From Sinomonas sp. ASV322 (GTDB taxonomy: Bacteria > Actinomycetota > Actinomycetes > Actinomycetales > Micrococcaceae): a stretch of 64,000 nucleotides of DNA. The stretch lies in the NCBI RefSeq assembly GCF_030908245.1, contig NZ_JAVFJJ010000002.1, forward strand, positions 124,001-188,000. Reading direction: 5' to 3'. A model generated the notes under the pieces. That model was not told the origin of the DNA and did not search any database. It saw only the letters and a list, made by a program, of their open reading frames with translations. Positions 1-64,000 of this stretch are shown piece after piece. Position numbers and translations under genes: made by a program. How positions within the stretch are numbered: position 1 is the first letter of the stretch; the number at the start of each line of letters is the position of its first letter.

Positions 1-2060
1 TGTAGACGGGGTTGCCGTTGGCGTCCAGAGTCGGCGCGCACGCGGCCAGCTGCTGATCCCACAGCATGCTGTGGGCCGTGGGAAGGATCGGGCTGCACAC
101 GGGCTGGGTGAGGGACGTGCTGCACACGCCCGGCGTGTTCGGCGGGAAGAACAGATCGGGCCGGAAGTCGGGGCCGCCCGCCGTGTAGTCGAGGAGGTTC
201 ACTCCGCGGACCACTTGCTGGCCGTTGGCGTTGTACTTGCACGAGATCGGGTTGCCCGAGGCGTCGAGCGTGCAGCGAGACAGGTCGTAGTTGTCCCAGT
301 TGTAGGTCACGTACCGCATCGTGTCGGGGTTGCTCAGCAGGAGGTGGCAGTCCGCCGCGGCGGAGGTTGCCGTCGCGGCCTGGCACCCCGACGTGTCGGT
401 GCCATTGACGCCGACGATCCGGATGATGTCACCGTTGGAGGCCACGATGGTCGACGCGTTCCGCGAGTGGACGTCGATCGGCAGCGTCCCGTCCGCGAGC
501 TGCTGGTTGGTCGTGTTCAGGCCGCCGATGTGCCCGACCTCGTTGTCCTCGGCGAGCTCGGTTCCGGCGCCGCTGAAGATGAAGTTGTGGCCGAGGTCTC
601 CCACCACCGAGGACTTGGGCACGTACGTGGGGTTCCCGTAGGCGTCGTAAGTCACGGAGTAGCTGCCTCCGGACGGCCGCTGGAACGGGTTGGTCAGGCT
701 GTAGAAGTCAGAGTTGCCACCCACGAGGTCGTCCTGGCCCATGCCGCCGAAGATCACGTTGTTGCCGGCGTTGCCCTCGATGTAGTTCGATCCATCCGTG
801 GCGCGCTCCACCGACGGGTACACCGTGAGTGCGCCCACGGCGTCGCACACGAGCGAACCTGGAACGCCCGTGCAGCCTGTCGGGCCGCGGAAGGCGCCCA
901 CGCGTTGCAGCTTCGACGTCGGGCTTCCCGGCGAGACCCAGTCGATCGAGCCGCCGCCCTGAATGGTGTCGTCGCCCATTTCGCCGAGCATGACGTTGCT
1001 TCCGCCCGCCCCGGCCATGTAGTCGTTGCCCCACGAGCCGAGCCACTTGAGGCCGTTGTCCGCGTCCATGTCCTGCCACAGGTTGGACACCTTGTACTCG
1101 GCCCACCAGGGGACATCATTCGTCGTGCGGTAGTTCTGGGCGATGCCGTTGGTCAGCAGCGCACCCGAGTTGTACGCGTCGACCGTGCCGCCGCACGGGT
1201 TGACCCGGTCGGAGCGGCTGTACAGGAGCGAGCCGCACAGCGACTGGAAGCGGCCGTTGGTCCAGTTCCCGTAGGTGCGCTGGATCGAGGCGTTGTCGCC
1301 GAACATCATGTTGTTCTGGCCGCCGCCCTGGATGGCGTCGTTGCCGGGGCCGCCGATGATCATATTGCGGCCGCGGCCGCCGTAGATCCAGTCGTCGGCG
1401 CCGTTCTGGAGCGCCTTCGAGTCGACGCTCAGGACGCCGATGCCGCCGTCGGTCTCGGTGTACGGGGCACCCAGGCCACCCGTGAGGAGCGTCGTCTGGA
1501 TCTTCTGGAGTTTCGTGGGCACGGGCTTGGTCGTGTCGCGCGCTCCGGACACGTCCTGCGTGATGAGGCCGAACTTGCCGAAGATGATGTTGTCGTCCTG
1601 GCCGATCGTCGTCCCGTTGACGCCCGGGAGCGTTCCGGGGCCCGCGCCGTAGATGAGGGACGGGCCGGCCTTGAGCGGGTCGTGGTCGGGGAACTGCGCG
1701 ATCGGGTAGCCCGCAGGCCCGTTGCCCTCCGTCGCGACCGTGAGGACGCGGGTGATGAGATCGACGTTGAAGCCCGCGCTGCCGTAGATCATGTTCTCGC
1801 CGCGCTCGCCGAAGATCGTGTTCGATCCCGAGCCGCCCGCGATCTGGTCGCCGGTCTGCGAGCCGATGAGGATGTCGTCGCCCGCGCCGCCGTACATCGT
1901 GACGCCGATGCTCTCGAGGTTGCCGTTCGCGTCGAGGCCCGAGAGCGCGTGCGCGTCGATGACGTTGTTGCCGCTGAATCGGAACGGGTTCGCGAGCGGG
2001 AAGATGAAGAACGGCGCGCTGTTGCCCACCCGGTTGAGGACGACGACGCTGTAGGCGCCC
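1..2060 (-). repeat. RTX (haemolysin-type calcium-binding) repeat region of the giant protein
   Basis: The last visible 690 or so residues contain Gly/Asp-rich nonapeptide-type repeats such as GGAGDDILIGSQTGDQIAGG, YGGRGRNMIIGGPGNDAIQG, GNAGNNVIFGGMGQDDLVGG and MAGAGGSNVMLGEMGDDTIQ. Such repeats form calcium-stabilised parallel beta-rolls in secreted proteins. Sequence between them is not repetitive. The protein does not end here, so any C-terminal anchor or secretion signal lies to the left of the window. Confidence 0.8.
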
Positions 2061-5000
2061 GTCGTCGTCGCACCCGGCGTCGTGACCGGGAAGGCGGGAC
2101 CGGCCGGGAAGTCAGCGAGCGAGAGCACGAGGTTGACGGAGATCGTGGTCGCGGTGACGGCCTTGACGATGCCGACGTACTGCGAGACGGCAGTCACGGT
2201 GAGCGTCTGCCACGGCATCGGCGCGATGACGGGGCCGTTGAGGAGCATCGTCTGGCGCGCACTGTCGAAGCCGGTGACGGTCCACACGCCGGGGACGCCC
2301 GAGATCGTGATCTGCATGCCAGTCGTGAACGCGGCATTCCAGGTGCCGGACGCGAGCGTGATCCGGTCTGTGCTGCGCAGGATCGACGCGGTCTGGACGA
2401 TCGGCACCGCGAGGCTCAGCGCGAGCTCCTGGCCCACGGCGAAGCCGTCGCTCAGGAACGAGCCGCTTCCCGTGCACGCCCCGCCGCACGAGTTGAGCGT
2501 GATCGTGCCCGTGTGGCCGTCGCTCGAGAGGCCGAGCGTGACGTTCGCACTCTCGATGTGCGGCATGGGCTTCGGGCCGAAGTTGTGCAGCGTGAGGTGC
2601 GTCGGATCGCCGCCGTACCAGACGCCGTCCTGCGACGTGTCTCCGTACAGGACGAGCGGCGAGGCGGGCCCGCCGCCGCCGGTCACGGTGATTGTGTCGC
2701 CGCCCATGCGGACCGCGCTCACGACGCCGGCCCACGAGGTGACGGCCACGAGCGCGCCGCCGTTGACCGTGATGGTCCCCGCGTTCGCATCGATCGCCGT
2801 GATGATCCGGTAGCCCGTCACGCCGTCGATGCGGACGAGTGTGCCCACCTTGAGGCCAGAGCCGGCCAGCGCCCCGGCCGGCAGGCCCGCGAAGGCGACA
2901 ACGCCGCCGTCGGACGTTGGCGTGATCGAACCGCTTCCGGCGACCCAGAGCCGGCTCACGGCGCTCACGACGCCGGCCAGGGGGCCCGGGGTGAGCGGCG
3001 CGCCGTCGACGATCATGATGGCGCCGTCGGACGGGTTGCCGTCGGCGTTTAGGAGGGTGACCCCAGCTGGGGTGCCGTTCGCATTCAGAACAGTGCCGTT
3101 CGCGAACTGGACGATGGTGCGGACGCCGACGCCCGGGATGTAGACCTGCTGGCCCGCGCGGAAGCCGAGGGCCTGCCACGCTTGGCTGTTGGCAATGTAG
3201 ATGCCATTGCCTGCGACGATGCTGAGCATGCTCTGCGTCGGCGCCCAGCCTGCCGGGAGCGGCGTGCGGAGCGCGCCGTTGCCCGCGTTGAGCTCGTCGA
3301 CGACCGACACTTGGCCCGTGAGCGGGCCTGCGGGCAGCGTGGTCGAGCCCGCGAGGAGCATGACGTCGCCGGGGAGGCTGCCCGGGCTGCCGCTGTTCGC
3401 GAAGCCCGTCACGGTGTAGAGGTGGCCGTCCGGCGCGTCGACGAGCTGGCCCGCGCGGAAGCCGAGGCCGGACCACGCGAGGCCGTCCAGGCGGACCAAG
3501 CCCTGGCTGCCGCTGACAGTCGTGACGCCGAACGTCCCGTTCAGCAGGAGCGGTGTGTTGCCGCCGCCCTGGACGGCCGTGATGCCGCCATGGTGGGCGA
3601 CCTGGCCGCGGAGGCCCGTGATCGGGTCGATGTCGCCGCCCTGGATGAGCGTGCTCTTGACGGTGAAGTTGTCGTTGCCCTGGCCCAGCATGATGTTCAG
3701 GACCTCGATCGTCGAGAGCGAGTTGTCCATCGAGAACTTGCCGGTGTTCGGGTCGACCGAGATGTCGCCGTAGCTGATGCCGCCCGGGAACGTGAGCGGC
3801 TCGCCCCACGGGAGACGGTGCGTGACCGGGTCCGCGAGGTACGAGAAGTCGAGGTCCGGGCCCATGTTGAGGCCCGTGATCGCCGTGGACGTGAGCGTTC
3901 CCGTGAGGTTCTCGCGCGCGCCGTCGTCGTACACGTTGAGCGTGTCGATCTGCTGCCACTCCGGCGGCTGCGCGGCCACGCGGAACGGCGGCGTGTTGCC
4001 CTCGTCCGGGAGGAGGATCGCGGCCCGGAGCGAGCGGTCCTCGGCCGTGTCCCCGCCGTCGACCATGAGCGGGCCGCGGATCTGGTCGAGGCGGTGGGCC
4101 TGCTTCGGGAACGTCACGAGGTTCGCGCGGCCGGCCGGGACGACCCAGTTGACGTCCGCGACGAGGTTCACCGTCTGCTGGATCCACCAGTTCGACGGCG
4201 TGAACGTGAAGGCCGCGGCCCATTGCGTCACGGTCCCGAGCGGGGCGACGGCGGCGGGCTTGGCCGTGCTCGTGAAGTACAGGACGTTGAGCGTCCCGCC
4301 GTTCGCCGAGCCGAACGACTGGATCTTGTAGAAGTTCGCGTCGCCGGAGATCTTGACGACCATGCCCTCCGTGAAGCCGCTGCTGAGCCAGCTCGTGCCG
4401 TCGTCGCGGGTCAGCGCGCCGGTCGCGGTGTTGTAGGTGAGCGTGTGGCCCGCGGTGCCCGTGAAGATCCCCGCGTCCTGGAGCTGGCTGATGACGACGC
4501 CCACGAACGGGTTGGCCCAATCGGCTCGCGCCACGGGGAGCGGGCGGTCCAGCGTGATCGAGGAGGCGGTGAGGCCCAGGATCTGGTAGTCGCCGTCGTC
4601 GGCCGTCCCGGTGCCGCTGATCCGGATCTTCTGCCCGATCTGGAACCCATCGCTCAGGAAGTTCCCGAGATCGGAGCCGTTGCCGAGGGTCAGTGTCGAG
4701 CCGGACGCGTTGATGACGCCGGTGAACGCCTGCGCCGCGCGCTGCCCGCCGTAGACCGCGTAGTTCGCGCCGCCGAACGTCGCGACGTCGACCTGCCCGT
4801 CGGTGAGCGCGAAGATCGTGACCGGGGCCGTCGGCGCGGAGTCGAGGCGCAGCGTGTACGATGCGCCTGTTCCCGGGATCGTGCACGCGGCGTTGCCGCA
4901 GGCCTGGACGAGCGTGCTGCCGTCGCGCTGCTGGACGAACACGCCGGCGGTCTTGTCGCTGATGACCTGGACGTCGACCCGCGCCCGGATCCGCGAGGCC

Positions 5001-8000
5001 GCCGCGAGGTACGCGGCGTCGGTCGTGGACGGATCGATCGACATGATGATCGCCGTGTTGTGCGGATCCATCGGGGCGAGGACGTTGCGGGCGTGGACGG
5101 TGACGATGACCGGCTGGTACCAGTTCGCGCTCGTGAACGTCACGGTGTAGACGTACGGGCTCGCGCCGCACGCCGTCGGGTCGCTGAACGCGGCACCCTG
5201 GGCGACGGCGAAGCGCGTGTCGGCGCTCGACAGGCACACCATGTTGTCGCCCGGCACGAGGCGCACGACGACGGTCTGCCCCGCCGCGGGTGCCATCGCG
5301 AGCTGGACCGTGATCTGGTCCGAGACCTCGGTCACGGTCGTGCCGGCGAGGACCGTCGTCCCGTTGTCGAGGTGGCCCGTGGTCGGGTCGGTCTGGCCGA
5401 TGAGGATGTCGGCCTGGTCGTTGTCGTAGACCGTGGCCTCGACGTTGCGGACGATCGCGCCGTCGAAGTTCGGGTCGGCGCTGATGACCGAGTGGTTGAC
5501 CGTGAGGACGCGCGTGCCCTCGGCGTGATGATCGTCGACGGCGTAGACGTACACGGTCTGGTCCGCGTTCCAGTTCGTGCCATCGAAGACGAGGACGAGC
5601 GAGCGGTTCGAGACGGCCTTCGACGCGCCGCCGAGCACGATCTGGCGGTAGAAGTCGGCGAGCGCGCTGCCGGTGAGGTTCGCGGCGACGAGGATCGTGT
5701 CGCCGTCGTTCCCCATCGGGGCGCCGTCGGGCAGGTTGCCCACGGTGAGCTGGGCGTGCGCAGCCGAGAGCGGGTAGGCAGCGGAGACGGTCACGTACAC
5801 CTTGCATTGGGCGTCGCTCAGCCCCGCGCACACGGGGTGCGCCGCGAGATGGACGGTGTAGGAGTCAATGGAGGGCAGCGGCGGCGCGGTGCCGCACGTC
5901 GAGGACGTCGGGCTGAGCTGGTAGCAGCCGCCCTCGTAGACGGCCGTGAAGCCGCCGCTCTCGGTGATGACGACCTGGCCCTGGCCCGGCCGCGCGACGG
6001 TGACGGGGACGCCGTCGGCCACGATCCCGTTATAGTTCGGGTCCGTCGAGACCACTCCGTGATTGACCGTGCTGCTCGTGCCGTCGATGTTGAGGGCGAA
6101 CACGTCACCGGCCACGTCGCCCGCGACGTTGATCGTGTCGCTCCCGAGGCCGCCGATGACGCGCGTGACCATGCCGGGCGCGGTCGAGAGCACGTCGATG
6201 GTGTCGTCGCCCTCGAGCCCATCGATCTCGAGCAGCTGGACGTTCGTGTACTTCACGGACATGCCGGCGCCGTAGATGGCCTTGGCCGTCACGACGATGT
6301 GGTCGGCGAACTCGGTCCCGAGGATCACGACCTTGTTGAAGCCCGTGCCGCCGTCGATCGAGACCGGCGCGTTGAGGTTGTACATGACCTGGTTCTGGCC
6401 CGAGCCAGTGCGGATGTCGCTCTCGGCCGCTGTCGAGAAGCCGCTCGTGAGGCGCGGCATCGCGATCTGGTCGGCCGCGTTGATCCACACGATGTCGCAC
6501 GTCGCGCGCTCGGCGTCCGTGAGAGTCACGCTCGGATCGGTGCAGCTCTTGCCGCCCATCGAGGCCGGGAGGCCGTGGCCCGTGCGGACCTCGGCGAGCG
6601 CGAACGCGCGGACCACGAACTGGTTGTTGCCGCTGACTCCCTCGAGGCGCAGCGGGGCCTGGTTGGAGTACACGGTGAAGAGGTTGTCGCCGCCGCCCCC
6701 GACCGCGGTGAGGGGTGCGGACGCGCCGCGCGAGACCCAGCCGCGCGTCGTCGCGACCGTTGCGAAGACGTCCTGCGGGTTGAGGTCGCCGCCGCTCGTG
6801 TCCCGCGTGATGCCGTCGGCGGAGATGCCGAGGTTCGAGGAGAACGCGTTCGCGTCGCGCTGGCGGCCGTAGATCTGGCCGATCTGGAACGTGTTGTTCC
6901 CCGTGCCGCCGTCGAGCGTCGTCGGCACGGTCACGTCGTCGGACGCGAAGACGTCGTTGCCGCCGAGGCCGTTGACGACGAGGCGGCCGCGGATGCCCGT
7001 GTCGTAGTTGATGCGCTCGTAGGCCTGGGTGCGGATGGCCGGGTTGCCGGTCGGGTCCGACGTCGTGACGTCGTTCGAGAGCAGGCTCACGGTGACGTTC
7101 GCCAGAGCGACATTCGACGTCGGAACCTGCTCGGTGGTGAGCGAGACGCCGACCGGTAGGGTCTCGGCGAACGTGATCCATGTGCCGTTCGGGTCGACGC
7201 TCGCGACGGTGTAGTCGCCCGTCCACACGCCGGCCGTCGGGCCGCCGAGGTGGACGCGCAGGCCGACGAGGGTCTGGGCGAACGTGCCCACCGGCGCGCC
7301 CATGAGCGTCCGGCCGGGAGCCGTGCCGGCGCCGCAGCCCGTGGCGGTGAAGCACAGGCTCAGGTTGCCCGTGAAGAGCGGGGTGCGCGCGCCGAGCTGG
7401 CCGTGCAGGAGGGCCACGAAGCCGGGATCGTCGGCGCGCTCGCCCGCCGTGTTCGACGTCGGCGTCGAGGCGATGAAGCGCGAGCGGCGCAGGAGGAAGA
7501 TGTCGTCCGTCGGGTACGGGTTGCCGTGGGCGTCGTAGCCCGAGAGCGGGCTGTCGTAGCCGTTGACGATGAGGGTGCTCTGGCCGTCCGTCGGGGCGCC
7601 CGTGTCGAGGACGTTGATGACGTAGTTGTGGCACGTCGAGCCGGTCGGGTCGCCTGCGAAGCACGGCTGGCTGCCCGTCGTGTTGATGACGTAGGTGTTC
7701 GACCCGGACTGGCCGTCGAGCGTGAGGGTCATGCCGTCGGCGACGTCCATGGTCTGGAGCTGGTTGACGAACATGAAGTCTTCGCCATCGCCGGACGGGG
7801 CGTACGAGCCGAACGGCGTGGGCGTGTTGCTCCCGTAGACGCGCGTGATGTTGCGCAGGTACGTCTGGTCGAGGCTGATGATGTCCGAATCGGTGTTGCC
7901 GAAGATGCGCGTGAGGTTGCACGCGTGCCCGTCCTTGTCGAGGAGGTTCACGCACGCGTTGGTCTGGGTGCCGGCGAAGACCGCGGTGCCGTTCGTGGTC

Positions 8001-11000
8001 TGCGCGGTGCCGGACCACAGCTCGCCGTGCAGGTGCATGATCGTGCCCCAGCCCGGGTCGAGGATGCCGAGGGCGGAGCCGGGAGCGGTGTTGGCGAAGT
8101 CGCCGTAGATGTCGATCCACTGGGCGGCGCGGATGCTCGCGACGAGCGCGGGGTTCGCGTCGGTCGCGACGGACCCTCCGCCGGCGGCGTTGTAGCCGTC
8201 GGTCGTGACGTTGTCGGCCACCCGCAGGAGCACCCAGCCTTGGTCCGCCTGGATGAGGCCGCGCTGGATCTGGCCGTTCGCCGTCGTCCGCGGGGCGTTC
8301 TCGACGAAGAGGAGGCTGCAGTATTGGCGCCCGCCCGCGGTCGAGGCCGCGCACGGGAGGAGGTTGAGGTCCTCGCCCCGCGCCTTCGTCTTCGCGACCG
8401 TGAGCCGGACGTTGCCCGTGAAGGTGCGCGCGAGGACGACGTTCATCGGTGCCGGGGCGCCGAGGTCGCTCGGATCGACGGTGTCCGGGATCTCTGTGAC
8501 GAAGACGCCCGTATCGGCCTCGAAGGCCACGGTCGCGGCGGGGGTGGTCGACGCCGTGCTCCACGGGGTCGTGAAGCGGCCCGAGGAGATGTCGAGGTCG
8601 TTCGTGCCGTCGGCCGCGCCAATCGATCCGCCCACGGCCTTGATGTCGATCGTGTTGCCGATGACTTCAGCGGCCGTCTGCCCGAACGGGCCGTTCGCGT
8701 CGATGACCGAGCCCTTGACCGTCGCGAGCGAGACGTCGCCGCGCGTCCGGACGAGGTGGATGCGCAGGTCGTCGGTCGTGGCCGGGTTGCTGTCGCCGAT
8801 CTCGGTGACGAAGACGCCGCGGGTGTTCGTCGACGCGGTGTCGATCGCGGTGAGGACGCCCGTGTTGGTCCGCAGCACGTCGACGTTGATCTCGAGGAAG
8901 TCGCTCGGGACGCCGATGCCGCCGATCACGCCGCCCGTGCCCGCCGTCATCGTGATGTTGACGCCCGTGACGTCGATCGAGGGCTGGCTGTTCGCGTCGA
9001 GGATGCGCTGCGGCGAGGTCAGGACGACGTCGTTCTGCGTCGAGTCGATGTGGCCCACGAGCATGTCGCCCGCGAGCTCGGTCGCGGTGATCTTGCCGTT
9101 CGTCGTGAGGAAGATCTGGGCGACGTCGGCCGCGAGGTAGCCGCCGAACATGCTCGGGTCGTTGACCGGGGTGCCCTTCGGCGAGCCGCCCGTCCACGCG
9201 ACGTCGGTGTTGATGGTGAACGTCACCGTGGTCGTCGGCGTCGCCGCGCTCACGACGTGCGTCGCGTCATTGATCGCGGTCGTCGCGCAGTACTTGGGCT
9301 CCTGGGCCGCATAGGCGGACGACGTCGACACGTGGCACACGTCGAGATCGTCGCCCGAGCGGGCCTCGGCGAAGACGTAGGCCGAGTCGAGCGTGGACGT
9401 CGTCGTCCCGAAGGCCCGGAGGATCCGCTCGAGGTTGGGGTCGGCCGTGTCCGGCTCGTAGTGCGTCTCGTACTGGCCGCTGCCCGGGTTCGACACCGTC
9501 GAGCCGATCGGGCCGCTGTCCGCGCCGAGGGCAGGGTTGTAGCCCGTGGGGAAGACGTAGTGGTAGTTGCTCGTCGCGGGCGTGTACGCGTTGACCGTCA
9601 CGAGGACGTTCGTGGCGAGGTCGTTGCCGTTCTTGCTGTCGTTGACCACGACGTCGAGGTCGTTGCCGGCCGTGAGGCGGTTGATGGTCACCGTGAACGC
9701 GGAGCCGAGCGCTTCGTCGGTGCGGCGGTTTGCGGTGAGGTCGAGGACGAGGTCTCCGCCGGCGTCGGCGTTGACGACCGGGTCGTGGTAGGCGCCGTCC
9801 ACGCTCTGGTACCGGACGAGTTCGACGGCGATCGGGTTGCGCTCCGCGTCCTGCGTCCCGGGCACCGGGTGCTGGGCGGCCTGGTGGCCGATGTTCCCGT
9901 GCGGGGCGGACAGCGTGAGGATGTTGGTGCGGATGACCTTGGTGGCAACTGCACCGAGCGGTCCCGCGAGGATGTCGCCACTCGCATTCTCGACGTCGGT
10001 CGTGCCGATGGGGTTCTCGATGAAGTTGTCGAGCCGGATGAACGGGTTCTGGCCGGCGCACGTGTACGCGCACGTGTTCTTGATGAGGACGAGGGTTGGC
10101 GGGAACGTGTACTTGATGTCGAAGTCGAAGCTCGGGCCCGGGCCCGGGCTCGGGGGGCTGAGGCCGCTCACGCTGTGGCCCGTGCCGGCGTCGATCTTCT
10201 GGACGCGGACCTCGACAACGGGCGGGTTGAGCGTGTTCACGACGTCGATCTTGTTGACGATCATGTTCAGGTTCGAGCCGTTGATGAGCTTGACGTAGTT
10301 CCACGTCTGCTGGAACTGGAACTGGCCGAGGCCGCCCCAGATCTCGCCCAGGGGCGCGCTGCCGCCGCTGATGTTGGTCGGAACGTTCGCGAGGAAGCGC
10401 GCGTTCGCGCCGTGGTTGTACAGGATGTCGTCGACGCTGAACTGCGAGCCCGTGAGCTGGCCGACCGTGTGGATGTTGTTGAACGGATCGTCGGTGAAGA
10501 CGTGCCCGTTCAGGTCGCGCACGGTGGCGTTGACGAGCTTCGTGACGTTGCCGGCGGCGTCGACCTCGACCCACGGATTCGGCTCGCCGAGCATGATGAC
10601 GGTGGACTCCCAGAAGATCCAGCGCCTGAAGTTCTGGCTGCCGCCTCCGCTGTCCGAGCCGCCGAAGTCGAGGAAGCCGCCGCTGCGGTCGGTGTGGCGG
10701 AGGTAGTGGTCCACGAGCTGGTCGACGGTGACCGTGAGGTCCGAGGTCGTGATGGTCGAGCCGCTCATGCCCGCGACCTGGGCCGTCGTGCTGATGTCCG
10801 AGCTCGCGGTCGGCGACGTGCGGCCGCCGAAGCAGTGGCAGGTCGAGGACGCGTAGCTGTCGATGTTGATGCCGCGGTACTCGGCGTTGAGAGCCGTCGA
10901 GACGCTCGCCGTGAGCGCTGCGCCGCTCGAGAGGACGGTCTGGGTGAGGCCGCTCACGTCGACCGCGGTCGTCGCCTGGGAGTTCGCGCCGAACGCCGTG

Positions 11001-14000
11001 GCCTTCGAGCTCGACGTGCCGGTGAGGCGCAGGGCGTCGACGTACGAGCCGACGGCCACCGAGCGTCCGGTCACGGAGCCGCCGATCGTCGTCTGCGTCG
11101 TCGCAACCGCCGCCGATCCGGGGATCCACGAACCGTCGACACGCCCCACGCGGATCGCGAGGTTCGTCGTGCCGTCGACGCCGAGGCCTCCGACGTCTGC
11201 CGTGCCCTTGCCGTATGCGTACACCGCGGTGTGGGACTCGATCGTCGCTGCCGTGCCCGCGGTCACGGAGCCCTTGACGGTCACGGTCGTCGAGTAGTCG
11301 GCGAGAATCGTCTCGCCCGACCCGCCGCCCGCGAAGAGGCCGCCCGAGCTCGAGGACGCGATCATCGTCGGGTGCAGCTCGGAGTTGGCCGAGACGGTCA
11401 CGCCCTGCGCCGCGTTGAGGGTCGCGTTCGTGTCGATGAGGATCGCGTTGCCCATGTACAGGTGCGTGTCCGCGCTCGCCGAGTTGACCGAGATGAGCCC
11501 GCCGCTGTCGTTCGAGGAGACCGTCTTGCCCGAGACGATGCCGTGCGTCGTCACGACGACCGTGCCGCCGTCGAGCATTGCGCCGTTGCCCACGGTCGCG
11601 CCCACGGTCGACGTGACCTGGACGAGGGACGCCGCCGTCGAGACCGAGATCGCGCCGCCTCCGCCGCCCGTGGCCGACGCGGAGACGACCTGATCGCCGC
11701 TCGTCGCCCCGAACGGGATGTTGTCCCCGATGCCGTGGAGGCGCTGGGCGCCCGCGGCACTCGCGGGGGCGATGTCCTCGACGAGCGTGTACACGAGGTT
11801 CGAGACGTCCGCGACGCCCGCAGGCACCGTCGGCGCCGAGATGTTGATGCCGTCGCGGGCGAAGGTGTGGAGGCCACCGGTCTGGGCGGAATCCAGGGCG
11901 TAGGTGTTGGCGGCACCGCCCGCGCTGTTGGCGAGCGAGAACGACGATGTGCAGCCGGTGCTCGGGCAGCCGACGACGAAGTAGCCGTGGCCGTCTTGGA
12001 GTCCGCTGATCGGCGCGTTGAGGTCGCGCCAGAGCTGCTGGACGACGGCCTTGCCCGCCACCGACGTGTCCGGAGCGAGGGTGAGCGCGACCTGGGCCTG
12101 GTTCGACGACGTTCCGCAGTCGCCGGCGAGGCCCGTCGCGTGGCAGAGCGAGTCGGCGAACTTGTACTCCTGGCCGTTGACCCGGATGAGGTAGTAGTAG
12201 CCCGCGCCGATGCCGATGGTGCTGCCGGACTTCGGGGCGTAGTAGACGCGCGTCCCGGTACTGAAGCCCATGTCGAGGAAGGTGCCCGGGTTGGACGGGT
12301 CTTCCACGGCGAAGTAGACATCGTTCACGTCGCCGCCCGACGCGACGACCCACTTCTTGGCCCCGCCGTCCCACACCACGTTGACCTGGCCCGAGCTGAA
12401 GGTCACGGCAGGCGTGGGCTGGTAATAGGTCACGAAGTCGCCGTTGCTGAAGCTGTTCGTGGCCGTGATGAGCCCCGTGCCGCCGTTGACGCTCGTCGCG
12501 TTGACGGCGACGCTCGCCGAGGTGAAGCCGATCGGCTGGAGCTTGATCCGGTACGGATCGAGCACGTGGACCCGGTAGCGCGTGTTGCTCGTGAGGCCGC
12601 CCACGTCTGAGGTGACCCCGCCCGCGCCGAGCGGGACCGCGGAGTACACGACGACGTCGCCCTCGTGGAGATGGTGCTGGCGGAGGCCGAAGTCGATCAC
12701 GTTCGTGGCCGAGTTGACATTCGCGCCGGTGAACACCGCGCCGAGCTGGAGACTCGTCGGGCTCGTCACGATGACGGAGTACTGGGCGCCGTCCGTGAGG
12801 CCCGGGACGACCGGGTGGCCCTGCGCATCGTACGTCACGACGTCGCCTGTGTTGGCGTTGTGGTTCGCCGTGAACGTGATCGTGTCCGCCGCGTCGTTGA
12901 CGCCGGTCACGCCGTCGAACGTGCCGTCCGAGGCCGGTGGCAGCGGCGGGTTCGCCGACGCATCGACCGTGATGGCGCCCGCGGCCTTGATGCTCGCGCC
13001 GCCGGTCACGGACGCGGTCGACGTCGGGTTCATCGTTGCGGTCGCACTGAAGGTCGTGACGTTGATCGCGCCGCCCGTCGCGCTGCTCGTGCTCGCGTCC
13101 GAGTCGGTCAGGCCCACCGATTGGGCAGAGATGTCCCCGGTCACCCGGATCACGGACGTCGAGCCGCCCAGGACGACGCCGACGCTCGGCGTGCCGTGGC
13201 TCGTGGACGTCGAGGACGTGACGGACAGGAGCCCGCCGCCCGATTCGTCCATGCCCGCGACCGCGGTGTCGTTGCCCTTCGCGAGGACCTTGAGCGTCGC
13301 GGCGCCGGGCCCGCTCGTCGCGCCGCTCAGCACCCGGACGTTGCCGAGGATCGAGGCGGTCGTGGTTCCCGAGGCCTCGGCGTCGGGGTTCGAGCTCACG
13401 GACACGTTCAGGATCGCGCCGCCCGCGTTCTTGAGCTTCGACTTGGCGAAGTTGCCGCCCATGGCCTGGACGTTGATGACGCCGCCGGGAGCGGCGAGGG
13501 TGCCGCCCGCGGCGAGGGTCGCCGTCGTCGTTGACGCGGCCTTCGCGTAGAGGTTGTTGTTCGAGACCGCGAGCCCGATCGCCGCCGTGAGGGCGCTGCC
13601 CGAGGCGTCGACGAGGTGATCCGTGAGGAAGTTGCTGCCGTCGAAGTTGTGGTAGGCGAGGACGGACAGCGTCCCGCCGCTCGTGACGGAGCCCGTGACA
13701 TTCGCCGCGACGGACGACGAGTCGGTCGCGTTGACCGTCGACGTGCCGACCGCTGCGAGGCCGCCGAACGAGACGGCGCTGTAGTCCGCGGTCGTCGAGT
13801 TGCGCTCGAGGGCCTGGACCGAGACGTCGCTCGAGCCGCTGATGGTGCCGCCGACGCCGGCCGAGACGCCCATGTCCGTCGTCGCCGAGTAGGTCCCATC
13901 CGTGACGCCCGCGCCGAGGCCGCCGCCGGCCGCGTGGCCGTGGACGACCGCCGAGGAATCGACGGTCGAGCCGACGGTTACGGTCGTGACGCCGGTCGCG

Positions 14001-17000
14001 GTGCCGTTGAAATCGGTCTTGACGTGGCCGCCGGTCTCGGCTGTGGGCTGCGCGAGGCCGATGCCCGCGACGACGCCGACCGCGAGGCTGTCGGCCGCGG
14101 CCGTCGCCGAGTTGAACGCGACGCTCGCGACGTTGACCCAGCCCGGGCCGCTCAGGAGCGTTCCGCTCGCGACGGTCGTGGACACCTCGGGCTTGCTCGT
14201 CGCCGTCGCACTCGCCGCGGTCACCCCGGCGCCGACTCCGATGCCGGTGAGCCGCACCCGGGCGTACGCCGGGTCGACGGTCGACGGCGTGGAGTCGCCA
14301 GCGAGCGTGACCGACGGCCGGATCGCGTGCCCCGCGCTGTCGACGTTGAGCCGGGCCGAGACAGTCACGCCCGTGCCGTGGAGCTCGCCGCCGCCGACGG
14401 TGAAGGCCGAGACCGTCGGGGTGAACTCCGACGTCGATGTCGTCGCGCCGGCGGCGAGGCCGGCGGAGACGCCGATGCCGCGTCCGTCCGCAATCGCGGT
14501 CGCGTTCGTGGAGGCGATGAACTCGACGGTGCCAGCCGTCGCGCTGACCTTGGCCGAGCCGCCCAGGAACGCCTTGACCGTCGGGGCCGACGTCGTCGTC
14601 TCCGTGACGATCACGAGGCTGAAGCCGAGGCTCACGCTGATCATGTCCGTGAAGGCCATGGGCGCCGAGGTGAGGCTCGCGACGACCGACGCCGCGGTTC
14701 CCGTCCCGCTCACTGTCACGGTCGTTGGGTGGCTCGTGTCCGCGGCGGCGCCCTCGGGCCCGACGTACGCCTTGACCGTCGTGGAATCCGTCGCGTGGGT
14801 CTTGACGTAGGCGCCGGACGCGAGACCGACCGAGATGTTGCCGGACGGGCCGTTCGTGGCCGTCGGCGTGCTCGTGCCGCCCGCGTGGAGGATGAGGCTG
14901 CCGGCGGTGAGGGTCGAGCCGTCGTCGATGTGCGCGGCGATCGTTCCCGCGGTCGTGGCCTCGAGATCGACGAAGGCGATCTTGACGAGGGTGACCGCGA
15001 CGTCGACGTTCGTGACCGTCGCGTTCGCGTTCCGGGTCGCCTCGAGGTCCGCGGTGCCCGTGCCGAGGGAGACGCTGCTGCTGCCGCCGATGTAGACCTC
15101 GGTCGTGCCGTCGATATTGGCGACGGGGGTCGCGCCGGTGCCGCTGATCGCGGCGAGGCCGAGCATCTTGGCCGTGCCCGTCGCGCTCGGCGTCGCGTTC
15201 GCCAAGACAGTGAGCGCGCCGGCGACGACGGTGCTGCCCGCGGCGATGAACGCGCGCGTCGAGCCGTGGATCTCGGCGTCCGGCGTGAACACCTGGACCG
15301 AAAGCGCCGCGCCGGACGCGCCGCTGGACTGAGCGGTCGCGGTGTCCGTCGACGTCGCGGTGACCGTGATCGCGCCCGTCCCGACGTTCGCCGAGCCGAT
15401 GCCCGCCTCGGTCGTCGCGTTGGTCCCGACGGTGGCGCTCGCGGACGCGATCTGCGCGGCGATCGCGCCCATCGTGATGGCCTTCGTCGTCGCCTCGGCG
15501 AGGTTCGAGCTCTTCGTCGTCGCCGTCAGGGCCGTGCCCGTGATCGACGTGCCGCCGAGGTGGATGTTCGTTCCGCCGTCGACCTTGGCCGTGGGCACCG
15601 AGACTCCGAGGGCCGCGAAGCCGCCCGCGCCGAGCACGGTGCTCGACTCGGCGTGGTTGTTCGACGTCGCCGTGACCTCAACGAGGCCGTTCGCATTGAG
15701 GGCGCCGCCGGACTGGCCGAGGACCTCGACGGCGGCGCTCGAGCCAACCTCTGCGAACGTCATGCTGCCGCTGCCGGTGAACGCGCCGGCCACCGTGATC
15801 GTGAGGATGTCCGCGGTCGCAAGGTTCGTGCCGCTCGCGTGGACGCCGATCGCCGCCGCACCCGGCGTCGTCGCGGTCGACGTCGTCGTGACCGCGCCGT
15901 AGATGCGGACGCGGGCGGCACCGTTGTCGTGGGCGGCAGCCACGAGGACGGCCACGCCGGCCACACCGCCGAAGGTGCCGAGCGTTGCGGTCGCGACGGC
16001 CTGGTTCCCCGCGTTGCGAGTGCCGGCTTCGATGAGGACGGCCCCGTTGCCGCTCAGGGAGGCCCCCGAGCCGATCGTGGCCTCAGTCTTCGCGTCCGAG
16101 GTGATGTCCGCGGTCGCGACGCCACCGCTCAGGCCGATGACGGAGACGCCGATCGTCGTCGAGCTCGCCGTCGCGGTGTTGTCCGCGAACGCCTGGACCG
16201 TGATCGTCGTGGCGTTCGACGCCGAGCCGTCGGCTTCCGCGGTCGTGTGGCCCGAGACGGTCGCGAACGCGAGGAGGACCGTGACCTGGACGCCGCCACC
16301 GCCGCCGCCGGGCGCCGTCGCGGTCGCCGAGTTGCTCGCGGTGGCCTTGACGAGGAACGGCGCGGGCGCGCTGAACGTGATCGCGGAGGTCGGGCCCACG
16401 AGGGCCTCCGTGGAGCGCGAATTCCTGACGCGTGCGACCGTGACCGAGACCGCGAGGAGGCCCGTCGCGACGTTGAGCGTCTTCGCCGTCGCCGTGTGGA
16501 CGCCGTCGGCCGTGACGCTCAGCCCGCCCGCGCCGAGGGTTCCGTGCGCGCCGCTCGACGCGCTCGCCGTGCCGCCGAGGGTCACGAACGCGAGGTCGCC
16601 CGCGAAGCCGCCGCCGACGCCGGCCTGGAACGCGACGGCCAGGAGGTCGTTGGTCGCGTTGTCGCTGATCGATACGTTGAGGTGGTCGACCGGGCCGGCC
16701 GCGCCGACTGCGATGTTCCCGACCGTCGCGCTCGCGCCGCCCGTGACGTTGACGACGGCGGCCGAGACGCCGACGGCGACCCCGCCGAGGCCCACGCCGA
16801 TCGCGTAGCTGTTCGCGGTCCGCTTGGCGTACGTCGCGACGTCTATGCCGCCGCCCGCCTGCGTCACGCCCTGGCCGGTCACCGTGCCGATGAGCGTCGA
16901 GGCGCTCGTGCTCGAGTCGATGTGGGCGTTCTGCGTGCTCGAGTCGTTGATAACGACGACCTGCGCCCCGATCGCAACCGCACCCGCCGCGCCGACGAAC

Positions 17001-20000
17001 CCGACCCCGGTGACCGTCTCGTCGTCCATGCGCGCCTTGACGCTCACGTTGCCGCCGGCGCCGGCGCCAGCCTTGATGGTCGCGGTTCCGCCGATGCCCG
17101 CGTTCGTCGCGCTGCTCACGTTGAGAACGAGGACTGAGACCCCGAGCCCGCCGAGGCCAGCCGCGCCGGCGCCCGCTACGCCGAGGACGTGGAGCCGATC
17201 GATGGCCCACACGTTGACGTGCCCGCCCGCGTCGACGCTCGCGTCGATCGTGGCAGCTGTCCCGCCCGTCGGGGCGGTGCTGAGGGCGAGGGACCCGAGG
17301 TTCGACGACGGCGCTGCGGCGGAGATCTGGGAGTTCACCGCGAGGAGGCGCGAGGAGAGGCGGGCATTGGTCGACGACTCGGTGCCGGAGTCGAGGCGCC
17401 ACGCCGAGTTGTGCGCGGGGTCAGCGCCGCCCGCGGCGATGTCCGTCGTCGCCGAGTAGGTGCTGCCGCCGAACGTCACGAGCTGGCCGCTCGAGTACGC
17501 GGTCGCGGAGCTCCACGGGGACGCGGAGCCCGCCGTCGTGCCGTCGAGCGTGTGGCTCTGGAAGCCGCCCGCGCCGCCGCCCTGGGCCGTGCTGCCCGCC
17601 GACGTGACGCTGCTGCCGGCGTTGCCGCTCATCGCGTCGGACGGGCCGCGCCAGTGCGCCGTGTCCACCGTCGGATCGGAGCCGCCGGCCGCGATGTCGG
17701 ACGTCGCCGTGTACTGCGTCCCGTTGAACGTGACGACGTCACCCTTGTTGTACGTGGTGGACGAGCTCCACGCGCCGCGGTCGTTGCCGCCGTTGCTGTC
17801 GTAGTACGTCGACGTCGGGGTCGTTCCGACGCTCCACACCGACACCGAGGCCGCAATGCCGACGGCGCCGACCCCGAGGGCCACGGCAAAGGTGCTGACG
17901 TCCTTCGTCGACAGCGCGTACACCTCGACGTTTCCGAGCGCCTTGACGGTCGACGGCCCGTCGATGTGGGCGAGGACCGAGCTGTTGGCCGTGCCGATGT
18001 CCACGCCGCCCGCTGCGCCCACGAAGCCGCCAGCCGCGCCGCCCGCGATCGTGAGCGACTTGAACGCGTCGGTCGCCGTGACGCTCACGCCCTGGACGGT
18101 CGCCGCGCCCGCGGCGGCATTGGCCACCGTGTTGATCGAGCTGTAGCCGCCGATCGAGGCCACGGTCGACGTCGTCAGCAGGGTCACCTGCACGCCGCCC
18201 GCGACGCCCACGAAGCCGCCGGCAATCGCGGGGACGAGCCCGAAGACGTTCTCGCTCGAGCCTGCGTGGACGATCACGCCTGAGAAGCTCTGGGATCCGG
18301 TCAGGGTGCCGTCCGGGACGCCCGCGAGAGGCGCGCCCTGCGCGAACGCGTCGACCGTGCTGCCCGCGCCGAGGTACGCCCGGACCTGCTTCGTGAGGCT
18401 CGCGACGCCGACCGCCGCACCGACGCCCACGTAGCCGCCCGCGAGCGCGACCGTGATGAGGAGGAGCTTCGTCGCGTCCGTCGCGGCGACGACGACGTTG
18501 TTGCCTGCGGAGAGCGTCGCGCCGTTGCCCGTGCAGGCGAACAGGTCGCTGCCGCCCGGCGTGCCCGTGCACGCGAACGTGTGGACCGTCAGGACCGTCA
18601 CGGCCACGGTGCCCGCGACGCCCACGGTTCCGCCGCCCGCGCCGACCGCGAACGAGAGGATCGTGTCCTTGCCGTCCGCGGTGACGGAGATCGAGTTGCG
18701 GGCGTTCACGGTCGAGCCGGTGCCGATGTACGCATATGTGTCGAGGTTGACGACGCGGACGGCCACGGGGATCGAGACGCCGGCCGAGCCCGCGATCGCG
18801 AGCGTGAACGCGATGCCGAGCTGGTAGAACTGGTTGGCCGCGGAGACCTGGACGGACTGGCCCGCGTCGGCGCCGGCCACGTTGCTCGCGCACGTCGCGC
18901 CGCAGTTGACCTTGGCGTTCTGCCCGATGTGTGCCGAGGTGTGGACGGTGACGACGGCGACGGCGCCCGCGAGCGTCACAGCTGCCGTGCCCGAGAAGCC
19001 GAGGCCCACGCCGAACGCGCCGACGCTGTCGGAGTTGTTGGCCGTGACCGCGACGCCGCGGAAGCCCGTCGTCGTGCCCTTCGCGATGTCGCGCGGGCCC
19101 ATCGCGCTCGCGTCGCCCGCGGGGGCATCGCCCTGCCGCGCGAGGCTGTGGGACCTGCCCGTCCAGCCGGCGCCGAGCGCGATGACGTGGCCGCCCTTGT
19201 CCGAGGGCTTGTCGAGGAGCTGGAAGCCGCCGACGACGCCCTTGTAGTAGTACGTGCCGCCGTCGACGAGGCCGCCGATCGGTGCGCCGCCGCCCGAGGA
19301 GTAGACCACGGCGTCGTTGTCGTTGATCGTGCCGAGCGTGTACGGGAGGTGGATCGAGTTCGTGCCGAGGTTGACGGCGTTGTCCGGGTTGAACCGCGGT
19401 GTCTGGTCCTGCGTGACGTTCGCCTCGGTCGTCTTGAAGACCCGGTGGCTCTCGCCCGTGCCGCCCGAGAGCGTGATGGGCGAGCCGCTCAGGTCCGGCG
19501 TCGAGTAGAGCTGGAAGTGGTTGGGGTCGATGACCTTGACGTAGTACTGGCCGCCCTGCACGAGCGGGCTGATCGGGAGGCCGTAGCCCGCGTCGTACTG
19601 GACCTGGTCGCCGTTCGCGAAGCCGTGGGCGTCGACGTGGATGGTGGTTCCGCCGGCGATGTCCGAGGGCGCGAACCGCGGATCGTGCGGCGTGACGGTG
19701 TAGGAGCCGCTCGCGACGTCGACGCCCGTCGCGCCCGCGCCGCTCACGACGGCGTAGTTGCCGATCCACGCGTGGGTTTCCTTCGTGATGACGGGGACGG
19801 CGACTGCGGCGCCGACGGCGGCGGTGCCGCTCGCCGAGATGTTGCCCGCGATCACGTTGGCGGTGAGCGCCTCGTCCGCGTTCACGCGCACGGTCCCGCC
19901 CATGGTCGCGGTCACGCCGTCGCCCGCTGCCGCGCCGTCCTGGAGGTAGGCCTTCGTCGTGATGCTGATCGCGGGGACCGCCGCGTTGACGTTGACCGCC

Positions 20001-23000
20001 GCGGTGCCGGCGAAGCCGCCGCCGACCGAGACCGACGTGATCTTCTCGCTCGAGATCGCGTCCACGCTCAGGTTGCCGCTGCCCGAAACCGTCGTCGCGT
20101 GGCCGATCCAGGCTTCGGTGTCCTTCGTGAGGACTTCGACGTCGACGCCCGCGCCGACACCGGCCGTGCCGCCGGCGGTGAGGACGCCCGCGAGGCTGAA
20201 CACCGTCGTCGTGTCCTGCGCGAGGACCGCCGTCGACGTGCCCTGCGTGATCGTCGAGCTCGCGTCGATGTGCGCCTTGGTCGTGTCGCCCGTGACATTG
20301 ACGACGACGGAGCCCGCGACGCCGGCCGAGTTGCCGCCCGCGCCGCCGACGGCGAGGAAGAGGTAGTGCGCGTCCTGGGTCGCCGAGACGACGAGGCCGC
20401 TTCCACCCGCGTGGACCGTCGCGCCCGCGCCGACCGAGGCGTCAACGGTCGAGTCGCGGACGACGACGACGGCGGACGCGCCGACGCCGGCCGAGCCGCC
20501 GCCGATCGCAAGGTTGCCCGCCGCGAGGTTGACCGTGCCGGTCTTGGACGCCGTGACGGCCACGCCGCCCGAGCCGGTCACCGAGGCGCCGGCCCCGATG
20601 AGCGCGGTCACCTTGGGCGAGGATCCGCCCTGGTTGAGCACGACGACGACGACGGCGCCGGTCACGGCGGCCGAGCTGCCGGACACACCGCCCGCCACGG
20701 AGACCTCCGTCATGTTCTCCGCCGACTCGGCGTCGACCGTGACGGTCCCGCCTGCGGTGACGAGCGCGCCCGAGCCGATCGAGGCGGCGGCGTTGACGTT
20801 GAAGACGTCGACGATGACGGTGAGGCCCACGGCGGCCGAGCTCTTGGACAGCGAGAGCGCGCCCGCGAAGTCGATGAGGGTGTAGCCGCCCGTGGCCATG
20901 ACCGTGAGGGACTGCCCAGTCCCGCCGAGTCCGATCGTCTGGTTGACCTTCGCGCCCGCGCCGAGATACGCCTGCGTGTCGATCGAGAAGATCTGAATGA
21001 CGAACGAGCCGCTCACGGCCGCGCCGCCGCTGCTCGCGCCGCCGCCGGCCGCGACATTCGTGACATTCGGGAGGGTGATCTTGCCCTTGAGCGGCGTCTC
21101 GGGCTCCTGGCCCGCGAGGCTCTCGGCGGCGGTCACGGAGATCGCGCCGGACGCGTCGAGCGACGTCGGCGTCGCGGCGGACGAATCGGCGAACGCCTTG
21201 GTCGTGATCTCGAAGTAGTTGACGGAGATGGCGCCGCCGATCGCGGTGCCGTTGCCCTTCGAGAAGCCGCCCGAGAGGGCGATGTTCTGGAAGATCACGT
21301 TGTCCGCGGCCGCGATCGTGATGCCGCCCGCCGGGGCGGAGACGACGGCGCCCGCGCCGACGGACGCCGTCGTCGTCAGGAGGAGGATCTGGACGGCGGC
21401 GGACGCCGCGACGCCGGCCGAGTTGTTGCCGGCACCCGCCGAGATGCCCCAGATGACGAACGTGTTGTGCTTCGAGTCGGGCGTCCCCGCCTTGACGGTC
21501 ACGCCCGTCTGACCGGTGACGTGCGCGCCCGCGCCGATTGTCGCCGTCGTCGTGAGGATCTGGACGTTGAGGCCGATGGCCGCGCCGACGCCCGTGTCCT
21601 TCTGCAAGTCGATCGCGCTGCCCATGCCCCGCGCCGTCGCCGCGGCGAGCATGAGGCCCTGGACGGACACCGCACCGCTTGTCGCCGTGACGGTCACGCC
21701 GGCCGCGATGCTGCCCGACGTCGTCGCGTTGACCCAGTTGACGCCGATGGCCGCGGCCACGCCGGTCCCGCCGCCCGAGCTGCCGGACTGCGAGCTCGAC
21801 TGCGAGTTCGCGCCCGTCGCGCCGTTGGAGCCGTTCGTGCCGCCGGACGAGGACGGCATGCCTGCGGTCGAGGACTTCGTGGACTGCGTGTTCGGGTTGC
21901 TGCCGTTGGCCTGCTCGTTGGCCTTCGAATCGCCGCTCTGGCTGTCGGAGTCGCTCGAGCCCTTCGCGCTCGCGACCGACTTCGCCTCGCTCGTGATCTC
22001 CGAGGAAGCGAGCACATCGACGGACGCGGCGCTCACGTTCCGTGCGATCGTTGCCGTCGTGCTCCAGCTGACGACCGCGTTGACCGAGACGTCGATGCCC
22101 ACCGCGGTGCTCTTGCCCGCGGCCTCGGCGTCGCCCACCGTCGAGATGCGGTTCACGTGGGTGGCATGGACGACGACGGCGCCGCTGCCACCGGCAGAGA
22201 CAGAGTAGCCGGGCCCGCCCGCTGCTGGGGTTCCGAGGCGGGCCTCGACAGTGTCTCCGACGCTCACGACGAGGGCCACGACCGGGGTGACCGCGGTGCC
22301 GCCCGAGGTGCCGCCCTCCGCCGTCGTCGGCAGTTCGCGGAAGCCCATCGCGTCGATCGTGAGGGACGTCCCGCCGGTGAGCGTCGCGCCGTCCTGCGCC
22401 CCCGCCCGCACCGTGTTGTCGGGGAGGACCGTGAGGGCCACGGACGCGCCGACGCCCGTCGCGGAGCCGACCTCGGCCTTGGACGTGGCCTTCGCGAGAT
22501 CGTAGGAGTTCGCGAGCGCGGTGAGGGAGACGCCCGCGGTCGTGAGGGTTGCGGAGGCCCCGGTCTGCAGGAGCGCCGCCGTGTGCTCGCTGACGATGTT
22601 GATCGCGAGCGCGCCCGCGATGCCCACGGACGTCGCCTTGCCGACACCCGCGTAAGCCGTCGCCGTGACCTCGTGCTCCCAGAGCCGGAAGACCTGGCCG
22701 TCGGTGGGGCTCGCGGGGAGGTGGTCGCCGTCGGTGACGGTGATCGTCGTCGCCGTCCACGTATGGCTCGCGCTTCGCTTGTAGATGCCCGGCGCGTTCG
22801 AGCCGTCCTGCGCGGTGAGGTTGAAGAGCGTGTCCTTCTCGATGCTGTCCGCGGGGAGGGAGTCGAAGTCGTCGTAGGCGAGCTTCGTGACGAAGACCCA
22901 CGCCGAGCCGTTCCACTGCCAGACGCTTCCGGCCGGCTGGCCGTCCTTGGGGGCCATGAGGACGAAGAGCTGGTTGGCCGACGGCGTGGTCGGGAGCGTG

Positions 23001-26000
23001 CTGCCCGAGGCGATCGACGCGCCCGCGTCCGTCTGGAGGATCCACTTGGCGCTCGAGCCGTCGTACTTGTAGATGCCGGCGTTGTGCGCGCTCGCGCCGG
23101 ACCCAGATTGGGCCTTCGCCGCGGCGAGGTCGCCGGCGGACGGGCCGGGGAGCTGCTTGCCCGAGTCGATCGTCTTCCACGCGCCGTCCGCCGCGTTCCA
23201 TACGCGCAGCACGTCGCCCACGCCGCCCGGGGTCATGCCCGCCGAGACGACGAGTCCCGTGCCCGTGATCGTCGCGGTGCCCGTGAGCGCGGTGTTCGTG
23301 ATGTCGACCTTGTTGACCGAGACGCCCGCGCCGATGCCGACGCTCGCATCCGCGGTCGAGTCGCCGCGGCCGGTCGCGCGGGCGTCGGTGTCCGCGGTGC
23401 TCGCGAGGGTCACGACGCCGCCCGCGTGGATGACGACGCCGTTGGCGAACCATGTGCGCGACGCGGTCGTGACGACGTTGATCGCGACGGCCGCGGCGAC
23501 GGAGATCGAGGCGCCGCTGTTGTCGTTGCTCGCGGCCTTCGGCGTCGAGGACGTGCTCGTGGTCTGGCCGTTGCTGTTGTCGCTCTGGGTCTGCTTCGCG
23601 GCGCCGAGCTTGGAATCGGCCTTCTGGTTGACGTCCGTGCCGGAGGAGTCCTTGCCGCTCGCGCCGGACGTCGTCTGGCCTCCGGCGCCCTCGGCCGCGG
23701 CCTCCGCCGTCGTCGTCGTCGCGGAGGTGCCCGAGGCCTGGAAGGAAACCGCCCCCGAAGAGGTGATGCTGCGCGCGCTGCCCGAGTCGACGCCGTCGTC
23801 GACGATGGCGAGCGCGAGGGAAATGCCGAAGCCTGCAGTGGAGCCGACCGTCGTATCGCCCTTGGCGATCGTGGTGGTCGTGGCGTTCTGGGTCGCGGTG
23901 GCCTGGACGGCCCCGCTCGCGGTGAGGGCGGTGCTGCTGGCGCCGAGGGAGGCGCTCGTGCGGAGGGTCGCGATCGTGACGGCGACCGCCGGGGTCACGG
24001 TCACGCCGCCGCCCTTGCCGCCCGCGTCGACTTCGTTGTCGATCACGCTCGTGGTCGTGGCCTTGATCGTGACGGTTCCGGCGCCCGTGAGCGGGGGCCC
24101 GCGGCTCGGGTCGGCGACCTGGTCGATGCCTGCGTACACGGTGTCGTTGACGAGGTTGATGCCCACCGACGCGCCGATGCCGACCGTGCCCGTGCCGTCC
24201 TGCTTGGCCTTGGCCTTCGTCGTGCTGTTCGAGCTCGACGCCGCGGTCATGCTCGCGGCGCCGCCCATGAGCTGGACGTTGCCCGTCGTGCCGGCCGGGA
24301 GGGTCGTCGTGGCGTCGGCGTGGATGGTCGCGAGCGTCGTGAGGTTGGCGACGTTGAGCGCGAACGCGCCCGCGAGGCCGAGCGTTCCGGACGTGTTGGC
24401 CGCGCCCGCGGACGCGGTGGCCGTGATCGTGTGCTGCGTGCTGGACCCCGCCGTGCGCATCGTCGCGCTCAGCGTGAGGCCCGACGCCGAGAGCTGGGAC
24501 CCGATGCCGAGGCTCGCCTCGTTCCGCACGGTCGCGAGGTTGATCGCGACGGCCGCCCCGATGCCCAGGGTCGAGCTGTTGCTCGCCGAGCCATCCGCGG
24601 TGGCCACGGCGTCGGTGTGGTTCGTGGTCGCGAAGCTCGCACTCCCGCCCCCATTGACGGCGAGCGACGTGCTCGGCGCGAGCAGCGCCGTCGTCGTCGA
24701 CGTCACGAGGTTGATGGCGACCGCGGCCGCGACCGTGATGTTGGTCCCGCCCGAATCCTGCTTCGTGCTCGGCGTCGACGAGCTCGACGTCGTCTTGCCG
24801 CCGCTGTTGGTCGACTGGAGGCCCTTGGCCGTGCCGAGGGACTGATCGCCCTTCTGGTTGACATCCTTGCCGCTCGAGTCCTTGCCCGACGCGCCCTGGC
24901 CCTCGGCGCCCGCGGCGCTCGCGGTCGCGGTCGAGGAGGACTGCGAGAGCCCGTCCGCGGCGAACGAGACATTCGCGCCGGCGGTCGTGTTGCGGTAGAG
25001 CGATGAGTCGACCGTGTGGTCCGCGATGGTCAGCGCGAGGGCGATGCCGAGTCCGAGCGTCGAACCGCCCGAGGAGGCGCCCTTCGCGGTCGCCGTGACG
25101 GTCGCGGTCTGGTCCGCGTGGGCCGTGATCCCGCCCGCGAGGCTCAGCGCCGTCCCGGCGAGGATGCTCGCCGTCGTCGACACCTCGCTGATGGTCAGAG
25201 CGAGCGACGCCGCGAGCGAGAGGGTCGTCTGGCCCGTCGCCTTCGCGCCGCCCTCCGCATTCGTCGTCGCCTTGTCGCTGTTCGTCGCGGTGATGGCGAC
25301 GGCGTGGCCGCCCGTGAGCGTCGCACCGGCGCCGATCGTGCCCGCGACCGAGTCGTTGATGAGGTTGAGCGCGACCGAGGCGCCGAGGCCGAGCGTGCCG
25401 CCCGTGATGTTCGTCGCGGCCGTCGCCTTCGCGATGTTCTCCGTGGACGAGCCGGCGGTGATCGTGACGTCGCCGGTTGCCGGGAGCGACACCGTGCCCG
25501 CGAGCGTGGCCGTGGCCGAGACGTTGACGAGGTTGAGCGCGAACGAGCCCGCAAGCCCGATGTCGCTGCCCGCCGTCGCGCCCGACTTCGCCTCGGCGTC
25601 GAACGAGTTGATGCTGTCCGTTCCGACGACGCGCTCGGTGGCGGAGAGGACGAGTGAGCCGACGTTCGCCGTCGCGCCCGCCACGACGCTTGCGAGGACC
25701 GTGGCGTTGGCGAGGTTGATCGCGACCGCCGCGCCGATGCCCGCGCCGGACGACGACGTCGCCGAGCCGTCCGCCGTGGCCTTCGCGTCCGTGTCGGCCG
25801 CCGCGGCGAACGTCGCCTTGCCCGTCGTGGCAAGCGTGAGGCCGGTCGCGAGGACGGACGTCACCGTCTGCGTCGAGAGCGTCACGGAGATCGCCGCGGC
25901 GACGGCGATGGTGCCGGAGCCGCCCGTCGAGCCGCCGCTGTCCGTCGTCGCCTTGGGCGAGGTCGGCGCCGTCGTCGTCTTGGTGCTGTTCGCGTTCTGG

Positions 26001-29000
26001 AGGCCCGCCGCGGTGCCCGACGTCGAATCGGCCTTGCCGTTGACGTCCTTGCCGGACGTGTCCGAGCTCGTGCCCTTCGCGCCCGCCGCGCTCGCGGTCG
26101 ATGCGTCAGAGACCTGGGACGTGCCCTCGGCGAGGAAGCCGACGTCTGCGCCAGCCGTGAGCGAGCGGTCGAGGGAGGAATCGACCGCGTGGTTCGCGAT
26201 CGTCAGGGCGAGCGAGAGGCCGAGGGCGAGCGTGCTGCCGCCCTGCGCCGCGCCGTTGGCGGTGCCGGTCACGGTCGCGGTCTGGGCGGCGTGGAACGTT
26301 GCCCCCGCGGAGATCGTCGTCGCCGGGCCGGCCAGGATCGACGCAGTCGTCGAGACGTTGCTGATCGTGAGCGCGAGGGACGCCGCGAGGGACAGCGAGC
26401 CGGAGCCGCTCGCCGCCGCGCCGCCCGACGACGTCGTCGTCGCCTTGTCGCTGCCCGTCGCCGTGCCGGTGAGCTGATGCGCGCCCGTCACGGTCGCGCT
26501 CGAGCCGAGGCTCGCCGTCGTGTCGTCGTTGATGAGGTCGAGGGCCACGGACGCGCCGAGGCCGGACGCGCCGCCCGAGGCATCCGCCTTCGCCGCCGCG
26601 CTCGCCGTGTTCTCGGTCGCCTGGCCGGCCGTGAGCGTGACGTCGCCGGACGCCCCCGTGACGGTGGCGTTGATCGTGAGCGCCACGGTGCCGAGCACGA
26701 GCGCCTGCGTCTGGACGTTCACGAGGTTGAGCGCGAACGAGCCCGCGAGGCCGATATCGGCGCCCGCCGTCGCCCCCGAGGTCGCCTTCGCGGAGAGCGT
26801 GTTGACGTTGTCGGCGCCGAGCACGCGCTCGGTCGCGGACAGGGCGAGCGAGCCCGCATTGACGATCGCGCCTGCGGGGACGATCGCCTGCGTCGCGACG
26901 GTCACCTTGTTGATCGCGACGGCGGCGCCGATGCCGAGCGACGACGGCGACGTCGCGTCGCCCTTCGCCTCGGTCACCGAGTCGGCGTTCGTGTCCGCGG
27001 CGAAGGCGGCCGCGCCCGACGTCGTGAGCGTCATGCCCGCGGCGAGCTCCGCCGTCGTCGTCACGCCGACGATGCTGATCGCGATCGCCGCGGCGACGCT
27101 GATGCTGCCCGAGCCGCCCGAGGTCTTGTCGACCGTGGTCTTGGGCGTCGCACTCGTCGACGTCGTCTTGCCGCCGTTCGCGGTCTGCTTGCCCTTCGCG
27201 TCGCCGAGCGCGGCGTCCGCCTTGCCGTTGACGTCCTTGCCCGAGGTGTCGCTGCCCTCGCCCTGGGCGCCGGCCGCGCTCGCGGTTCCCGTCGTCGTCG
27301 TGGACTCGGTGTGGTGCGCCGTGAAGCTCGCCGACGCGGCCGAGAGCGTGCGGTCGAGCGGGGCGGACGACGTCGCGTCGAGGACCGTGAGCGCGAGGGC
27401 GATGCCGAGCGCGAGGGTCCCGCCCGAGGCCGCCATCGCGGCGCCCTTCGCGGTGGTCGTGGCCTTCGCCGTCTGGTCGGCGGTCGCGGAGACGGCTCCC
27501 GAGAGCGTCGTGGTGCCGAGGCTGGGATCGGCTCCACCGATTCCGGCGATGGTCGATACGTTCGCGAGCGTGATCCCGATGGCCGGCGCGAGCGAGATGT
27601 TCGCTCCGCCTGCTCCACCGTCGATCGCAGTCGTCAGCGTATCGCTGTTGGTCGCCTGGATGGTGAAGTTGTTGATGCCCGTGAGTGGGGGCCCGCGCGT
27701 GCCGAGCGCGAGCTCGTCCACTCCTGCGAACACTTGGTCCGTCACGAGGTTGAGGCCGATCGAGGCGCCCATGCCGAACGTGCCGCCGCTTCCGCCCGTC
27801 GACTGGGCCGACGTCGCCGAGGCGCCGTTCGCGGACGACGACGACGCCGTCGCCGCCGCGTTGCCCGAGCCGCCGAGGTTCACGCCGCCGAGCGGGTCGG
27901 TCGTCGTTGCGGTGGCCGCGTGGATGGCCGCGGTCGTCGAGAGGTTCGCGATGTTGAGCGCGAACGATCCCGCGATGCCCAGGCTTCCGCCCGCGCTGCT
28001 CGCGCCGGACTTCGCCGTCGCGCCCGTGCCGTTCGCGATCGGGGTGCCCGGGGCCGAGGGGTCGGCATGGTTGAGGGCCGTGAGGGTGAGGCCCGTCGCG
28101 GCGAGGCTCGCGCCCGCGCCGATCGAGGCCTCGTTGACGACCGTGGCCTTGTCGATCGCGATGGCAGCGCCGATCACGTTGCCGCTTCCGCCGGTCGTCG
28201 CGGAACCGTCCGCGCTCGCCTGCGCAGTCGTCGTGTTGGCCGACGCGTACGAGGCCTTGCCCGGCGTGCTGAGCGTCGTCGCGGGGGCCTGCTCGGACGT
28301 CGAGGACGAGGTCACGAGGTTGAAGGCCATCGCCGCGGCGACCGTGATCGGGGCGCCGCTGCTGTCGCTCGCGGCGGGCGTGCTGGCCGCGCCCGAGCCG
28401 CTTCCGCCGTTCGTGGACGACTTGCCGCCCGCGAAGCCGAGCTGCGAATCCGCCTTCTGGTTCGCCGTCTTGCCCGAGCTGTCGGTGCTCGTCGGGCTGC
28501 TCGTCGAGCCGCCCTGTGCACCCGCCGCGGAGGAGGTCGCCGTCGTCGACGTCGTCGACTTGCCGTCGGCGCTCATCGCGACATCGCCGCCTGCTGTGGT
28601 GCTGCGGTCGATCGACGAGTCGACGGCGTGCGTGGCCGACGTGAGGGCGAAGCTGATGCCGGCCGCGAGGCTCGCCCCGCTGCCTGCCGTGGTGCTGCCG
28701 GTCGCCGTCGTCGTCGCCGCCGCGGTCTGGATCGCGGTTCCGGTGAGCGCGCCCGCCAAGGCGAGCGCGGGGCCGGAGAGGATCGAGGCGAGGGTCTGGA
28801 CGTTCGAGATCGTGATCGCGACGACGCCCATGAGGGACGCGTTGCTGCCGCCCTGGGCGCCGCCTGTCGCGGAGGTCGTCGTCGCGTCGCTGCCGGTGGC
28901 TGAGAGGGTCAGCGCTCCGGCGCCCGTGAGGCCTGCGTCCTTCACGAGCCGCGCCGCGACGATCGTGTCGATGATGCCGAGGGCGATCGACGCCCCGATG

Positions 29001-32000
29001 CCAACCGATCCGCCGGACTGGGCCGCATTGGCGGTCGCCGAGTCGACGTGGTTGCCGGTGGCCTTGAGGGCGACAGCCGGTGCGACTCCGGCCGTCGCGC
29101 CCGTGAGCGCGTTGCCCGCGCCGCGGATCTCCGCGAGGGTCTTGCCGTTGACGAGCGTGAGGGCGAACGAGCCGGCCGCGCCGACGCCCGTGCTGGCCGA
29201 GGAGGCCTTGCCCGAGGTCGCGCTCGAGGCGAAGTTCGAGCCGCCCGTCCGCGTCTCGTCCGATTCGACCGTGACCGAGCCCGCCTGGATGACCGCGCCG
29301 CCCGCGATGAACGCCTCGGTCACGAGAGTCGCGACGCCGATGCCGATGCCGACCCCGACGCCGCTTCCGCTGCCATCGGTCGAGCTGCCGTCGCCGGTAG
29401 CGGTCGACGCGACCTGCGACACGGACTTGAGGAGGAGCGCGCCGGCCGTGACGAGGTTCGCGGCCTGGACCGCGACCGTCGTCACCGCGTTGAAGACGCT
29501 CACGGCGAGCGCGCCCGCGAGCCCGATGGCGCCGTCGGCCGTGGTCGCCTGGCCGTTCGCGCGGGACGGATCGTTGACCGGCTTGTCGTTCGCCGTCGAG
29601 CCGCCCTTGCCGGCCTTCGCGCTCGCGGTGTTCGCGCCGTCCACCGTGGCCGTGAGCGTGATGCTCGCGGCGTTCGTCGGCGTCGCGCTCGTCGAGTCGA
29701 TGACCGCCTGGGTCGTCTGGCTCAGGTTGACGACGGCGATGCCCGCGCCCGAGGTCGCGAGGCTCGCGTCGCCGACTCCGTTGAGGCCTGCGTGGTTCGT
29801 CGCGCCGATGTTCAGCGCGCCCGTGACCTCGAGGTGGGCCGTGTTCGTGACCTTGCTGACCGCCGTCGTGCTCACGGTGATGATCGCGACCGACGCGTCC
29901 TTCGACGCGGTGCCGCTCGAATCGGCCGAGCCTTCGCTCTTCGCGGCGTCGGAGCCCGGGGTCGCCCCCGCGTCGACCGACGACGACGAGCTCACCGTCG
30001 TCTTCCCGGTCGCCTTGACGACTGCCGTTCCCCCGATCGTGACCTCGGCGTCCGAGGAGACGATCGCGGCGTCCGCGTACTTCTTGACGAGCGTCACGGG
30101 GCCGACGGTCGACTGCGAGGAGAGGACGACGTCGCCCGTTGCCGTGAGCTGGGTCGTGCCGAGGAGGGAGACGAGCGCCTTCGAGGAGACGTTGACGGCG
30201 TACGCGAGCGTGTCCGTCGGATCCGGGGTGACGCTCGCGGTCGCCTGGGCCGTGAAGGCGCCCGAGGTGACCTGGCTGTCCTGGAGGGTGACCTCGACGT
30301 CGCCGCAATGGGTCGCGAGGGTCGCGCAGCTCCGCGGGTTCGTGAGCGGGTTGCTTGGGCCGCCGGTCACGGTGTCCGCGGCCGCGAGAGTTACATTGCC
30401 GGCCGCGAGAGCCGTTCCCGACGTGAGCGCGATCTTCTGGAAGTCGAGGACGAGGGCCGCAGCGCCGAGCGAGATTGTGCCGCTCAGGGTGATCGTGTTC
30501 CAGCCGGCGCCGCCGTCGACGGTGAGCGAGGAGGTGGGCGCCGAGAACGTCGTGGACTCGAAGCCGCCGTTCGTGCTCGCGAGCGTGAGAAGGCCACCCG
30601 CCTGCGTCAGGGTGGCCTTGTCGTCGCCCGAGCCGAGCACGAACTTCAGGTCGGTTGCGGTGCCCGTGTTCGTGATCGGCTCGATGTCGGTGTAGTTGAT
30701 CGTCGTCGCATCGAGGTAGAGCGTCCCCGTCGTGCCGTTGACGGCCACCGACCGTTCGCTGACGACCGTGCCCGCCGTGACGAGCGTGTCGAAGCCGGGG
30801 CCGCCGTCGAAGCTCACCGTGATGTTCGGGTTGGCCGTGCCGCGATCGACCGTGAGCGTGTCGTCACCGATCGTCCCCATGACCGAGATGCTCGAGATCG
30901 TGGACAGGGCGCGCGACTGGCCCTCGAACGTGACCGTGCCGTCGGCGTGGAACGCGAGGGTCGCCGCCGTCGAGTGCATCTGGAGGGCCCACGGCGTGGG
31001 TGCCGCCGAGGTCGGGGCCGGTGACGCCGAAGTCGGGGCCGGTGACGCCGAAGTCGGGGCCCCTGCCGCCGAGGTCGGGGCCGGCGACGCCGAAGTCGGG
31101 GCCGGCGACGCCGAAGTCGGGGCCGGCGACGCCGAAGTCGGGGCCGGCGACGCCCAGGTCGGGGCCGGCGACGCCGAAGTCGGGGCCGGCGACGCCGAAG
31201 TCGGGGCCGGCGACGCCCAGGTCGGGGCCGGCGACGCCGAAGTCGGGGCCGGCGACGCCGAAGTCGGGGCCGGTGACGTGCTCGACGTCGTCGTGGTGGA
31301 TGACGCCGGGGCCGTCGCCGTCGAAGTCGCCGAAGTCGGCGCCCCTGCCGCCGAAGTCGGGGCCGGTGACGTGCTCGACGTCGTCGTGGTGGATGACGCC
31401 GGGGCCGTCGCCGTCGAAGTCGTCGAGGTCGGGGCCCCTGCCGCCGAAGTCGGGGCCGGTGACGTGCTCGACGTGCTCGGAGCCGGGGTCGGCGCGGGGG
31501 CCGGGACGGTGAGCGTCGTCGTCGTCCGTCGCTCGCCGGGGTTGAGCACCCGGCTCATGAGGTCGGAGCCGCCCTCGATGTCCGCGAGGCCCAGGACGTG
31601 CCCGAGCTCGTGGGCGATGACGGTCTGGAGGTCCATCCGGTTCGTGGCGACCGAGCCGACGCTCCAGCCCCACCCCGCCGCGTTCGGGCTCACCGTGATG
31701 GCGGTCCCGTTCGTGACGGCGAGGGTCGTTCCGGAGAGCGGGGCGATCGCGAAGTGTGCGGCGCTCACGTCGTGGCCGGACCACAGCGCGGCGGCAGCCC
31801 CGTAGACAGATTGGATGTCCGCGAGCGTGATGGCGGTGGTGACAGGGGCCGCGGGAAGCGATGGGGCGTCTTGGTGATTCGCGAGCTCTGGTCCACTGAG
31901 GGACCATTGCCCCGTTCGGAAGGCCGCGACGTTGAAGGTCCCGCTCGGTGTGGCCATCGCGAACGCCATGGCGAACGCTGCCGAGACGGCTACAAGCCGC

Positions 32001-32086
32001 TCAACAACCCTCCAGAGCGCAGACGAGACCACGGATCGGCCACCGATCACTAGGGACGATGCGATGCATCGTCGACCACAGAACAT
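1..32086 (-). CDS. Giant secreted modular protein: metzincin domain, beta-strand repeats, RTX repeats (C-terminus beyond window)
   Basis: One minus-strand frame stays open from about 32086 to the left edge, at least 10,695 codons. I spot-checked that frame at about 31612, 28483, 24880, 17770, 11989, 6037 and 1393, and it always gave sensible protein. The N-terminus has a hydrophobic stretch (about residues 31-45, LVAVSAAFAMAFAMA) typical of a signal peptide. Then come a metzincin protease domain (about 60-190), a PAPTSAS linker (about 200-362), Thr/Ala/Val/Gly-rich beta repeats to about residue 6,500, more varied beta domains with modules of the form GDxVxY..PIxGLxDGxxYxV, Calx-beta-like segments (about 8,840-8,890), and RTX-like GGxGxD repeats from about 10,000. 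Likely an extracellular or surface adhesin or matrix protein with proteolytic activity. The start is uncertain: ATG at 32086 directly follows a GTGGGGA; GTG at 32050 or 32032 is possible. The function is inferred from architecture only. Confidence 0.9.
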   Translation of the reverse strand, partial: MFCGRRCIASSLVIGGRSVVSSALWRVVERLVAVSAAFAMAFAMATPSGTFNVAAFRTGQWSLSGPELANHQDAPSLPAAPVTTAITLADIQSVYGAAAALWSGHDVSAAHFAIAPLSGTTLAVTNGTAITVSPNAAGWGWSVGSVATNRMDLQTVIAHELGHVLGLADIEGGSDLMSRVLNPGERRTTTTLTVPAPAPTPAPSTSSTSPAPTSAAGAPTSTTSTATAPASSTTTTSSTSPAPTSAAGAPTSATSTATAPASSTTTTSSTSPAPTSASPAPTSASPAPTWASPAPTSASPAPTSASPAPTWASPAPTSASPAPTSASPAPTSASPAPTSAAGAPTSASPAPTSASPAPTSAAPTPWALQMHSTAATLAFHADGTVTFEGQSRALSTISSISVMGTIGDDTLTVDRGTANPNITVSFDGGPGFDTLVTAGTVVSERSVAVNGTTGTLYLDATTINYTDIEPITNTGTATDLKFVLGSGDDKATLTQAGGLLTLASTNGGFESTTFSAPTSSLTVDGGAGWNTITLSGTISLGAAALVLDFQKIALTSGTALAAGNVTLAAADTVTGGPSNPLTNPRSCATLATHCGDVEVTLQDSQVTSGAFTAQATASVTPDPTDTLAYAVNVSSKALVSLLGTTQLTATGDVVLSSQSTVGPVTLVKKYADAAIVSSDAEVTIGGTAVVKATGKTTVSSSSSVDAGATPGSDAAKSEGSADSSGTASKDASVAIITVSTTAVSKVTNTAHLEVTGALNIGATNHAGLNGVGDASLATSGAGIAVVNLSQTTQAVIDSTSATPTNAASITLTATVDGANTASAKAGKGGSTANDKPVNDPSRANGQATTADGAIGLAGALAVSVFNAVTTVAVQAANLVTAGALLLKSVSQVASTATGDGSSTDGSGSGVGVGIGIGVATLVTEAFIAGGAVIQAGSVTVESDETRTGGSNFASSATSGKASSASTGVGAAGSFALTLVNGKTLAEIRGAGNALTGATAGVAPAVALKATGNHVDSATANAAQSGGSVGIGASIALGIIDTIVAARLVKDAGLTGAGALTLSATGSDATTTSATGGAQGGSNASLMGVVAITISNVQTLASILSGPALALAGALTGTAIQTAAATTTATGSTTAGSGASLAAGISFALTSATHAVDSSIDRSTTAGGDVAMSADGKSTTSTTATSSAAGAQGGSTSSPTSTDSSGKTANQKADSQLGFAGGKSSTNGGSGSGAASTPAASDSSGAPITVAAAMAFNLVTSSSTSEQAPATTLSTPGKASYASANTTTAQASADGSATTGGSGNVIGAAIAIDKATVVNEASIGAGASLAATGLTLTALNHADPSAPGTPIANGTGATAKSGASSAGGSLGIAGSFALNIANLSTTAAIHAATATTTDPLGGVNLGGSGNAAATASSSSANGASATSAQSTGGSGGTFGMGASIGLNLVTDQVFAGVDELALGTRGPPLTGINNFTIQATNSDTLTTAIDGGAGGANISLAPAIGITLANVSTIAGIGGADPSLGTTTLSGAVSATADQTAKATTTAKGAAMAASGGTLALGIALALTVLDATSSAPLDRTLSAASASFTAHHTESTTTTGTASAAGAQGEGSDTSGKDVNGKADAALGDAKGKQTANGGKTTSTSATPKTTVDKTSGGSGSISVAAAIAISIVGVTTTAELAAGMTLTTSGAAAFAADTNADSVTEAKGDATSPSSLGIGAAVAINKVTVATQAIVPAGAIVNAGSLALSATERVLGADNVNTLSAKATSGATAGADIGLAGSFALNLVNVQTQALVLGTVALTINATVTGASGDVTLTAGQATENTASAAAKADASGGASGLGASVALDLINDDTTASLGSSATVTGAHQLTGTATGSDKATTTSSGGAAASGSGSLSLAASLALTISNVSTTASILAGPATTISAGATFHAAQTATVTGTANGAAQGGSTLALGLSLALTIANHAVDSSLDRSLTAGADVGFLAEGTSQVSDASTASAAGAKGTSSDTSGKDVNGKADSTSGTAAGLQNANSTKTTTAPTSPKATTDSGGSTGGSGTIAVAAAISVTLSTQTVTSVLATGLTLATTGKATFAAAADTDAKATADGSATSSSGAGIGAAVAINLANATVLASVVAGATANVGSLVLSATERVVGTDSINSFDAEAKSGATAGSDIGLAGSFALNLVNVSATATLAGTVSLPATGDVTITAGSSTENIAKATAATNITGGTLGLGASVALNLINDSVAGTIGAGATLTGGHAVAITATNSDKATTNAEGGAKATGQTTLSLAASLALTISEVSTTASILAGTALSLAGGITAHADQTATVTATAKGASSGGSTLGLGIALALTIADHTVDSSLYRNTTAGANVSFAADGLSQSSSTATASAAGAEGQGASGKDSSGKDVNQKGDQSLGTAKGLQSTNSGGKTTSSSSTPSTKQDSGGTNITVAAAVAINLVTSTTTALLAPSTSLAVNGGGSASFATTNHTDAVATADGSASNSSTLGIGAAVAINLATVRNEASLGIGSQLSASGLTLSATMRTAGSSTQHTITATASAGAANTSGTLGLAGAFALNVANLTTLATIHADATTTLPAGTTGNVQLMGGAASMTAASSSNSTTKAKAKQDGTGTVGIGASVGINLVNDTVYAGIDQVADPSRGPPLTGAGTVTIKATTTSVIDNEVDAGGKGGGVTVTPAVAVTIATLRTSASLGASSTALTASGAVQATATQNATTTTIAKGDTTVGSTAGFGISLALAIVDDGVDSGSARSITSSGAVSFQASGTSATTTTAEAAAEGAGGQTTSGASGKDSSGTDVNQKADSKLGAAKQTQSDNSNGQTTSTSSTPKAASNDNSGASISVAAAVAINVVTTASRTWFANGVVIHAGGVVTLASTADTDARATGRGDSTADASVGIGAGVSVNKVDITNTALTGTATITGTGLVVSAGMTPGGVGDVLRVWNAADGAWKTIDSGKQLPGPSAGDLAAAKAQSGSGASAHNAGIYKYDGSSAKWILQTDAGASIASGSTLPTTPSANQLFVLMAPKDGQPAGSVWQWNGSAWVFVTKLAYDDFDSLPADSIEKDTLFNLTAQDGSNAPGIYKRSASHTWTATTITVTDGDHLPASPTDGQVFRLWEHEVTATAYAGVGKATSVGIAGALAINIVSEHTAALLQTGASATLTTAGVSLTALANSYDLAKATSKAEVGSATGVGASVALTVLPDNTVRAGAQDGATLTGGTSLTIDAMGFRELPTTAEGGTSGGTAVTPVVALVVSVGDTVEARLGTPAAGGPGYSVSAGGSGAVVVHATHVNRISTVGDAEAAGKSTAVGIDVSVNAVVSWSTTATIARNVSAASVDVLASSEITSEAKSVASAKGSSDSDSQSGDSKANEQANGSNPNTQSTKSSTAGMPSSSGGTNGSNGATGANSQSSSQSGSSGGGTGVAAAIGVNWVNATTSGSIAAGVTVTATSGAVSVQGLMLAAATARGMGSAIDLQKDTGVGAAIGLNVQILTTTATIGAGAHVTGQTGVTVKAGTPDSKHNTFVIWGISAGAGNNSAGVAASAAVQILLLTTTASVGAGAVVSAPAGGITIAAADNVIFQNIALSGGFSKGNGTAIGGAISVNYFEITTKAFADSSAATPTSLDASGAISVTAAESLAGQEPETPLKGKITLPNVTNVAAGGGASSGGAAVSGSFVIQIFSIDTQAYLGAGAKVNQTIGLGGTGQSLTVMATGGYTLIDFAGALSLSKSSAAVGLTVIVDVFNVNAAASIGSGALVTAGGTVTVDAESAENMTEVSVAGGVSGSSAAVTGAVVVVVLNQGGSSPKVTALIGAGASVTGSGGVAVTASKTGTVNLAAGNLAIGGGSAGVGASAVVVVRDSTVDASVGAGATVHAGGSGLVVSATQDAHYLFLAVGGAGGNSAGVAGSVVVNVTGDTTKAHIDASSTITQGTSTAVLAQDTTTVFSLAGVLTAGGTAGVGAGVDVEVLTKDTEAWIGHATTVSGSGNLSVDAISSEKITSVSVGGGFAGTAAVNVNAAVPAISITTKAYLQDGAAAGDGVTATMGGTVRVNADEALTANVIAGNISASGTAAVGAAVAVPVITKETHAWIGNYAVVSGAGATGVDVASGSYTVTPHDPRFAPSDIAGGTTIHVDAHGFANGDQVQYDAGYGLPISPLVQGGQYYVKVIDPNHFQLYSTPDLSGSPITLSGGTGESHRVFKTTEANVTQDQTPRFNPDNAVNLGTNSIHLPYTLGTINDNDAVVYSSGGGAPIGGLVDGGTYYYKGVVGGFQLLDKPSDKGGHVIALGAGWTGRSHSLARQGDAPAGDASAMGPRDIAKGTTTGFRGVAVTANNSDSVGAFGVGLGFSGTAAVTLAGAVAVVTVHTSAHIGQNAKVNCGATCASNVAGADAGQSVQVSAANQFYQLGIAFTLAIAGSAGVSIPVAVRVVNLDTYAYIGTGSTVNARNSISVTADGKDTILSFAVGAGGGTVGVAGTVAVTVLTVHTFACTGTPGGSDLFACTGNGATLSAGNNVVVAATDATKLLLITVALAGGYVGVGAAVGVASLTKQVRAYLGAGSTVDAFAQGAPLAGVPDGTLTGSQSFSGVIVHAGSSENVFGLVPAIAGGFVGVAGGVQVTLLTTSTVASIGGYSSINTVANAAAGAATVQGVSVTATDAFKSLTIAGGAAGGFVGAAGGVDIGTANSSVLAHIDGPSTVKALGNVEVYALSTKDVSTFAVALGVGAVGIAASVSVWSVGTTPTSTYYDSNGGNDRGAWSSSTTYNKGDVVTFNGTQYTATSDIAAGGSDPTVDTAHWRGPSDAMSGNAGSSVTSAGSTAQGGGAGGFQSHTLDGTTAGSASPWSSATAYSSGQLVTFGGSTYSATTDIAAGGADPAHNSAWRLDSGTESSTNARLSSRLLAVNSQISAAAPSSNLGSLALSTAPTGGTAATIDASVDAGGHVNVWAIDRLHVLGVAGAGAAGLGGLGVSVLVLNVSSATNAGIGGTATIKAGAGAGGNVSVKARMDDETVTGVGFVGAAGAVAIGAQVVVINDSSTQNAHIDSSTSASTLIGTVTGQGVTQAGGGIDVATYAKRTANSYAIGVGLGGVAVGVSAAVVNVTGGASATVGNIAVGAAGPVDHLNVSISDNATNDLLAVAFQAGVGGGFAGDLAFVTLGGTASASSGAHGTLGAGGLSVTADGVHTATAKTLNVATGLLAVSVTVARVRNSRSTEALVGPTSAITFSAPAPFLVKATASNSATATAPGGGGGGVQVTVLLAFATVSGHTTAEADGSASNATTITVQAFADNTATASSTTIGVSVIGLSGGVATADITSDAKTEATIGSGASLSGNGAVLIEAGTRNAGNQAVATATLGTFGGVAGVAVLVAAAHDNGAARVRIYGAVTTTSTATTPGAAAIGVHASGTNLATADILTITVAGAFTGSGSMTFAEVGSSAAVEVLGQSGGALNANGLVEVTATSNNHAESSTVLGAGGFAALGVSVPTAKVDGGTNIHLGGTSITGTALTATTKSSNLAEATTKAITMGAIAAQIASASATVGTNATTEAGIGSANVGTGAITVTATSTDTATAQSSGASGAALSVQVFTPDAEIHGSTRAFIAAGSTVVAGALTVLANATPSATGTAKMLGLAAISGTGATPVANIDGTTEVYIGGSSSVSLGTGTADLEATRNANATVTNVDVAVTLVKIAFVDLEATTAGTIAAHIDDGSTLTAGSLILHAGGTSTPTATNGPSGNISVGLASGAYVKTHATDSTTVKAYVGPEGAAADTSHPTTVTVSGTGTAASVVASLTSAPMAFTDMISVSLGFSLVIVTETTTSAPTVKAFLGGSAKVSATAGTVEFIASTNATAIADGRGIGVSAGLAAGATTSTSEFTPTVSAFTVGGGELHGTGVTVSARLNVDSAGHAIRPSVTLAGDSTPSTVDPAYARVRLTGIGVGAGVTAASATATSKPEVSTTVASGTLLSGPGWVNVASVAFNSATAAADSLAVGVVAGIGLAQPTAETGGHVKTDFNGTATGVTTVTVGSTVDSSAVVHGHAAGGGLGAGVTDGTYSATTDMGVSAGVGGTISGSSDVSVQALERNSTTADYSAVSFGGLAAVGTSTVNATDSSSVAANVTGSVTSGGTLSVLAYHNFDGSNFLTDHLVDASGSALTAAIGLAVSNNNLYAKAASTTTATLAAGGTLAAPGGVINVQAMGGNFAKSKLKNAGGAILNVSVSSNPDAEASGTTTASILGNVRVLSGATSGPGAATLKVLAKGNDTAVAGMDESGGGLLSVTSSTSTSHGTPSVGVVLGGSTSVIRVTGDISAQSVGLTDSDASTSSATGGAINVTTFSATATMNPTSTASVTGGASIKAAGAITVDASANPPLPPASDGTFDGVTGVNDAADTITFTANHNANTGDVVTYDAQGHPVVPGLTDGAQYSVIVTSPTSLQLGAVFTGANVNSATNVIDFGLRQHHLHEGDVVVYSAVPLGAGGVTSDVGGLTSNTRYRVHVLDPYRIKLQPIGFTSASVAVNATSVNGGTGLITATNSFSNGDFVTYYQPTPAVTFSSGQVNVVWDGGAKKWVVASGGDVNDVYFAVEDPSNPGTFLDMGFSTGTRVYYAPKSGSTIGIGAGYYYLIRVNGQEYKFADSLCHATGLAGDCGTSSNQAQVALTLAPDTSVAGKAVVQQLWRDLNAPISGLQDGHGYFVVGCPSTGCTSSFSLANSAGGAANTYALDSAQTGGLHTFARDGINISAPTVPAGVADVSNLVYTLVEDIAPASAAGAQRLHGIGDNIPFGATSGDQVVSASATGGGGGAISVSTAASLVQVTSTVGATVGNGAMLDGGTVVVTTHGIVSGKTVSSNDSGGLISVNSASADTHLYMGNAILIDTNATLNAAQGVTVSANSELHPTMIASSSSGGLFAGGGSGETILADYSTTVTVKGSVTAGTAATIESHTAVYAYGKGTADVGGLGVDGTTNLAIRVGRVDGSWIPGSAAVATTQTTIGGSVTGRSVAVGSYVDALRLTGTSSSKATAFGANSQATTAVDVSGLTQTVLSSGAALTASVSTALNAEYRGINIDSYASSTCHCFGGRTSPTASSDISTTAQVAGMSGSTITTSDLTVTVDQLVDHYLRHTDRSGGFLDFGGSDSGGGSQNFRRWIFWESTVIMLGEPNPWVEVDAAGNVTKLVNATVRDLNGHVFTDDPFNNIHTVGQLTGSQFSVDDILYNHGANARFLANVPTNISGGSAPLGEIWGGLGQFQFQQTWNYVKLINGSNLNMIVNKIDVVNTLNPPVVEVRVQKIDAGTGHSVSGLSPPSPGPGPSFDFDIKYTFPPTLVLIKNTCAYTCAGQNPFIRLDNFIENPIGTTDVENASGDILAGPLGAVATKVIRTNILTLSAPHGNIGHQAAQHPVPGTQDAERNPIAVELVRYQSVDGAYHDPVVNADAGGDLVLDLTANRRTDEALGSAFTVTINRLTAGNDLDVVVNDSKNGNDLATNVLVTVNAYTPATSNYHYVFPTGYNPALGADSGPIGSTVSNPGSGQYETHYEPDTADPNLERILRAFGTTTSTLDSAYVFAEARSGDDLDVCHVSTSSAYAAQEPKYCATTAINDATHVVSAATPTTTVTFTINTDVAWTGGSPKGTPVNDPSMFGGYLAADVAQIFLTTNGKITATELAGDMLVGHIDSTQNDVVLTSPQRILDANSQPSIDVTGVNITMTAGTGGVIGGIGVPSDFLEINVDVLRTNTGVLTAIDTASTNTRGVFVTEIGDSNPATTDDLRIHLVRTRGDVSLATVKGSVIDANGPFGQTAAEVIGNTIDIKAVGGSIGAADGTNDLDISSGRFTTPWSTASTTPAATVAFEADTGVFVTEIPDTVDPSDLGAPAPMNVVLARTFTGNVRLTVAKTKARGEDLNLLPCAASTAGGRQYCSLLFVENAPRTTANGQIQRGLIQADQGWVLLRVADNVTTDGYNAAGGGSVATDANPALVASIRAAQWIDIYGDFANTAPGSALGILDPGWGTIMHLHGELWSGTAQTTNGTAVFAGTQTNACVNLLDKDGHACNLTRIFGNTDSDIISLDQTYLRNITRVYGSNTPTPFGSYAPSGDGEDFMFVNQLQTMDVADGMTLTLDGQSGSNTYVINTTGSQPCFAGDPTGSTCHNYVINVLDTGAPTDGQSTLIVNGYDSPLSGYDAHGNPYPTDDIFLLRRSRFIASTPTSNTAGERADDPGFVALLHGQLGARTPLFTGNLSLCFTATGCGAGTAPGRTLMGAPVGTFAQTLVGLRVHLGGPTAGVWTGDYTVASVDPNGTWITFAETLPVGVSLTTEQVPTSNVALANVTVSLLSNDVTTSDPTGNPAIRTQAYERINYDTGIRGRLVVNGLGGNDVFASDDVTVPTTLDGGTGNNTFQIGQIYGRQRDANAFSSNLGISADGITRDTSGGDLNPQDVFATVATTRGWVSRGASAPLTAVGGGGDNLFTVYSNQAPLRLEGVSGNNQFVVRAFALAEVRTGHGLPASMGGKSCTDPSVTLTDAERATCDIVWINAADQIAMPRLTSGFSTAAESDIRTGSGQNQVMYNLNAPVSIDGGTGFNKVVILGTEFADHIVVTAKAIYGAGMSVKYTNVQLLEIDGLEGDDTIDVLSTAPGMVTRVIGGLGSDTINVAGDVAGDVFALNIDGTSSTVNHGVVSTDPNYNGIVADGVPVTVARPGQGQVVITESGGFTAVYEGGCYQLSPTSSTCGTAPPLPSIDSYTVHLAAHPVCAGLSDAQCKVYVTVSAAYPLSAAHAQLTVGNLPDGAPMGNDGDTILVAANLTGSALADFYRQIVLGGASKAVSNRSLVLVFDGTNWNADQTVYVYAVDDHHAEGTRVLTVNHSVISADPNFDGAIVRNVEATVYDNDQADILIGQTDPTTGHLDNGTTVLAGTTVTEVSDQITVQLAMAPAAGQTVVVRLVPGDNMVCLSSADTRFAVAQGAAFSDPTACGASPYVYTVTFTSANWYQPVIVTVHARNVLAPMDPHNTAIIMSIDPSTTDAAYLAAASRIRARVDVQVISDKTAGVFVQQRDGSTLVQACGNAACTIPGTGASYTLRLDSAPTAPVTIFALTDGQVDVATFGGANYAVYGGQRAAQAFTGVINASGSTLTLGNGSDLGNFLSDGFQIGQKIRISGTGTADDGDYQILGLTASSITLDRPLPVARADWANPFVGVVISQLQDAGIFTGTAGHTLTYNTATGALTRDDGTSWLSSGFTEGMVVKISGDANFYKIQSFGSANGGTLNVLYFTSTAKPAAVAPLGTVTQWAAAFTFTPSNWWIQQTVNLVADVNWVVPAGRANLVTFPKQAHRLDQIRGPLMVDGGDTAEDRSLRAAILLPDEGNTPPFRVAAQPPEWQQIDTLNVYDDGARENLTGTLTSTAITGLNMGPDLDFSYLADPVTHRLPWGEPLTFPGGISYGDISVDPNTGKFSMDNSLSTIEVLNIMLGQGNDNFTVKSTLIQGGDIDPITGLRGQVAHHGGITAVQGGGNTPLLLNGTFGVTTVSGSQGLVRLDGLAWSGLGFRAGQLVDAPDGHLYTVTGFANSGSPGSLPGDVMLLAGSTTLPAGPLTGQVSVVDELNAGNGALRTPLPAGWAPTQSMLSIVAGNGIYIANSQAWQALGFRAGQQVYIPGVGVRTIVQFANGTVLNANGTPAGVTLLNADGNPSDGAIMIVDGAPLTPGPLAGVVSAVSRLWVAGSGSITPTSDGGVVAFAGLPAGALAGSGLKVGTLVRIDGVTGYRIITAIDANAGTITVNGGALVAVTSWAGVVSAVRMGGDTITVTGGGGPASPLVLYGDTSQDGVWYGGDPTHLTLHNFGPKPMPHIESANVTLGLSSDGHTGTITLNSCGGACTGSGSFLSDGFAVGQELALSLAVPIVQTASILRSTDRITLASGTWNAAFTTGMQITISGVPGVWTVTGFDSARQTMLLNGPVIAPMPWQTLTVTAVSQYVGIVKAVTATTISVNLVLSLADFPAGPAFPVTTPGATTTGAYSVVVLNRVGNSAPFFIFPLANPFRFSGNNVIDAHALSGLDANGNLESIGVTMYGGAGDDILIGSQTGDQIAGGSGSNTIFGERGENMIYGSAGFNVDLITRVLTVATEGNGPAGYPIAQFPDHDPLKAGPSLIYGAGPGTLPGVNGTTIGQDDNIIFGKFGLITQDVSGARDTTKPVPTKLQKIQTTLLTGGLGAPYTETDGGIGVLSVDSKALQNGADDWIYGGRGRNMIIGGPGNDAIQGGGQNNMMFGDNASIQRTYGNWTNGRFQSLCGSLLYSRSDRVNPCGGTVDAYNSGALLTNGIAQNYRTTNDVPWWAEYKVSNLWQDMDADNGLKWLGSWGNDYMAGAGGSNVMLGEMGDDTIQGGGSIDWVSPGSPTSKLQRVGAFRGPTGCTGVPGSLVCDAVGALTVYPSVERATDGSNYIEGNAGNNVIFGGMGQDDLVGGNSDFYSLTNPFQRPSGGSYSVTYDAYGNPTYVPKSSVVGDLGHNFIFSGAGTELAEDNEVGHIGGLNTTNQQLADGTLPIDVHSRNASTIVASNGDIIRIVGVNGTDTSGCQAATATSAAADCHLLLSNPDTMRYVTYNWDNYDLSRCTLDASGNPISCKYNANGQQVVRGVNLLDYTAGGPDFRPDLFFPPNTPGVCSTSLTQPVCSPILPTAHSMLWDQQLAACAPTLDANGNPVY
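17385..17778 (-). other. Two CBM5/12-like carbohydrate-binding motifs within the giant protein
   Basis: Two aromatic-rich modules interrupt the beta repeats at about residues 4770-4815 and 4852-4900. The first reads TTYNKGDVVTFNGTQYTA, then SDIAAGGSDP and HWRG. The second reads ATAYSSGQLVTFGGSTYSA, then TDIAAGGADP and AWRL. The pattern (Trp, Tyr-x-x-Gly-Asp-x-Val, Gly-x-x-Tyr-x-Ala, Gly-x-Asp-Pro, terminal Trp) is that of chitin/cellulose-binding CBM5/12 modules. Binding of an insoluble polysaccharide is inferred, not shown. Confidence 0.6.
23500..28500 (-). repeat. About 400-residue super-repeats inside the giant protein
   Basis: A hydrophilic marker resembling DSSGKDVNQKADSxLG recurs with its first Asp codon at bases 28483, 27250, 26062, 24880 and 23650 (residues about 1202, 1613, 2009, 2403 and 2813). 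Successive spacings are 1233, 1188, 1182 and 1230 bp, all multiples of three. The marker is followed by a Lys/Thr/Ser spacer and then ITVAAAVAINLV-like strands. A diverged sixth copy (DSQSGDSKANEQANGSN) lies near 21910-21960. Between markers, shorter units of about 60-90 residues carry a GxGAAxAINxAxxxTxA signature, the pattern of bacterial beta-strand repeat proteins. The nested periodicity indicates growth by duplication. Confidence 0.8.
31002..31481 (-). repeat. 21-bp x13 and 93-bp x2.2 tandem repeats encoding a PAPTSAS linker
   Basis: Bases 31002-31274 are thirteen head-to-tail 21-bp units, most reading gacgccgaagtcggggccgg on the plus strand. Bases 31275-31481 are 93-bp units starting at 31275, 31368 and (truncated) 31461. 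All units are multiples of three, so copy-number change keeps the frame. In the gene's frame they encode SPAPTSA heptads, some with Trp for Ser (PTWASPA), and Thr/Ser-rich blocks. This is a flexible Pro/Thr/Ser linker between the protease and the repeat body, and a likely length-variable site. Confidence 0.85.
31520..31910 (-). other. Metzincin (snapalysin/matrixin-like) zinc protease domain of the giant protein
   Basis: About residues 60-190 of the giant protein. HELGHVLGLAD (residues 159-169, bases 31612-31580) fits the metzincin zinc site HExxHxxGxxH/D: His159 and His163 bind zinc, Glu160 is the catalytic base and Asp169 is the third ligand. Asp in that place is characteristic of snapalysin (M7); most matrixins use His. 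Eight residues on, SDLMSRVL gives a Met-turn (Met177). The stretch before it, with DIQSVYGAAAALWSGHDV, is compatible with a short protease domain. No cysteine-switch propeptide is evident. Placement right after the signal peptide means it would be exported first. Residue numbers assume the ATG at 32086. Confidence 0.75.
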
Positions 32087-32358
32087 TCCCCACTACGTAC
32101 CTGTGTGTCGACGGCCGGCGATAGAGATATTCCGCCAGCACTCCGACGACAACCGCAGCCCAGAAACGGCATGCGGCCTGCGAAGCCCTCCCGCTTGACG
32201 GGGTCGTCGAACGACTCCTCCGACAGCGGGTCGGAACCGCATTGGCGATTCCGACGATGAAGCTAGACCCATATGAGCCGGCTCGTCAAGAGCCGTCAAA
32301 TGCAGTCACAGAGCTATCCAATATTGACGGCATTCGTTATATACAAACGGATGTTTTG
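32087..32358 (-). promoter_or_regulatory. Leader and putative promoter of the giant gene
   Basis: This 272-bp gap is less GC-rich than its surroundings. Read on the minus strand it has TTGACG at 32299-32294 with CATATG 18 bp on (32275-32270), and a second TTGACG at 32289-32284 with TAGCTT 18 bp on (32265-32260). Either could be a housekeeping promoter leaving a leader of about 165-180 nt. No gene was recognised in the gap. Confidence 0.35.
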
Positions 32359-33246
32359 TCACGAATGTGGAATTGCGCTGAATTGCGCTGGAAGCGCTTC
32401 CGATTCGCCGATCACAACCGTCCCACCAATGTCGGGATCGCGCACGATTCGCGCGCTGAAACCCGCATCCGCGAAAAGGGCCGCCGTCCCACTCGATTGG
32501 TGCTTGCTCGTCTCGATGAGCAGGTGCCCACCGGGCGCGAGCCACTCCCCCGCCCCGGCCGCGACGCGCCGCTGGAGGTCGAGGCCGTCGGCACCCCCGT
32601 CGAGCGCGGCCCTCGGCTCGTAGTCGCGGGCCTCGGGCGGCATGAACGCAATCGCGCTGCTCGGCACGTAGGGGGCATTCGCCGCGATGACACTGACGCG
32701 ACCGCGCAGGCTTCGCGGCAGCGCCGCGAACAGGTCCCCCGCGTGGGCCTGGCCACCGAACGGCCCGACGTTGCGGCGCGCGACCTCGACGGCGATCGGG
32801 TCGACGTCGGCCGCGTGCAGCTCGACGCCCGGCACCGCGCTCGCCACAGCCGCCCCCACGGCGCCGCTCCCGCAGCAGAGGTCGACGACGACGGGCGCGG
32901 AACCGCCGTCGTCGGCCGCCTTTGCGGCGGAGACGGCGGCTGCCGCAAGCGCGGCAGCCTCGCGCGCGAGCAACTCGCTGCGCCTCCGCGGGACGAACAC
33001 GCCGGGCTCGACGGCGATGCGGAGCCCGTGGAACTCGGCCCAGCCGAGTACGTATTCGAGAGGCTCACCCCCGATGCGGCGTTCAGCAAGCGCTTCCAGA
33101 ATTGGTCCTGAACGCGCCGCCTCTCGGAGGAGCTGAGCCTCGTCTTCGGCGAAAACGCACCCCGCGGCACGCAGCCGCGCGACCAGCGGATCGCCCGCGC
33201 TTGTCACACGCGACGACGATCCGAACTCTGGCTCCTCGAAGGTCAC
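32359..33246 (-). CDS. PrmC/HemK-related protein-(glutamine-N5) methyltransferase-like protein
   Basis: 295 residues. SAM-dependent class I methyltransferase related to PrmC, which methylates the GGQ glutamine of release factors. Visible are the PrmC-type N-terminal helical region with GGEPLEYVLG (residues 59-68), the SAM motif DLCCGSG (122-128), AADVDP (145-150) and the catalytic-loop motif NAPYVP (190-195). True PrmC has NPPY; the Ala variant marks the actinobacterial PrmC-like paralogue family whose substrate is not established. It starts with GTG (33246) and faces dodecin divergently across 58 bp. The giant gene lies 272 bp downstream on the same strand and probably has its own promoter. 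Confidence 0.82.
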   Translation of the reverse strand: MTFEEPEFGSSSRVTSAGDPLVARLRAAGCVFAEDEAQLLREAARSGPILEALAERRIGGEPLEYVLGWAEFHGLRIAVEPGVFVPRRRSELLAREAAALAAAAVSAAKAADDGGSAPVVVDLCCGSGAVGAAVASAVPGVELHAADVDPIAVEVARRNVGPFGGQAHAGDLFAALPRSLRGRVSVIAANAPYVPSSAIAFMPPEARDYEPRAALDGGADGLDLQRRVAAGAGEWLAPGGHLLIETSKHQSSGTAALFADAGFSARIVRDPDIGGTVVIGESEALPAQFSAIPHS

Positions 33247-33304
33247 GGCGATAGTCTGCCATCACCCATCGGGCCAGCGTGGCCCCGACTCTTACGGAGG
33301 AACC

Positions 33305-33514
33305 ATGGCAGGGCACACCTACAGCGTCTCGGAGATCGTCGGAACCTCCCCCGAGGGCATCGACCAGGCGATCAAGAACGGCCTCGCCACCGCGGCGCAG
33401 ACCGTCCGCCACATCGACTGGTTCGAGGTCCAGTCCATCCGCGGTCACATCGACGAGGGCAACGTCGCCGACTGGCAGGTCACGCTCAAGTTCGGCTTCC
33501 GCCTCGAACGCTAG
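33305..33514 (+). CDS. Dodecin family flavin-binding protein
   Basis: 69 residues, the usual dodecin length. Dodecins form hollow dodecamers that store or buffer FMN, riboflavin or CoA. The sequence has the family layout: a first strand with YSVSEIVGTSPEG, a helix (IDQAIKNGLATAAQTV), then WFEVQSIRGHIDEG and a final strand WQVTLKFGFRLE. Trp39, in the family's flavin-stacking position, is present. A clear GGAGG lies 6 bases before the ATG. Single gene, divergent from the methyltransferase. Confidence 0.95.
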   Translation: MAGHTYSVSEIVGTSPEGIDQAIKNGLATAAQTVRHIDWFEVQSIRGHIDEGNVADWQVTLKFGFRLER

Positions 33515-33550
33515 CTCGCGGCCGAGCCCCAAAATGTCGGCCCCAACCCC

Positions 33551-33563
33551 TAACCTGAACCCG
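33551..33563 (+). promoter_or_regulatory. Probable -10 element for a leaderless GTG gene
   Basis: TAACCT (33551-33556) is followed by 6 bases and then the GTG start of the next gene, which has no Shine-Dalgarno sequence. The same TAACCT-N6-GTG arrangement occurs at 34291, so both genes probably give leaderless mRNAs. Confidence 0.5.
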
Positions 33564-33964
33564 TGTTCAGTCCTTGGGGGGCATTGCGCGACCTGACGCA
33601 CGTCACGCTCCATTTCGTCGTCATGCCAGACGGGGCCGCGGGCCGCACGGACGGCGTCGGCCGAATCTGGCTCGACAAACGCCTGCAGCAGGCGGAGCGG
33701 CGCTGCGCGCTCACGCATGAACTCGTCCACCTCGAGCACGGTCACACGAGGTGCCAGGGGCCGCGCGTCGAGCGGCGCGTCCGGGCGGAAGCAGCCCGGA
33801 GGCTTATCAGGTTCGAGCATCTCGAGGACGCGTATCGCTGGACTCAGCATCCGGCCGAGCTCGCCGATGAGCTGTGGGTGACGGCCGGCGTCGTCCTCGA
33901 TCGTCTCGACGGGCTCACCGACGACGAACGGGCACAGCTCGCGAAGATCCCCGGCCACGCGTGA
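33563..33964 (+). CDS. ImmA/IrrE-like HExxH metallopeptidase-domain protein
   Basis: 133 residues. The core ALTHELVHLEHGH (about residues 49-61) carries the zinc-binding HExxH pair His52/His56 with Glu53, followed by an Arg-rich segment and a helical C-terminus (LADELWVTAGVVLDRLDGLT). This is the compact form of ImmA/IrrE-type proteins common in actinobacteria. They are intracellular regulatory proteases or their non-phage relatives, and the target is unknown. Starts at GTG, apparently leaderless; ATG at codon 21 is an alternative. No partner repressor adjoins it. It is followed by the candidate small RNA on the other strand. Confidence 0.7.
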   Translation: MFSPWGALRDLTHVTLHFVVMPDGAAGRTDGVGRIWLDKRLQQAERRCALTHELVHLEHGHTRCQGPRVERRVRAEAARRLIRFEHLEDAYRWTQHPAELADELWVTAGVVLDRLDGLTDDERAQLAKIPGHA

Positions 33965-34054
33965 CTCCCCCTGTTGAGCGGGGTCGCGAGAGAAGGTCGG
34001 AATCCGACCGCCCAACCAACGTCTTGACCGATAATCCCGAGCCAGGCCCGGAAG

Positions 34055-34170
34055 AAAGAAAAAGTCCCCTCCCTCGGCCCGAGGGTGGGGACTTTCTCAA
34101 GGTTCAGACGCGCCCGGGGTGCCACGTGGGGGACATGGCACTTTTCACTCGCACCAAGCCCGGGCGCGCC
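34055..34170 (-). ncRNA. Candidate 6C-like small RNA with intrinsic terminator
   Basis: Read on the minus strand: a perfect 9-bp hairpin GTGCCATGT/ACGTGGCAC with a CCCCC loop (about 34136-34114), flanked by an outer GCGCCCGGG/CCCGGGCGC pairing. Then comes a second long hairpin AAAGTCCCC...GGGGACTTT (34095-34061) ending in a U-rich tail (TTTTCTTTC). Two hairpins, the first with a C-only loop, plus a terminator match my memory of the actinobacterial 6C RNA family; I could not check it against a model. A weak -10 (TACGCT, near 34182) would start the RNA near 34170. It could instead be only a terminator for the HExxH gene. Confidence 0.5.
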
Positions 34171-34290
34171 TTGCTCAGCGTACACCTTCGTCTCGGTGGT
34201 GCGGGGCCGATCTCCGTGTTGCCCACGATACGGACTCAGTGGTGCGGCGCGCTCGGTGCCCGTGTGTCGTCTGCTCTTCTCGCAGTTCGC

Positions 34291-34303
34291 TAACCTTTGG
34301 AGG
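34291..34303 (+). promoter_or_regulatory. Probable -10 element for leaderless ArsR-type gene
   Basis: TAACCT (34291-34296), six bases, then GTG at 34303. The GGAGG just upstream overlaps the possible start codons and is too close to act as a Shine-Dalgarno, which favours leaderless translation. Confidence 0.45.
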
Positions 34304-34824
34304 TGCATGAGGACTCGTGGCTCGGCGACGCCGCCCAATTCCTGAAAGTCTTGGGCAACGCGCCTCGTCTGCGGATCCTCCTGCACGTGAGCCGCGAGCC
34401 AAGCAGCGTCGCGAGCCTCGTCTCGAAGTCCGGCATGTCCCAGGCTCTCGTCTCCCAGCACCTGCGGACCCTGCGGCTCGCCGGGGCCGTCCGCGCGGTC
34501 CGCTCAGGGCGCGATGTGACCTACCACGTGACGGACGGCTACGTGACGCAGATCCTCATGCACGCCCTCGCCCACGTCGACGACCCCGAGGCACGGCCCC
34601 AGCCCAGCCCCTCGAGCACGGCCCACCACAGGGCGCCGTCGGAGGTACAAGCCCCCGCGGCCCTGCCGCAGGACGCGGCGGGAGCGACCCGCTCGGAACC
34701 GTCTCGCCATGAGGATCCGGCCCGAGACGACCGCCAGCACACGCGGCATCTCCATCGGCTCGATGCCATCGTGAAAACCTTCATGGCGTACGAGCACATC
34801 GGGAGCGACACACACCTCGACTGA
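34303..34824 (+). CDS. ArsR/SmtB-family winged-helix regulator
   Basis: About 173 residues. The first 90 form a typical ArsR winged helix: LKVLGNAPRLRILLHVSREPSS, then SVASLVSKSGMSQALVSQHL (recognition helix region) and LAGAVRAVRSGRDVTYHV (the wing). The C-terminal half is a low-complexity Pro/Ala/His tail (HHRAPSEVQAP..., HTRHLHRLD) not usual for the family. His residues there and in the dimer region could bind metal, but no ELCVCD-type site is seen. Start taken as GTG 34303 from the promoter position; TTG 34297 is in frame. No obvious target gene adjoins it. A strong terminator follows. Confidence 0.75.
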   Translation: MHEDSWLGDAAQFLKVLGNAPRLRILLHVSREPSSVASLVSKSGMSQALVSQHLRTLRLAGAVRAVRSGRDVTYHVTDGYVTQILMHALAHVDDPEARPQPSPSSTAHHRAPSEVQAPAALPQDAAGATRSEPSRHEDPARDDRQHTRHLHRLDAIVKTFMAYEHIGSDTHLD

Positions 34825-34885
34825 CCCGCCGAGGACCCTGTCCGGCTCCGTCACGGGCTGGCGAAATGGTAGCCCGAGAACGGGC

Positions 34886-34916
34886 AAGGCCCCCGCCGGG
34901 GGAGGGCGGGGGCCTT
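34886..34916 (+). terminator. Strong GC-rich intrinsic terminator after the ArsR-type gene
   Basis: AAGGCCCCCGCC pairs with GGCGGGGGCCTT around a short G-rich loop, giving a 12-bp stem. The following T tract is short (tttgtc). It lies 62 bp after the ArsR-type stop codon. Confidence 0.7.
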
Positions 34917-35039
34917 TGTCAGGAGATGCCCACACGGCCGTTTGGGGGGATCCGTCCGTGCGGGCAATAGCCAATATAGCGCAGCCGTTGCATCGTGTGC
35001 AGCAGAACACAGCAAAAACCCACGCAAAATGGAAAAACG

Positions 35040-35065
35040 AAATAAGTCGGGCGACCGGTTTTGTT
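35040..35065. promoter_or_regulatory. Imperfect ARE-like inverted repeat upstream of the afsA-like gene
   Basis: The segment around AAGTCGGGCGACCGGTTTTG is an imperfect palindrome whose right half (GACCGGTTTTG) resembles the half-site of autoregulatory elements bound by gamma-butyrolactone receptors. It sits about 85 bp before the afsA-like start, in the unusually AT-rich stretch 34960-35150. The left half is weak, so this is tentative. Confidence 0.3.
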
Positions 35066-35148
35066 CTCGATGAATGTTCCCGTGACACGCAATCCGGAAC
35101 TGTCGCTCTCAATATGCGGCGGCGGTCGTCCCATGAGATAAAAATGAC

Positions 35149-36012
35149 ATGCGACAAACAAACGGCTCGACGACCCACCCTGTCGACGGCAGGTATGTTC
35201 ACCGAGTCTCGGTGTCGGAAACTTTCGTCGGCCCCGCCTCGCACGTTGGCGGCAACCGCTTCAGCGTGCCGGCCGTGTGGCCCCGCGTCCACGGGACGTA
35301 CCGCGTGGGCTCTACTCCGCCGGACTCCCTGCTCTTGTGCGAGACGTTCAGGCAGGCCTCGTACGTCGTGTGCCACACGCAGCGGGGCGTCCCGCTCGGA
35401 CGGAAGTTCCTCCTGTCGCAGATGGCGCTGCACGACGTCCGCCCTCTGGAGGACCCCGAGCGCCCCGAAACGCCGACGGTGACGGTCGACGTCGTCGAGC
35501 TCGGGCGCGTCGAGTCCGAGTCGGCCCCCGTGCGGGTCGCGGGCGAGATCGCCCTTCCCGGCGGTTTCCGGGCAACGCTCGCGGCCTCCGGAGCAATCTT
35601 GTCCGAGAGGATCTATCAGAGGGTGCGCGGCGACCTCCCCGCCCGCCGCGACGGGGCAACGCACGCTGGCCGCGCGCCGTCGTCGTCCGCCGTCCTGGCG
35701 CCGGGGAATGGCGAGCCGAACAGCTGGAGCCTCGTGGTGGACACCGCGCACCCCTCGCATTTCGACCACCCGCTCGACCACGTTCCCGGGTCTCTTCTGC
35801 TCGACGCGGCGAGATCCGCGATGCGGACCGCCCTCGGGCAGCCGGAGGCGGAACCGGCCTCGATTGACGCCTCGTTCGCGCATTTCGTCGAGCTCGCGGA
35901 GCCGACCGAGGTCCAGCTTGTCACCGACGGCGAGTCGATGACCGTTGACTTCGTCCAGCGGGGCGCGAGCCGAGCCCGCATCAGCCTGGGCACGCCGAAG
36001 GCCAGCGCATGA
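35149..36012 (+). CDS. AfsA-like gamma-butyrolactone biosynthesis protein
   Basis: 287 residues, near the length of Streptomyces AfsA/ScbA. In the family's known reaction a beta-ketoacyl chain is condensed with dihydroxyacetone phosphate, giving the butenolide precursor of gamma-butyrolactone signals. Two AfsA-type hot-dog segments are visible. The N-terminal one has VGGNRFSVPAVWPRVHGTY and LCETFRQASYVVCHTQRGVP; the C-terminal one has DTAHPSHFDHPLDHVPGSLL and LLDAARSAMRTA. It overlaps the reductase gene by 4 bp (ATGA), so the two are co-transcribed, and a ScbR-type receptor gene lies 1.6 kb away. The Shine-Dalgarno is weak (GAGAT). Confidence 0.85.
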   Translation: MRQTNGSTTHPVDGRYVHRVSVSETFVGPASHVGGNRFSVPAVWPRVHGTYRVGSTPPDSLLLCETFRQASYVVCHTQRGVPLGRKFLLSQMALHDVRPLEDPERPETPTVTVDVVELGRVESESAPVRVAGEIALPGGFRATLAASGAILSERIYQRVRGDLPARRDGATHAGRAPSSSAVLAPGNGEPNSWSLVVDTAHPSHFDHPLDHVPGSLLLDAARSAMRTALGQPEAEPASIDASFAHFVELAEPTEVQLVTDGESMTVDFVQRGASRARISLGTPKASA

Positions 36013-36875
36013 GCGCGCGGGGGCGCACGCTCGTCGTGGGGGCATCGGGGTTCATCGGCTCGGCCGCGGTGCGCGCGCTGGCCGAGGCCGGCCACCCGGT
36101 CCGGGGGCTCCTCCGCGAACCCGCGGACGCCGACGGGCCCGACGGCGTCGAGTTCGCCCCCGGGTCCCTCGACGATGAGGCGGCGCTGCTCGCCGCGTGC
36201 GAGGGGGTCGCGACCGTCGTCCACGCCGCAAGCTACGTGGGCTCGGATCCCGAGCAATGCGCCCACGTCAACGTGGACGGCACGAGGCGGCTCCTCGGGG
36301 CGGCGGCAAGCGCGGGGGTCGGTCGCGTGATCTACGTGAGCACGACGGCGGTGTACGGCACCGGACCCCATCGCGGCATTGCGGTCGACGCCGTTCCCCA
36401 CCACCCCGAGTCTCCCGCGAGTACGTCGCGGCTCGCCGCCGAACGGCTCGTCCTCGGGGCGGGCGGCGCGGTCGTGCGCCCCAACATCGTGCACGGCCCG
36501 GGCGACCGTTGGTTCGCCCCACACCTCGCCAACCTCGTGCTCAAGCTCGGCGGGCTCATCGAGGGCGGCGCGGCCCGGATCTCGGCGATTTCGGCCGCGG
36601 ATCTCGGGCGGCTCCTCGCGGGACTCGCCGTCGGCGAAGTTCCCGCGAGGACCGTCCTGCACGCCGCGCATCGCGAGCCGGTCGCCGTGAGGGATCTGCT
36701 CGCGCAGCTCGCCCCGGACCCTGATCGTCTGCCGTGGGCCCGGTCAGTTCCGTTCGAAGAGGCCGTCGCGTTCGCGAAGCCGCTCGGCGTCACACGCCAT
36801 CAGATCGCCATGGTCGCGTGGGACCACTGGTACGAATCTGACGCGATCTGGACCTTGGCGGGCCTGCTCAGCTAG
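36009..36875 (+). CDS. NAD(P)-dependent epimerase/dehydratase-family reductase, likely butyrolactone pathway
   Basis: 288 residues. Extended short-chain dehydrogenase fold: N-terminal Rossmann motif GASGFIGS (about 13-20), VVHAASYVG, and an STTAVYGTG segment. The YxxxK active-site Tyr is not obvious: the usual place reads STSRLAAERL, lacking the Tyr. Translationally coupled to the afsA-like gene. AfsA-type genes in actinomycetes are often paired with a reductase of this superfamily that reduces the butenolide or 6-keto group, so that role is inferred. Its stop overlaps the stop of the convergent hydrolase gene by 4 bp, leaving no room for a terminator between them. Confidence 0.75.
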   Translation: MSARGRTLVVGASGFIGSAAVRALAEAGHPVRGLLREPADADGPDGVEFAPGSLDDEAALLAACEGVATVVHAASYVGSDPEQCAHVNVDGTRRLLGAAASAGVGRVIYVSTTAVYGTGPHRGIAVDAVPHHPESPASTSRLAAERLVLGAGGAVVRPNIVHGPGDRWFAPHLANLVLKLGGLIEGGAARISAISAADLGRLLAGLAVGEVPARTVLHAAHREPVAVRDLLAQLAPDPDRLPWARSVPFEEAVAFAKPLGVTRHQIAMVAWDHWYESDAIWTLAGLLS

Positions 36876-37582
36876 CCGAGCAGGATGTCGATCGTCTCCT
36901 GCGGATGCGAGTAGAAGGGGGAATGACCCGCCTTCAGCCGATGGATCCGGGCTGACGGTGTACGCGCAGCCATCAGCTCTTGGAGGGCCGGGGGAATCGC
37001 CCTGTCCTCGCTGCAGATCACGTACTCAGTCGGCGGAAGGACTGCCCCACCGAGGCTTACCGGTGTTGCGAAGAGGGACAGCGGCTGAGGTGTCAGCTTC
37101 GCGACCGCCTGCTGCGCCAGATGAGCCGGAACTCCGTTGCCGAAGATTTCATTGGCCTTCTCGAGGTTGAAGGTCGCGACCGGGGGGTCGCCCGCAACGG
37201 AGATGTTCGCTTGAACGCCGTCACCCGCCCCTTCCGGAAGGTGCGTGAGGTCCAGGAGCGACTCGCCGTCGACAGGGCGGAACGCCGTGACGTAGACGAG
37301 CCGGGAGATCAGCTCGGGGACCTGCGCCGCCACTTGGGTCGTGACGATCCCGCCCATGCTGTGCGCCGCCAGAACCGAAGGCTCATCGGAGGCCTTCAAG
37401 GCCTCGATGATCCGGTCGACGGCGGATTCGAGGGTGACCCCCTCAACCGGGGTATGGTCATCGCCGGATCCTGGCAGATCAGGGGCGACGACGGCGTGGC
37501 CCTTCTGCGTCAACCCTGCGGCAACCTCAGACCAGCACCATCCGCCATGGAAGGCGCCGTGGACAAGAACGAAGTGTGTCAT
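36872..37582 (-). CDS. Alpha/beta hydrolase (esterase type)
   Basis: 236 residues. The compact fold resembles plant methyl-salicylate esterase-like bacterial hydrolases. Visible: FVLVHGAFHGGWCW (oxyanion loop, residues 4-17), the nucleophile elbow AHSMGG with Ser75, the acid segment ICSEDRAIPP and the catalytic His in GHSPFYSHP. The elbow has Ala in place of the first Gly of GxSxG, as in this subfamily. It lies 71 bp downstream of the ScbR-like receptor gene on the same strand and is probably co-transcribed. In that setting it could act on the butyrolactone signal or another ester, but the sequence does not give the substrate. Confidence 0.8.
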   Translation of the reverse strand: MTHFVLVHGAFHGGWCWSEVAAGLTQKGHAVVAPDLPGSGDDHTPVEGVTLESAVDRIIEALKASDEPSVLAAHSMGGIVTTQVAAQVPELISRLVYVTAFRPVDGESLLDLTHLPEGAGDGVQANISVAGDPPVATFNLEKANEIFGNGVPAHLAQQAVAKLTPQPLSLFATPVSLGGAVLPPTEYVICSEDRAIPPALQELMAARTPSARIHRLKAGHSPFYSHPQETIDILLG

Positions 37583-37653
37583 GAATCACAAGCTATAGCC
37601 GCCCACAGAGGGCGGCCAGCGGGTTTCCGTTCAATGAAAGCGCCAGAAACGCC

Positions 37654-38313
37654 CTAGTCCCGTATGCCCGCGACGCCGAACTCAGCGAAGAGCTTCGCGG
37701 GAACGGAGCTCGCCTCCTCCACCAAGTGGGGAGCGACCATCGCGGGAACCAGGAGGCTCCACAGGTGTTCGACCCGCTCGAGCAGATCGGACCGCTCGGC
37801 GAGCATTTCGGACACGAGCTGCACCCCCGTGAACGCACCCACCATGTAGCGGGCCAGGTCCGCCGCCGGCAGGACCGGACGAAGGATGCCGTCGGCGATC
37901 CCGCGATCGATGATGCCCTCGGTCGAGGCGACCCAATCGGAGTAGAGCGCGCGGAGGTCGCGACCGACCTCAACCCCCTCCAGTGTCAGACGGATGCCAG
38001 CCCGGACGACAACGTCGTCAAGGAGCTGGCGGCAGAAGTCCACGGACAGGAGCACGAGGGTATCGAGCGCTGATCGACCCATGGCGGCCACGATGACCGC
38101 ACCCTCGAGCACGGCCTTGTGCTGCTCGTCGATCACCGCGCTCGCAAGCTCTTCTTTGGACTTGAAATGGAAGTAGAGGGCACCCTTGGTGACATTCGCC
38201 CTCGCGACGATGTCGCTCAGCGACGCCTGGGCGTAGCTGTGCTCGGCGAAGACCTCCGCGGCCCCCCTGATGATGGCATTCCTCGTGATGACTGCCCGTT
38301 CCTGCAGCGACAC
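37654..38313 (-). CDS. ScbR/ArpA-type gamma-butyrolactone receptor, TetR-family repressor
   Basis: 219 residues from the GTG at 38313, chosen because GGAGGAG sits 7 bases upstream; the frame is open further up but has no other ribosome site. The N-terminus (QERAVITRNAIIRGAAEVFA, SLSDIVARANVTKGALYFHF, then KSKEELASAV) is the conserved helix-turn-helix of the ArpA/ScbR branch, which binds ARE operators and is released by gamma-butyrolactones. The C-terminal ligand domain follows the family length and includes a Trp region (LEGVEVGRDLRALYSDWVAS). The adjacent AfsA-like gene and upstream ARE-like palindrome support this role. Confidence 0.85.
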   Translation of the reverse strand: MSLQERAVITRNAIIRGAAEVFAEHSYAQASLSDIVARANVTKGALYFHFKSKEELASAVIDEQHKAVLEGAVIVAAMGRSALDTLVLLSVDFCRQLLDDVVVRAGIRLTLEGVEVGRDLRALYSDWVASTEGIIDRGIADGILRPVLPAADLARYMVGAFTGVQLVSEMLAERSDLLERVEHLWSLLVPAMVAPHLVEEASSVPAKLFAEFGVAGIRD

Positions 38314-38410
38314 CCTCAATCTCCTCCGTTCCCCGTGACCACGAGCCATGCTAATCGGACCGCGCGCTCGGTTCAGCCTCACCCCCAGCACGGCGCGTCC
38401 GAACCCCTAA

Positions 38411-38424
38411 GTCACAAATGTGAC
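38411..38424. promoter_or_regulatory. 14-bp palindrome in the receptor-gene leader
   Basis: GTCACAAATGTGAC has GTCACA/TGTGAC arms around AA. It lies about 100 bp before the receptor start codon, just downstream of the probable -10 (TATAGG on the minus strand, about 38436-38431), a good position for a second operator. The binding protein is unknown. Confidence 0.35.
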
Positions 38425-38459
38425 CTATGCCCTATACAACCATGAGACAAAGGGGTAAC

Positions 38460-38477
38460 ATACCGGACATCCGGTAT
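38460..38477. promoter_or_regulatory. ARE-like operator upstream of the butyrolactone receptor gene
   Basis: ATACCGGACATCCGGTAT is a perfect palindrome (8-bp arms around CA) embedded in aac...atggtt. The ACCGG/CCGGT half-sites and the flanking AT resemble autoregulatory elements bound by ArpA/ScbR-type repressors. On the minus strand it lies immediately upstream of a possible promoter (TTACCC, 16 bp, TATAGG), so the receptor could control its own gene. Confidence 0.65.
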
Positions 38478-38547
38478 ATGGTTCTCTCTGGGGATGGAAC
38501 TGCGCAACGGGTGCATCGCGAGTCGGGGGACGAGCGGTGCAAGGCGA

Positions 38548-38583
38548 GGACCCGCCTCTACCACTGGGGGGAGAGGCGGGTCC
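38548..38583 (-). terminator. Intrinsic terminator after the DUF427 gene
   Basis: GGACCCGCCTCT pairs with AGAGGCGGGTCC (12-bp stem). It begins 8 bp beyond the stop codon of the minus-strand DUF427 gene. There is no long T tract. Confidence 0.65.
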
Positions 38584-38590
38584 TGTCCGG

Positions 38591-39349
38591 TTAACCGGGC
38601 TCATCTCTGAGGACGTCCGTGCGCTCGTCATAGAACGCGATGAGCTCCTTGATCTGGCCTGAATCGGGCAGGGGATTCTCGTAGCTCCACGCGACGTTCT
38701 GCCCCTTGGAGCCAGCCCCGCGGACGGACCAGTAGGACGCGCGCCCCTTGTAGGGGCAGATCGTCTGCCGATCGGAGGGCTCGAGAAGCGTCATATTGAC
38801 ATCGGAGCGCTGGAAGTACGTGCGCACGGGAATCATCGTCTCGTAGACGAAAACGGGGCTCGCGCTCTCGGCCAGGACCACGCCGTCGTACTCCACCCGG
38901 ACCCGCTGCGAGCCGAGCCGGGCATCGACCCGGTGGAACGGATCGCGCGGGTGGCCTTCGACCGCCTCCTCGTCCTCCCACCACCGATCGAACGCGGAGT
39001 AGTCAAGCAGGAGATATTCCGAGAGCTCCGGGTCGTCTGGCCGGAACGCGGCCTCGGGCAGCTCGAATCCGGGCGCCCTGAGCGTGAAATCCTGCCCCGG
39101 ACCGTGGCGACGGCCGAACGCAGATCGGGGCTCGTGGGCCGTGACGTCCGCCGGCACGATTTCGGCCGCGATGTCCGCGGGTGGCACCGCGTACACGGGG
39201 ATGTACCCGCGCGCCTCCCACACGAGGACCGCGCGGCGGGAGTCCACGAGGATCCTGCCGGACGACTCCGCGCGGATCCTCGCAGCGGTCGGCTCGTAGC
39301 GCAGCTCGTCGCGGAGCCGGCGCATCTCGCTCCGCATCTGAAGAGCCAT
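38591..39349 (-). CDS. Tandem DUF427-domain protein
   Basis: 252 residues with two copies of the small beta-rich DUF427 domain. The first covers about 15-130 (RIRAESSGRILVDSRRAVLVWEA, then IPVYAVPPADI). The second covers about 145-245 and carries the better-conserved signature: VRVEYDGVVLAESASPVFVYE, VRTYFQRSDVN and TICPYKGRASYWSV. The family's biochemical role is unknown; members are widespread in actinobacteria as single cytosolic proteins. It lies 97 bp downstream of merA on the same strand and could be read through from it, but nothing ties it to mercury. Confidence 0.85.
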   Translation of the reverse strand: MALQMRSEMRRLRDELRYEPTAARIRAESSGRILVDSRRAVLVWEARGYIPVYAVPPADIAAEIVPADVTAHEPRSAFGRRHGPGQDFTLRAPGFELPEAAFRPDDPELSEYLLLDYSAFDRWWEDEEAVEGHPRDPFHRVDARLGSQRVRVEYDGVVLAESASPVFVYETMIPVRTYFQRSDVNMTLLEPSDRQTICPYKGRASYWSVRGAGSKGQNVAWSYENPLPDSGQIKELIAFYDERTDVLRDEPG

Positions 39350-39445
39350 ATTCTCAGTCCTTTCCGTGACAGTCCCGGCCCCGGCGAGGCGCCGGTCTGG
39401 GCGCGCGCATCCTTCCGGTACTCCTCCTACCCCGCGACTGGGCTT

Positions 39446-40948
39446 TCACACGGCGCAGCACGAAAGGCGGGAGACATCCGCGGTGTACGACTGCGCGGCG
39501 ATCTTGAGGCCCTCCGCCATGGTCAGGTAGGGGGCCCAGCGGGATGCCAGTTCGTGGACGGTGGTTCCCGAGGCGAGCACGTGCACGCCCGCCGCGGCGA
39601 GTTCGCCGGCGTCGTGTGCGACGGCGGTGATCCCCAGGATCCGCCCGGACTCCTGCTCGGCGACGATCTTGATGAACCCCCGCGTGTCCCGATTCACGAG
39701 GGCCCTCGGCACAAACTCGAGCGGAAGCACCCGGCACTCGCAGGGGATCCCGCCGTCGTTCGCCTGCCGGTCCGTGAGGCCGACCGCGGCGACGGCGGGG
39801 CTCGTGAACGCCACGCGCGGCATATGGCGGTAGTCCACCTCGCGGCCCGCGCCTGTGAACGCGTTGTCGACGGCGAGGGCGCCGTGGGACGCGGCGACGT
39901 AGACGAACTCGTGATGACCCGTGACGTCGCCCGCGGCCCAGACCCGATCGTTCGACGTTCGGAGCTGGCCGTCGACGACTGCCTCGCCGCGAGGCCCCGT
40001 CGTCACGCCGATCCGGTCCAGGCCGAGTCCGCGGGTGACGGGCCGGCGTCCCGTCGCCATGAGCACCCGCGCGGCCGAGAATTCCGCGGGGGCGCCGGCG
40101 ACGTCAGCGGTCACGGTCACCCCCGCGCTCCCCCGGGCGACGGCGGTGGGCACGGCCCGGCGGACCACTCGGATCCCCTCGTCGTGGAACACCGAGGAGA
40201 CCGCCATCGAGACCTCAGGCTCCTCGCCCGAGAGGATGCGCGAGCGGACGAGCATGGTCACCTTCGAGCCGAGCCTCGCGAAGAGCTGGGCCTGTTCGAC
40301 GGCGACGAACCCTCCGCCGATCACGAGCAGCGATTCAGGCACTTCCTCGAGCTCCATGGCCGTCTGCGACGTGAGGTAGTCGACGTCGGCCAGTCCGGGC
40401 AGCTTGGGAATCCACGGGGTGGATCCAGTCGCGATGAGGTAGTGGCGCCCCCGAAGGCGCGCGGCCCCGCCGTCGGCCGTGTTCCCGCCGTCGTCTGTGT
40501 CCTCGCCGTCGTCTGTGTTCTCGCCGCCGTCTGTGTTCTCGCCGTCGGCGGGGCACCGGACGACGACGACCGGCTCGCCCGCGGTGCCCGCGAACTCGGC
40601 ACGCCCCTTGAGGATGCGCCACCCGTAGTCCTCGGCGAGGTCCACGTATTTCTCGCGCCGCATCCACTCGACGAGGGCCCGCTTGCCGTCCATGAGCGCC
40701 GGAAGATCGAGGCCGAGCGACGCCGCGGCGAGGCCCGGGAAGCGGCCTGCATCGACCGCCGTGTGGCGGGCTTCGGCGGCCGCGAGCAGTGCCTTCGACG
40801 GAACGCAGCCCGTGTTGACGCACGTCCCGCCGACCGTTCCGTTCTCGACCATCGCGACGCTCAAGCCCAGCCCCGAGGCCCGGATCGCGGCGGCGAAGCC
40901 CGCGCTGCCCGAGCCCACGATGACAAGATCCAGATCTTCCACCGGCAT
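39446..40948 (-). CDS. merA: Mercuric reductase (mercury(II) reductase)
   Basis: 500 residues from ATG 40948, which has GGAGGA 7 bases upstream. Cytosolic FAD/NADPH flavoenzyme reducing Hg2+ to volatile Hg0. Visible: FAD-binding GSGSAGFAA (12-20), the redox-active pair in GGTCVNTGCVPSK (Cys43, Cys48), NAD-binding VIGGGFVAVE, WAAGDVTG and the C-terminal Cys pair SCCAV (497-498) that delivers Hg to the active site. There is no N-terminal heavy-metal-associated domain. Unusual is an acidic repeat insert (residues about 137-160). No merT/merP transporter gene is adjacent. A MerR-type operator lies about 35-55 bp upstream. Confidence 0.92.
   Translation of the reverse strand: MPVEDLDLVIVGSGSAGFAAAIRASGLGLSVAMVENGTVGGTCVNTGCVPSKALLAAAEARHTAVDAGRFPGLAAASLGLDLPALMDGKRALVEWMRREKYVDLAEDYGWRILKGRAEFAGTAGEPVVVVRCPADGENTDGGENTDDGEDTDDGGNTADGGAARLRGRHYLIATGSTPWIPKLPGLADVDYLTSQTAMELEEVPESLLVIGGGFVAVEQAQLFARLGSKVTMLVRSRILSGEEPEVSMAVSSVFHDEGIRVVRRAVPTAVARGSAGVTVTADVAGAPAEFSAARVLMATGRRPVTRGLGLDRIGVTTGPRGEAVVDGQLRTSNDRVWAAGDVTGHHEFVYVAASHGALAVDNAFTGAGREVDYRHMPRVAFTSPAVAAVGLTDRQANDGGIPCECRVLPLEFVPRALVNRDTRGFIKIVAEQESGRILGITAVAHDAGELAAAGVHVLASGTTVHELASRWAPYLTMAEGLKIAAQSYTADVSRLSCCAV
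40469..40540 (-). repeat. Four 18-bp tandem repeats inside merA
   Basis: Four consecutive 18-bp units (40469, 40487, 40505, 40523) encode GENTDG, GENTDD, GEDTDD and GGNTAD. They fall in a surface loop between strands of the FAD domain, where other reductases have a short turn. The array is in frame, so the protein should stay functional. Confidence 0.8.
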
Positions 40949-40984
40949 ACGGTTCCTCCTTCGCTTCGCTGTCACCACGCTCGC

Positions 40985-41007
40985 CCTTCCAGCGGCTGGA
41001 AGGTCAA
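40985..41007 (-). promoter_or_regulatory. MerR-family operator and -35 of merA
   Basis: On the minus strand TTGACC (41007-41002) runs into a dyad CCTTCCAG-CCG-CTGGAAGG (41003-40985). This is the layout of MerR-family promoters, where the regulator binds inside a long 19-bp spacer. The expected -10 (about 40982-40977, GAGCGT) is poor, consistent with a promoter that needs an activator. Confidence 0.6.
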
Positions 41008-41301
41008 GAGGAAGGAGGCCGCGGGGCGTTGACACGCACGTGAGTCCCCGCGCTCAATGTTTCGTAGACCGTGCCTTTCGGCGCGGGTTTGCGATGACGC
41101 GCCGGATCGGCTGGGGATCCTCTTCGTTCCGAACGGCAGCTCAGCTCGGACGGGACGACGCCCGCGGCACCGGGTTCCGGCGTCGCAGGGTCCAACTGGC
41201 CCCGCCGCCGGGTCTGCGAATCCGGAATCCTCGCGAAGAACACTCGTGGAGGCACGCGCGGACGCCAACTCCTTGCACGGACGCGAGAATCGTTGAACAC
41301 C

Positions 41302-41859
41302 ATGATGCGCAAATTCCTTGCCTTTCTCGTGGCGCTGCCGCTCCTGGTCTTCACCGCTGTGCAAGCGGGGGCCGCAACGGAGAAGAGCGCCTTCGACTAC
41401 CACGTGGGCGACGCCCTGATCCAGAGCCTCGGCTTCCCCGTGGGGGACAAGGCGATGGCCGAGAACGGCGACGTCGTGACCATCGTCGCCACAGGAACGT
41501 TCGATACCGTCAGCGGGACCGCGACAGGAGGCGGGACGTTCTCCCACCACGAAGTCGCTGCCGGACGAACCATCACCGGGACGTTCGTGACAACGGGGCT
41601 CATCAGCTTCCAGTCCTATGGCAACGCCACCCCGCAGGGCCTCCCGCCGTCGTTCTTCGGCGGAAAGCTCATGCTCTCCATCGTCGCGACACCCGACGTG
41701 GCACCCAACCTGCACCTGCCCGCCACGTTGACCGTCGAATGCGTTCTCGGAAACCCGCCCGCGGGCGCCGTGGAGGGCATCCGGGTCAACGTCTATGACG
41801 TGATCAACTTCAACAAGACCGTTCCGGAAAGCGGGAACAACGTCTTCATCCAGCACTAG
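41302..41859 (+). CDS. Secreted hypothetical protein
   Basis: 185 residues from ATG 41302 (ATG 41305 is equally possible; TTG 41293 is further upstream). It has a clean signal peptide: MMRKFLAFLVALPLLVFTAV followed by QAGAA. The mature part is beta-rich with a Gly/Thr segment (GTGTFDTVSGTATGGGTFSH) and no transmembrane anchor. I do not recognise a family. It sits between divergent merA and downstream merR but carries only one Cys (in TLTVECVLGN), so a metal-binding role is not evident. The Shine-Dalgarno is weak. Confidence 0.75.
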   Translation: MMRKFLAFLVALPLLVFTAVQAGAATEKSAFDYHVGDALIQSLGFPVGDKAMAENGDVVTIVATGTFDTVSGTATGGGTFSHHEVAAGRTITGTFVTTGLISFQSYGNATPQGLPPSFFGGKLMLSIVATPDVAPNLHLPATLTVECVLGNPPAGAVEGIRVNVYDVINFNKTVPESGNNVFIQH

Positions 41860-41980
41860 TTCCCCATGCGTGTGGCGCCCGCCTCGCCATCGCGAAGCGG
41901 GCACCCCGCCTGTTCCGAACGCGGGCATAGGAACCGCCTCGCCGGCGTTGGCACGGACAGACCTTTGCGAGGGAGGAACG

Positions 41981-42367
41981 ATGCACATCGCCGAGGCCGC
42001 ACACGCGGCAGGGACGACGGCGAAGACGCTGCGGTTCTACGAAGACATCGGGCTCCTGCCCGACGTCGATCGAACGCCTTCGGGCTACCGCGACTATTCG
42101 CCAGAGTCGATTCAGCGCGCGGCGTTCATCCGCAGAAGCCGCGCCTCGGGCTTGAGCCTCGAGCAGACGCGGGGCGTCCTGGCCATCCACGACGCCGGAG
42201 CGAAGCCCTGCGACGAGGTCCGGGAGCAGCTCGCCGACCAGCTGCGCTCGATCGATGCCCGCATCGCCGAGCTCCAATCGCTCAGGCACGCCGTCGCGAC
42301 CCAGCTCGCGGCCTCCGCATCGGGGCCGGCCGAATGCGCGAGCGAGGAGATCTGCAGCTACCTCTGA
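41981..42367 (+). CDS. MerR-family metal-responsive regulator
   Basis: 128 residues from ATG 41981, with GAGGGAGGA just upstream. N-terminal winged helix: AAHAAGTTAKTLRFYEDIGL, PDVDRTPSGYRDYSPESI. Then comes the dimerisation helix and a metal loop with Cys77 (KPCDEV), Cys119 and Cys125 (AECASEEICSYL). Cys77 occupies the position that is Ser in the monovalent-ion sensor CueR and Cys in MerR and ZntR, so a divalent ion such as Hg2+ is favoured. The Cys119/Cys125 spacing is shorter than the classic MerR 117/126. Probably the activator acting at the merA operator 1 kb upstream. Confidence 0.85.
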   Translation: MHIAEAAHAAGTTAKTLRFYEDIGLLPDVDRTPSGYRDYSPESIQRAAFIRRSRASGLSLEQTRGVLAIHDAGAKPCDEVREQLADQLRSIDARIAELQSLRHAVATQLAASASGPAECASEEICSYL

Positions 42368-42497
42368 CCGGGCCCGCGGGCGGCCGCCCTCACAGGAGCC
42401 GCACCGCGCCCACCGCGTCGACCAGGCACGCTGCGCCGAGTAGCTGCACGTTCCCATCGCGCCGCCCGCACCTGTAGCAAAGTGCTACATTTGAACC

Positions 42498-42839
42498 ATG
42501 ACTGCGATGCCAACGCACCCTACGCGCATCGACCATGACGTGTACGAGGCCGCCAAGGCTGAAGGCGGAAGTGCTGCCGAGAGGATCAATCGGTGGGCCC
42601 GTATCGGCCGGGAACTTGAGGCCACAAGCACCGGTTCAGCCGTGGCCCGAGTGTTGGCAGGCAACGGCTCGTATGATGCTCTGGCCGAGCGGGAGCAGGC
42701 CTTGGTCCGGGCAGCGTGGGACGAGCGGATCGCGGCAGCGCTCGCGTCGCTGACCTTCGAGCAGGAACTGCTCGCCGCCGGTGAGGCGTGGGCCGAAGCT
42801 GATGACGAGGGCAACCTCGTCATCAGGGGCGGCGAGTGA
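42498..42839 (+). CDS. ParD-like antitoxin of a zeta-type toxin pair
   Basis: 113 residues. The N-terminal part (THPTRIDHDVYEAAKAEGGS followed by AAERINRWARIGRELEA) resembles the ParD-like family of putative antitoxins (a short ribbon-helix-helix-type DNA-binding segment). The acidic C-terminus (EAWAEADDEGNLVIRGGE) would be the toxin-binding tail. It overlaps the toxin start by 4 bp (GTGA), the usual coupling of antitoxin then toxin. No clear Shine-Dalgarno precedes the ATG, and the upstream region holds an AT-rich step (AGCAAAGTGCTACATTTGAA) that may hold the promoter. Confidence 0.75.
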   Translation: MTAMPTHPTRIDHDVYEAAKAEGGSAAERINRWARIGRELEATSTGSAVARVLAGNGSYDALAEREQALVRAAWDERIAAALASLTFEQELLAAGEAWAEADDEGNLVIRGGE

Positions 42840-43411
42840 ATTCACCCGTCCTGCATCTTCTCGCCGGTCCCAACGGGGCCGGCAAAACGACCTTCGTTGA
42901 ACGGGTCCTCGGCCCAAGCACCGGACTGCCTTTCATCAATGCCGATGCCATCGCTGCCCAGAGGTGGCCCGGCACCGAGCTAGAGCACGCCTACGAGGCG
43001 GCAAGGGCCGCGGACGAGCAGCGAAATAGGCTGCTGGCGGCCGGGGCGTCATTCATCACCGAAACCGTGTTCAGCCATCCGAGCAAGGTCGAGCTCGTCG
43101 AACAGGCTGCCGCCCTGCGGTACCTCGTCACCCTGCACGTGATCCTGATTCCCGAGGAGACCACCGTCCGACGCGTCGAGTACAGGGCTTCCCACGGCGG
43201 CCACGGTGTTCCCGAGGACAAGATCCGCGGCCGCTACTCGAGGCTCTGGTCCCATATCGCGACCGCACGGCTGGTTGCCGACCGGGCCAGGTTCTACGAC
43301 AACAGCAGGGCCGCAAGCCCATTCCGATTGGTTGCCGTGTACGAGCATGGCATCGAGGCAGGGTACTCCCATTGGCCGAAATGGACGCCGCCCGCGCTGA
43401 CTTCGGTTTAA
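42836..43411 (+). CDS. Zeta-toxin family P-loop kinase
   Basis: 191 residues, starting with GTG. Walker A LLAGPNGAGKTTF (residues 8-20, Lys17), the substrate-side segment FITETVFSHPSKVEL and the conserved RRVEYRASHGGHGVPEDKIRGRY block with Arg residues that contact phosphate. This matches the short chromosomal zeta-like/AAA proteins that phosphorylate UDP-N-acetyl sugars in characterised plasmid members. The toxic activity of these short relatives is unproven. Coupled to the ParD-like gene before it. Confidence 0.82.
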   Translation: MNSPVLHLLAGPNGAGKTTFVERVLGPSTGLPFINADAIAAQRWPGTELEHAYEAARAADEQRNRLLAAGASFITETVFSHPSKVELVEQAAALRYLVTLHVILIPEETTVRRVEYRASHGGHGVPEDKIRGRYSRLWSHIATARLVADRARFYDNSRAASPFRLVAVYEHGIEAGYSHWPKWTPPALTSV

Positions 43412-43430
43412 CGCATGCCTGCGGCGACTC

Positions 43431-44321
43431 TCATCCCGCCGTCTGAGGGTCCATCGCCCTCAGAACCTCCGCAAGCCCGGTGATCGGGAGATCCGGGAAC
43501 TCGGCACGGGTGGGGCCGACGTCGAACGCGGCACCCCCCGAATCCATCCACAGCGCCGCCTCCGCCATCCGCGCCATGAAGGGCGAGAACGGGCGGGCGA
43601 CGGCCCCCATCGCCCTGAGCGCGGCGATCGGTATCCGCCGCACGTGCCCACGACCTGCGCGCGCCACGAGCGCGGCCGCGAGTCCGTTGAACGTGTGCGT
43701 CTCCGAGCCCCACTCGATCGACCGATTCCGCAGCGCCGGGTCCGCGAGCGCGCGGCGGACGATCCCGGCGGCGTCGGCCGTTGACGTGAACGTGACGTCC
43801 GCGCGACCCGAGCCGAAGACCGGGACGATGCCCTTGGACGCGAGCGCCCCGCCGAGGACATCGAGCTGCTGCTCGAGGCTCGCCCCCAGCCTGATCACCG
43901 TCCAGGCCACCCCCGAGGTCTTCACGGCTTCCTCCGCAGCGTGCTTCATCCTGAGGAACTCGAGGGGCGCATCCGGTGCGGCGCCGACCATCGACATCAT
44001 GACGATGTGCTCGACGCCGGCCTGCGCGGCGGCCGCCGTGAGCCGAAGCGCGCCATCGCGGTCCACGCTCCTGGGGTCGCCACCTCGGGCCAGGCCGAAC
44101 CCCGACGCCGCGAACACCACTTTCCGGACGCCGTCGACCGCCCGTTCGCAGTCCGTACCCGAGGCGAGGTCGCCGCGGACACGTTCGACGCCGTCGTGCG
44201 CTTCTTCGGGGATGGGCTGGGAGATGCCGCGCGAGAAGGTGCGCACGGCCTCGCCGGCGTCCGCGAGGTCGGCAACGAGCCGTCGGCCGAGGCGGCCCGT
44301 TCCGCCGGCGACGAGGATCAA
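43431..44321 (-). CDS. NmrA-like NAD(P)-binding SDR protein (paralogue 1)
   Basis: 296 residues, TTG start. Atypical short-chain dehydrogenase with the N-terminal motif ILVAGGTGRLGRRLV (2-16), HIVMMSMVGAAPDAP in place of a catalytic Ser-Tyr-Lys set, and WTVIRLGASLEQ. Such proteins act as NAD(P)H sensors or quinone/nitroreductase-like enzymes. It overlaps the upstream NTF2-like gene by 4 bp (TTGA), so the two form an operon facing the TetR gene. A close paralogue is encoded at 49461. Confidence 0.82.
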   Translation of the reverse strand: MILVAGGTGRLGRRLVADLADAGEAVRTFSRGISQPIPEEAHDGVERVRGDLASGTDCERAVDGVRKVVFAASGFGLARGGDPRSVDRDGALRLTAAAAQAGVEHIVMMSMVGAAPDAPLEFLRMKHAAEEAVKTSGVAWTVIRLGASLEQQLDVLGGALASKGIVPVFGSGRADVTFTSTADAAGIVRRALADPALRNRSIEWGSETHTFNGLAAALVARAGRGHVRRIPIAALRAMGAVARPFSPFMARMAEAALWMDSGGAAFDVGPTRAEFPDLPITGLAEVLRAMDPQTAG

Positions 44322-44764
44322 CGCTGGCCTCCTGTGGACGCTCCGCTCGCTGCGCGGATCGCGTCGTCGACATCACCTGAGCCTTGGTCTACCGGCTCCA
44401 CATAGAAGCGGACGGCGGCGAGCAGATTGTCGCGGACGGCGAAGAGGGAGACGCCGGTCATCTGGACGGCCACGCCATCGCGCCGAGTGCCCTCGTTGCT
44501 CCACTCCATCCACACCGTGCCGTCCGGGGCAGTCGTCGCAGCGTGCACGGTGACGCGGAGGTCGGGGACGCCTGCGAAGAGGCTTTCCCAGTTCTTCCGC
44601 ACCTGGGCGCTGCCCGTGAAGCTGCGGGCTGGGTGGTTGGGGGTGACGTTCTCGTAGTCGTCGGCGAACTCGGCGAGCATTGCGTCGAGGTCGTGGCGGT
44701 TGGCGGCGTCGACCATGCGGCGGACCGGCCCGTCGGGAAGGAGTTCTATTCCTGACGCGTCCAT
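44318..44764 (-). CDS. SnoaL/NTF2-like fold protein
   Basis: 148 residues. Cone-shaped NTF2-like domain: RRMVDAANRHDLDAMLAEFA, then VTPNHPARSFTGSAQVRKNW and PDGTVWMEWSNEGTRRDG, with the last strands ending in RFYVEPVD. Members include polyketide cyclases, isomerases and carriers, and the residues here do not settle which. First gene of the pair with the NAD-binding protein and divergent from the TetR gene, hence probably its target. Confidence 0.8.
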   Translation of the reverse strand: MDASGIELLPDGPVRRMVDAANRHDLDAMLAEFADDYENVTPNHPARSFTGSAQVRKNWESLFAGVPDLRVTVHAATTAPDGTVWMEWSNEGTRRDGVAVQMTGVSLFAVRDNLLAAVRFYVEPVDQGSGDVDDAIRAASGASTGGQR

Positions 44765-44816
44765 GAGGTGCTCCTGTAGTGGTGGGGATGGGCGGAGGCT
44801 GGTACGCTCATTTCAA

Positions 44817-44830
44817 TACAGCGAACTGTA
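44817..44830. promoter_or_regulatory. TetR-type operator between TetR gene and NTF2-like operon
   Basis: TACAGCGAACTGTA is a perfect 5-4-5 palindrome, extended by A/T at the next-but-one base on each side. It lies 52 bp from the NTF2-like start and 20 bp from the TetR start, so one site could control both. Confidence 0.55.
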
Positions 44831-44850
44831 CTGATTGGAGTATAGGCCTC

Positions 44851-45501
44851 GTGTCAGAAGCGGTCAAAGGGTCCGGCGGGGTCCGCAACTACGACTCGTC
44901 GCGCCGAAGGGAACGGGCCAACGAGTCGCGTCGTGAGGTCCTCTCCCGTGCACGCGAGCTCCTGCTATCGCAGGGATTCGGCACGACGACGATCGCGCAG
45001 ATTGCGCGCGCGGCCGGAGTCTCGGGCGAGTTTGTCTACAAGAATTTCGGCGGAAAACCCGGGCTCGTGCGCGCCATCTACGACGAGAGCCTGCTCGGGA
45101 TTGCAGACACTCCCGCCGAGGCCCGGTCGGATCGCGCGCAACAGACCGAGACCGACCCGCGGGCCCTCATGGCCCAGTTTGGCCGGTTCGTCGCCGAGAT
45201 CAGCCCACTCGGCTCGCCCGTCCTGCTGCTCATCCGCGACGCCGCGGCGAGCGGCGACGCCGACATGGCCGTGCTCCTGCGCGAAGTCGACGATCTGCGA
45301 TACCAGCGCATGCTGCACAACGCACGCCAGGTGATCTCGCGCGAGCTGCTCCGTCCCGGCCTGAGCGAGGCCGAAACCGCCGACGTCTTCTTCGCGATGA
45401 CATCTGCAGAGCTCTACGAGACCCTCGTCCTCAAACGCGGGTGGACTCCCGAGCGCCTCGGACGGTTCGTCGAGGCGACGCTCGTGGCACAACTGCTGTG
45501 A
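44851..45501 (+). CDS. TetR-family regulator
   Basis: 216 residues from GTG 44851, with TTGGAG upstream; the open frame begins earlier but passes through the operator. N-terminal helix-turn-helix ILLSQGFGTTTIAQIARAAG-type: RELLLSQGFGTTTIAQIARA followed by SGEFVYKNFGGKPGLVRAIY. The C-terminal domain has 2-3 Leu-rich helices (SPLGSPVLLLIRDAAASGDA) and an unknown ligand pocket. Likely represses the divergent NTF2-like/NAD-binding operon through the palindrome at 44817. Confidence 0.85.
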   Translation: MSEAVKGSGGVRNYDSSRRRERANESRREVLSRARELLLSQGFGTTTIAQIARAAGVSGEFVYKNFGGKPGLVRAIYDESLLGIADTPAEARSDRAQQTETDPRALMAQFGRFVAEISPLGSPVLLLIRDAAASGDADMAVLLREVDDLRYQRMLHNARQVISRELLRPGLSEAETADVFFAMTSAELYETLVLKRGWTPERLGRFVEATLVAQLL

Positions 45502-45537
45502 GGTCGCCCTGACGCGCGCCAACGCCGCGCACGGCGG

Positions 45538-45786
45538 CTACGGGGCGTGCGGAGCGACGGGGGCCGGTCCTGGGCGCGGCGAGGGCACGGGATACACCTG
45601 CGACGGGACGTGTCCGGACCCGGAGGCCGCCTGCGCGGCCGCGGATCCAGCGCCCACCGCGACGAGCAGCACAATCGTGCACACGGCCGGCCATGCGTGC
45701 GCGTAGGGGCGGGCGCCGTCCGCCCCTACGCGCCTGTGCGATGCGGGGCGGAGCGCGGGGGGCAGGTGATCGATCCGGGTGCTCAT
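45538..45786 (-). CDS. Small predicted membrane or exported protein
   Basis: 82 residues from ATG 45786, preceded by GTGAAGGC. One hydrophobic segment (WPAVCTIVLLVAVGAGSAAA, about 33-52) is followed by a Pro/Ala-rich tail. No family recognised. It is divergent from the sensor kinase gene. High GC makes chance frames common, so this is a weak call based on the ribosome site and the clean hydrophobic helix. Confidence 0.4.
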   Translation of the reverse strand: MSTRIDHLPPALRPASHRRVGADGARPYAHAWPAVCTIVLLVAVGAGSAAAQAASGSGHVPSQVYPVPSPRPGPAPVAPHAP

Positions 45787-45888
45787 GCCTTCACGGTAGG
45801 TATGGTCCGCAGCCGCGGGCATCGGCGGAACCACCAGACTTCGGTTCGCTGGAACCACGGATAGCGCGGTGCCAGCGCCGGGGGGAGA

Positions 45889-47385
45889 ATGCGAGGCGTG
45901 ACGAGCTTGCGCGCAGCGACGCGTCGTCGGATCTGGCTCGCCGCCGCGGCGCTGAGCCTCGCATGGGCGGTCGGCGGCGCGGCGATCGGTGCAGGCCACG
46001 GGTGGGGCGGCGACCATCTGCTTGAGTTCCTCTCCTGTCTCGCCTTCCTGCTGTCCGGCCTGTTCGCGATCCACCGACGATCCGGCAATCCGATCGGCGT
46101 GCTTCTGGTCGTCTACGGATTCGTCTTCTACCTGGGCTTCTGGGCGAGCCTGTTCCCGCCCGTCCTCGAGGCGCTGTCGGCGGTCGCGGTCGGCGCCGCC
46201 AATGCACTGCTCGTGCACATCGCCGTCATCTACCCGACCGGGCGTGCCGTGGCGCGGTTCGGGCGTGTGCTGACGTTCGCGGTGTACACGTGGAACATCA
46301 CCTTGTACGCCGCCCTGGAGGTGACGCTCGACCGGTCGCCGTGGCAGTGCGACGCGAGCCACTACTGCCGGGCCACGCTATCGCTCTGGCTCTGGCCGTC
46401 AGCGGACATCGAGCGGACGGTGTGGACGTTGCTCAACGCGAGCACTCCGATCATTGTCGCCCTCATCGCGCTCGCGCTCCGGCAGCGGTGGCGGTTGTCT
46501 TCCGTGGCCGAGCGGGCTGGTCTGCGTCCCTCGTGGATCGCGCTGGTCGTGCTGGGCGGCGCGACCTCCGTGAAAGCAGTCGGAGGCCTCATCCACCTCT
46601 CCGACATGTGGGCGCGAACGCTCGCAGACCTCCAGGTGCTAGCCCAGCTCGCGGCACCGATCGTCATCGTGTACGGGCTCGTGCACTCCCAGCTCGCCGA
46701 ACTCGCGCGGCGGAACGCGGAACTCGCCGAGACCGTCCAGGCGCAGCTGCTGGAGGTGCGCGCCTCACGAGCGCGCATCGTGGCCGCCGGCGACACCGAA
46801 CGGCGGCGCGTCGAGCGCGACCTGCACGACGGCGCCCAGCAGCGGCTGCTGTCCGTCATCGTGGCCCTGCGCGCAGCCGAGCGCAAGGCCCTGGCGGGAT
46901 CCCCCGGCACGGCGGCGATGATCGCGCAAGCAGGCGATGAACTGCGGGCGGCCATCGAGGAGCTGCGCGCGATCGCCCGCGGCATCCATCCTTCGATCCT
47001 CACCGATGCCGGACTCGGACCCGCGGTGCGCGCGCTTGCGGATCGCTCTCCCATTCCAGTAGGCGACCTGCAGGTGCCGGCCGGGAGGCTGCCCCCGACC
47101 ATCGAGGTGACCGCATACTTCGTGGTGGCAGAGGCGCTCGCGAATGCCGCCAAGCATGCGCAGGCTGCGACGGTCGCGATCCGTGTCGAGCGGAATGCCG
47201 GACTCCTGCATGTCGTGGTCTCGGACGACGGCGTCGGCGGTGCGGCCTTCGCCCGGGGCTCCGGCCTTCGCGGCCTTGCCGATCGCGTGGCCGCGGTCAG
47301 CGGCGGGCTCGACGTCGTGAGCGCGCCCGGCGCGGGCACGGTCATCCGCGCGACGATTCCGCTCGCCGAGGCGGTGCGGGCATGA
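45889..47385 (+). CDS. NarL-family sensor histidine kinase
   Basis: 498 residues. The N-terminal half has about seven or eight hydrophobic segments (for example FLSCLAFLLSGLFAI, GVLLVVYGFVFYLGFWASLF), making a multi-pass membrane sensor without a large external domain. HisKA_3 dimerisation box ERRRVERDLHDGAQQRL with phospho-acceptor His313, then an HATPase domain: VVAEALANAAKHAQAA (N box), SDDGVGGAAF (G1) and GSGLRGLADRVAAV (G2). Coupled by a 4-bp overlap to the response regulator. The signal is unknown. Start ATG 45889 sits very close to GGGGGAG; GTG 45898 is possible. Confidence 0.9.
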   Translation: MRGVTSLRAATRRRIWLAAAALSLAWAVGGAAIGAGHGWGGDHLLEFLSCLAFLLSGLFAIHRRSGNPIGVLLVVYGFVFYLGFWASLFPPVLEALSAVAVGAANALLVHIAVIYPTGRAVARFGRVLTFAVYTWNITLYAALEVTLDRSPWQCDASHYCRATLSLWLWPSADIERTVWTLLNASTPIIVALIALALRQRWRLSSVAERAGLRPSWIALVVLGGATSVKAVGGLIHLSDMWARTLADLQVLAQLAAPIVIVYGLVHSQLAELARRNAELAETVQAQLLEVRASRARIVAAGDTERRRVERDLHDGAQQRLLSVIVALRAAERKALAGSPGTAAMIAQAGDELRAAIEELRAIARGIHPSILTDAGLGPAVRALADRSPIPVGDLQVPAGRLPPTIEVTAYFVVAEALANAAKHAQAATVAIRVERNAGLLHVVVSDDGVGGAAFARGSGLRGLADRVAAVSGGLDVVSAPGAGTVIRATIPLAEAVRA

Positions 47386-48041
47386 GAGTCGTGATCGCGG
47401 ATGATGCCCCGCTGTTCCGGACCGCGGTGGCGCACCTGCTGGCCGACGCCGGGGTCGAGGTCGTCGCCCAGGCGGCCGATGTGCCCACGCTCGTCGCGGC
47501 CGTCGAGACGCATCGGCCCGATGTGGTCGTCGTCGACGTGCGGATGCCGCCCACCTTCACCGTCGAAGGCTTGGAAGGCGCCCGCATGCTGCGCAATGCG
47601 CACCCCCGGCAGGCCATCGTCATGCTGTCGCAGCACGTCGAGTCGCATTACGTCGCCGAACTGCTGCGCGACGGCGCTGCCGGGCTCGGCTACCTGCTGA
47701 AGGAGCGGGTGGCGGACGGCGACGAGCTGATCGAGGCACTCGAGCGGGTCGCGGCAGGCGGCTCGGTCATCGACGCTGCCGTCGTGGAGGCGATGCTCTC
47801 CGCCGCGACCGCGAACGACCCGCTCGCGACACTGAGCGAGCGCGAGGGCGAGGTCCTCGAGCTCATAGCCCAGGGCCGCTCGAATGCGGCGATCGCCCGG
47901 CGCCTGTTCCTGACCGCCCGCACGGTGGAATCGCACATCCGCAGCATCTTCGCCAAGCTCGGACTGCCCGAAGAACACGACGACAATCGTCGAGTGCTCG
48001 CGGTCCTCACGTATGTGCGGCGGCCGAGGCGCACGCACTGA
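47382..48041 (+). CDS. NarL/LuxR-type response regulator
   Basis: 219 residues. Receiver domain with acidic pair Asp7/Asp8, phospho-acceptor Asp52 (VVVVDVRMPP), Ser in VMLSQHVES and Lys in YLLKERVADG. The C-terminal LuxR helix-turn-helix reads LSEREGEVLELIAQGRSNAA, IARRLFLTARTVESHIRSIF. Immediately downstream partner of the histidine kinase. The targets are not evident. Confidence 0.92.
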   Translation: MRVVIADDAPLFRTAVAHLLADAGVEVVAQAADVPTLVAAVETHRPDVVVVDVRMPPTFTVEGLEGARMLRNAHPRQAIVMLSQHVESHYVAELLRDGAAGLGYLLKERVADGDELIEALERVAAGGSVIDAAVVEAMLSAATANDPLATLSEREGEVLELIAQGRSNAAIARRLFLTARTVESHIRSIFAKLGLPEEHDDNRRVLAVLTYVRRPRRTH

Positions 48042-48048
48042 ACGCGCT

Positions 48049-48231
48049 CTGGTGCCGCTGTCACAGCGGGAATCGGAGATCCCCCGGCACGTGGCGGAGG
48101 CCTCCACGAACCCCGAGATCGCCGAGCTGCCGTACGGGTCCGAGCGCACCGTCGAGCACCATGTGCGCGGCATCCTCCACAAGCTCGTCTTGCCGAACCG
48201 CGCCGCCAAAGCTGCGTGGGTTGTACGTTCC
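48049..48231 (+). pseudogene. Remnant of a LuxR-family HTH domain
   Basis: In one frame 48049-48231 reads LSQRESEIPRHVAEASTNPE, IAELPYGSERTVEHHVRGIL, HKLVLPNRAAKAAWV. This is a LuxR/GerE helix-turn-helix with out-of-family Pro substitutions (EIP for EIL, ELPYGS for ELLYVS) and no N-terminal domain or start of its own. The frame runs on into unrelated sequence. It begins 8 bp after the intact response regulator stop, so it looks like the tail of a lost LuxR-type gene. Confidence 0.65.
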
Positions 48232-48591
48232 CCCCGGTATGAGCTCCGTGCACGGCGGGCCGGAAACGCCCGCTCCTCGCGAATTGCGTGTTTCCCCCGA
48301 TGCGCGGGCCGGGGGAACGCGATGCTGAGCTCGAGCGGTGCCGCATCAGAACGGCGCCACCCGAACGGAGCAGGGAAGCGCAGGGAGTGCGTGATTCTTA
48401 AGCGCGTTTGAGGGAGCCGCTGCGAGCCTCGATGCGTGCCACATCGATCAAGCGCCACGCGTCGACGACAACATGTCGCTCGGGCCCGTCCGACTCGGTG
48501 CGCATGCAGATCCTCGCAAATTGCGTAGTTCCACGGATGTGCGCGGAATGAGGCAATCGTATCGTCGGAGCAAAGCGGAAGGAGAGTCCCC

Positions 48592-49299
48592 ATGGATGCA
48601 AGAAGTGTCGCCCATTGGTTTCTGTCCAGGCGGACGACGCGCAATACAAGAACCATTCTGGGATGTGCCGCTGCCACAGCGGTTCTGGCGGTGTCTGCCT
48701 GTGCCGTTCCAGCTCCGGCTCCGGCACCCTCCTCGAGCGTACCGACAACATCCGCCGCCCCGACGGGGTCCCCCAGCCTGTACGCTTACACGTCCAAGGA
48801 CTTCTCGGTTCCCCTCACGCTGAAAGTGGATCGCATCCTGGGCACTGCTCCCGGGCAGGACACACCGGGACTCCTGACTTGGACGTCGCAGGACAACGGT
48901 GACAGCCGAATCCGGTTCCTGGTACCCGTTGAGGTCTACCCTCCCGGCGGTACCGCGGCCGTGCCCCCGCCGGAAGACTTCATCGGATACATCCGCAGCC
49001 TCGCCGGCCACGGCGCGGTGTACACGGACCAATCAACCCTGCAGATCAATGGAGCCGAAGCCATCATGATGACGGCCACCACCGCGGCTCCCATGGACGG
49101 CTCCCTCGGCTGTCCGGCGACAGGGCTGGACAGAACGGAACAATGTTTCGGCCTGCAGCCGGACTACACGCTTCGGCTCGCAGCCATGAAAGTGAACGGA
49201 AAGCCGCTCCTCGCGTGGGCACGCACTGACAATGCCCGTCCGGACAAGGACTTCTTCCCCACCTTCGAGGCGATGCTCAAGACAGTGGGCTTCCGCTGA
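48592..49299 (+). CDS. Putative lipoprotein
   Basis: 235 residues, with GGAAGGAG 8 bases before the ATG. N-terminal Arg-rich stretch, hydrophobic helix and lipobox VSAC with lipidation Cys37, then a Pro/Ser/Ala-rich spacer (PAPAPAPSSSVPTTSAAPTG). The mature domain is a single alpha/beta unit (YTSKDFSVPLTLKVDRI, CPATGLDRTEQCFGL with two Cys) resembling small actinobacterial surface lipoproteins of unknown role. The 360 bp before it contain only the LuxR remnant and its own promoter region. Confidence 0.8.
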   Translation: MDARSVAHWFLSRRTTRNTRTILGCAAATAVLAVSACAVPAPAPAPSSSVPTTSAAPTGSPSLYAYTSKDFSVPLTLKVDRILGTAPGQDTPGLLTWTSQDNGDSRIRFLVPVEVYPPGGTAAVPPPEDFIGYIRSLAGHGAVYTDQSTLQINGAEAIMMTATTAAPMDGSLGCPATGLDRTEQCFGLQPDYTLRLAAMKVNGKPLLAWARTDNARPDKDFFPTFEAMLKTVGFR

Positions 49300-49460
49300 G
49301 CCCGGCCATCCTTTCCATCCTCGCCGTCAAAGGACAAAACCTCGCATGTGTTGCTTTCGACCCGGGGATCGTTTGAGCAGACAAACACCGGCTCACGAGG
49401 CTCGTCGGGGGAATCAACTTCTGAACCCATACCAACGGCCACTGCATCAAGGGAAAGACC

Positions 49461-50381
49461 ATGCGCGTTCACAGTTCTCCTGACATGATCCTCGTGGTAG
49501 GCGGCACGGGCCGTTTGGGATCGCGACTTGTCGCGGGGCTCGGGTACGACGGCAAACACGTTCGCATCATGGCCCGAGGCGCCAACCATCCGTTTCCCGG
49601 GAAGGCGGGCCACGGCGTCGAACTCCTCCGCGGCAGCCTCGCCTCGCGGGCGGACTGCGAGCACGCTGTCGAAGGCTGCCGGCAAGTGGTGTTCGCCGCG
49701 TCAGGCTTCGGCCTTAAAAGGGGCGGCACCCCTCGCAGCGTGGACCGCGGCGGCGCGCGGCGGCTCGTGGACGCAGCCGCCGCGGCCGGCGTCGAGCACA
49801 TCGTCATGATGTCGATGCACGGCGCCGCGCCCGACGCTCCCCTCGAGATCCTCCGGGCGAAGCACGCCGCAGAGGAGTCCGTCAAGGCGTCGGGCCTGGC
49901 GTGGACCGCGATCCGGATGGGCTTGAATCTCGATCAGTTCCTCGCCTCGATGAGCGAACCACTCGAGACCAAGGGCAGGGTCCTAGTGTTCGGCTCGGGC
50001 CGAGCCCCTGTGACGTTCACCTCGACCGCGGACGCATCCTCAGCGGTCCGGCGCGCGCTCGCCGACCCGGCTCTACGCGGCAAGACCATCGAATGGGGGT
50101 CTGAGACACACACGCTGGGCACGCTCGCCGACGCGATCCTGGCCAACGCTGGCCACGGATCAATCCTGCAGATCCCCGTCGTGGCGCTGCGGGTCATGGC
50201 CGCCGTCTCACGCCCGTTCTCACCGTTCACGGCACGCATGGCGGCGGCCGCCCTCTGGATGGAGTCGGGCTCCGCGGCCTTCGATCCAGCACCAAAGCGG
50301 GCAGAATTCCCCGATATTCCGGTCGCCGGGCTGCGTCAGAGTCTGCCCCCGCTGGCCGGGTCACGAGGCACGCGCGGCTGA
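49461..50381 (+). CDS. NmrA-like NAD(P)-binding SDR protein (paralogue 2)
   Basis: 306 residues. Same family and layout as the protein at 43431: ILVVGGTGRLGSRLVAGL, VVFAASGFGLKRGGTPRSVD, HIVMMSMHGAAPDAPLEILR, WTAIRMGLNLDQF and RPFSPFTARMAAAALWMESG. The two share most of these blocks residue for residue, so one is probably a duplicate of the other. Here it is a single gene on the plus strand without the NTF2-like partner. ATG 49461 has GGGAAAG upstream; ATG 49485 is the alternative. Confidence 0.82.
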   Translation: MRVHSSPDMILVVGGTGRLGSRLVAGLGYDGKHVRIMARGANHPFPGKAGHGVELLRGSLASRADCEHAVEGCRQVVFAASGFGLKRGGTPRSVDRGGARRLVDAAAAAGVEHIVMMSMHGAAPDAPLEILRAKHAAEESVKASGLAWTAIRMGLNLDQFLASMSEPLETKGRVLVFGSGRAPVTFTSTADASSAVRRALADPALRGKTIEWGSETHTLGTLADAILANAGHGSILQIPVVALRVMAAVSRPFSPFTARMAAAALWMESGSAAFDPAPKRAEFPDIPVAGLRQSLPPLAGSRGTRG

Positions 50382-50668
50382 TCGGCGTCGGAATAAGAGC
50401 TGACCGGTGCGGCGAAACCGGACTGCAGAGGCCCAACTCGAAGGAGGATGCCTGCGGGAATGGACCCGCCGGCCCAAGTGGGCCGCCGTCGCGATGTCCG
50501 CATGATGCACGCCGGCGGCCCCGGCCCTTGAGGGGCTCTGCGCGGCCGCGCCGTTGAAGTAGCCGAGCCGGTTCAGGTCGTCCTCGCTCCCGCCGACGCT
50601 GCTCCAGCCGGGCAGGCAGAGGGTTAGACGGTGCGGCCTGACGGTGTTGTTGGCGCCAACAGGCTGGG
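50382..50668. other. Non-coding stretch between convergent genes
   Basis: No gene recognised in these 287 bp between the convergent SDR and MFS genes. A GTTGGCGCCAAC-type inverted repeat near 50646-50662, just beyond the MFS stop, could be a weak terminator. Confidence 0.3.
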
Positions 50669-52120
50669 CTACGCGACGTCCCTCGAGGCACCCTTTCCGG
50701 CAGCCGCAACCCTCCCTGCCGTCCCCGGAACGGCCGCCGCGGCCAGGGCCGTGGCCGCGAGCACGACGGCGGAGACCACGATGACGCCCCGCGCCGCGTC
50801 GACGAATCCCGTCGGGGTGAGCGTGCCGCCCCACGTCGTGAACAGGGTCGTCGAGACGGCGATCCCGAGCGCAATGCCGACCTCACGGAGCGTCGCGTTG
50901 GCTCCGCTCGCCTTCGCGTGGTCGTGCTCGGGCAGCGTGGCGAGCAGCGCCGTCGAGAGCGGGGCGAACACGAGACCCATCCCCACGCCCGCGAGGACGA
51001 ACGGCGGAACGAGCGCCGGGTAGTCGACCCCGCGGCTCAGCACGACGGCGATCCAGGCCAGGCCCGCTGCCTGCAGGGCGAGGCCGACGGCGATGGGCGG
51101 CCGCGCGCCGATCCGTGAGACGAGCAGGCCGGCGGCCGGCGCGACGACCATGGGGGCGAGCGTCCACGGGGCCGTCTTCCACGCCGCTTCGAGCGCCGTG
51201 TTGCCCTGAACGAGCTGGAGGAACTGGATGAGGATGAAGATCGCCCCGAACATCCCGAAGCTCATGCCGAAGCCGAGGATGTTCGACGCCGTGAACGGCC
51301 GGTTGCGGAACATGCCCAGCGGAAGCAGCGGGTATCGGGCGCGCGACTGCCACCCGAGGAAGAGGACCAGGAGGAGCCCGGCGCCGACGAGCCACAGGAT
51401 GGTCTCGCTCGCGCCCCAGCCGATCGCTCCCCCGCGGATGATCCCGTAGACGAGCGCGACGGTCGCGCCGCTTCCGAGGAGGGCGCCGACGACGTCGAGG
51501 GGTTCCCGTGCCCCCTTCGCGTTGGGGAAGACGAAGCGTGCGAAGGCGACGGCGACGACGCCGACCGGCACGTTGATCCAGAAGATCGCCTCCCACGGCC
51601 AGGTGCCGAGGACGAGGCCGCCGATGAGCGGGCCGACCGCGACGCCGAGGCCCGAGATCCCGCCCCATACGCCGATCGCGATGCCGCGCTTCTCGACGGG
51701 GACGGCGCCCGTGATGAGCGCGAGGGAGAGCGGGACGATCGCCGCTCCCCCGATGCCCTGGACCGCGCGGGCCGCGATGAGCTGGCCCGGGTCGGTGCTG
51801 AGCGCGGCCAGCGCGGACGCGACCGTGAAGAGCGCGGTCCCGCCGAGGAACACCGTGCGGCGGCCGATGCGGTCGCCGATGCCCGCCGCGAGGAGGATCG
51901 CCCCGGCGAACGCGAGAGTGTAGGCGTTCACAACCCACTGGAGTTCGTCGATCGTAGCGCCGAGGCTCGTGCGGATGGTGGGGAGGGCGTTCGTGACGAT
52001 GAGGTTGTCGAGGGTCGCCATGAACATCGGGAGGGAGGCGGCCGCGACGACGGCCCAGACGGGCCGCGCTGTGGTTCTGCGGCTCGTAGGGCGGGAGGGG
52101 CGGGAATCGAGGATGGCCAT
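50669..52120 (-). CDS. MFS drug exporter, DHA2 (EmrB/QacA) family
   Basis: 483 residues, 14 predicted membrane helices, the DHA2 length. Proton-driven export of organic compounds across the cytoplasmic membrane. Motif D1-like LDNLIVTNALPTI in helix 1, motif A GIGDRIGRRTVFLGG between helices 2 and 3, motif B in helix 4 (ARAVQGIGGAAIVP) and motif C GISGLGVAVGPLIGG in helix 5. AAGGAG lies 6 bases before the ATG. Divergent from a TetR gene with a large palindrome between them, so probably repressed by it and induced by its substrate. Confidence 0.92.
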   Translation of the reverse strand: MAILDSRPSRPTSRRTTARPVWAVVAAASLPMFMATLDNLIVTNALPTIRTSLGATIDELQWVVNAYTLAFAGAILLAAGIGDRIGRRTVFLGGTALFTVASALAALSTDPGQLIAARAVQGIGGAAIVPLSLALITGAVPVEKRGIAIGVWGGISGLGVAVGPLIGGLVLGTWPWEAIFWINVPVGVVAVAFARFVFPNAKGAREPLDVVGALLGSGATVALVYGIIRGGAIGWGASETILWLVGAGLLLVLFLGWQSRARYPLLPLGMFRNRPFTASNILGFGMSFGMFGAIFILIQFLQLVQGNTALEAAWKTAPWTLAPMVVAPAAGLLVSRIGARPPIAVGLALQAAGLAWIAVVLSRGVDYPALVPPFVLAGVGMGLVFAPLSTALLATLPEHDHAKASGANATLREVGIALGIAVSTTLFTTWGGTLTPTGFVDAARGVIVVSAVVLAATALAAAAVPGTAGRVAAAGKGASRDVA

Positions 52121-52153
52121 GATGACTCCTTGGGAGCATGAAGCCGGATGGGA

Positions 52154-52177
52154 GTAAGTAATCGATCGATTACTTAC
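52154..52177. promoter_or_regulatory. 24-bp perfect palindromic operator between MFS and TetR genes
   Basis: Two 12-bp arms, GTAAGTAATCGA and its exact complement, meet without a spacer. A further half-site (TAAGTAATCATCC) follows at 52182-52194, close to the TetR start. Position and AT-rich sequence indicate the TetR operator controlling both genes. Confidence 0.8.
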
Positions 52178-52200
52178 AAGCTAAGTAATCATCCGATAAC

Positions 52201-52821
52201 ATGTCAAGCATGGAGATCGACGAGGTTCCCCGGACCCGAATGCCCGCCGCCGAGCGGCGCGAGCTCATCCTGCGCGATGCCACCGCGGTCTTCGCGTCGA
52301 ACGGCTATGGGGGGACGACGACGGACCTCGTCGCCCAGGCGGCCGGCGTGAGCCAGCCCTACGTCGTGCGGATGTTCGGCACCAAGGAGAAGCTTTTCCT
52401 TGCCGTGCTCGAGCGCGCCGAGCGCATCCTCGCTGAGACGTTCCGGGCCGCGATCCCAGGCCCGGACGGAAAGGAGCGGCGCGAGCGCATGGGCATGGCC
52501 TATGTCGGGCTCATCGCGGAGCGGGGCCTGCACCAGGTGCTCATGCAGGCGTTCCTGCTCGGGGGCGATCCCGTCGTCGGCCCTGAAGCGCGGTCATCCT
52601 TCCTGCGCATCTGGCGCCTCGCAATCGACGAGGCGGGCATGACCGAGGAGGACGCGCGGAGCTTCATTGCGAACGGCATGCTCATCAACACGCTCGTCGC
52701 CCTCCGCCTCGGCGATGCCTATGGGGCCGATCCGGACATCGACGCCATGTTCACGGTCGCGTTCCCCTGCAGCTTCGACGTCTTCAAGGACAACCTGCCG
52801 ACGGCGGCCGAGCGGTACTAG
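52201..52821 (+). CDS. TetR-family regulator of the divergent MFS exporter
   Basis: 206 residues. Helix-turn-helix at about 15-62: ATAVFASNGYGGTTTDLVAQ followed by AGVSQPYVVRMFGTKEKLFL. The ligand-binding half has several Met/Phe-rich helices (HQVLMQAFLLGGDPV) suited to a hydrophobic ligand. Starts at ATG 52201 or ATG 52210; neither has a strong Shine-Dalgarno, and the operator half-site lies just upstream. Confidence 0.88.
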   Translation: MSSMEIDEVPRTRMPAAERRELILRDATAVFASNGYGGTTTDLVAQAAGVSQPYVVRMFGTKEKLFLAVLERAERILAETFRAAIPGPDGKERRERMGMAYVGLIAERGLHQVLMQAFLLGGDPVVGPEARSSFLRIWRLAIDEAGMTEEDARSFIANGMLINTLVALRLGDAYGADPDIDAMFTVAFPCSFDVFKDNLPTAAERY

Positions 52822-52990
52822 CGGGTGGGACTTCAGCCCCTGCGCTCCGACTCTAAGCTCTCCCTTCCACTGACGCACCCTTTTCGCACCACGGAGCCAG
52901 GAAGCTGCTCCCCATCTCCGTGGTGGCCTTCGGCGGATAAGCTCCACGAGTTGAGCGAACACGGTGAGGAACGCTTTGGGGGACCATTCG

Positions 52991-53854
52991 ATGAGGAATC
53001 GAAGCTTGCTGACAGACCTGAGGTCGGCACTCTTCACTGCTGTCCGGCGAGGGCCTCAGACGGTGTTGTGGCCGCCTTCGAACATCGGTGTCGGCAACCT
53101 GCTCTATTTCTGGCTCCAAGCGCACGCCAGACAGGAGCGGGGACAAGACGTCGTCGTTCGGTGGACCAACGCGATGCAACCTTGGGAAGGGCTCTTCCCG
53201 GAAATTTTCGAGAGCCTAGTAGCACGTGACCGCGACATCTCGTTCTTCAGCCCGCGCGACACGAGCAGCTATTTTCAAGAGTTCGGGGACGAGTTCACCC
53301 AATCCGAGCTCGATCGATTCATCGATTCCTTCGTACTGGGACCCAGGAGCAGCTTCCGGCAGCTCGTCCACAGCAATTCTGGCCACTACGATCTCACGGT
53401 CAACGTCAGGCGAGGTGACTACTACTCCGACCCGAAATATCGGGGAATCTACTCCTTCGACGTCGTCGAATACGTTCGCACGGCCTTGGAGGCCGCACGC
53501 GCGTCAGAGCCGATTCAGCGGATCCATGTCGTATCGGACGACATCGAGTGGTGCCGGGCCAAGCTGGACTGGAAGGCCGTCGCCTGTCCCGTCACCTACC
53601 AAGCTGAGGGATCGACCGTCGGAGAACAGCTGGCCGTATTGGCCGCCTCGCCTCGACTGATCCTGACCAACTCGACTTTCTCGTACTGGGGCGGCTACCT
53701 CAGCTCCCGAATCCACGGCACGGGTGGCACCTCGAACCACGGGAGAATTTGGGCTCCATGGTTCCACCGCCGCGACATCTACGGCGGCCGCGCACCACAG
53801 CTCGATCCTCGTTGGTCGACCATCAGAGAGATCCGAGGAGGGTGGGATGGCTGA
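52991..53854 (+). CDS. GT11-like (alpha-1,2-fucosyltransferase family) glycosyltransferase
   Basis: 287 residues from ATG 52991, which has GGGGGA upstream; a GTG at 52964 is in frame but lacks a ribosome site. It shows GT11 signatures: GVGNLLYFWLQAHARQ near the N-terminus (the NxxFQxA region), VNVRRGDYY (the HxRRxD-type GDP-sugar motif, with Asn-Val for His) and the late motif NSTFSYWGGYLS. The known members transfer fucose from GDP-fucose to galactose. Overlaps the following GT2 gene by 8 bp, so one transcript makes two sugar-adding enzymes for a surface glycan. Confidence 0.75.
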   Translation: MRNRSLLTDLRSALFTAVRRGPQTVLWPPSNIGVGNLLYFWLQAHARQERGQDVVVRWTNAMQPWEGLFPEIFESLVARDRDISFFSPRDTSSYFQEFGDEFTQSELDRFIDSFVLGPRSSFRQLVHSNSGHYDLTVNVRRGDYYSDPKYRGIYSFDVVEYVRTALEAARASEPIQRIHVVSDDIEWCRAKLDWKAVACPVTYQAEGSTVGEQLAVLAASPRLILTNSTFSYWGGYLSSRIHGTGGTSNHGRIWAPWFHRRDIYGGRAPQLDPRWSTIREIRGGWDG

Positions 53855-54830
53855 CGTCCAGGCCTCCGTCATTATTCCCGCGCGAAACGCCGCACGTACC
53901 CTCGGGATCCAGCTTGAGGCGCTGCTCGCTCAAAAGGGCGCGCCCCAATACGAAGTCCTGGTCGTCGATAACGCATCCACGGACGGCACTCCCGAAGTAG
54001 TTCGTGCGTTTTCTTCGCGGTTCCGGGCTCATGACCTTGCTGAGCTCCGTCTCGTGTCCGCTCCGGCACATCGCAGTGCGTCGTATTCGAGGAACGTTGG
54101 CGTTCGGTTCTCGCGTGCCCAAAAGCTGCTCTTCTGCGACGGCGATGATTGCGTCTCTGCCCATTGGGTGCGGCACGGCGCTGAACTGCTGGAGCACTGC
54201 GAGGTCTACTCGGGCACGGCGCTCTCGCTGAAAGACAAGCTGTTCCCCGACGATATCGCGAAGGTCCGTCAATGGCTCGGGGACGATTTCGAACTATGCC
54301 CTCTCGAGGACGCCCAGCGGGATGCGCCATTTCCGGTTCTTATGGGCGGGAACTTCGGCATCAGAAAGAGCTGCATGCTTGAACTTGGAGGTTTCGATCA
54401 TTCCATGGGCTCTGCGGGAGAGGATAACGAACTCGCCTTGAGGATCCGGTCGTCGGGACGTCCTGTACTCACGACGGGCAGCGCAAGGCTCGCATACCGC
54501 GATCGAACCAGTCCTCGCGGGATCTTCAGGGCGGCACGTGCCGGAGGGAAGGCCCACGTTCTCAACGCGCTCCGATATGGGCTGTGGAGCGCATCTCCGG
54601 TTGTTGGTCATGGACGCTGGATCGGCGGGGTGGTCCACGCGTTCGCGGCGGCGGGAAAGATGCTCGTATTGCCCCGGAGCCGGGACTTCGAAGGGATTTC
54701 GGGACGCCTTGGCACGGCGATCGGCGCATTCGAGGGCGTTGTCATCTACCGGATCCTTGGACGCACAGGACGGCCAATGCTTGGCGTTGGCTTTTCGGGC
54801 AGCAACGAGTACGAAGTGGATCTCGCCTAG
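53847..54830 (+). CDS. Family 2 glycosyltransferase
   Basis: 327 residues from ATG 53847 with GAGGAGGG before it. GT-A fold: ASVIIPARNAARTLGIQLEA (nucleotide-sugar loop), VVDNASTDGTPEVV, the DxD-type FCDGDDCVSAHW and the acceptor-side MGGNFGIRKSCMLELGGFDH with GEDNELALRI (the ED catalytic acid). The C-terminal segment (GGKAHVLNALRYGLW) is amphipathic and may touch the membrane. Sugar donor and acceptor unknown. Translationally coupled to the GT11-like gene. Confidence 0.88.
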   Translation: MADVQASVIIPARNAARTLGIQLEALLAQKGAPQYEVLVVDNASTDGTPEVVRAFSSRFRAHDLAELRLVSAPAHRSASYSRNVGVRFSRAQKLLFCDGDDCVSAHWVRHGAELLEHCEVYSGTALSLKDKLFPDDIAKVRQWLGDDFELCPLEDAQRDAPFPVLMGGNFGIRKSCMLELGGFDHSMGSAGEDNELALRIRSSGRPVLTTGSARLAYRDRTSPRGIFRAARAGGKAHVLNALRYGLWSASPVVGHGRWIGGVVHAFAAAGKMLVLPRSRDFEGISGRLGTAIGAFEGVVIYRILGRTGRPMLGVGFSGSNEYEVDLA

Positions 54831-54938
54831 CCGGCTAGTTTCTGTCACCCGGTCCATGGCAGGCTCTCGCAGCCCGCGCCCACCCAGGCGCAGTGACGAT
54901 AGGCTCGGTGGGTCCACCGCTCGCGACCTAGGACCGTC

Positions 54939-56552
54939 ATGGCTCGAATCCGTTTCCCTGGTCCCCGCCGCCCGCTCGCCGTCGTCGCCGTCGCGGCCCT
55001 CGCCGTCGTCGCCCTCGCTCTCGTCGTCCTCGCCGTCGGCACCCTGGCATTCCAGGCACGCTCGGCGCACAAGGCGGAGACCCCGGCCGCTCCCGCCCAA
55101 ACCCCGGCTTCGGACCCGTATCGCCCGGCCTTCCACAACGCTCCCGCGGCCCACTGGATGAACGATCCGCAGCGGCCGATCCTGATCGACGGCGTGTGGC
55201 ATGCCTACTACCTCTACAACGCCGATTACCCCCACGGGAACGGCACGTCCTGGCGGCACATGACGAGCACCGATCTGGTCCATTGGAAGGACGAGGGAAC
55301 GGCGATCGAGAAGTTCGCGAACGGGCTCGGCGACGTCGAGACGGGCAGCGTCGTCGTCGACGTGGACGGTTCGGCGGGCTTCGGCAAGGGCGCCCTGGTC
55401 GCCGTCGTGACCCAGCAGCTCGACGGCGTCCAGCGGCAGTCGCTCTTCGCCTCGACGGACGGCGGGCGCAGCTTCGCAAGCTACGGCGGCAACCCGATCA
55501 TGCCGAATCCCGGCGCGAAGGACTGGCGTGATCCGAAGATCATCCGCGACGACGCGCACGGCCAGTGGGTCATGGCCCTCGCCGAGGGGCACAAGATCGG
55601 CTTCTACACGTCGAAGGACCTGCGCGCGTGGAGCTATGCATCCGGCTTCGAGACGCAGGACCTCGGCGTCCTCGAGTGCCCCGACCTCTTCGAGCTGAAC
55701 CTCGACGGCGATCCGCAGCGGCCCCGCTGGGTCCTCATGGCGGGCGCGAACGGCGCGGCCGAGGGGCGCACGACGGGCACGGCCTACTGGACGGGAGCGT
55801 GGGACGGGACGCGGTTCGTCCCCGATGCCTCGGATGGCAGGCATCAATGGGCCGACGACGGACCTGACCTCTACGCGGCCGTCACGTGGGACGATCCGCG
55901 CCTGAGCCCCGTCGATCGGCTCGACTCGCGCTACCTCATGGGCTGGATGAACAACTGGGCCTACGCGGGCGGGCTCCCGACGGGCGATTGGGCGGGCGCC
56001 GATTCGATCGTGCGGACCGTCCGGCTCAAGACGGTCGACGGCGCCGCTCGCCTCACGTCTGAGCCCGTACCGGCGATTGCGGCCAGCGGGGGCTCCCCGC
56101 GGCAGCTCTCCGGAACCGTGATCGAGCAGGCTCAGCCGGGCGCCGGGGCGTTCGCGCTCGACGCCGAGCTCGAGCGGGCGCCCAGCGAGGGGACCGAGGC
56201 GAGCATCCAGCTCGCGAGCGACGGCAGGGTCTACGCGACCGTCGGCTACGACTTCGGTGCGGGCCGAGTGTTCGTCGAGCGGGGCCAGGACGCCTTCGCA
56301 CGCTCGCCGTCGTCGTCCGCGCTCTCCTCGGCGGAGGCGACGTACCGCGCGGCGAGGGCCGCCACGGGCGCGCCGGGGGCGCAGCGTGTGCGGCTGCGTG
56401 TCTACGTGGACCGCTCCTCGGTCGAGGTGTTCGTCGACGACGGCTCACGGTCGTTGACGGCGCTCACGTTCGCGCCGCCGGGGGCTCGTTCGGTCCGGAT
56501 CCAGGCCCCACACGGCTCGGTGAGCCTCTGGCCCACGGCGCTCGGACCGTAG
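54939..56552 (+). CDS. GH32 beta-fructosidase (levanase/inulinase type), membrane-anchored or secreted
   Basis: 537 residues. The N-terminal hydrophobic segment (about 12-40) is a signal peptide or uncleaved anchor, so the enzyme acts outside the cell. Five-bladed propeller with the three catalytic acids in standard motifs: nucleophile Asp76 in HWMNDPQ, Asp198 in WRDPK (transition-state stabiliser) and acid/base Glu246 in ECPDLF. The C-terminal beta-sandwich ends with VYVDRSSVEVFVDDGSRSLT, typical of GH32. Hydrolyses fructosyl bonds of levan, inulin or sucrose. First enzyme of the fructan region, 276 bp before the levansucrase gene. Confidence 0.9.
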   Translation: MARIRFPGPRRPLAVVAVAALAVVALALVVLAVGTLAFQARSAHKAETPAAPAQTPASDPYRPAFHNAPAAHWMNDPQRPILIDGVWHAYYLYNADYPHGNGTSWRHMTSTDLVHWKDEGTAIEKFANGLGDVETGSVVVDVDGSAGFGKGALVAVVTQQLDGVQRQSLFASTDGGRSFASYGGNPIMPNPGAKDWRDPKIIRDDAHGQWVMALAEGHKIGFYTSKDLRAWSYASGFETQDLGVLECPDLFELNLDGDPQRPRWVLMAGANGAAEGRTTGTAYWTGAWDGTRFVPDASDGRHQWADDGPDLYAAVTWDDPRLSPVDRLDSRYLMGWMNNWAYAGGLPTGDWAGADSIVRTVRLKTVDGAARLTSEPVPAIAASGGSPRQLSGTVIEQAQPGAGAFALDAELERAPSEGTEASIQLASDGRVYATVGYDFGAGRVFVERGQDAFARSPSSSALSSAEATYRAARAATGAPGAQRVRLRVYVDRSSVEVFVDDGSRSLTALTFAPPGARSVRIQAPHGSVSLWPTALGP

Positions 56553-56618
56553 CGAACGCGTCACATTCCGTGACTCGACAGATTTGCCGTTCGCGGGTAC
56601 ACGCGCGTGGGCATTAAG

Positions 56619-56634
56619 GCGTAAGCGCTTACGC
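56619..56634. promoter_or_regulatory. 16-bp palindromic operator upstream of levansucrase
   Basis: GCGTAAGCGCTTACGC is a perfect palindrome with a central CG pair, the form of LacI-family operators. It lies 195 bp before the levansucrase start. It differs from the four operators around lacI at 61065-62409, so a different LacI-type protein may bind it. Confidence 0.55.
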
Positions 56635-56828
56635 AAAGTTTTCTGTTCTTGTCATCTCTATGTTGGTACATGTCAAACGAGGCCTCTACGGTGGGAGTGC
56701 GGATCCCGATCGGGCTCCGCGAAAGCGGCAAGCACGACGGCGTCCCGCGGCGCCTGTCGTCAGAGGCCGCCGGTGTGCCCCGCAATCCTTTGCCCCTTTT
56801 CAGCCACGAACTGTGAAAAGAGCACACC

Positions 56829-58427
56829 ATGCAGAAAATGCAGGCCCCAGCGCGTCCCGCGGGACGCGGCCGACGGCGGGCGGCAGCCATCGCCGCAACC
56901 GTCGCCCTGACGCTCATGGCAGCCCCCGCTGCCTTCGCCCAGCCTCCGGCGGACCCGCCGTCGGTGGGCATGCCGGCCCCCACCCCGGGATTCCCCCTCC
57001 CGACCCAGCACACCCAGCAGGCGCACGACCCGGAGTCCGACTTCACCTCGAAGTGGACCCGTGCCGACGCCCGCCAGATCATGGCCCAGAGCAACCCGAA
57101 CGTCGCCCCGGGCCAGAGCTCGATGAGCCCGAACGTCACCATGCCGGAGATCCCCCAGAACTTCCCGGCCATGAACGACGACGTGTGGGTCTGGGACACG
57201 TGGTCCCTCTCCGACATGAAGGGCAACCAGATCAGCTACAAGGGCTGGGACGTCATCTTCTCCCTCGTGGCCGACCGCCACGCGGGCTACACGTTCGACC
57301 AGCGCCACTGGAACGCCAGGATCGGCTTCTTCTACCGCAAGACCAATGCCGACCCGAACACGGCCAAGTGGAACTACGGCGGCCACCTCTTCGCCGAGGG
57401 CACCTCGATCGGCAACACCGAGTGGTCCGGCTCGACGCGCCTCATGGAAGGCGACAACGTCAACGTCTTCTACACCGCGACGACGTTCTACGACATCCCG
57501 CAGCGCAACGCCGGCGGCGGCGGAATCGCCCCCGACGCGGCCATCGCGAAGGCCCTCGGCCACATCCACGCCGACCAGGACAAGGTCTGGCTCGACGGCT
57601 TCGAGCACACCAAGCTCCTCGAGCCGGACGGCAAGCTCTACCAGACCAAGACGCAGAACGCCGGGTTCGCCTTCCGCGACCCGTACCCCTTCGTCGACCC
57701 GGCACACCCCGACAAGGTCTACATGGTCTTCGAGGGCAACACGGCCGGCAACCGCGGCTCCTACCGCTGCACCCAGTCCGACCTCGGATACCGCTCCGGC
57801 GACCCGAACGCCGAGACGCTCACCGACGTCAACACCCACACCGGCTCGTTCTACCAGACCGCCTCGGTGGGCCTGGCCGAAGCGGACACCAAGGATCTGA
57901 CCCAGTGGCACTTCCTGCCGCCGATCCTCACCTCGAACTGTGTCAACGACCAGACCGAGCGTCCGCAGTTCTACATCCAGAACGAGAACGGCAAGAACAA
58001 GTACTACCTCTTCACGATCAGCCACCAATTCACCTACGCGGACCGCATGCGCGGCCCGGACGGCGTCTACGGCTTCGTGGGCGACGGCATCCGCTCGGAC
58101 TTCCAGCCGGTCAACAACTCGGGCCTCGCACTCGGCTCGCCGACCGACCTGAACCTCCCGGCGAACAACCCGAGCGGCACCATCTCGGGCCAGCAGAACG
58201 GCCGCCAGTTCCAGGCGTACTCGCACTACGTCATGCCCGGCGGCCTCGTGCAGTCGTTCATCGACAACGTCAACGGCACCCGCGGCGGGACCCTCTCCCC
58301 GACCGTGAAGATCGACTTCAAGGGCGGCGTGACCCAGGTCGACCGCACGTTCGGGGCCAACGGGCTCGGCCCGTTCGGATACCTCCCGACCAACCTCCGG
58401 GTGGGCGGCGAGGGCCTCTACAAGTAA
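56829..58427 (+). CDS. Levansucrase (GH68), secreted
   Basis: 532 residues. Signal peptide with Arg-rich n-region, hydrophobic core and AFAQ cleavage site (about residue 37). Converts sucrose into levan plus glucose outside the cell. GH68 catalytic triad: nucleophile Asp123 in VWDTW, stabiliser Asp284 in FRDPYPF, acid/base Glu377 in QTERPQFY; also EWSGSTRLMEG. The mature length is normal. Starts from ATG 56829 with a poor Shine-Dalgarno (AAGAGCACACC). A palindrome sits in its leader. It would supply the levan cut by the neighbouring GH32 enzymes. Confidence 0.95.
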   Translation: MQKMQAPARPAGRGRRRAAAIAATVALTLMAAPAAFAQPPADPPSVGMPAPTPGFPLPTQHTQQAHDPESDFTSKWTRADARQIMAQSNPNVAPGQSSMSPNVTMPEIPQNFPAMNDDVWVWDTWSLSDMKGNQISYKGWDVIFSLVADRHAGYTFDQRHWNARIGFFYRKTNADPNTAKWNYGGHLFAEGTSIGNTEWSGSTRLMEGDNVNVFYTATTFYDIPQRNAGGGGIAPDAAIAKALGHIHADQDKVWLDGFEHTKLLEPDGKLYQTKTQNAGFAFRDPYPFVDPAHPDKVYMVFEGNTAGNRGSYRCTQSDLGYRSGDPNAETLTDVNTHTGSFYQTASVGLAEADTKDLTQWHFLPPILTSNCVNDQTERPQFYIQNENGKNKYYLFTISHQFTYADRMRGPDGVYGFVGDGIRSDFQPVNNSGLALGSPTDLNLPANNPSGTISGQQNGRQFQAYSHYVMPGGLVQSFIDNVNGTRGGTLSPTVKIDFKGGVTQVDRTFGANGLGPFGYLPTNLRVGGEGLYK

Positions 58428-58472
58428 TCCCCGGCGAGCAGGCCCCTGACGGGCCATCCCGCGCAAACAGTG

Positions 58473-58514
58473 AATCCCGCCCCTTCCCGTACTCGTGCGG
58501 GAAGGGGCGGGATT
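58473..58514. terminator. Bidirectional terminator between levansucrase and levanase genes
   Basis: AATCCCGCCCCTTCCCG pairs with CGGGAAGGGGCGGGATT (17-bp perfect stem, 8-base loop) midway between two convergent stop codons. It can end both transcripts. Confidence 0.85.
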
Positions 58515-58540
58515 CGTGTGCTCGCGAGTCCGCGCGCTGA

Positions 58541-61033
58541 CTACGCGGCGGGCACGTCCTCGAAGATGATCTGGTCGACGAGGATGTGGCCCCAGCTTGC
58601 CGTGCCCTTGTCGATGATCTGAATCTGGGCGTTTTGGCCGATGAGATCAGAGACGTTCCATGATGCCCACGCAAGGTGCTCGCTGTTCTGCCCCGTGGCG
58701 GTGCGGACCACTTGGCCGTTGACGACGAGGTTCACGGTCGTCTGCGTGTCCGCCTCGCCGCCCGCGGCGTTCGGGACGCTGCTGAACACGAAGTTGTCCA
58801 CCATGATGTGGCCCCACGTGCCGGTCGCGTGGTCGACAATCTGGATCTGAGCCTTCTGCCCGACGAGCGTGTGCACGTCCCAGCTCACGTTGGACATCGT
58901 CGACGAATTCTGCCCGGTCGCCGTGCGGACCACCTGGCCGTTGACGAGGAGGTTCACGGCCGCAGCCCCACTAGAACCCCACGGATGGTTCCCGCCCGCG
59001 ATGAGGAAATCGATGTAGTCGCGAGTGATCGTGAACGTCGGCGACGTGATGGCGCCCGTGGCCGGATCACCGCCCCCGACATACGTGTCGATGACCTTCG
59101 AGCCGACCTGGTTCGGGAGCGATTCCGTTGTCGGCCCGAGCCCCACGAAGCTGCCCGTCGCCGTCCACCCGGTACCCCACGTGGTCCCCTGGCAGTCGTT
59201 GAAGACGTCTGAGGGCCGCGGGTTGTTGCCCCCGCCCACGAGGAAGTTGACGTACGAGTGCCCGACGACGAACGACGGCGAAGTCAGCGTCCCGGTCGAC
59301 GCGTCGCCACCGTTATAGCTGTTGACGAGCTTGTTCCCGAGGTAGCCCGTGACCGGCTGCTGGCCGGGGAGCGCCCCGGCGGCGGGCCCGGAACCGAAGG
59401 CGGTCCCCGTCGTCGTCCATGATCCGTAGGTGCTGCCCTCGAAGTCCGCGTATGGCGCCGCGGGGTTCGCCTGTTCTGTCACGTTGGCGTACTCGGTGAT
59501 CGAGAGGTTCGAGAACGTCGCGCTTCCGCCGATCGTGAAGAGCGAGATGCCCGTGTCGTAGGACGTGAAGAAGTCCTGGTTGGAGAGCACTGTCCTGCCG
59601 TCGCCGACGAAGACCTCGACGCTTCCGTGGTCCACGAGGATCCGGAGGTGCACCGACGTCGTGCCGGTGGGCAGCGGCGCCTGGGACTGCTGGTACGAGC
59701 CGAACGAGTACGGGACCTGGTCCTGCGCCGAGCGGTCGACGTAGAGGTTGCCGTTGTACACGCCGATATTCGTGTGCCTGCTGCCGTCCTTGTTCTGGCC
59801 GATCGCAATGCCGACGTTGTTGAGGGCGGTCCAGCTGATGTCCGCGTCGAGCTCGTAGGCCGAACCCTGATACGAAAGCGGAGTGGTCCCGTTGACGATG
59901 GTGTCCGCGGGCTTCACGACCTTCGTCGCGTAGTTGGCGAGGTTCGGCGTCGGCTGGGAGAGGAGGCTGTACACGCCGCCGCCCTCGGACTTGAGGCTCA
60001 TCTTCCGCACGATGGAGTTCTGTCCGTTGTAGCTGTCCGTCGAATCGGTCGGGACGGTGTGCGGCGCGTAGTGCCAGTTGTTCATCCAGCCGATGCCGAA
60101 GCGGGACGTGTCCGGGTTAGCGGCGTCGGGCCACGTGACGGCCGCGTACCAGTCGTAGCCCCAGTCGAGCCATTGCGGATCGGCCTGGTCCGGCACGAAC
60201 GAGCTCCCGTTCCACGTGCCCGTCCAGTACGCGTACGTGTCCGGCTTGCCGCTGTAGTCGCCCTGCATGCTGCCGGCCATGATCCAGTGCGTTGTGCCGT
60301 CGTCGGCCTTCATCTGGAAGATGTCCGGGCACTCGACGCCGCCGATGTTCGGCGTGGTGTAGGAGAAGTCGGTCTGGTGGGTCCACGTCTTGAGGTCGGG
60401 GGACGTGTAGAACGCGATCTTCTGCTGGCGCCCGATGGCCGCGACCCAGTTCGAGTGCGTCGGATCCCAGACGATCTTGGGGTCGCGGAACCAGTTCGAG
60501 GCGTCCGGGTTCGCGATGACGGGCGCGCCGTACTGCGTGAACGTAGAGCCGCCGTCGGTCGAGTACCAGAGGTACTGGGACTGCTGGAAGGCGTCGCCAT
60601 CCGTGGGCTGGGTTGCGAGGGCGACGACGGCGCCCGCACCGAAGCCGGCCGTGTTGTTCGTGTCGACGACCGAGGAGCCCGTCCAGACGGGGAAGTTGGT
60701 CTGGAGCGGGAGCGCGTCGCCTTGGTCGTTGAACACGACAGTGTCCGACGACGTCGCATGCCGCCATCCGCCGGGGCCGTTGTCCTGCGTGCTGTGCAGG
60801 TAATACAGGTTGTACTTGCCGTTGAGATAGATGGGCCGCTGAGGGTCACTCAGCCAGCCCTGCGGCGGGGTCATGTGATATGCCGCGCGCATCGGCGGCG
60901 GGACGATGCTTCCGACGGCACCGGCGCCCGGGAGGCTCGCCGTGACCAGGGTGGACGCGCAGATCATCATGAGAACGGCGAAGACGGCCGAGAATCTAGC
61001 CTTCTTCGATGGTTTCGTTGCCGAGCGGGCCAT
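58541..61033 (-). CDS. Secreted multidomain GH32 levanase
   Basis: 830 residues from ATG 61033 (GAGG 5 bases upstream). Signal peptide about 1-36, GH32 propeller about 45-350, beta-sandwich to about 500, then levan-type accessory domains. Catalytic acids: Asp63 in GWLSDPQ, Asp184 in WFRDPK, Glu234 in VECPDIF. The usual WMNDP is WLSDP here; the Asn-to-Ser change may alter substrate contacts. After about 520 come two FEGSTYGSWTTTGTAFG-type modules, then a repeated VNLLVNGQVVRTATGQNS segment (two copies) with WGHIMVDNFVF/WGHILVDQIIF ends. Divergent from lacI with two operators between. Confidence 0.92.
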   Translation of the reverse strand: MARSATKPSKKARFSAVFAVLMMICASTLVTASLPGAGAVGSIVPPPMRAAYHMTPPQGWLSDPQRPIYLNGKYNLYYLHSTQDNGPGGWRHATSSDTVVFNDQGDALPLQTNFPVWTGSSVVDTNNTAGFGAGAVVALATQPTDGDAFQQSQYLWYSTDGGSTFTQYGAPVIANPDASNWFRDPKIVWDPTHSNWVAAIGRQQKIAFYTSPDLKTWTHQTDFSYTTPNIGGVECPDIFQMKADDGTTHWIMAGSMQGDYSGKPDTYAYWTGTWNGSSFVPDQADPQWLDWGYDWYAAVTWPDAANPDTSRFGIGWMNNWHYAPHTVPTDSTDSYNGQNSIVRKMSLKSEGGGVYSLLSQPTPNLANYATKVVKPADTIVNGTTPLSYQGSAYELDADISWTALNNVGIAIGQNKDGSRHTNIGVYNGNLYVDRSAQDQVPYSFGSYQQSQAPLPTGTTSVHLRILVDHGSVEVFVGDGRTVLSNQDFFTSYDTGISLFTIGGSATFSNLSITEYANVTEQANPAAPYADFEGSTYGSWTTTGTAFGSGPAAGALPGQQPVTGYLGNKLVNSYNGGDASTGTLTSPSFVVGHSYVNFLVGGGNNPRPSDVFNDCQGTTWGTGWTATGSFVGLGPTTESLPNQVGSKVIDTYVGGGDPATGAITSPTFTITRDYIDFLIAGGNHPWGSSGAAAVNLLVNGQVVRTATGQNSSTMSNVSWDVHTLVGQKAQIQIVDHATGTWGHIMVDNFVFSSVPNAAGGEADTQTTVNLVVNGQVVRTATGQNSEHLAWASWNVSDLIGQNAQIQIIDKGTASWGHILVDQIIFEDVPAA

Positions 61034-61064
61034 GCACACCTCAATCGTCGTCGATACAGGATGC

Positions 61065-61076
61065 TAAAGCGTTTGA
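61065..61076. promoter_or_regulatory. LacI-type operator 1 (levanase/lacI intergenic)
   Basis: TAAAGCGTTTGA, an imperfect palindrome around a central CG. It lies 32 bp before the levanase start and is near-identical in core to the other three operators (TNAANCGNTTNA). Confidence 0.7.
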
Positions 61077-61110
61077 ACAAATGGGAGGCTAGAGCATTCC
61101 GCGCCCATGA

Positions 61111-61122
61111 TCAAGCGTTTAA
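61111..61122. promoter_or_regulatory. LacI-type operator 2 (levanase/lacI intergenic)
   Basis: TCAAGCGTTTAA, same core as operator 1, spaced 46 bp from it centre to centre and 52 bp before lacI. Two sites in this spacing suggest repression of both divergent genes. Confidence 0.7.
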
Positions 61123-61173
61123 CCAAGCGAGATTTGGGTGTGACTCGCGCCACCGCCGTAGACTGCGAGAACA

Positions 61174-62244
61174 ATGACGTCGGATGAGGCAGTGGGTCGA
61201 CGCGGCGACGCCGCAGAAGCGCCGGCACGGAAGAGATCAAGCCACCACGTGACCATGCGCGAGGTCGCGGAGGCCGCTTCCGTCTCCGTCGCCACCGTCT
61301 CCCTCGTCGTGAACAACAAGCCCGACGCGCGGATCGGCGCCGAAACCAGGCAACGCGTCCGCGACGCGATCCGCACCCTCGGCTACCGGCCCAACGCGCT
61401 CGCGAAGAACCTCGTGAGCGGCGGCTCGCGGTTCATCGGCCTCGTGACCGACGCGATCGCGACGACGCCCTTCGCAGGCCAGATCATCCACGGCGCCCAG
61501 GACGAGGCGTGGAAACACGGCTATGTGCTGCTCATCGCCAACATCGAGAACAACGAGGACGCCGAGCGCGAGGCCATCTCGATGATGCTCGAACATCAGG
61601 TGCGCGGCGTCCTGTACTCGACGTGGTACCACCGCGCGGCGGACGTGCCCGCGCCGCTGCGGGAGACCGACGTCGTCCTCGTCAACTGCTACTCCCCCGC
61701 CGCCGACGTTCGCGCCGTCGTCCCCGCCGAAGCCCAGGGCGGCAGGACGGCCACCGAACTCCTGCTCCGCGAGGGGCACCGGCGGATCGCGATCATCAAC
61801 ACGACAACCCCCTCCCCCGCCCACGACGGGCGGCTCCGCGGCTACCGCGAAGCGCTCGAGGCGGCCGGCATCGAGTACGACCCGGCCCTCGTCTTCGACG
61901 CCCAGCCAGATCAGGAGGGCGGGTACGCCGTCGTCGAGAAGGTGCTCGCCCAGAGCCCCACGGGCGTCTTCTGCCATAACGACCGCGTGGCCATGGGCCT
62001 CTACGACGGGCTCCGCGAGCGCGGAATCTCGGTCCCGAGGGACCTCGCGGTCGTCGGCTTCGACAATCAGGAGGTCATCGCGGCCCACCTGCGCCCGCCG
62101 CTCACGACCGTCGCGCTCCCGCACTACGAGCTCGGCGCCGCGGGCGTCCGCGTGCTGCTCGGGGTGGGCGAAGCGCCCGGCGCGGGCCGCCTCGAAATCG
62201 AGTGCCCCGCCGTCGTCCGGTCCTCGGTAGGCCCCGCTCTCTGA
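61174..62244 (+). CDS. LacI-family regulator of the fructan genes
   Basis: 356 residues. The helix-turn-helix follows a 25-residue charged extension: VTMREVAEAASVSVATVSLV, then NNKPDARIGAETRQRV, with the hinge YRPNALAKNL. The periplasmic-binding-protein-like effector domain runs from about 85 (FIGLVTDAIATTPFAGQIIH) to the end, with CHNDRVAMGLYDGL and VVGFDNQEVIAAHLRPPLTT. The effector is unknown but likely a fructose-derived sugar, given levanase on one side and a cytosolic GH32 plus a binding protein on the other. Two operators precede it, so autoregulation is likely. Confidence 0.93.
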   Translation: MTSDEAVGRRGDAAEAPARKRSSHHVTMREVAEAASVSVATVSLVVNNKPDARIGAETRQRVRDAIRTLGYRPNALAKNLVSGGSRFIGLVTDAIATTPFAGQIIHGAQDEAWKHGYVLLIANIENNEDAEREAISMMLEHQVRGVLYSTWYHRAADVPAPLRETDVVLVNCYSPAADVRAVVPAEAQGGRTATELLLREGHRRIAIINTTTPSPAHDGRLRGYREALEAAGIEYDPALVFDAQPDQEGGYAVVEKVLAQSPTGVFCHNDRVAMGLYDGLRERGISVPRDLAVVGFDNQEVIAAHLRPPLTTVALPHYELGAAGVRVLLGVGEAPGAGRLEIECPAVVRSSVGPAL

Positions 62245-62262
62245 CCACCGGGCGCCCTTCGC

Positions 62263-62296
62263 CGCTATGGGACCGCGGACCCGCGGCCCCATAGCG
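62263..62296 (+). terminator. Hairpin after lacI
   Basis: CGCTATGGGaCCGCGG pairs with CCGCGG..CCCATAGCG around a 3-base loop, 18 bp after the lacI stop. No T tract, so termination is presumed from position and stem strength only. Confidence 0.5.
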
Positions 62297-62351
62297 GGGA
62301 AGCGGCACCGGTGTATCAGGCTGCGCCACACGAGCTGCTGAAGAACTTTGC

Positions 62352-62363
62352 TAAAACGCTTGA
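62352..62363. promoter_or_regulatory. LacI-type operator 3 (upstream of cytosolic GH32)
   Basis: TAAAACGCTTGA, matching the lacI-associated operators. It lies 67 bp before the GH32 start. Confidence 0.7.
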
Positions 62364-62397
62364 CCACCGCTTGTGACTCACCTTACAGTCATGGTGA

Positions 62398-62409
62398 TCA
62401 AACGCTTTA
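62398..62409. promoter_or_regulatory. LacI-type operator 4 (upstream of cytosolic GH32)
   Basis: TCAAACGCTTTA, 46 bp centre to centre from operator 3, the same spacing as operators 1 and 2. It lies 21 bp before the start codon. Confidence 0.7.
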
Positions 62410-62430
62410 GCAGATGGGACGTCGCAGCAG

Positions 62431-63867
62431 ATGTCACAGCAAGTCTTCTTCCAGCCCGGCGACGGCGGATGGGTCGGGGACGTCATCCCCTTCCAGCACG
62501 ACGGCGAATTCTGGCTCTTCTACCTCCACGAGCTCCGCGAGGACCCGAAGCCCGGCACTGCCTGGCACCTCGTCACGACGAAGGACCTCACCCAGTTCGT
62601 GGACCACGGCGTCTCACTCCCCCACGGGACCCCGGACGAGCCGGACTTCAACGCCTACACGGGCTCCGTCGTCCTCGACGACCACGGCGTCCACCACCTC
62701 TTCTACACGGGCCAGAACCCGCACCGGCTCGGTGCGGACGGTCTCCCCCTCCAGCTCGTCATGCATGCCACGAGCCTCGACGGCATGAAGACGTGGGCCA
62801 AGCTCCGCAACCTCACGTTCGGCGCGCCCGAGGGCTTCGAGAGCGCCGATTGGCGGGACCCCTTCGTCTTCCGCGACCCCGACGGCCTGTGGCGCATGCT
62901 CGTGGCCGCACGCCACAGCGACGGCCCCGAGCGGCGTCGCGGCGTCATCGCGCAGTTCGTCTCCCGCAACCTCATGCATTGGAGCGAGGCCGAGCCCTTC
63001 TGGGACCCGCGGCGCTACATCATGCACGAATGCCCCGACGTCTTCCAATGGGGCGAGTGGTGGTACCTCGTCTACTCCGAGTTCTCGGACTCATTCACGA
63101 CGAGATACCGCATGGCGCAATCCCCCGACGGCCCGTGGACGGTTCCGGACCTCGACACGATCGACGGGCGCGCGTTCTATGCGTCGAAGTCGGCCGAGCG
63201 GGACGGCCGGCGCTTCTTCTTCGGCTGGATCGCGAGCAAGGAGGGCGCGGCCGACGACGGCGCCTGGCAGTGGGCGGGCACCCTCGCCGTCCTCGAGGCG
63301 CGCCAGAACGACGACGGGACGCTCGCCTTCGGCTTCGCGGACGAGCTCGTCGAAAGCTTCTGGGACGACATACCGCTCCAGTTCGACGTTCCGCTCCCCG
63401 CGCGCCTCGGCACCCCGGACGGCTACGGCGCACTCGTCTCCCACGAGGACCTCCCCGGCCAGTTCTACGCGAGGGCGGTCTTCGCGATCGACGCCGGGAC
63501 GACGGAGTGCGGGCTCCTGCTCAGGGCGAGCGACGACGGCGACGAGTCGTACGTCCTGCGCCTCGAGCCGAAGCGGGGTCGCCTCGTGTTCGACCGCTGG
63601 CCGCGCCGAGCGACCGGAACCGGCCAGTGGGAGATCTCGGGGGACGTGCCCTTCGAGATCGAACTCGAACGCCCGTGCCCGCTTCCCCCGGGTGAGCACA
63701 CTCTCGAGGTGATCGTCGACGGCGATGCGTGCGTCGCCGTCGTCGACCGTCGCGTGGCCCTCAGCACGCGGATCTACGACCGAACAGCGGGCCGGCTCGG
63801 AGCCTTCGTTGGGGAAGGCTCCGCGGCACTCGAGTCGCTCGTCGTCCGGAAACGCACTGACAACTGA
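62431..63867 (+). CDS. Cytosolic GH32 beta-fructosidase-like enzyme
   Basis: 478 residues, no signal peptide, so it acts on imported sugars. GH32 propeller with Asp143 in DWRDPFV and acid/base Glu200 in HECPDVF. The usual N-terminal WMNDP is replaced by GGWVGDVIPF, where Asp17 is the probable nucleophile. This divergent motif marks an uncommon GH32 branch. The C-terminal sandwich (CGLLLRASDDGDESYVLRLE, VIVDGDACVAVVDRRVALST) is complete. It is expected to split short fructo-oligosaccharides or difructose derivatives. Followed after 74 bp by a binding-protein gene, likely the same operon, under operators 3 and 4. Confidence 0.85.
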   Translation: MSQQVFFQPGDGGWVGDVIPFQHDGEFWLFYLHELREDPKPGTAWHLVTTKDLTQFVDHGVSLPHGTPDEPDFNAYTGSVVLDDHGVHHLFYTGQNPHRLGADGLPLQLVMHATSLDGMKTWAKLRNLTFGAPEGFESADWRDPFVFRDPDGLWRMLVAARHSDGPERRRGVIAQFVSRNLMHWSEAEPFWDPRRYIMHECPDVFQWGEWWYLVYSEFSDSFTTRYRMAQSPDGPWTVPDLDTIDGRAFYASKSAERDGRRFFFGWIASKEGAADDGAWQWAGTLAVLEARQNDDGTLAFGFADELVESFWDDIPLQFDVPLPARLGTPDGYGALVSHEDLPGQFYARAVFAIDAGTTECGLLLRASDDGDESYVLRLEPKRGRLVFDRWPRRATGTGQWEISGDVPFEIELERPCPLPPGEHTLEVIVDGDACVAVVDRRVALSTRIYDRTAGRLGAFVGEGSAALESLVVRKRTDN

Positions 63868-63941
63868 ACATCCGTCCCCCATAACAAGCAGCAATCGGCA
63901 GCACCGCAACAAGCACCCGGAATCAAAGGAGATTGACCCCC

Positions 63942-64000
63942 ATGAAAAGAATGCTCAAGACTGCCGCGGTAGCCGCAGTCGCGGCCATCGCCCTCGCAGG
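63942..64000 (+). CDS. Start of a probable ABC-transporter substrate-binding lipoprotein (cut by window edge)
   Basis: Only 19 full codons are visible: MKRMLKTAAVAAVAAIALA, a positively charged n-region and Ala-rich core of a signal peptide, ending just where a lipobox would follow. AAAGGAG lies 11 bases before the ATG. Position directly after the cytosolic GH32 gene suggests a sugar-binding protein importing fructo-oligosaccharides, but no domain is seen. Confidence 0.6.
   Translation, partial: MKRMLKTAAVAAVAAIALA

Follow-up and report, generated by a model that had tools for sequence, protein, structure and literature searches.

An intact 35-kb gene in Sinomonas predicted to encode a giant, fibre-like exported protein

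Does a reading frame that runs without a stop codon through 32 kb of GC-rich actinobacterial DNA represent a single gene, and what might its product do? This question is raised by a stretch of 64,000 nucleotides from Sinomonas sp. ASV322, hereafter called the window, which corresponds to C12:124001-188000 of a 4.34-Mb, 33-contig assembly (labeled G000; other genomes are numbered likewise). The original prediction, which was made from the letters of the window, held that one minus-strand frame is a giant gene that joins several extracellular-type parts in one chain, and that the apparent plus-strand genes on top of it are shadows.

Extent and coding status of the giant frame

In the window, the minus-strand frame occupies positions 2 to 32,086 and encodes 10,695 residues, and it is open at the window edge. 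When the adjoining stretches were read, as the original prediction had proposed, the stop codon was found at contig position 120,552, which is window coordinate -3448. The predicted length of more than 10,695 residues is therefore correct and also understated, as the protein has ∼11,830 aa. The frame comprises 11,844 codons from an ATG at 32,086 or 11,826 codons from a GTG at 32,032. It contains no internal stop, and the joined 104,000 bases contain no N. The GTG is probably the true start, and the ATG probably is not, because alignments with the orthologues of G037 and G154 leave residues 1–18 of the stop-to-stop frame without a counterpart, and the initial methionine of these orthologues (MR.SVLWKG) is thereby set against residue 19 counted from the ATG, which is the GTG codon. 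A promoter and terminator scan upstream of the giant gene found neither.

The length of an open reading frame by itself proves little, because the antisense strand has very long open frames too (up to 6,404 aa from stop to stop in G514). We therefore give more weight to conservation. Alignments of the giant frame with orthologues from G037, G154, and G071 cover 11,770, 11,745, and 11,373 codons and yield dN/dS values of 0.227, 0.226, and 0.200, respectively. The values range from 0.121 to 0.364 in all 72 segments of 500 residues (24 for each of the three orthologues). As had been claimed, this is one gene; it is intact and under purifying selection along its length. Because this selection is accompanied by homologous frames that are open in separate assemblies, two of which consist of a single contig (G154, 12,217 aa; G312, 10,436 aa), the frame is interpreted as a gene rather than a chance occurrence. 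That the gene is real and related to other giants is close to certain. The prediction that the protein would be among the largest of any actinobacterium needs qualifying: five of the 11 other homologous frames exceed the protein of the window, the longest being 13,361 aa from stop to stop, and actinobacterial polyketide synthases can also exceed its length.

An artefact of assembly could be suspected from long exact DNA repeats, but these are confined to a linker at aa ∼195–370. There are 111 codons that start a repeated 24-mer inside aa 195–370 and only two outside, so assembly collapse could touch the linker and hardly the rest. The earlier concern about collapse or frameshift is thus answered by the independent assemblies, except that the length of the linker is still doubtful. 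For the bulk of the gene, an assembly artefact or a chance open frame in GC-rich DNA was rejected on the basis of the homologous frames, the uniform dN/dS values, and the stops that orthologues place in the plus-strand ORFs, and we assign these explanations a negligible probability.

The plus-strand ORFs behave as shadows, as predicted. One antisense frame has the same codon boundaries as the gene and is home to the longest plus-strand ORFs, and its dN/dS values are 1.44–1.61. Of the 16 plus-strand ORFs of at least 300 aa over the giant gene, 14 encounter stops in one or more of the three orthologues. The other two (15,903–16,808 and 25,014–26,477) encounter none, with only 190 of the 487 codons of the latter aligning in G071. 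Another antisense frame, in which the third codon positions fall on those of the gene, gives dN/dS values of 0.35–0.39. We take these values to mirror the real constraint on the gene, since that frame holds 207–212 stop-containing codons. Extreme antisense shadows, measured from stop to stop, also lie over the homologues of G071 (5,552 aa) and G312 (5,192 aa), as well as over that of G514 mentioned above. These cases serve as a warning that antisense frames of thousands of codons in GC-rich genomes can be mere shadows.

Domain content and predicted function

Table 1. Coordinates of the giant gene, its parts, and neighboring or overlapping features in the window
Feature	Position	Strand	Basis
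Giant CDS	1..32086, extends to window coordinate -3448 (contig 120552)	minus	ORF list, adjoining sequence, dN/dS
Export signal-like N-terminus, aa 19–50: basic stretch, then VAVSAAFAMAFAMATPSG	31937..32032	minus	By eye; similar in orthologues
Small metzincin-like domain, aa ∼84–190	31517..31837	minus	Pfam Peptidase_M10; limits by eye
Pro/Thr/Ser/Ala linker (SPAPTSA-type), aa ∼191–364	30995..31516	minus	Holds the gene's long exact DNA repeats
Five super-repeats of ∼400 aa, aa ∼880–2880	23447..29449	minus	Orthologues differ here by 397–398-aa modules
Densest ∼50–60-aa repeats, LktA_tand_53 type, aa ∼3541–5060	16907..21466	minus	NCBIfam NF012206, AlphaFold2
CBM5/12 module 1, aa ∼4770–4800	17687..17779	minus	Pfam PF02839, 40.2 bits, 2 stretches
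CBM5/12 module 2, aa ∼4856–4890	17417..17521	minus	Second PF02839 stretch; motif scan for position
Middle body, aa ∼6227–8229	7400..13408	minus	30.8% identity to Pseudosulfitobacter LEPR-XLL protein
Body block B, aa ∼8333–9148	4643..7090	minus	37.4% identity to Pseudosulfitobacter LEPR-XLL protein
C-terminal RTX body, aa ∼10022–11559, runs beyond window	1..2023	minus	Pfam HemolysinCabind; 39.6% identity to LEPR-XLL protein
Longest plus-strand ORF, 2141 aa, shadow not gene	18581..25006	plus	Stops in the three orthologues: 6, 1, 1
Upstream flank gene, methyltransferase-like	32359..33246	minus	Pfam MTS, 36.6 bits

The extracellular character and the protease-like domain of the original prediction are borne out by the N-terminal head. 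Metzincins are defined by an HExxHxxGxx(H/D) zinc site and a downstream Met. The head carries HELGHVLGLAD at aa 159–169 with LMS downstream, and proteolytic activity is accordingly a prediction from sequence. Peptidase_M10 (cut-off 24 bits) scores 27.1 bits on a 400-aa N-terminal piece and 23 bits, which is below the cut-off, on a 5000-aa piece, and the best match of the metzincin piece to PDB sequences has an E-value of 0.03. The motif HExxHxxG is present in nine of 12 homologous frames, including that of the window.

The super-repeats that follow appear to be gained and lost as modules. Relative to G000, the G071 protein is without 398 residues at ∼1772, whereas there are 398 extra residues in G037 at ∼2361 and 397 extra in G154 at ∼2356; the remaining gaps of 10 or more residues are 10–39 residues long. 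A strict pattern counts five super-repeats in G000, G154, and G153, four in G037, and three in G071. Because the motif is uneven, the case for module gain or loss rests on the gaps of 397–398 aa, which come from an alignment of G037, G154, and G071 but not G153.

The predicted repeats and carbohydrate-binding motifs are also found, the former by NF012206 (LktA_tand_53; 77 bits, cut-off 50, four stretches) and the latter by the PF02839 matches listed in Table 1. A repeat HMM of our own detects 21 copies across the protein at a domain E-value below 0.01, a figure that need not be the total of beta repeats. Stacked beta strands are predicted by an AlphaFold2 model of aa 4160–4770 (pLDDT 67.9). 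With this model, the best Foldseek match has an E-value of 0.021, and none reaches 0.001. A wider self-similar span, in which low-complexity matches are included, extends from aa 2 to ∼6584.

Searches of aa 5001–9000 with NCBIfam and Pfam return no family, and an AlphaFold model of the middle-body fold (aa 7040–7850) was discarded at a pLDDT of 34. Profiles A1 and A2 match nothing among PDB sequences at E ≤ 1. Six of the more distant actinobacterial frames match body block B, at identities of 44%–52%. Farther along, HemolysinCabind (PF00353) scores 125.2 bits (cut-off 23) in six stretches, so the RTX nonapeptide units that had been predicted are indeed there, although the block extends beyond the window, where its best Pfam stretch (aa ∼11,013–11,045) is located. 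The RTX piece also matches three RTX-type chains among PDB sequences.

Past the RTX body and outside the window, there are weak LamG-like and Calx-beta-like stretches and then a C-terminal piece of 96 aa. This piece was considered as a shared targeting domain and rejected, as its own copy is alone in the genome. The C-terminal 645 aa match nothing among PDB sequences at E ≤ 0.1. An LPXTG-like signal (L[PA].TG, sought in the final 120 aa) is found neither in the protein of the window nor in 10 of the 11 other frames. The G312 frame (G312:C1:55255-86565) has an LAATG sorting-type C-terminus and is without HExxHxxG; its body is related, and its end resembles a wall anchor.

The domain content suggests that the protein is most likely a calcium-stiffened adhesive or matrix fibre. 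The giant protein would be exported by the Sec system, and its Gly/Ala/Thr/Val repeats would fold into a long beta-solenoid-like stalk. Calcium bound outside the cell by the RTX and Calx-beta-like parts would stiffen the far end, the CBM5/12 and LamG-like modules may hold polysaccharides such as chitin, and the N-terminal metzincin-like domain may trim the giant itself or its neighbors. Taken together, these properties would serve attachment or the building of a matrix; for an adhesive function specifically, we consider the chances to be even.

A secreted degradative or predatory weapon, in which the metzincin-like head and the carbohydrate-binding modules attack cells or polymers and the repeats merely give reach, is an unlikely alternative for which several observations nonetheless speak. 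The metzincin-like motif recurs in most of the homologous frames, CBM5/12 modules are present, and the repeats are of the LktA type, a name that derives from a leukotoxin. In addition, one study describes huge bacterial proteins as frequent in phyla with host-associated life (PMC11573180). However, one small enzyme-like domain is found in ∼11,830 residues, no further enzyme domain exceeds its cut-off (3keto-disac_hyd reaches 20.8 bits versus 26.8), no conserved partner gene is evident by eye in the flanks, and the C-termini of the homologous frames vary between lineages. The same study assigns huge bacterial proteins mainly to synthetases and surface proteins (PMC11573180). On balance we favor, with some confidence, the picture of a single intact gene for an apparently exported, fibre-like protein of ∼11,830 residues with a LEPR-XLL-type C-terminal half and a head that fits a bacterium with one membrane.

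Relatives and chromosomal sites

Nine other assemblies contain ten uncut homologous frames of 10,436–13,361 aa and one that is cut by a contig edge (G514, at least 10,417 aa), and all 11 are without an internal stop. Besides those of G154 and G312, the stop-to-stop lengths are 12,235 aa (G037), 12,237 aa (G153, the genus mate Sinomonas sp. ASV486, NZ_JAVFJK010000016.1), 11,456 aa (G071, Arthrobacter horti, NZ_JAVALS010000001.1, of the same family and another genus), 10,699 aa (G006), 13,361 aa (G429), 13,159 and 11,695 aa (both in G613), and 11,102 aa (G387), the last of which does not fix the true start, the first ∼230 codons of that frame not being coding-like. G153 and G154 are counted as one lineage because their rpoB genes are identical to two decimals. 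With aa 7001–7833 as the query, and with the own genome counted, relatives occur in five of 15 genus genomes and four of 149 genomes of a family sample. The corresponding counts are at least seven of 396 for the order and at least five of 396 for the phylum, which are lower bounds since scoring was limited to two candidates per genome. Three of the five phylum-sample matches have 23%–26% identity in frames of ∼500 aa. A middle piece of 333 aa has relatives in Sinomonas cellulolyticus (84%) and Microbacterium hibisci (53%). Among the literature matches listed, from sources that include few subscription journals or preprints, no paper dealt with the family in Sinomonas or in Micrococcales.

Several homologues have features of their own. 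In G613 (G613:C45:47121-121952), the two giant homologues lie in tandem with 264 bases between the frames. Next to this pair is another open frame that begins with an export-like N-terminus and is cut by the end of the stretch, so that its length is at least ∼1,687 aa. The N-terminal metzincin of G429 is known by pattern only, because a Pfam search that covered 6,578 aa of its N-terminal half gave no family. A second metzincin-like motif (HELGHLLGLDH) occurs near residue 13,213 of this protein and is followed by a hydrophobic tail. On the Rhodococcus antarcticus plasmid NZ_CP110618.1 (54,865 bases), a homologue split into CDSs of 6,747 and 2,189 aa fills about half of the plasmid, and the Arg/Pro-rich end of the first CDS looks out of frame.

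The giant gene and its host genomes appear to have different histories. Identity of rpoB to that of G000 is 96% for G006, 95% for G037, and 92% for G071, whereas three giant blocks are 49%, 46%, and 57% identical in G006, 88%, 87%, and 79% in G071, and 88%, 86%, and 78% in G037. In all three giant-block trees, G006 groups with G514, which belongs to another family, with a support of 1.000. These trees conflict with rpoB. Moreover, five genus mates (G149, G151, G152, G155, and G156) have an empty site, where the two genes that flank the giant in G000 adjoin at ∼20–560 bases from each other, as judged from tblastn ends. In ten stretches from non-carriers (11.7–20 kb each), nothing matches the giant at E ≤ 1e-8.

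Where the giant is present, its position differs. It lies between two other genes of the same neighborhood in G037, close by in G154 and G153, and ∼19 kb from the same dehydrogenase-like gene in G006, so the neighborhood received the giant more than once or the giant has shifted. Names of flank genes, with the exception of the methyltransferase, are our own reading of the sequences. None of the Sinomonas neighbors was seen beside the giant in A. horti. The region G000:C12:111000-120500, which carries D-hydroxyacid-dehydrogenase-like and SDR-like genes, is a possible insertion hot spot, with the giant at more than one spot there in Sinomonas.

Patchy spread, the conflict with rpoB, and the empty sites in five relatives together suggest that the giant probably moves between species as a solitary whole gene, and we hold horizontal transfer to be quite likely. 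The original prediction included neither this mobility nor the relatives in another phylum. Thus, a single gene of 35 kb is intact, selected, and apparently mobile. The patchy distribution, the empty sites, and the split homologue on the Rhodococcus plasmid might also be explained if the gene were mainly large mobile cargo of little benefit that spreads and is often lost. However, dN/dS is 0.20–0.23 over the gene and below 0.37 in every segment, and none of the 11 other frames has an internal stop, which makes cargo of little benefit improbable.

Comparison with known giant proteins

The 53-residue tandem repeats are shared with the filamentous LktA_tand_53 proteins (NF012206), although in the protein of the window they are one part only, besides the metzincin-like, CBM5/12, and RTX parts. 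An RTX nonapeptide block, a weak Calx-beta-like stretch, and giant size likewise recall RTX adhesins of the LapA kind. Type I export is described as common to the RTX exoproteins of Gram-negatives (PMC3034196). In contrast, the protein of the window has an export-type N-terminus, and no type I secretion genes were evident when the gene calls up to 9 kb from the giant were inspected by eye. Mobiluncus mulieris, a Gram-positive-type bacterium, also has a putative surface adhesin that is giant and repetitive, reported as a protein of 7,651 aa that contains 51 cross-linked Ig-like domains and carries a cell-wall anchor (PMC10619420). By comparison, the protein of the window has another repeat type and is without an LPXTG-like motif.

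The closest likeness is to a LEPR-XLL protein. A 1333-aa query (window:7087-11086:-) matches six plasmid records, all at less than 60% identity, and matches none of 50,697 phage records. The best plasmid match (32.0% identity over 89% of the query) is WP_114295156.1, a protein of 12,918 aa encoded on a plasmid of Pseudosulfitobacter sp. DSM 107133, an alphaproteobacterium from seawater. Three long blocks are collinear with this one LEPR-XLL protein (stop-to-stop numbering for the protein of the window): residues 6229–8231 with 7260–9256 (30.8%), 8335–9150 with 9251–10,076 (37.4%), and 10,024–11,561 with 11,158–12,655 (39.6%, 1040 bits). The two proteins also share similar length and the same type of metzincin-like stretch. 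In Pseudosulfitobacter, this stretch (HEFNHMLNSPH) sits in the C-terminal part, in Sinomonas it sits in the N-terminal part, and G429 has one near each end.

The heads differ. The Pseudosulfitobacter protein has LEPR at residue 54, and the LEPR-8K model matches its head at 31.5 bits as a positive control, whereas the LEPR-XLL head (NF012209) has no match at E ≤ 0.01 in aa 1–5000, 5001–9000, 9001–11,844, or the first 400 aa of the protein of the window. Genes for an HlyD-type adaptor and a site-2 protease directly follow the Pseudosulfitobacter gene, and none is evident by eye in the Sinomonas flanks. Because the C-terminal half is collinear with a LEPR-XLL giant and the LEPR-XLL head is absent, the Sinomonas giant seems to represent an actinobacterial offshoot of a class of giant proteins that is already known, with the proviso that the homologous giant body is no part of the NCBI definition of LEPR-XLL (NF012209).

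A broader scenario, which we advance tentatively and at slightly less than even odds, is that a giant body of 10,000–13,000 residues crossed between diderm and monoderm phyla, keeping its C-terminal half and exchanging its head (LEPR-XLL with HlyD and site-2 protease neighbors versus a Sec-type signal with a metzincin). In actinobacteria, it would now travel as a single gene of 31–40 kb that entered the same Sinomonas chromosomal neighborhood more than once, with the length of the fibre stepping by a module of ∼398 aa. One body behind two heads would allow the role of the export head to be separated from that of the fibre, which bears on how chains of ∼12,000 residues are exported, and one of the two heads sits in a cultured Gram-positive genus.
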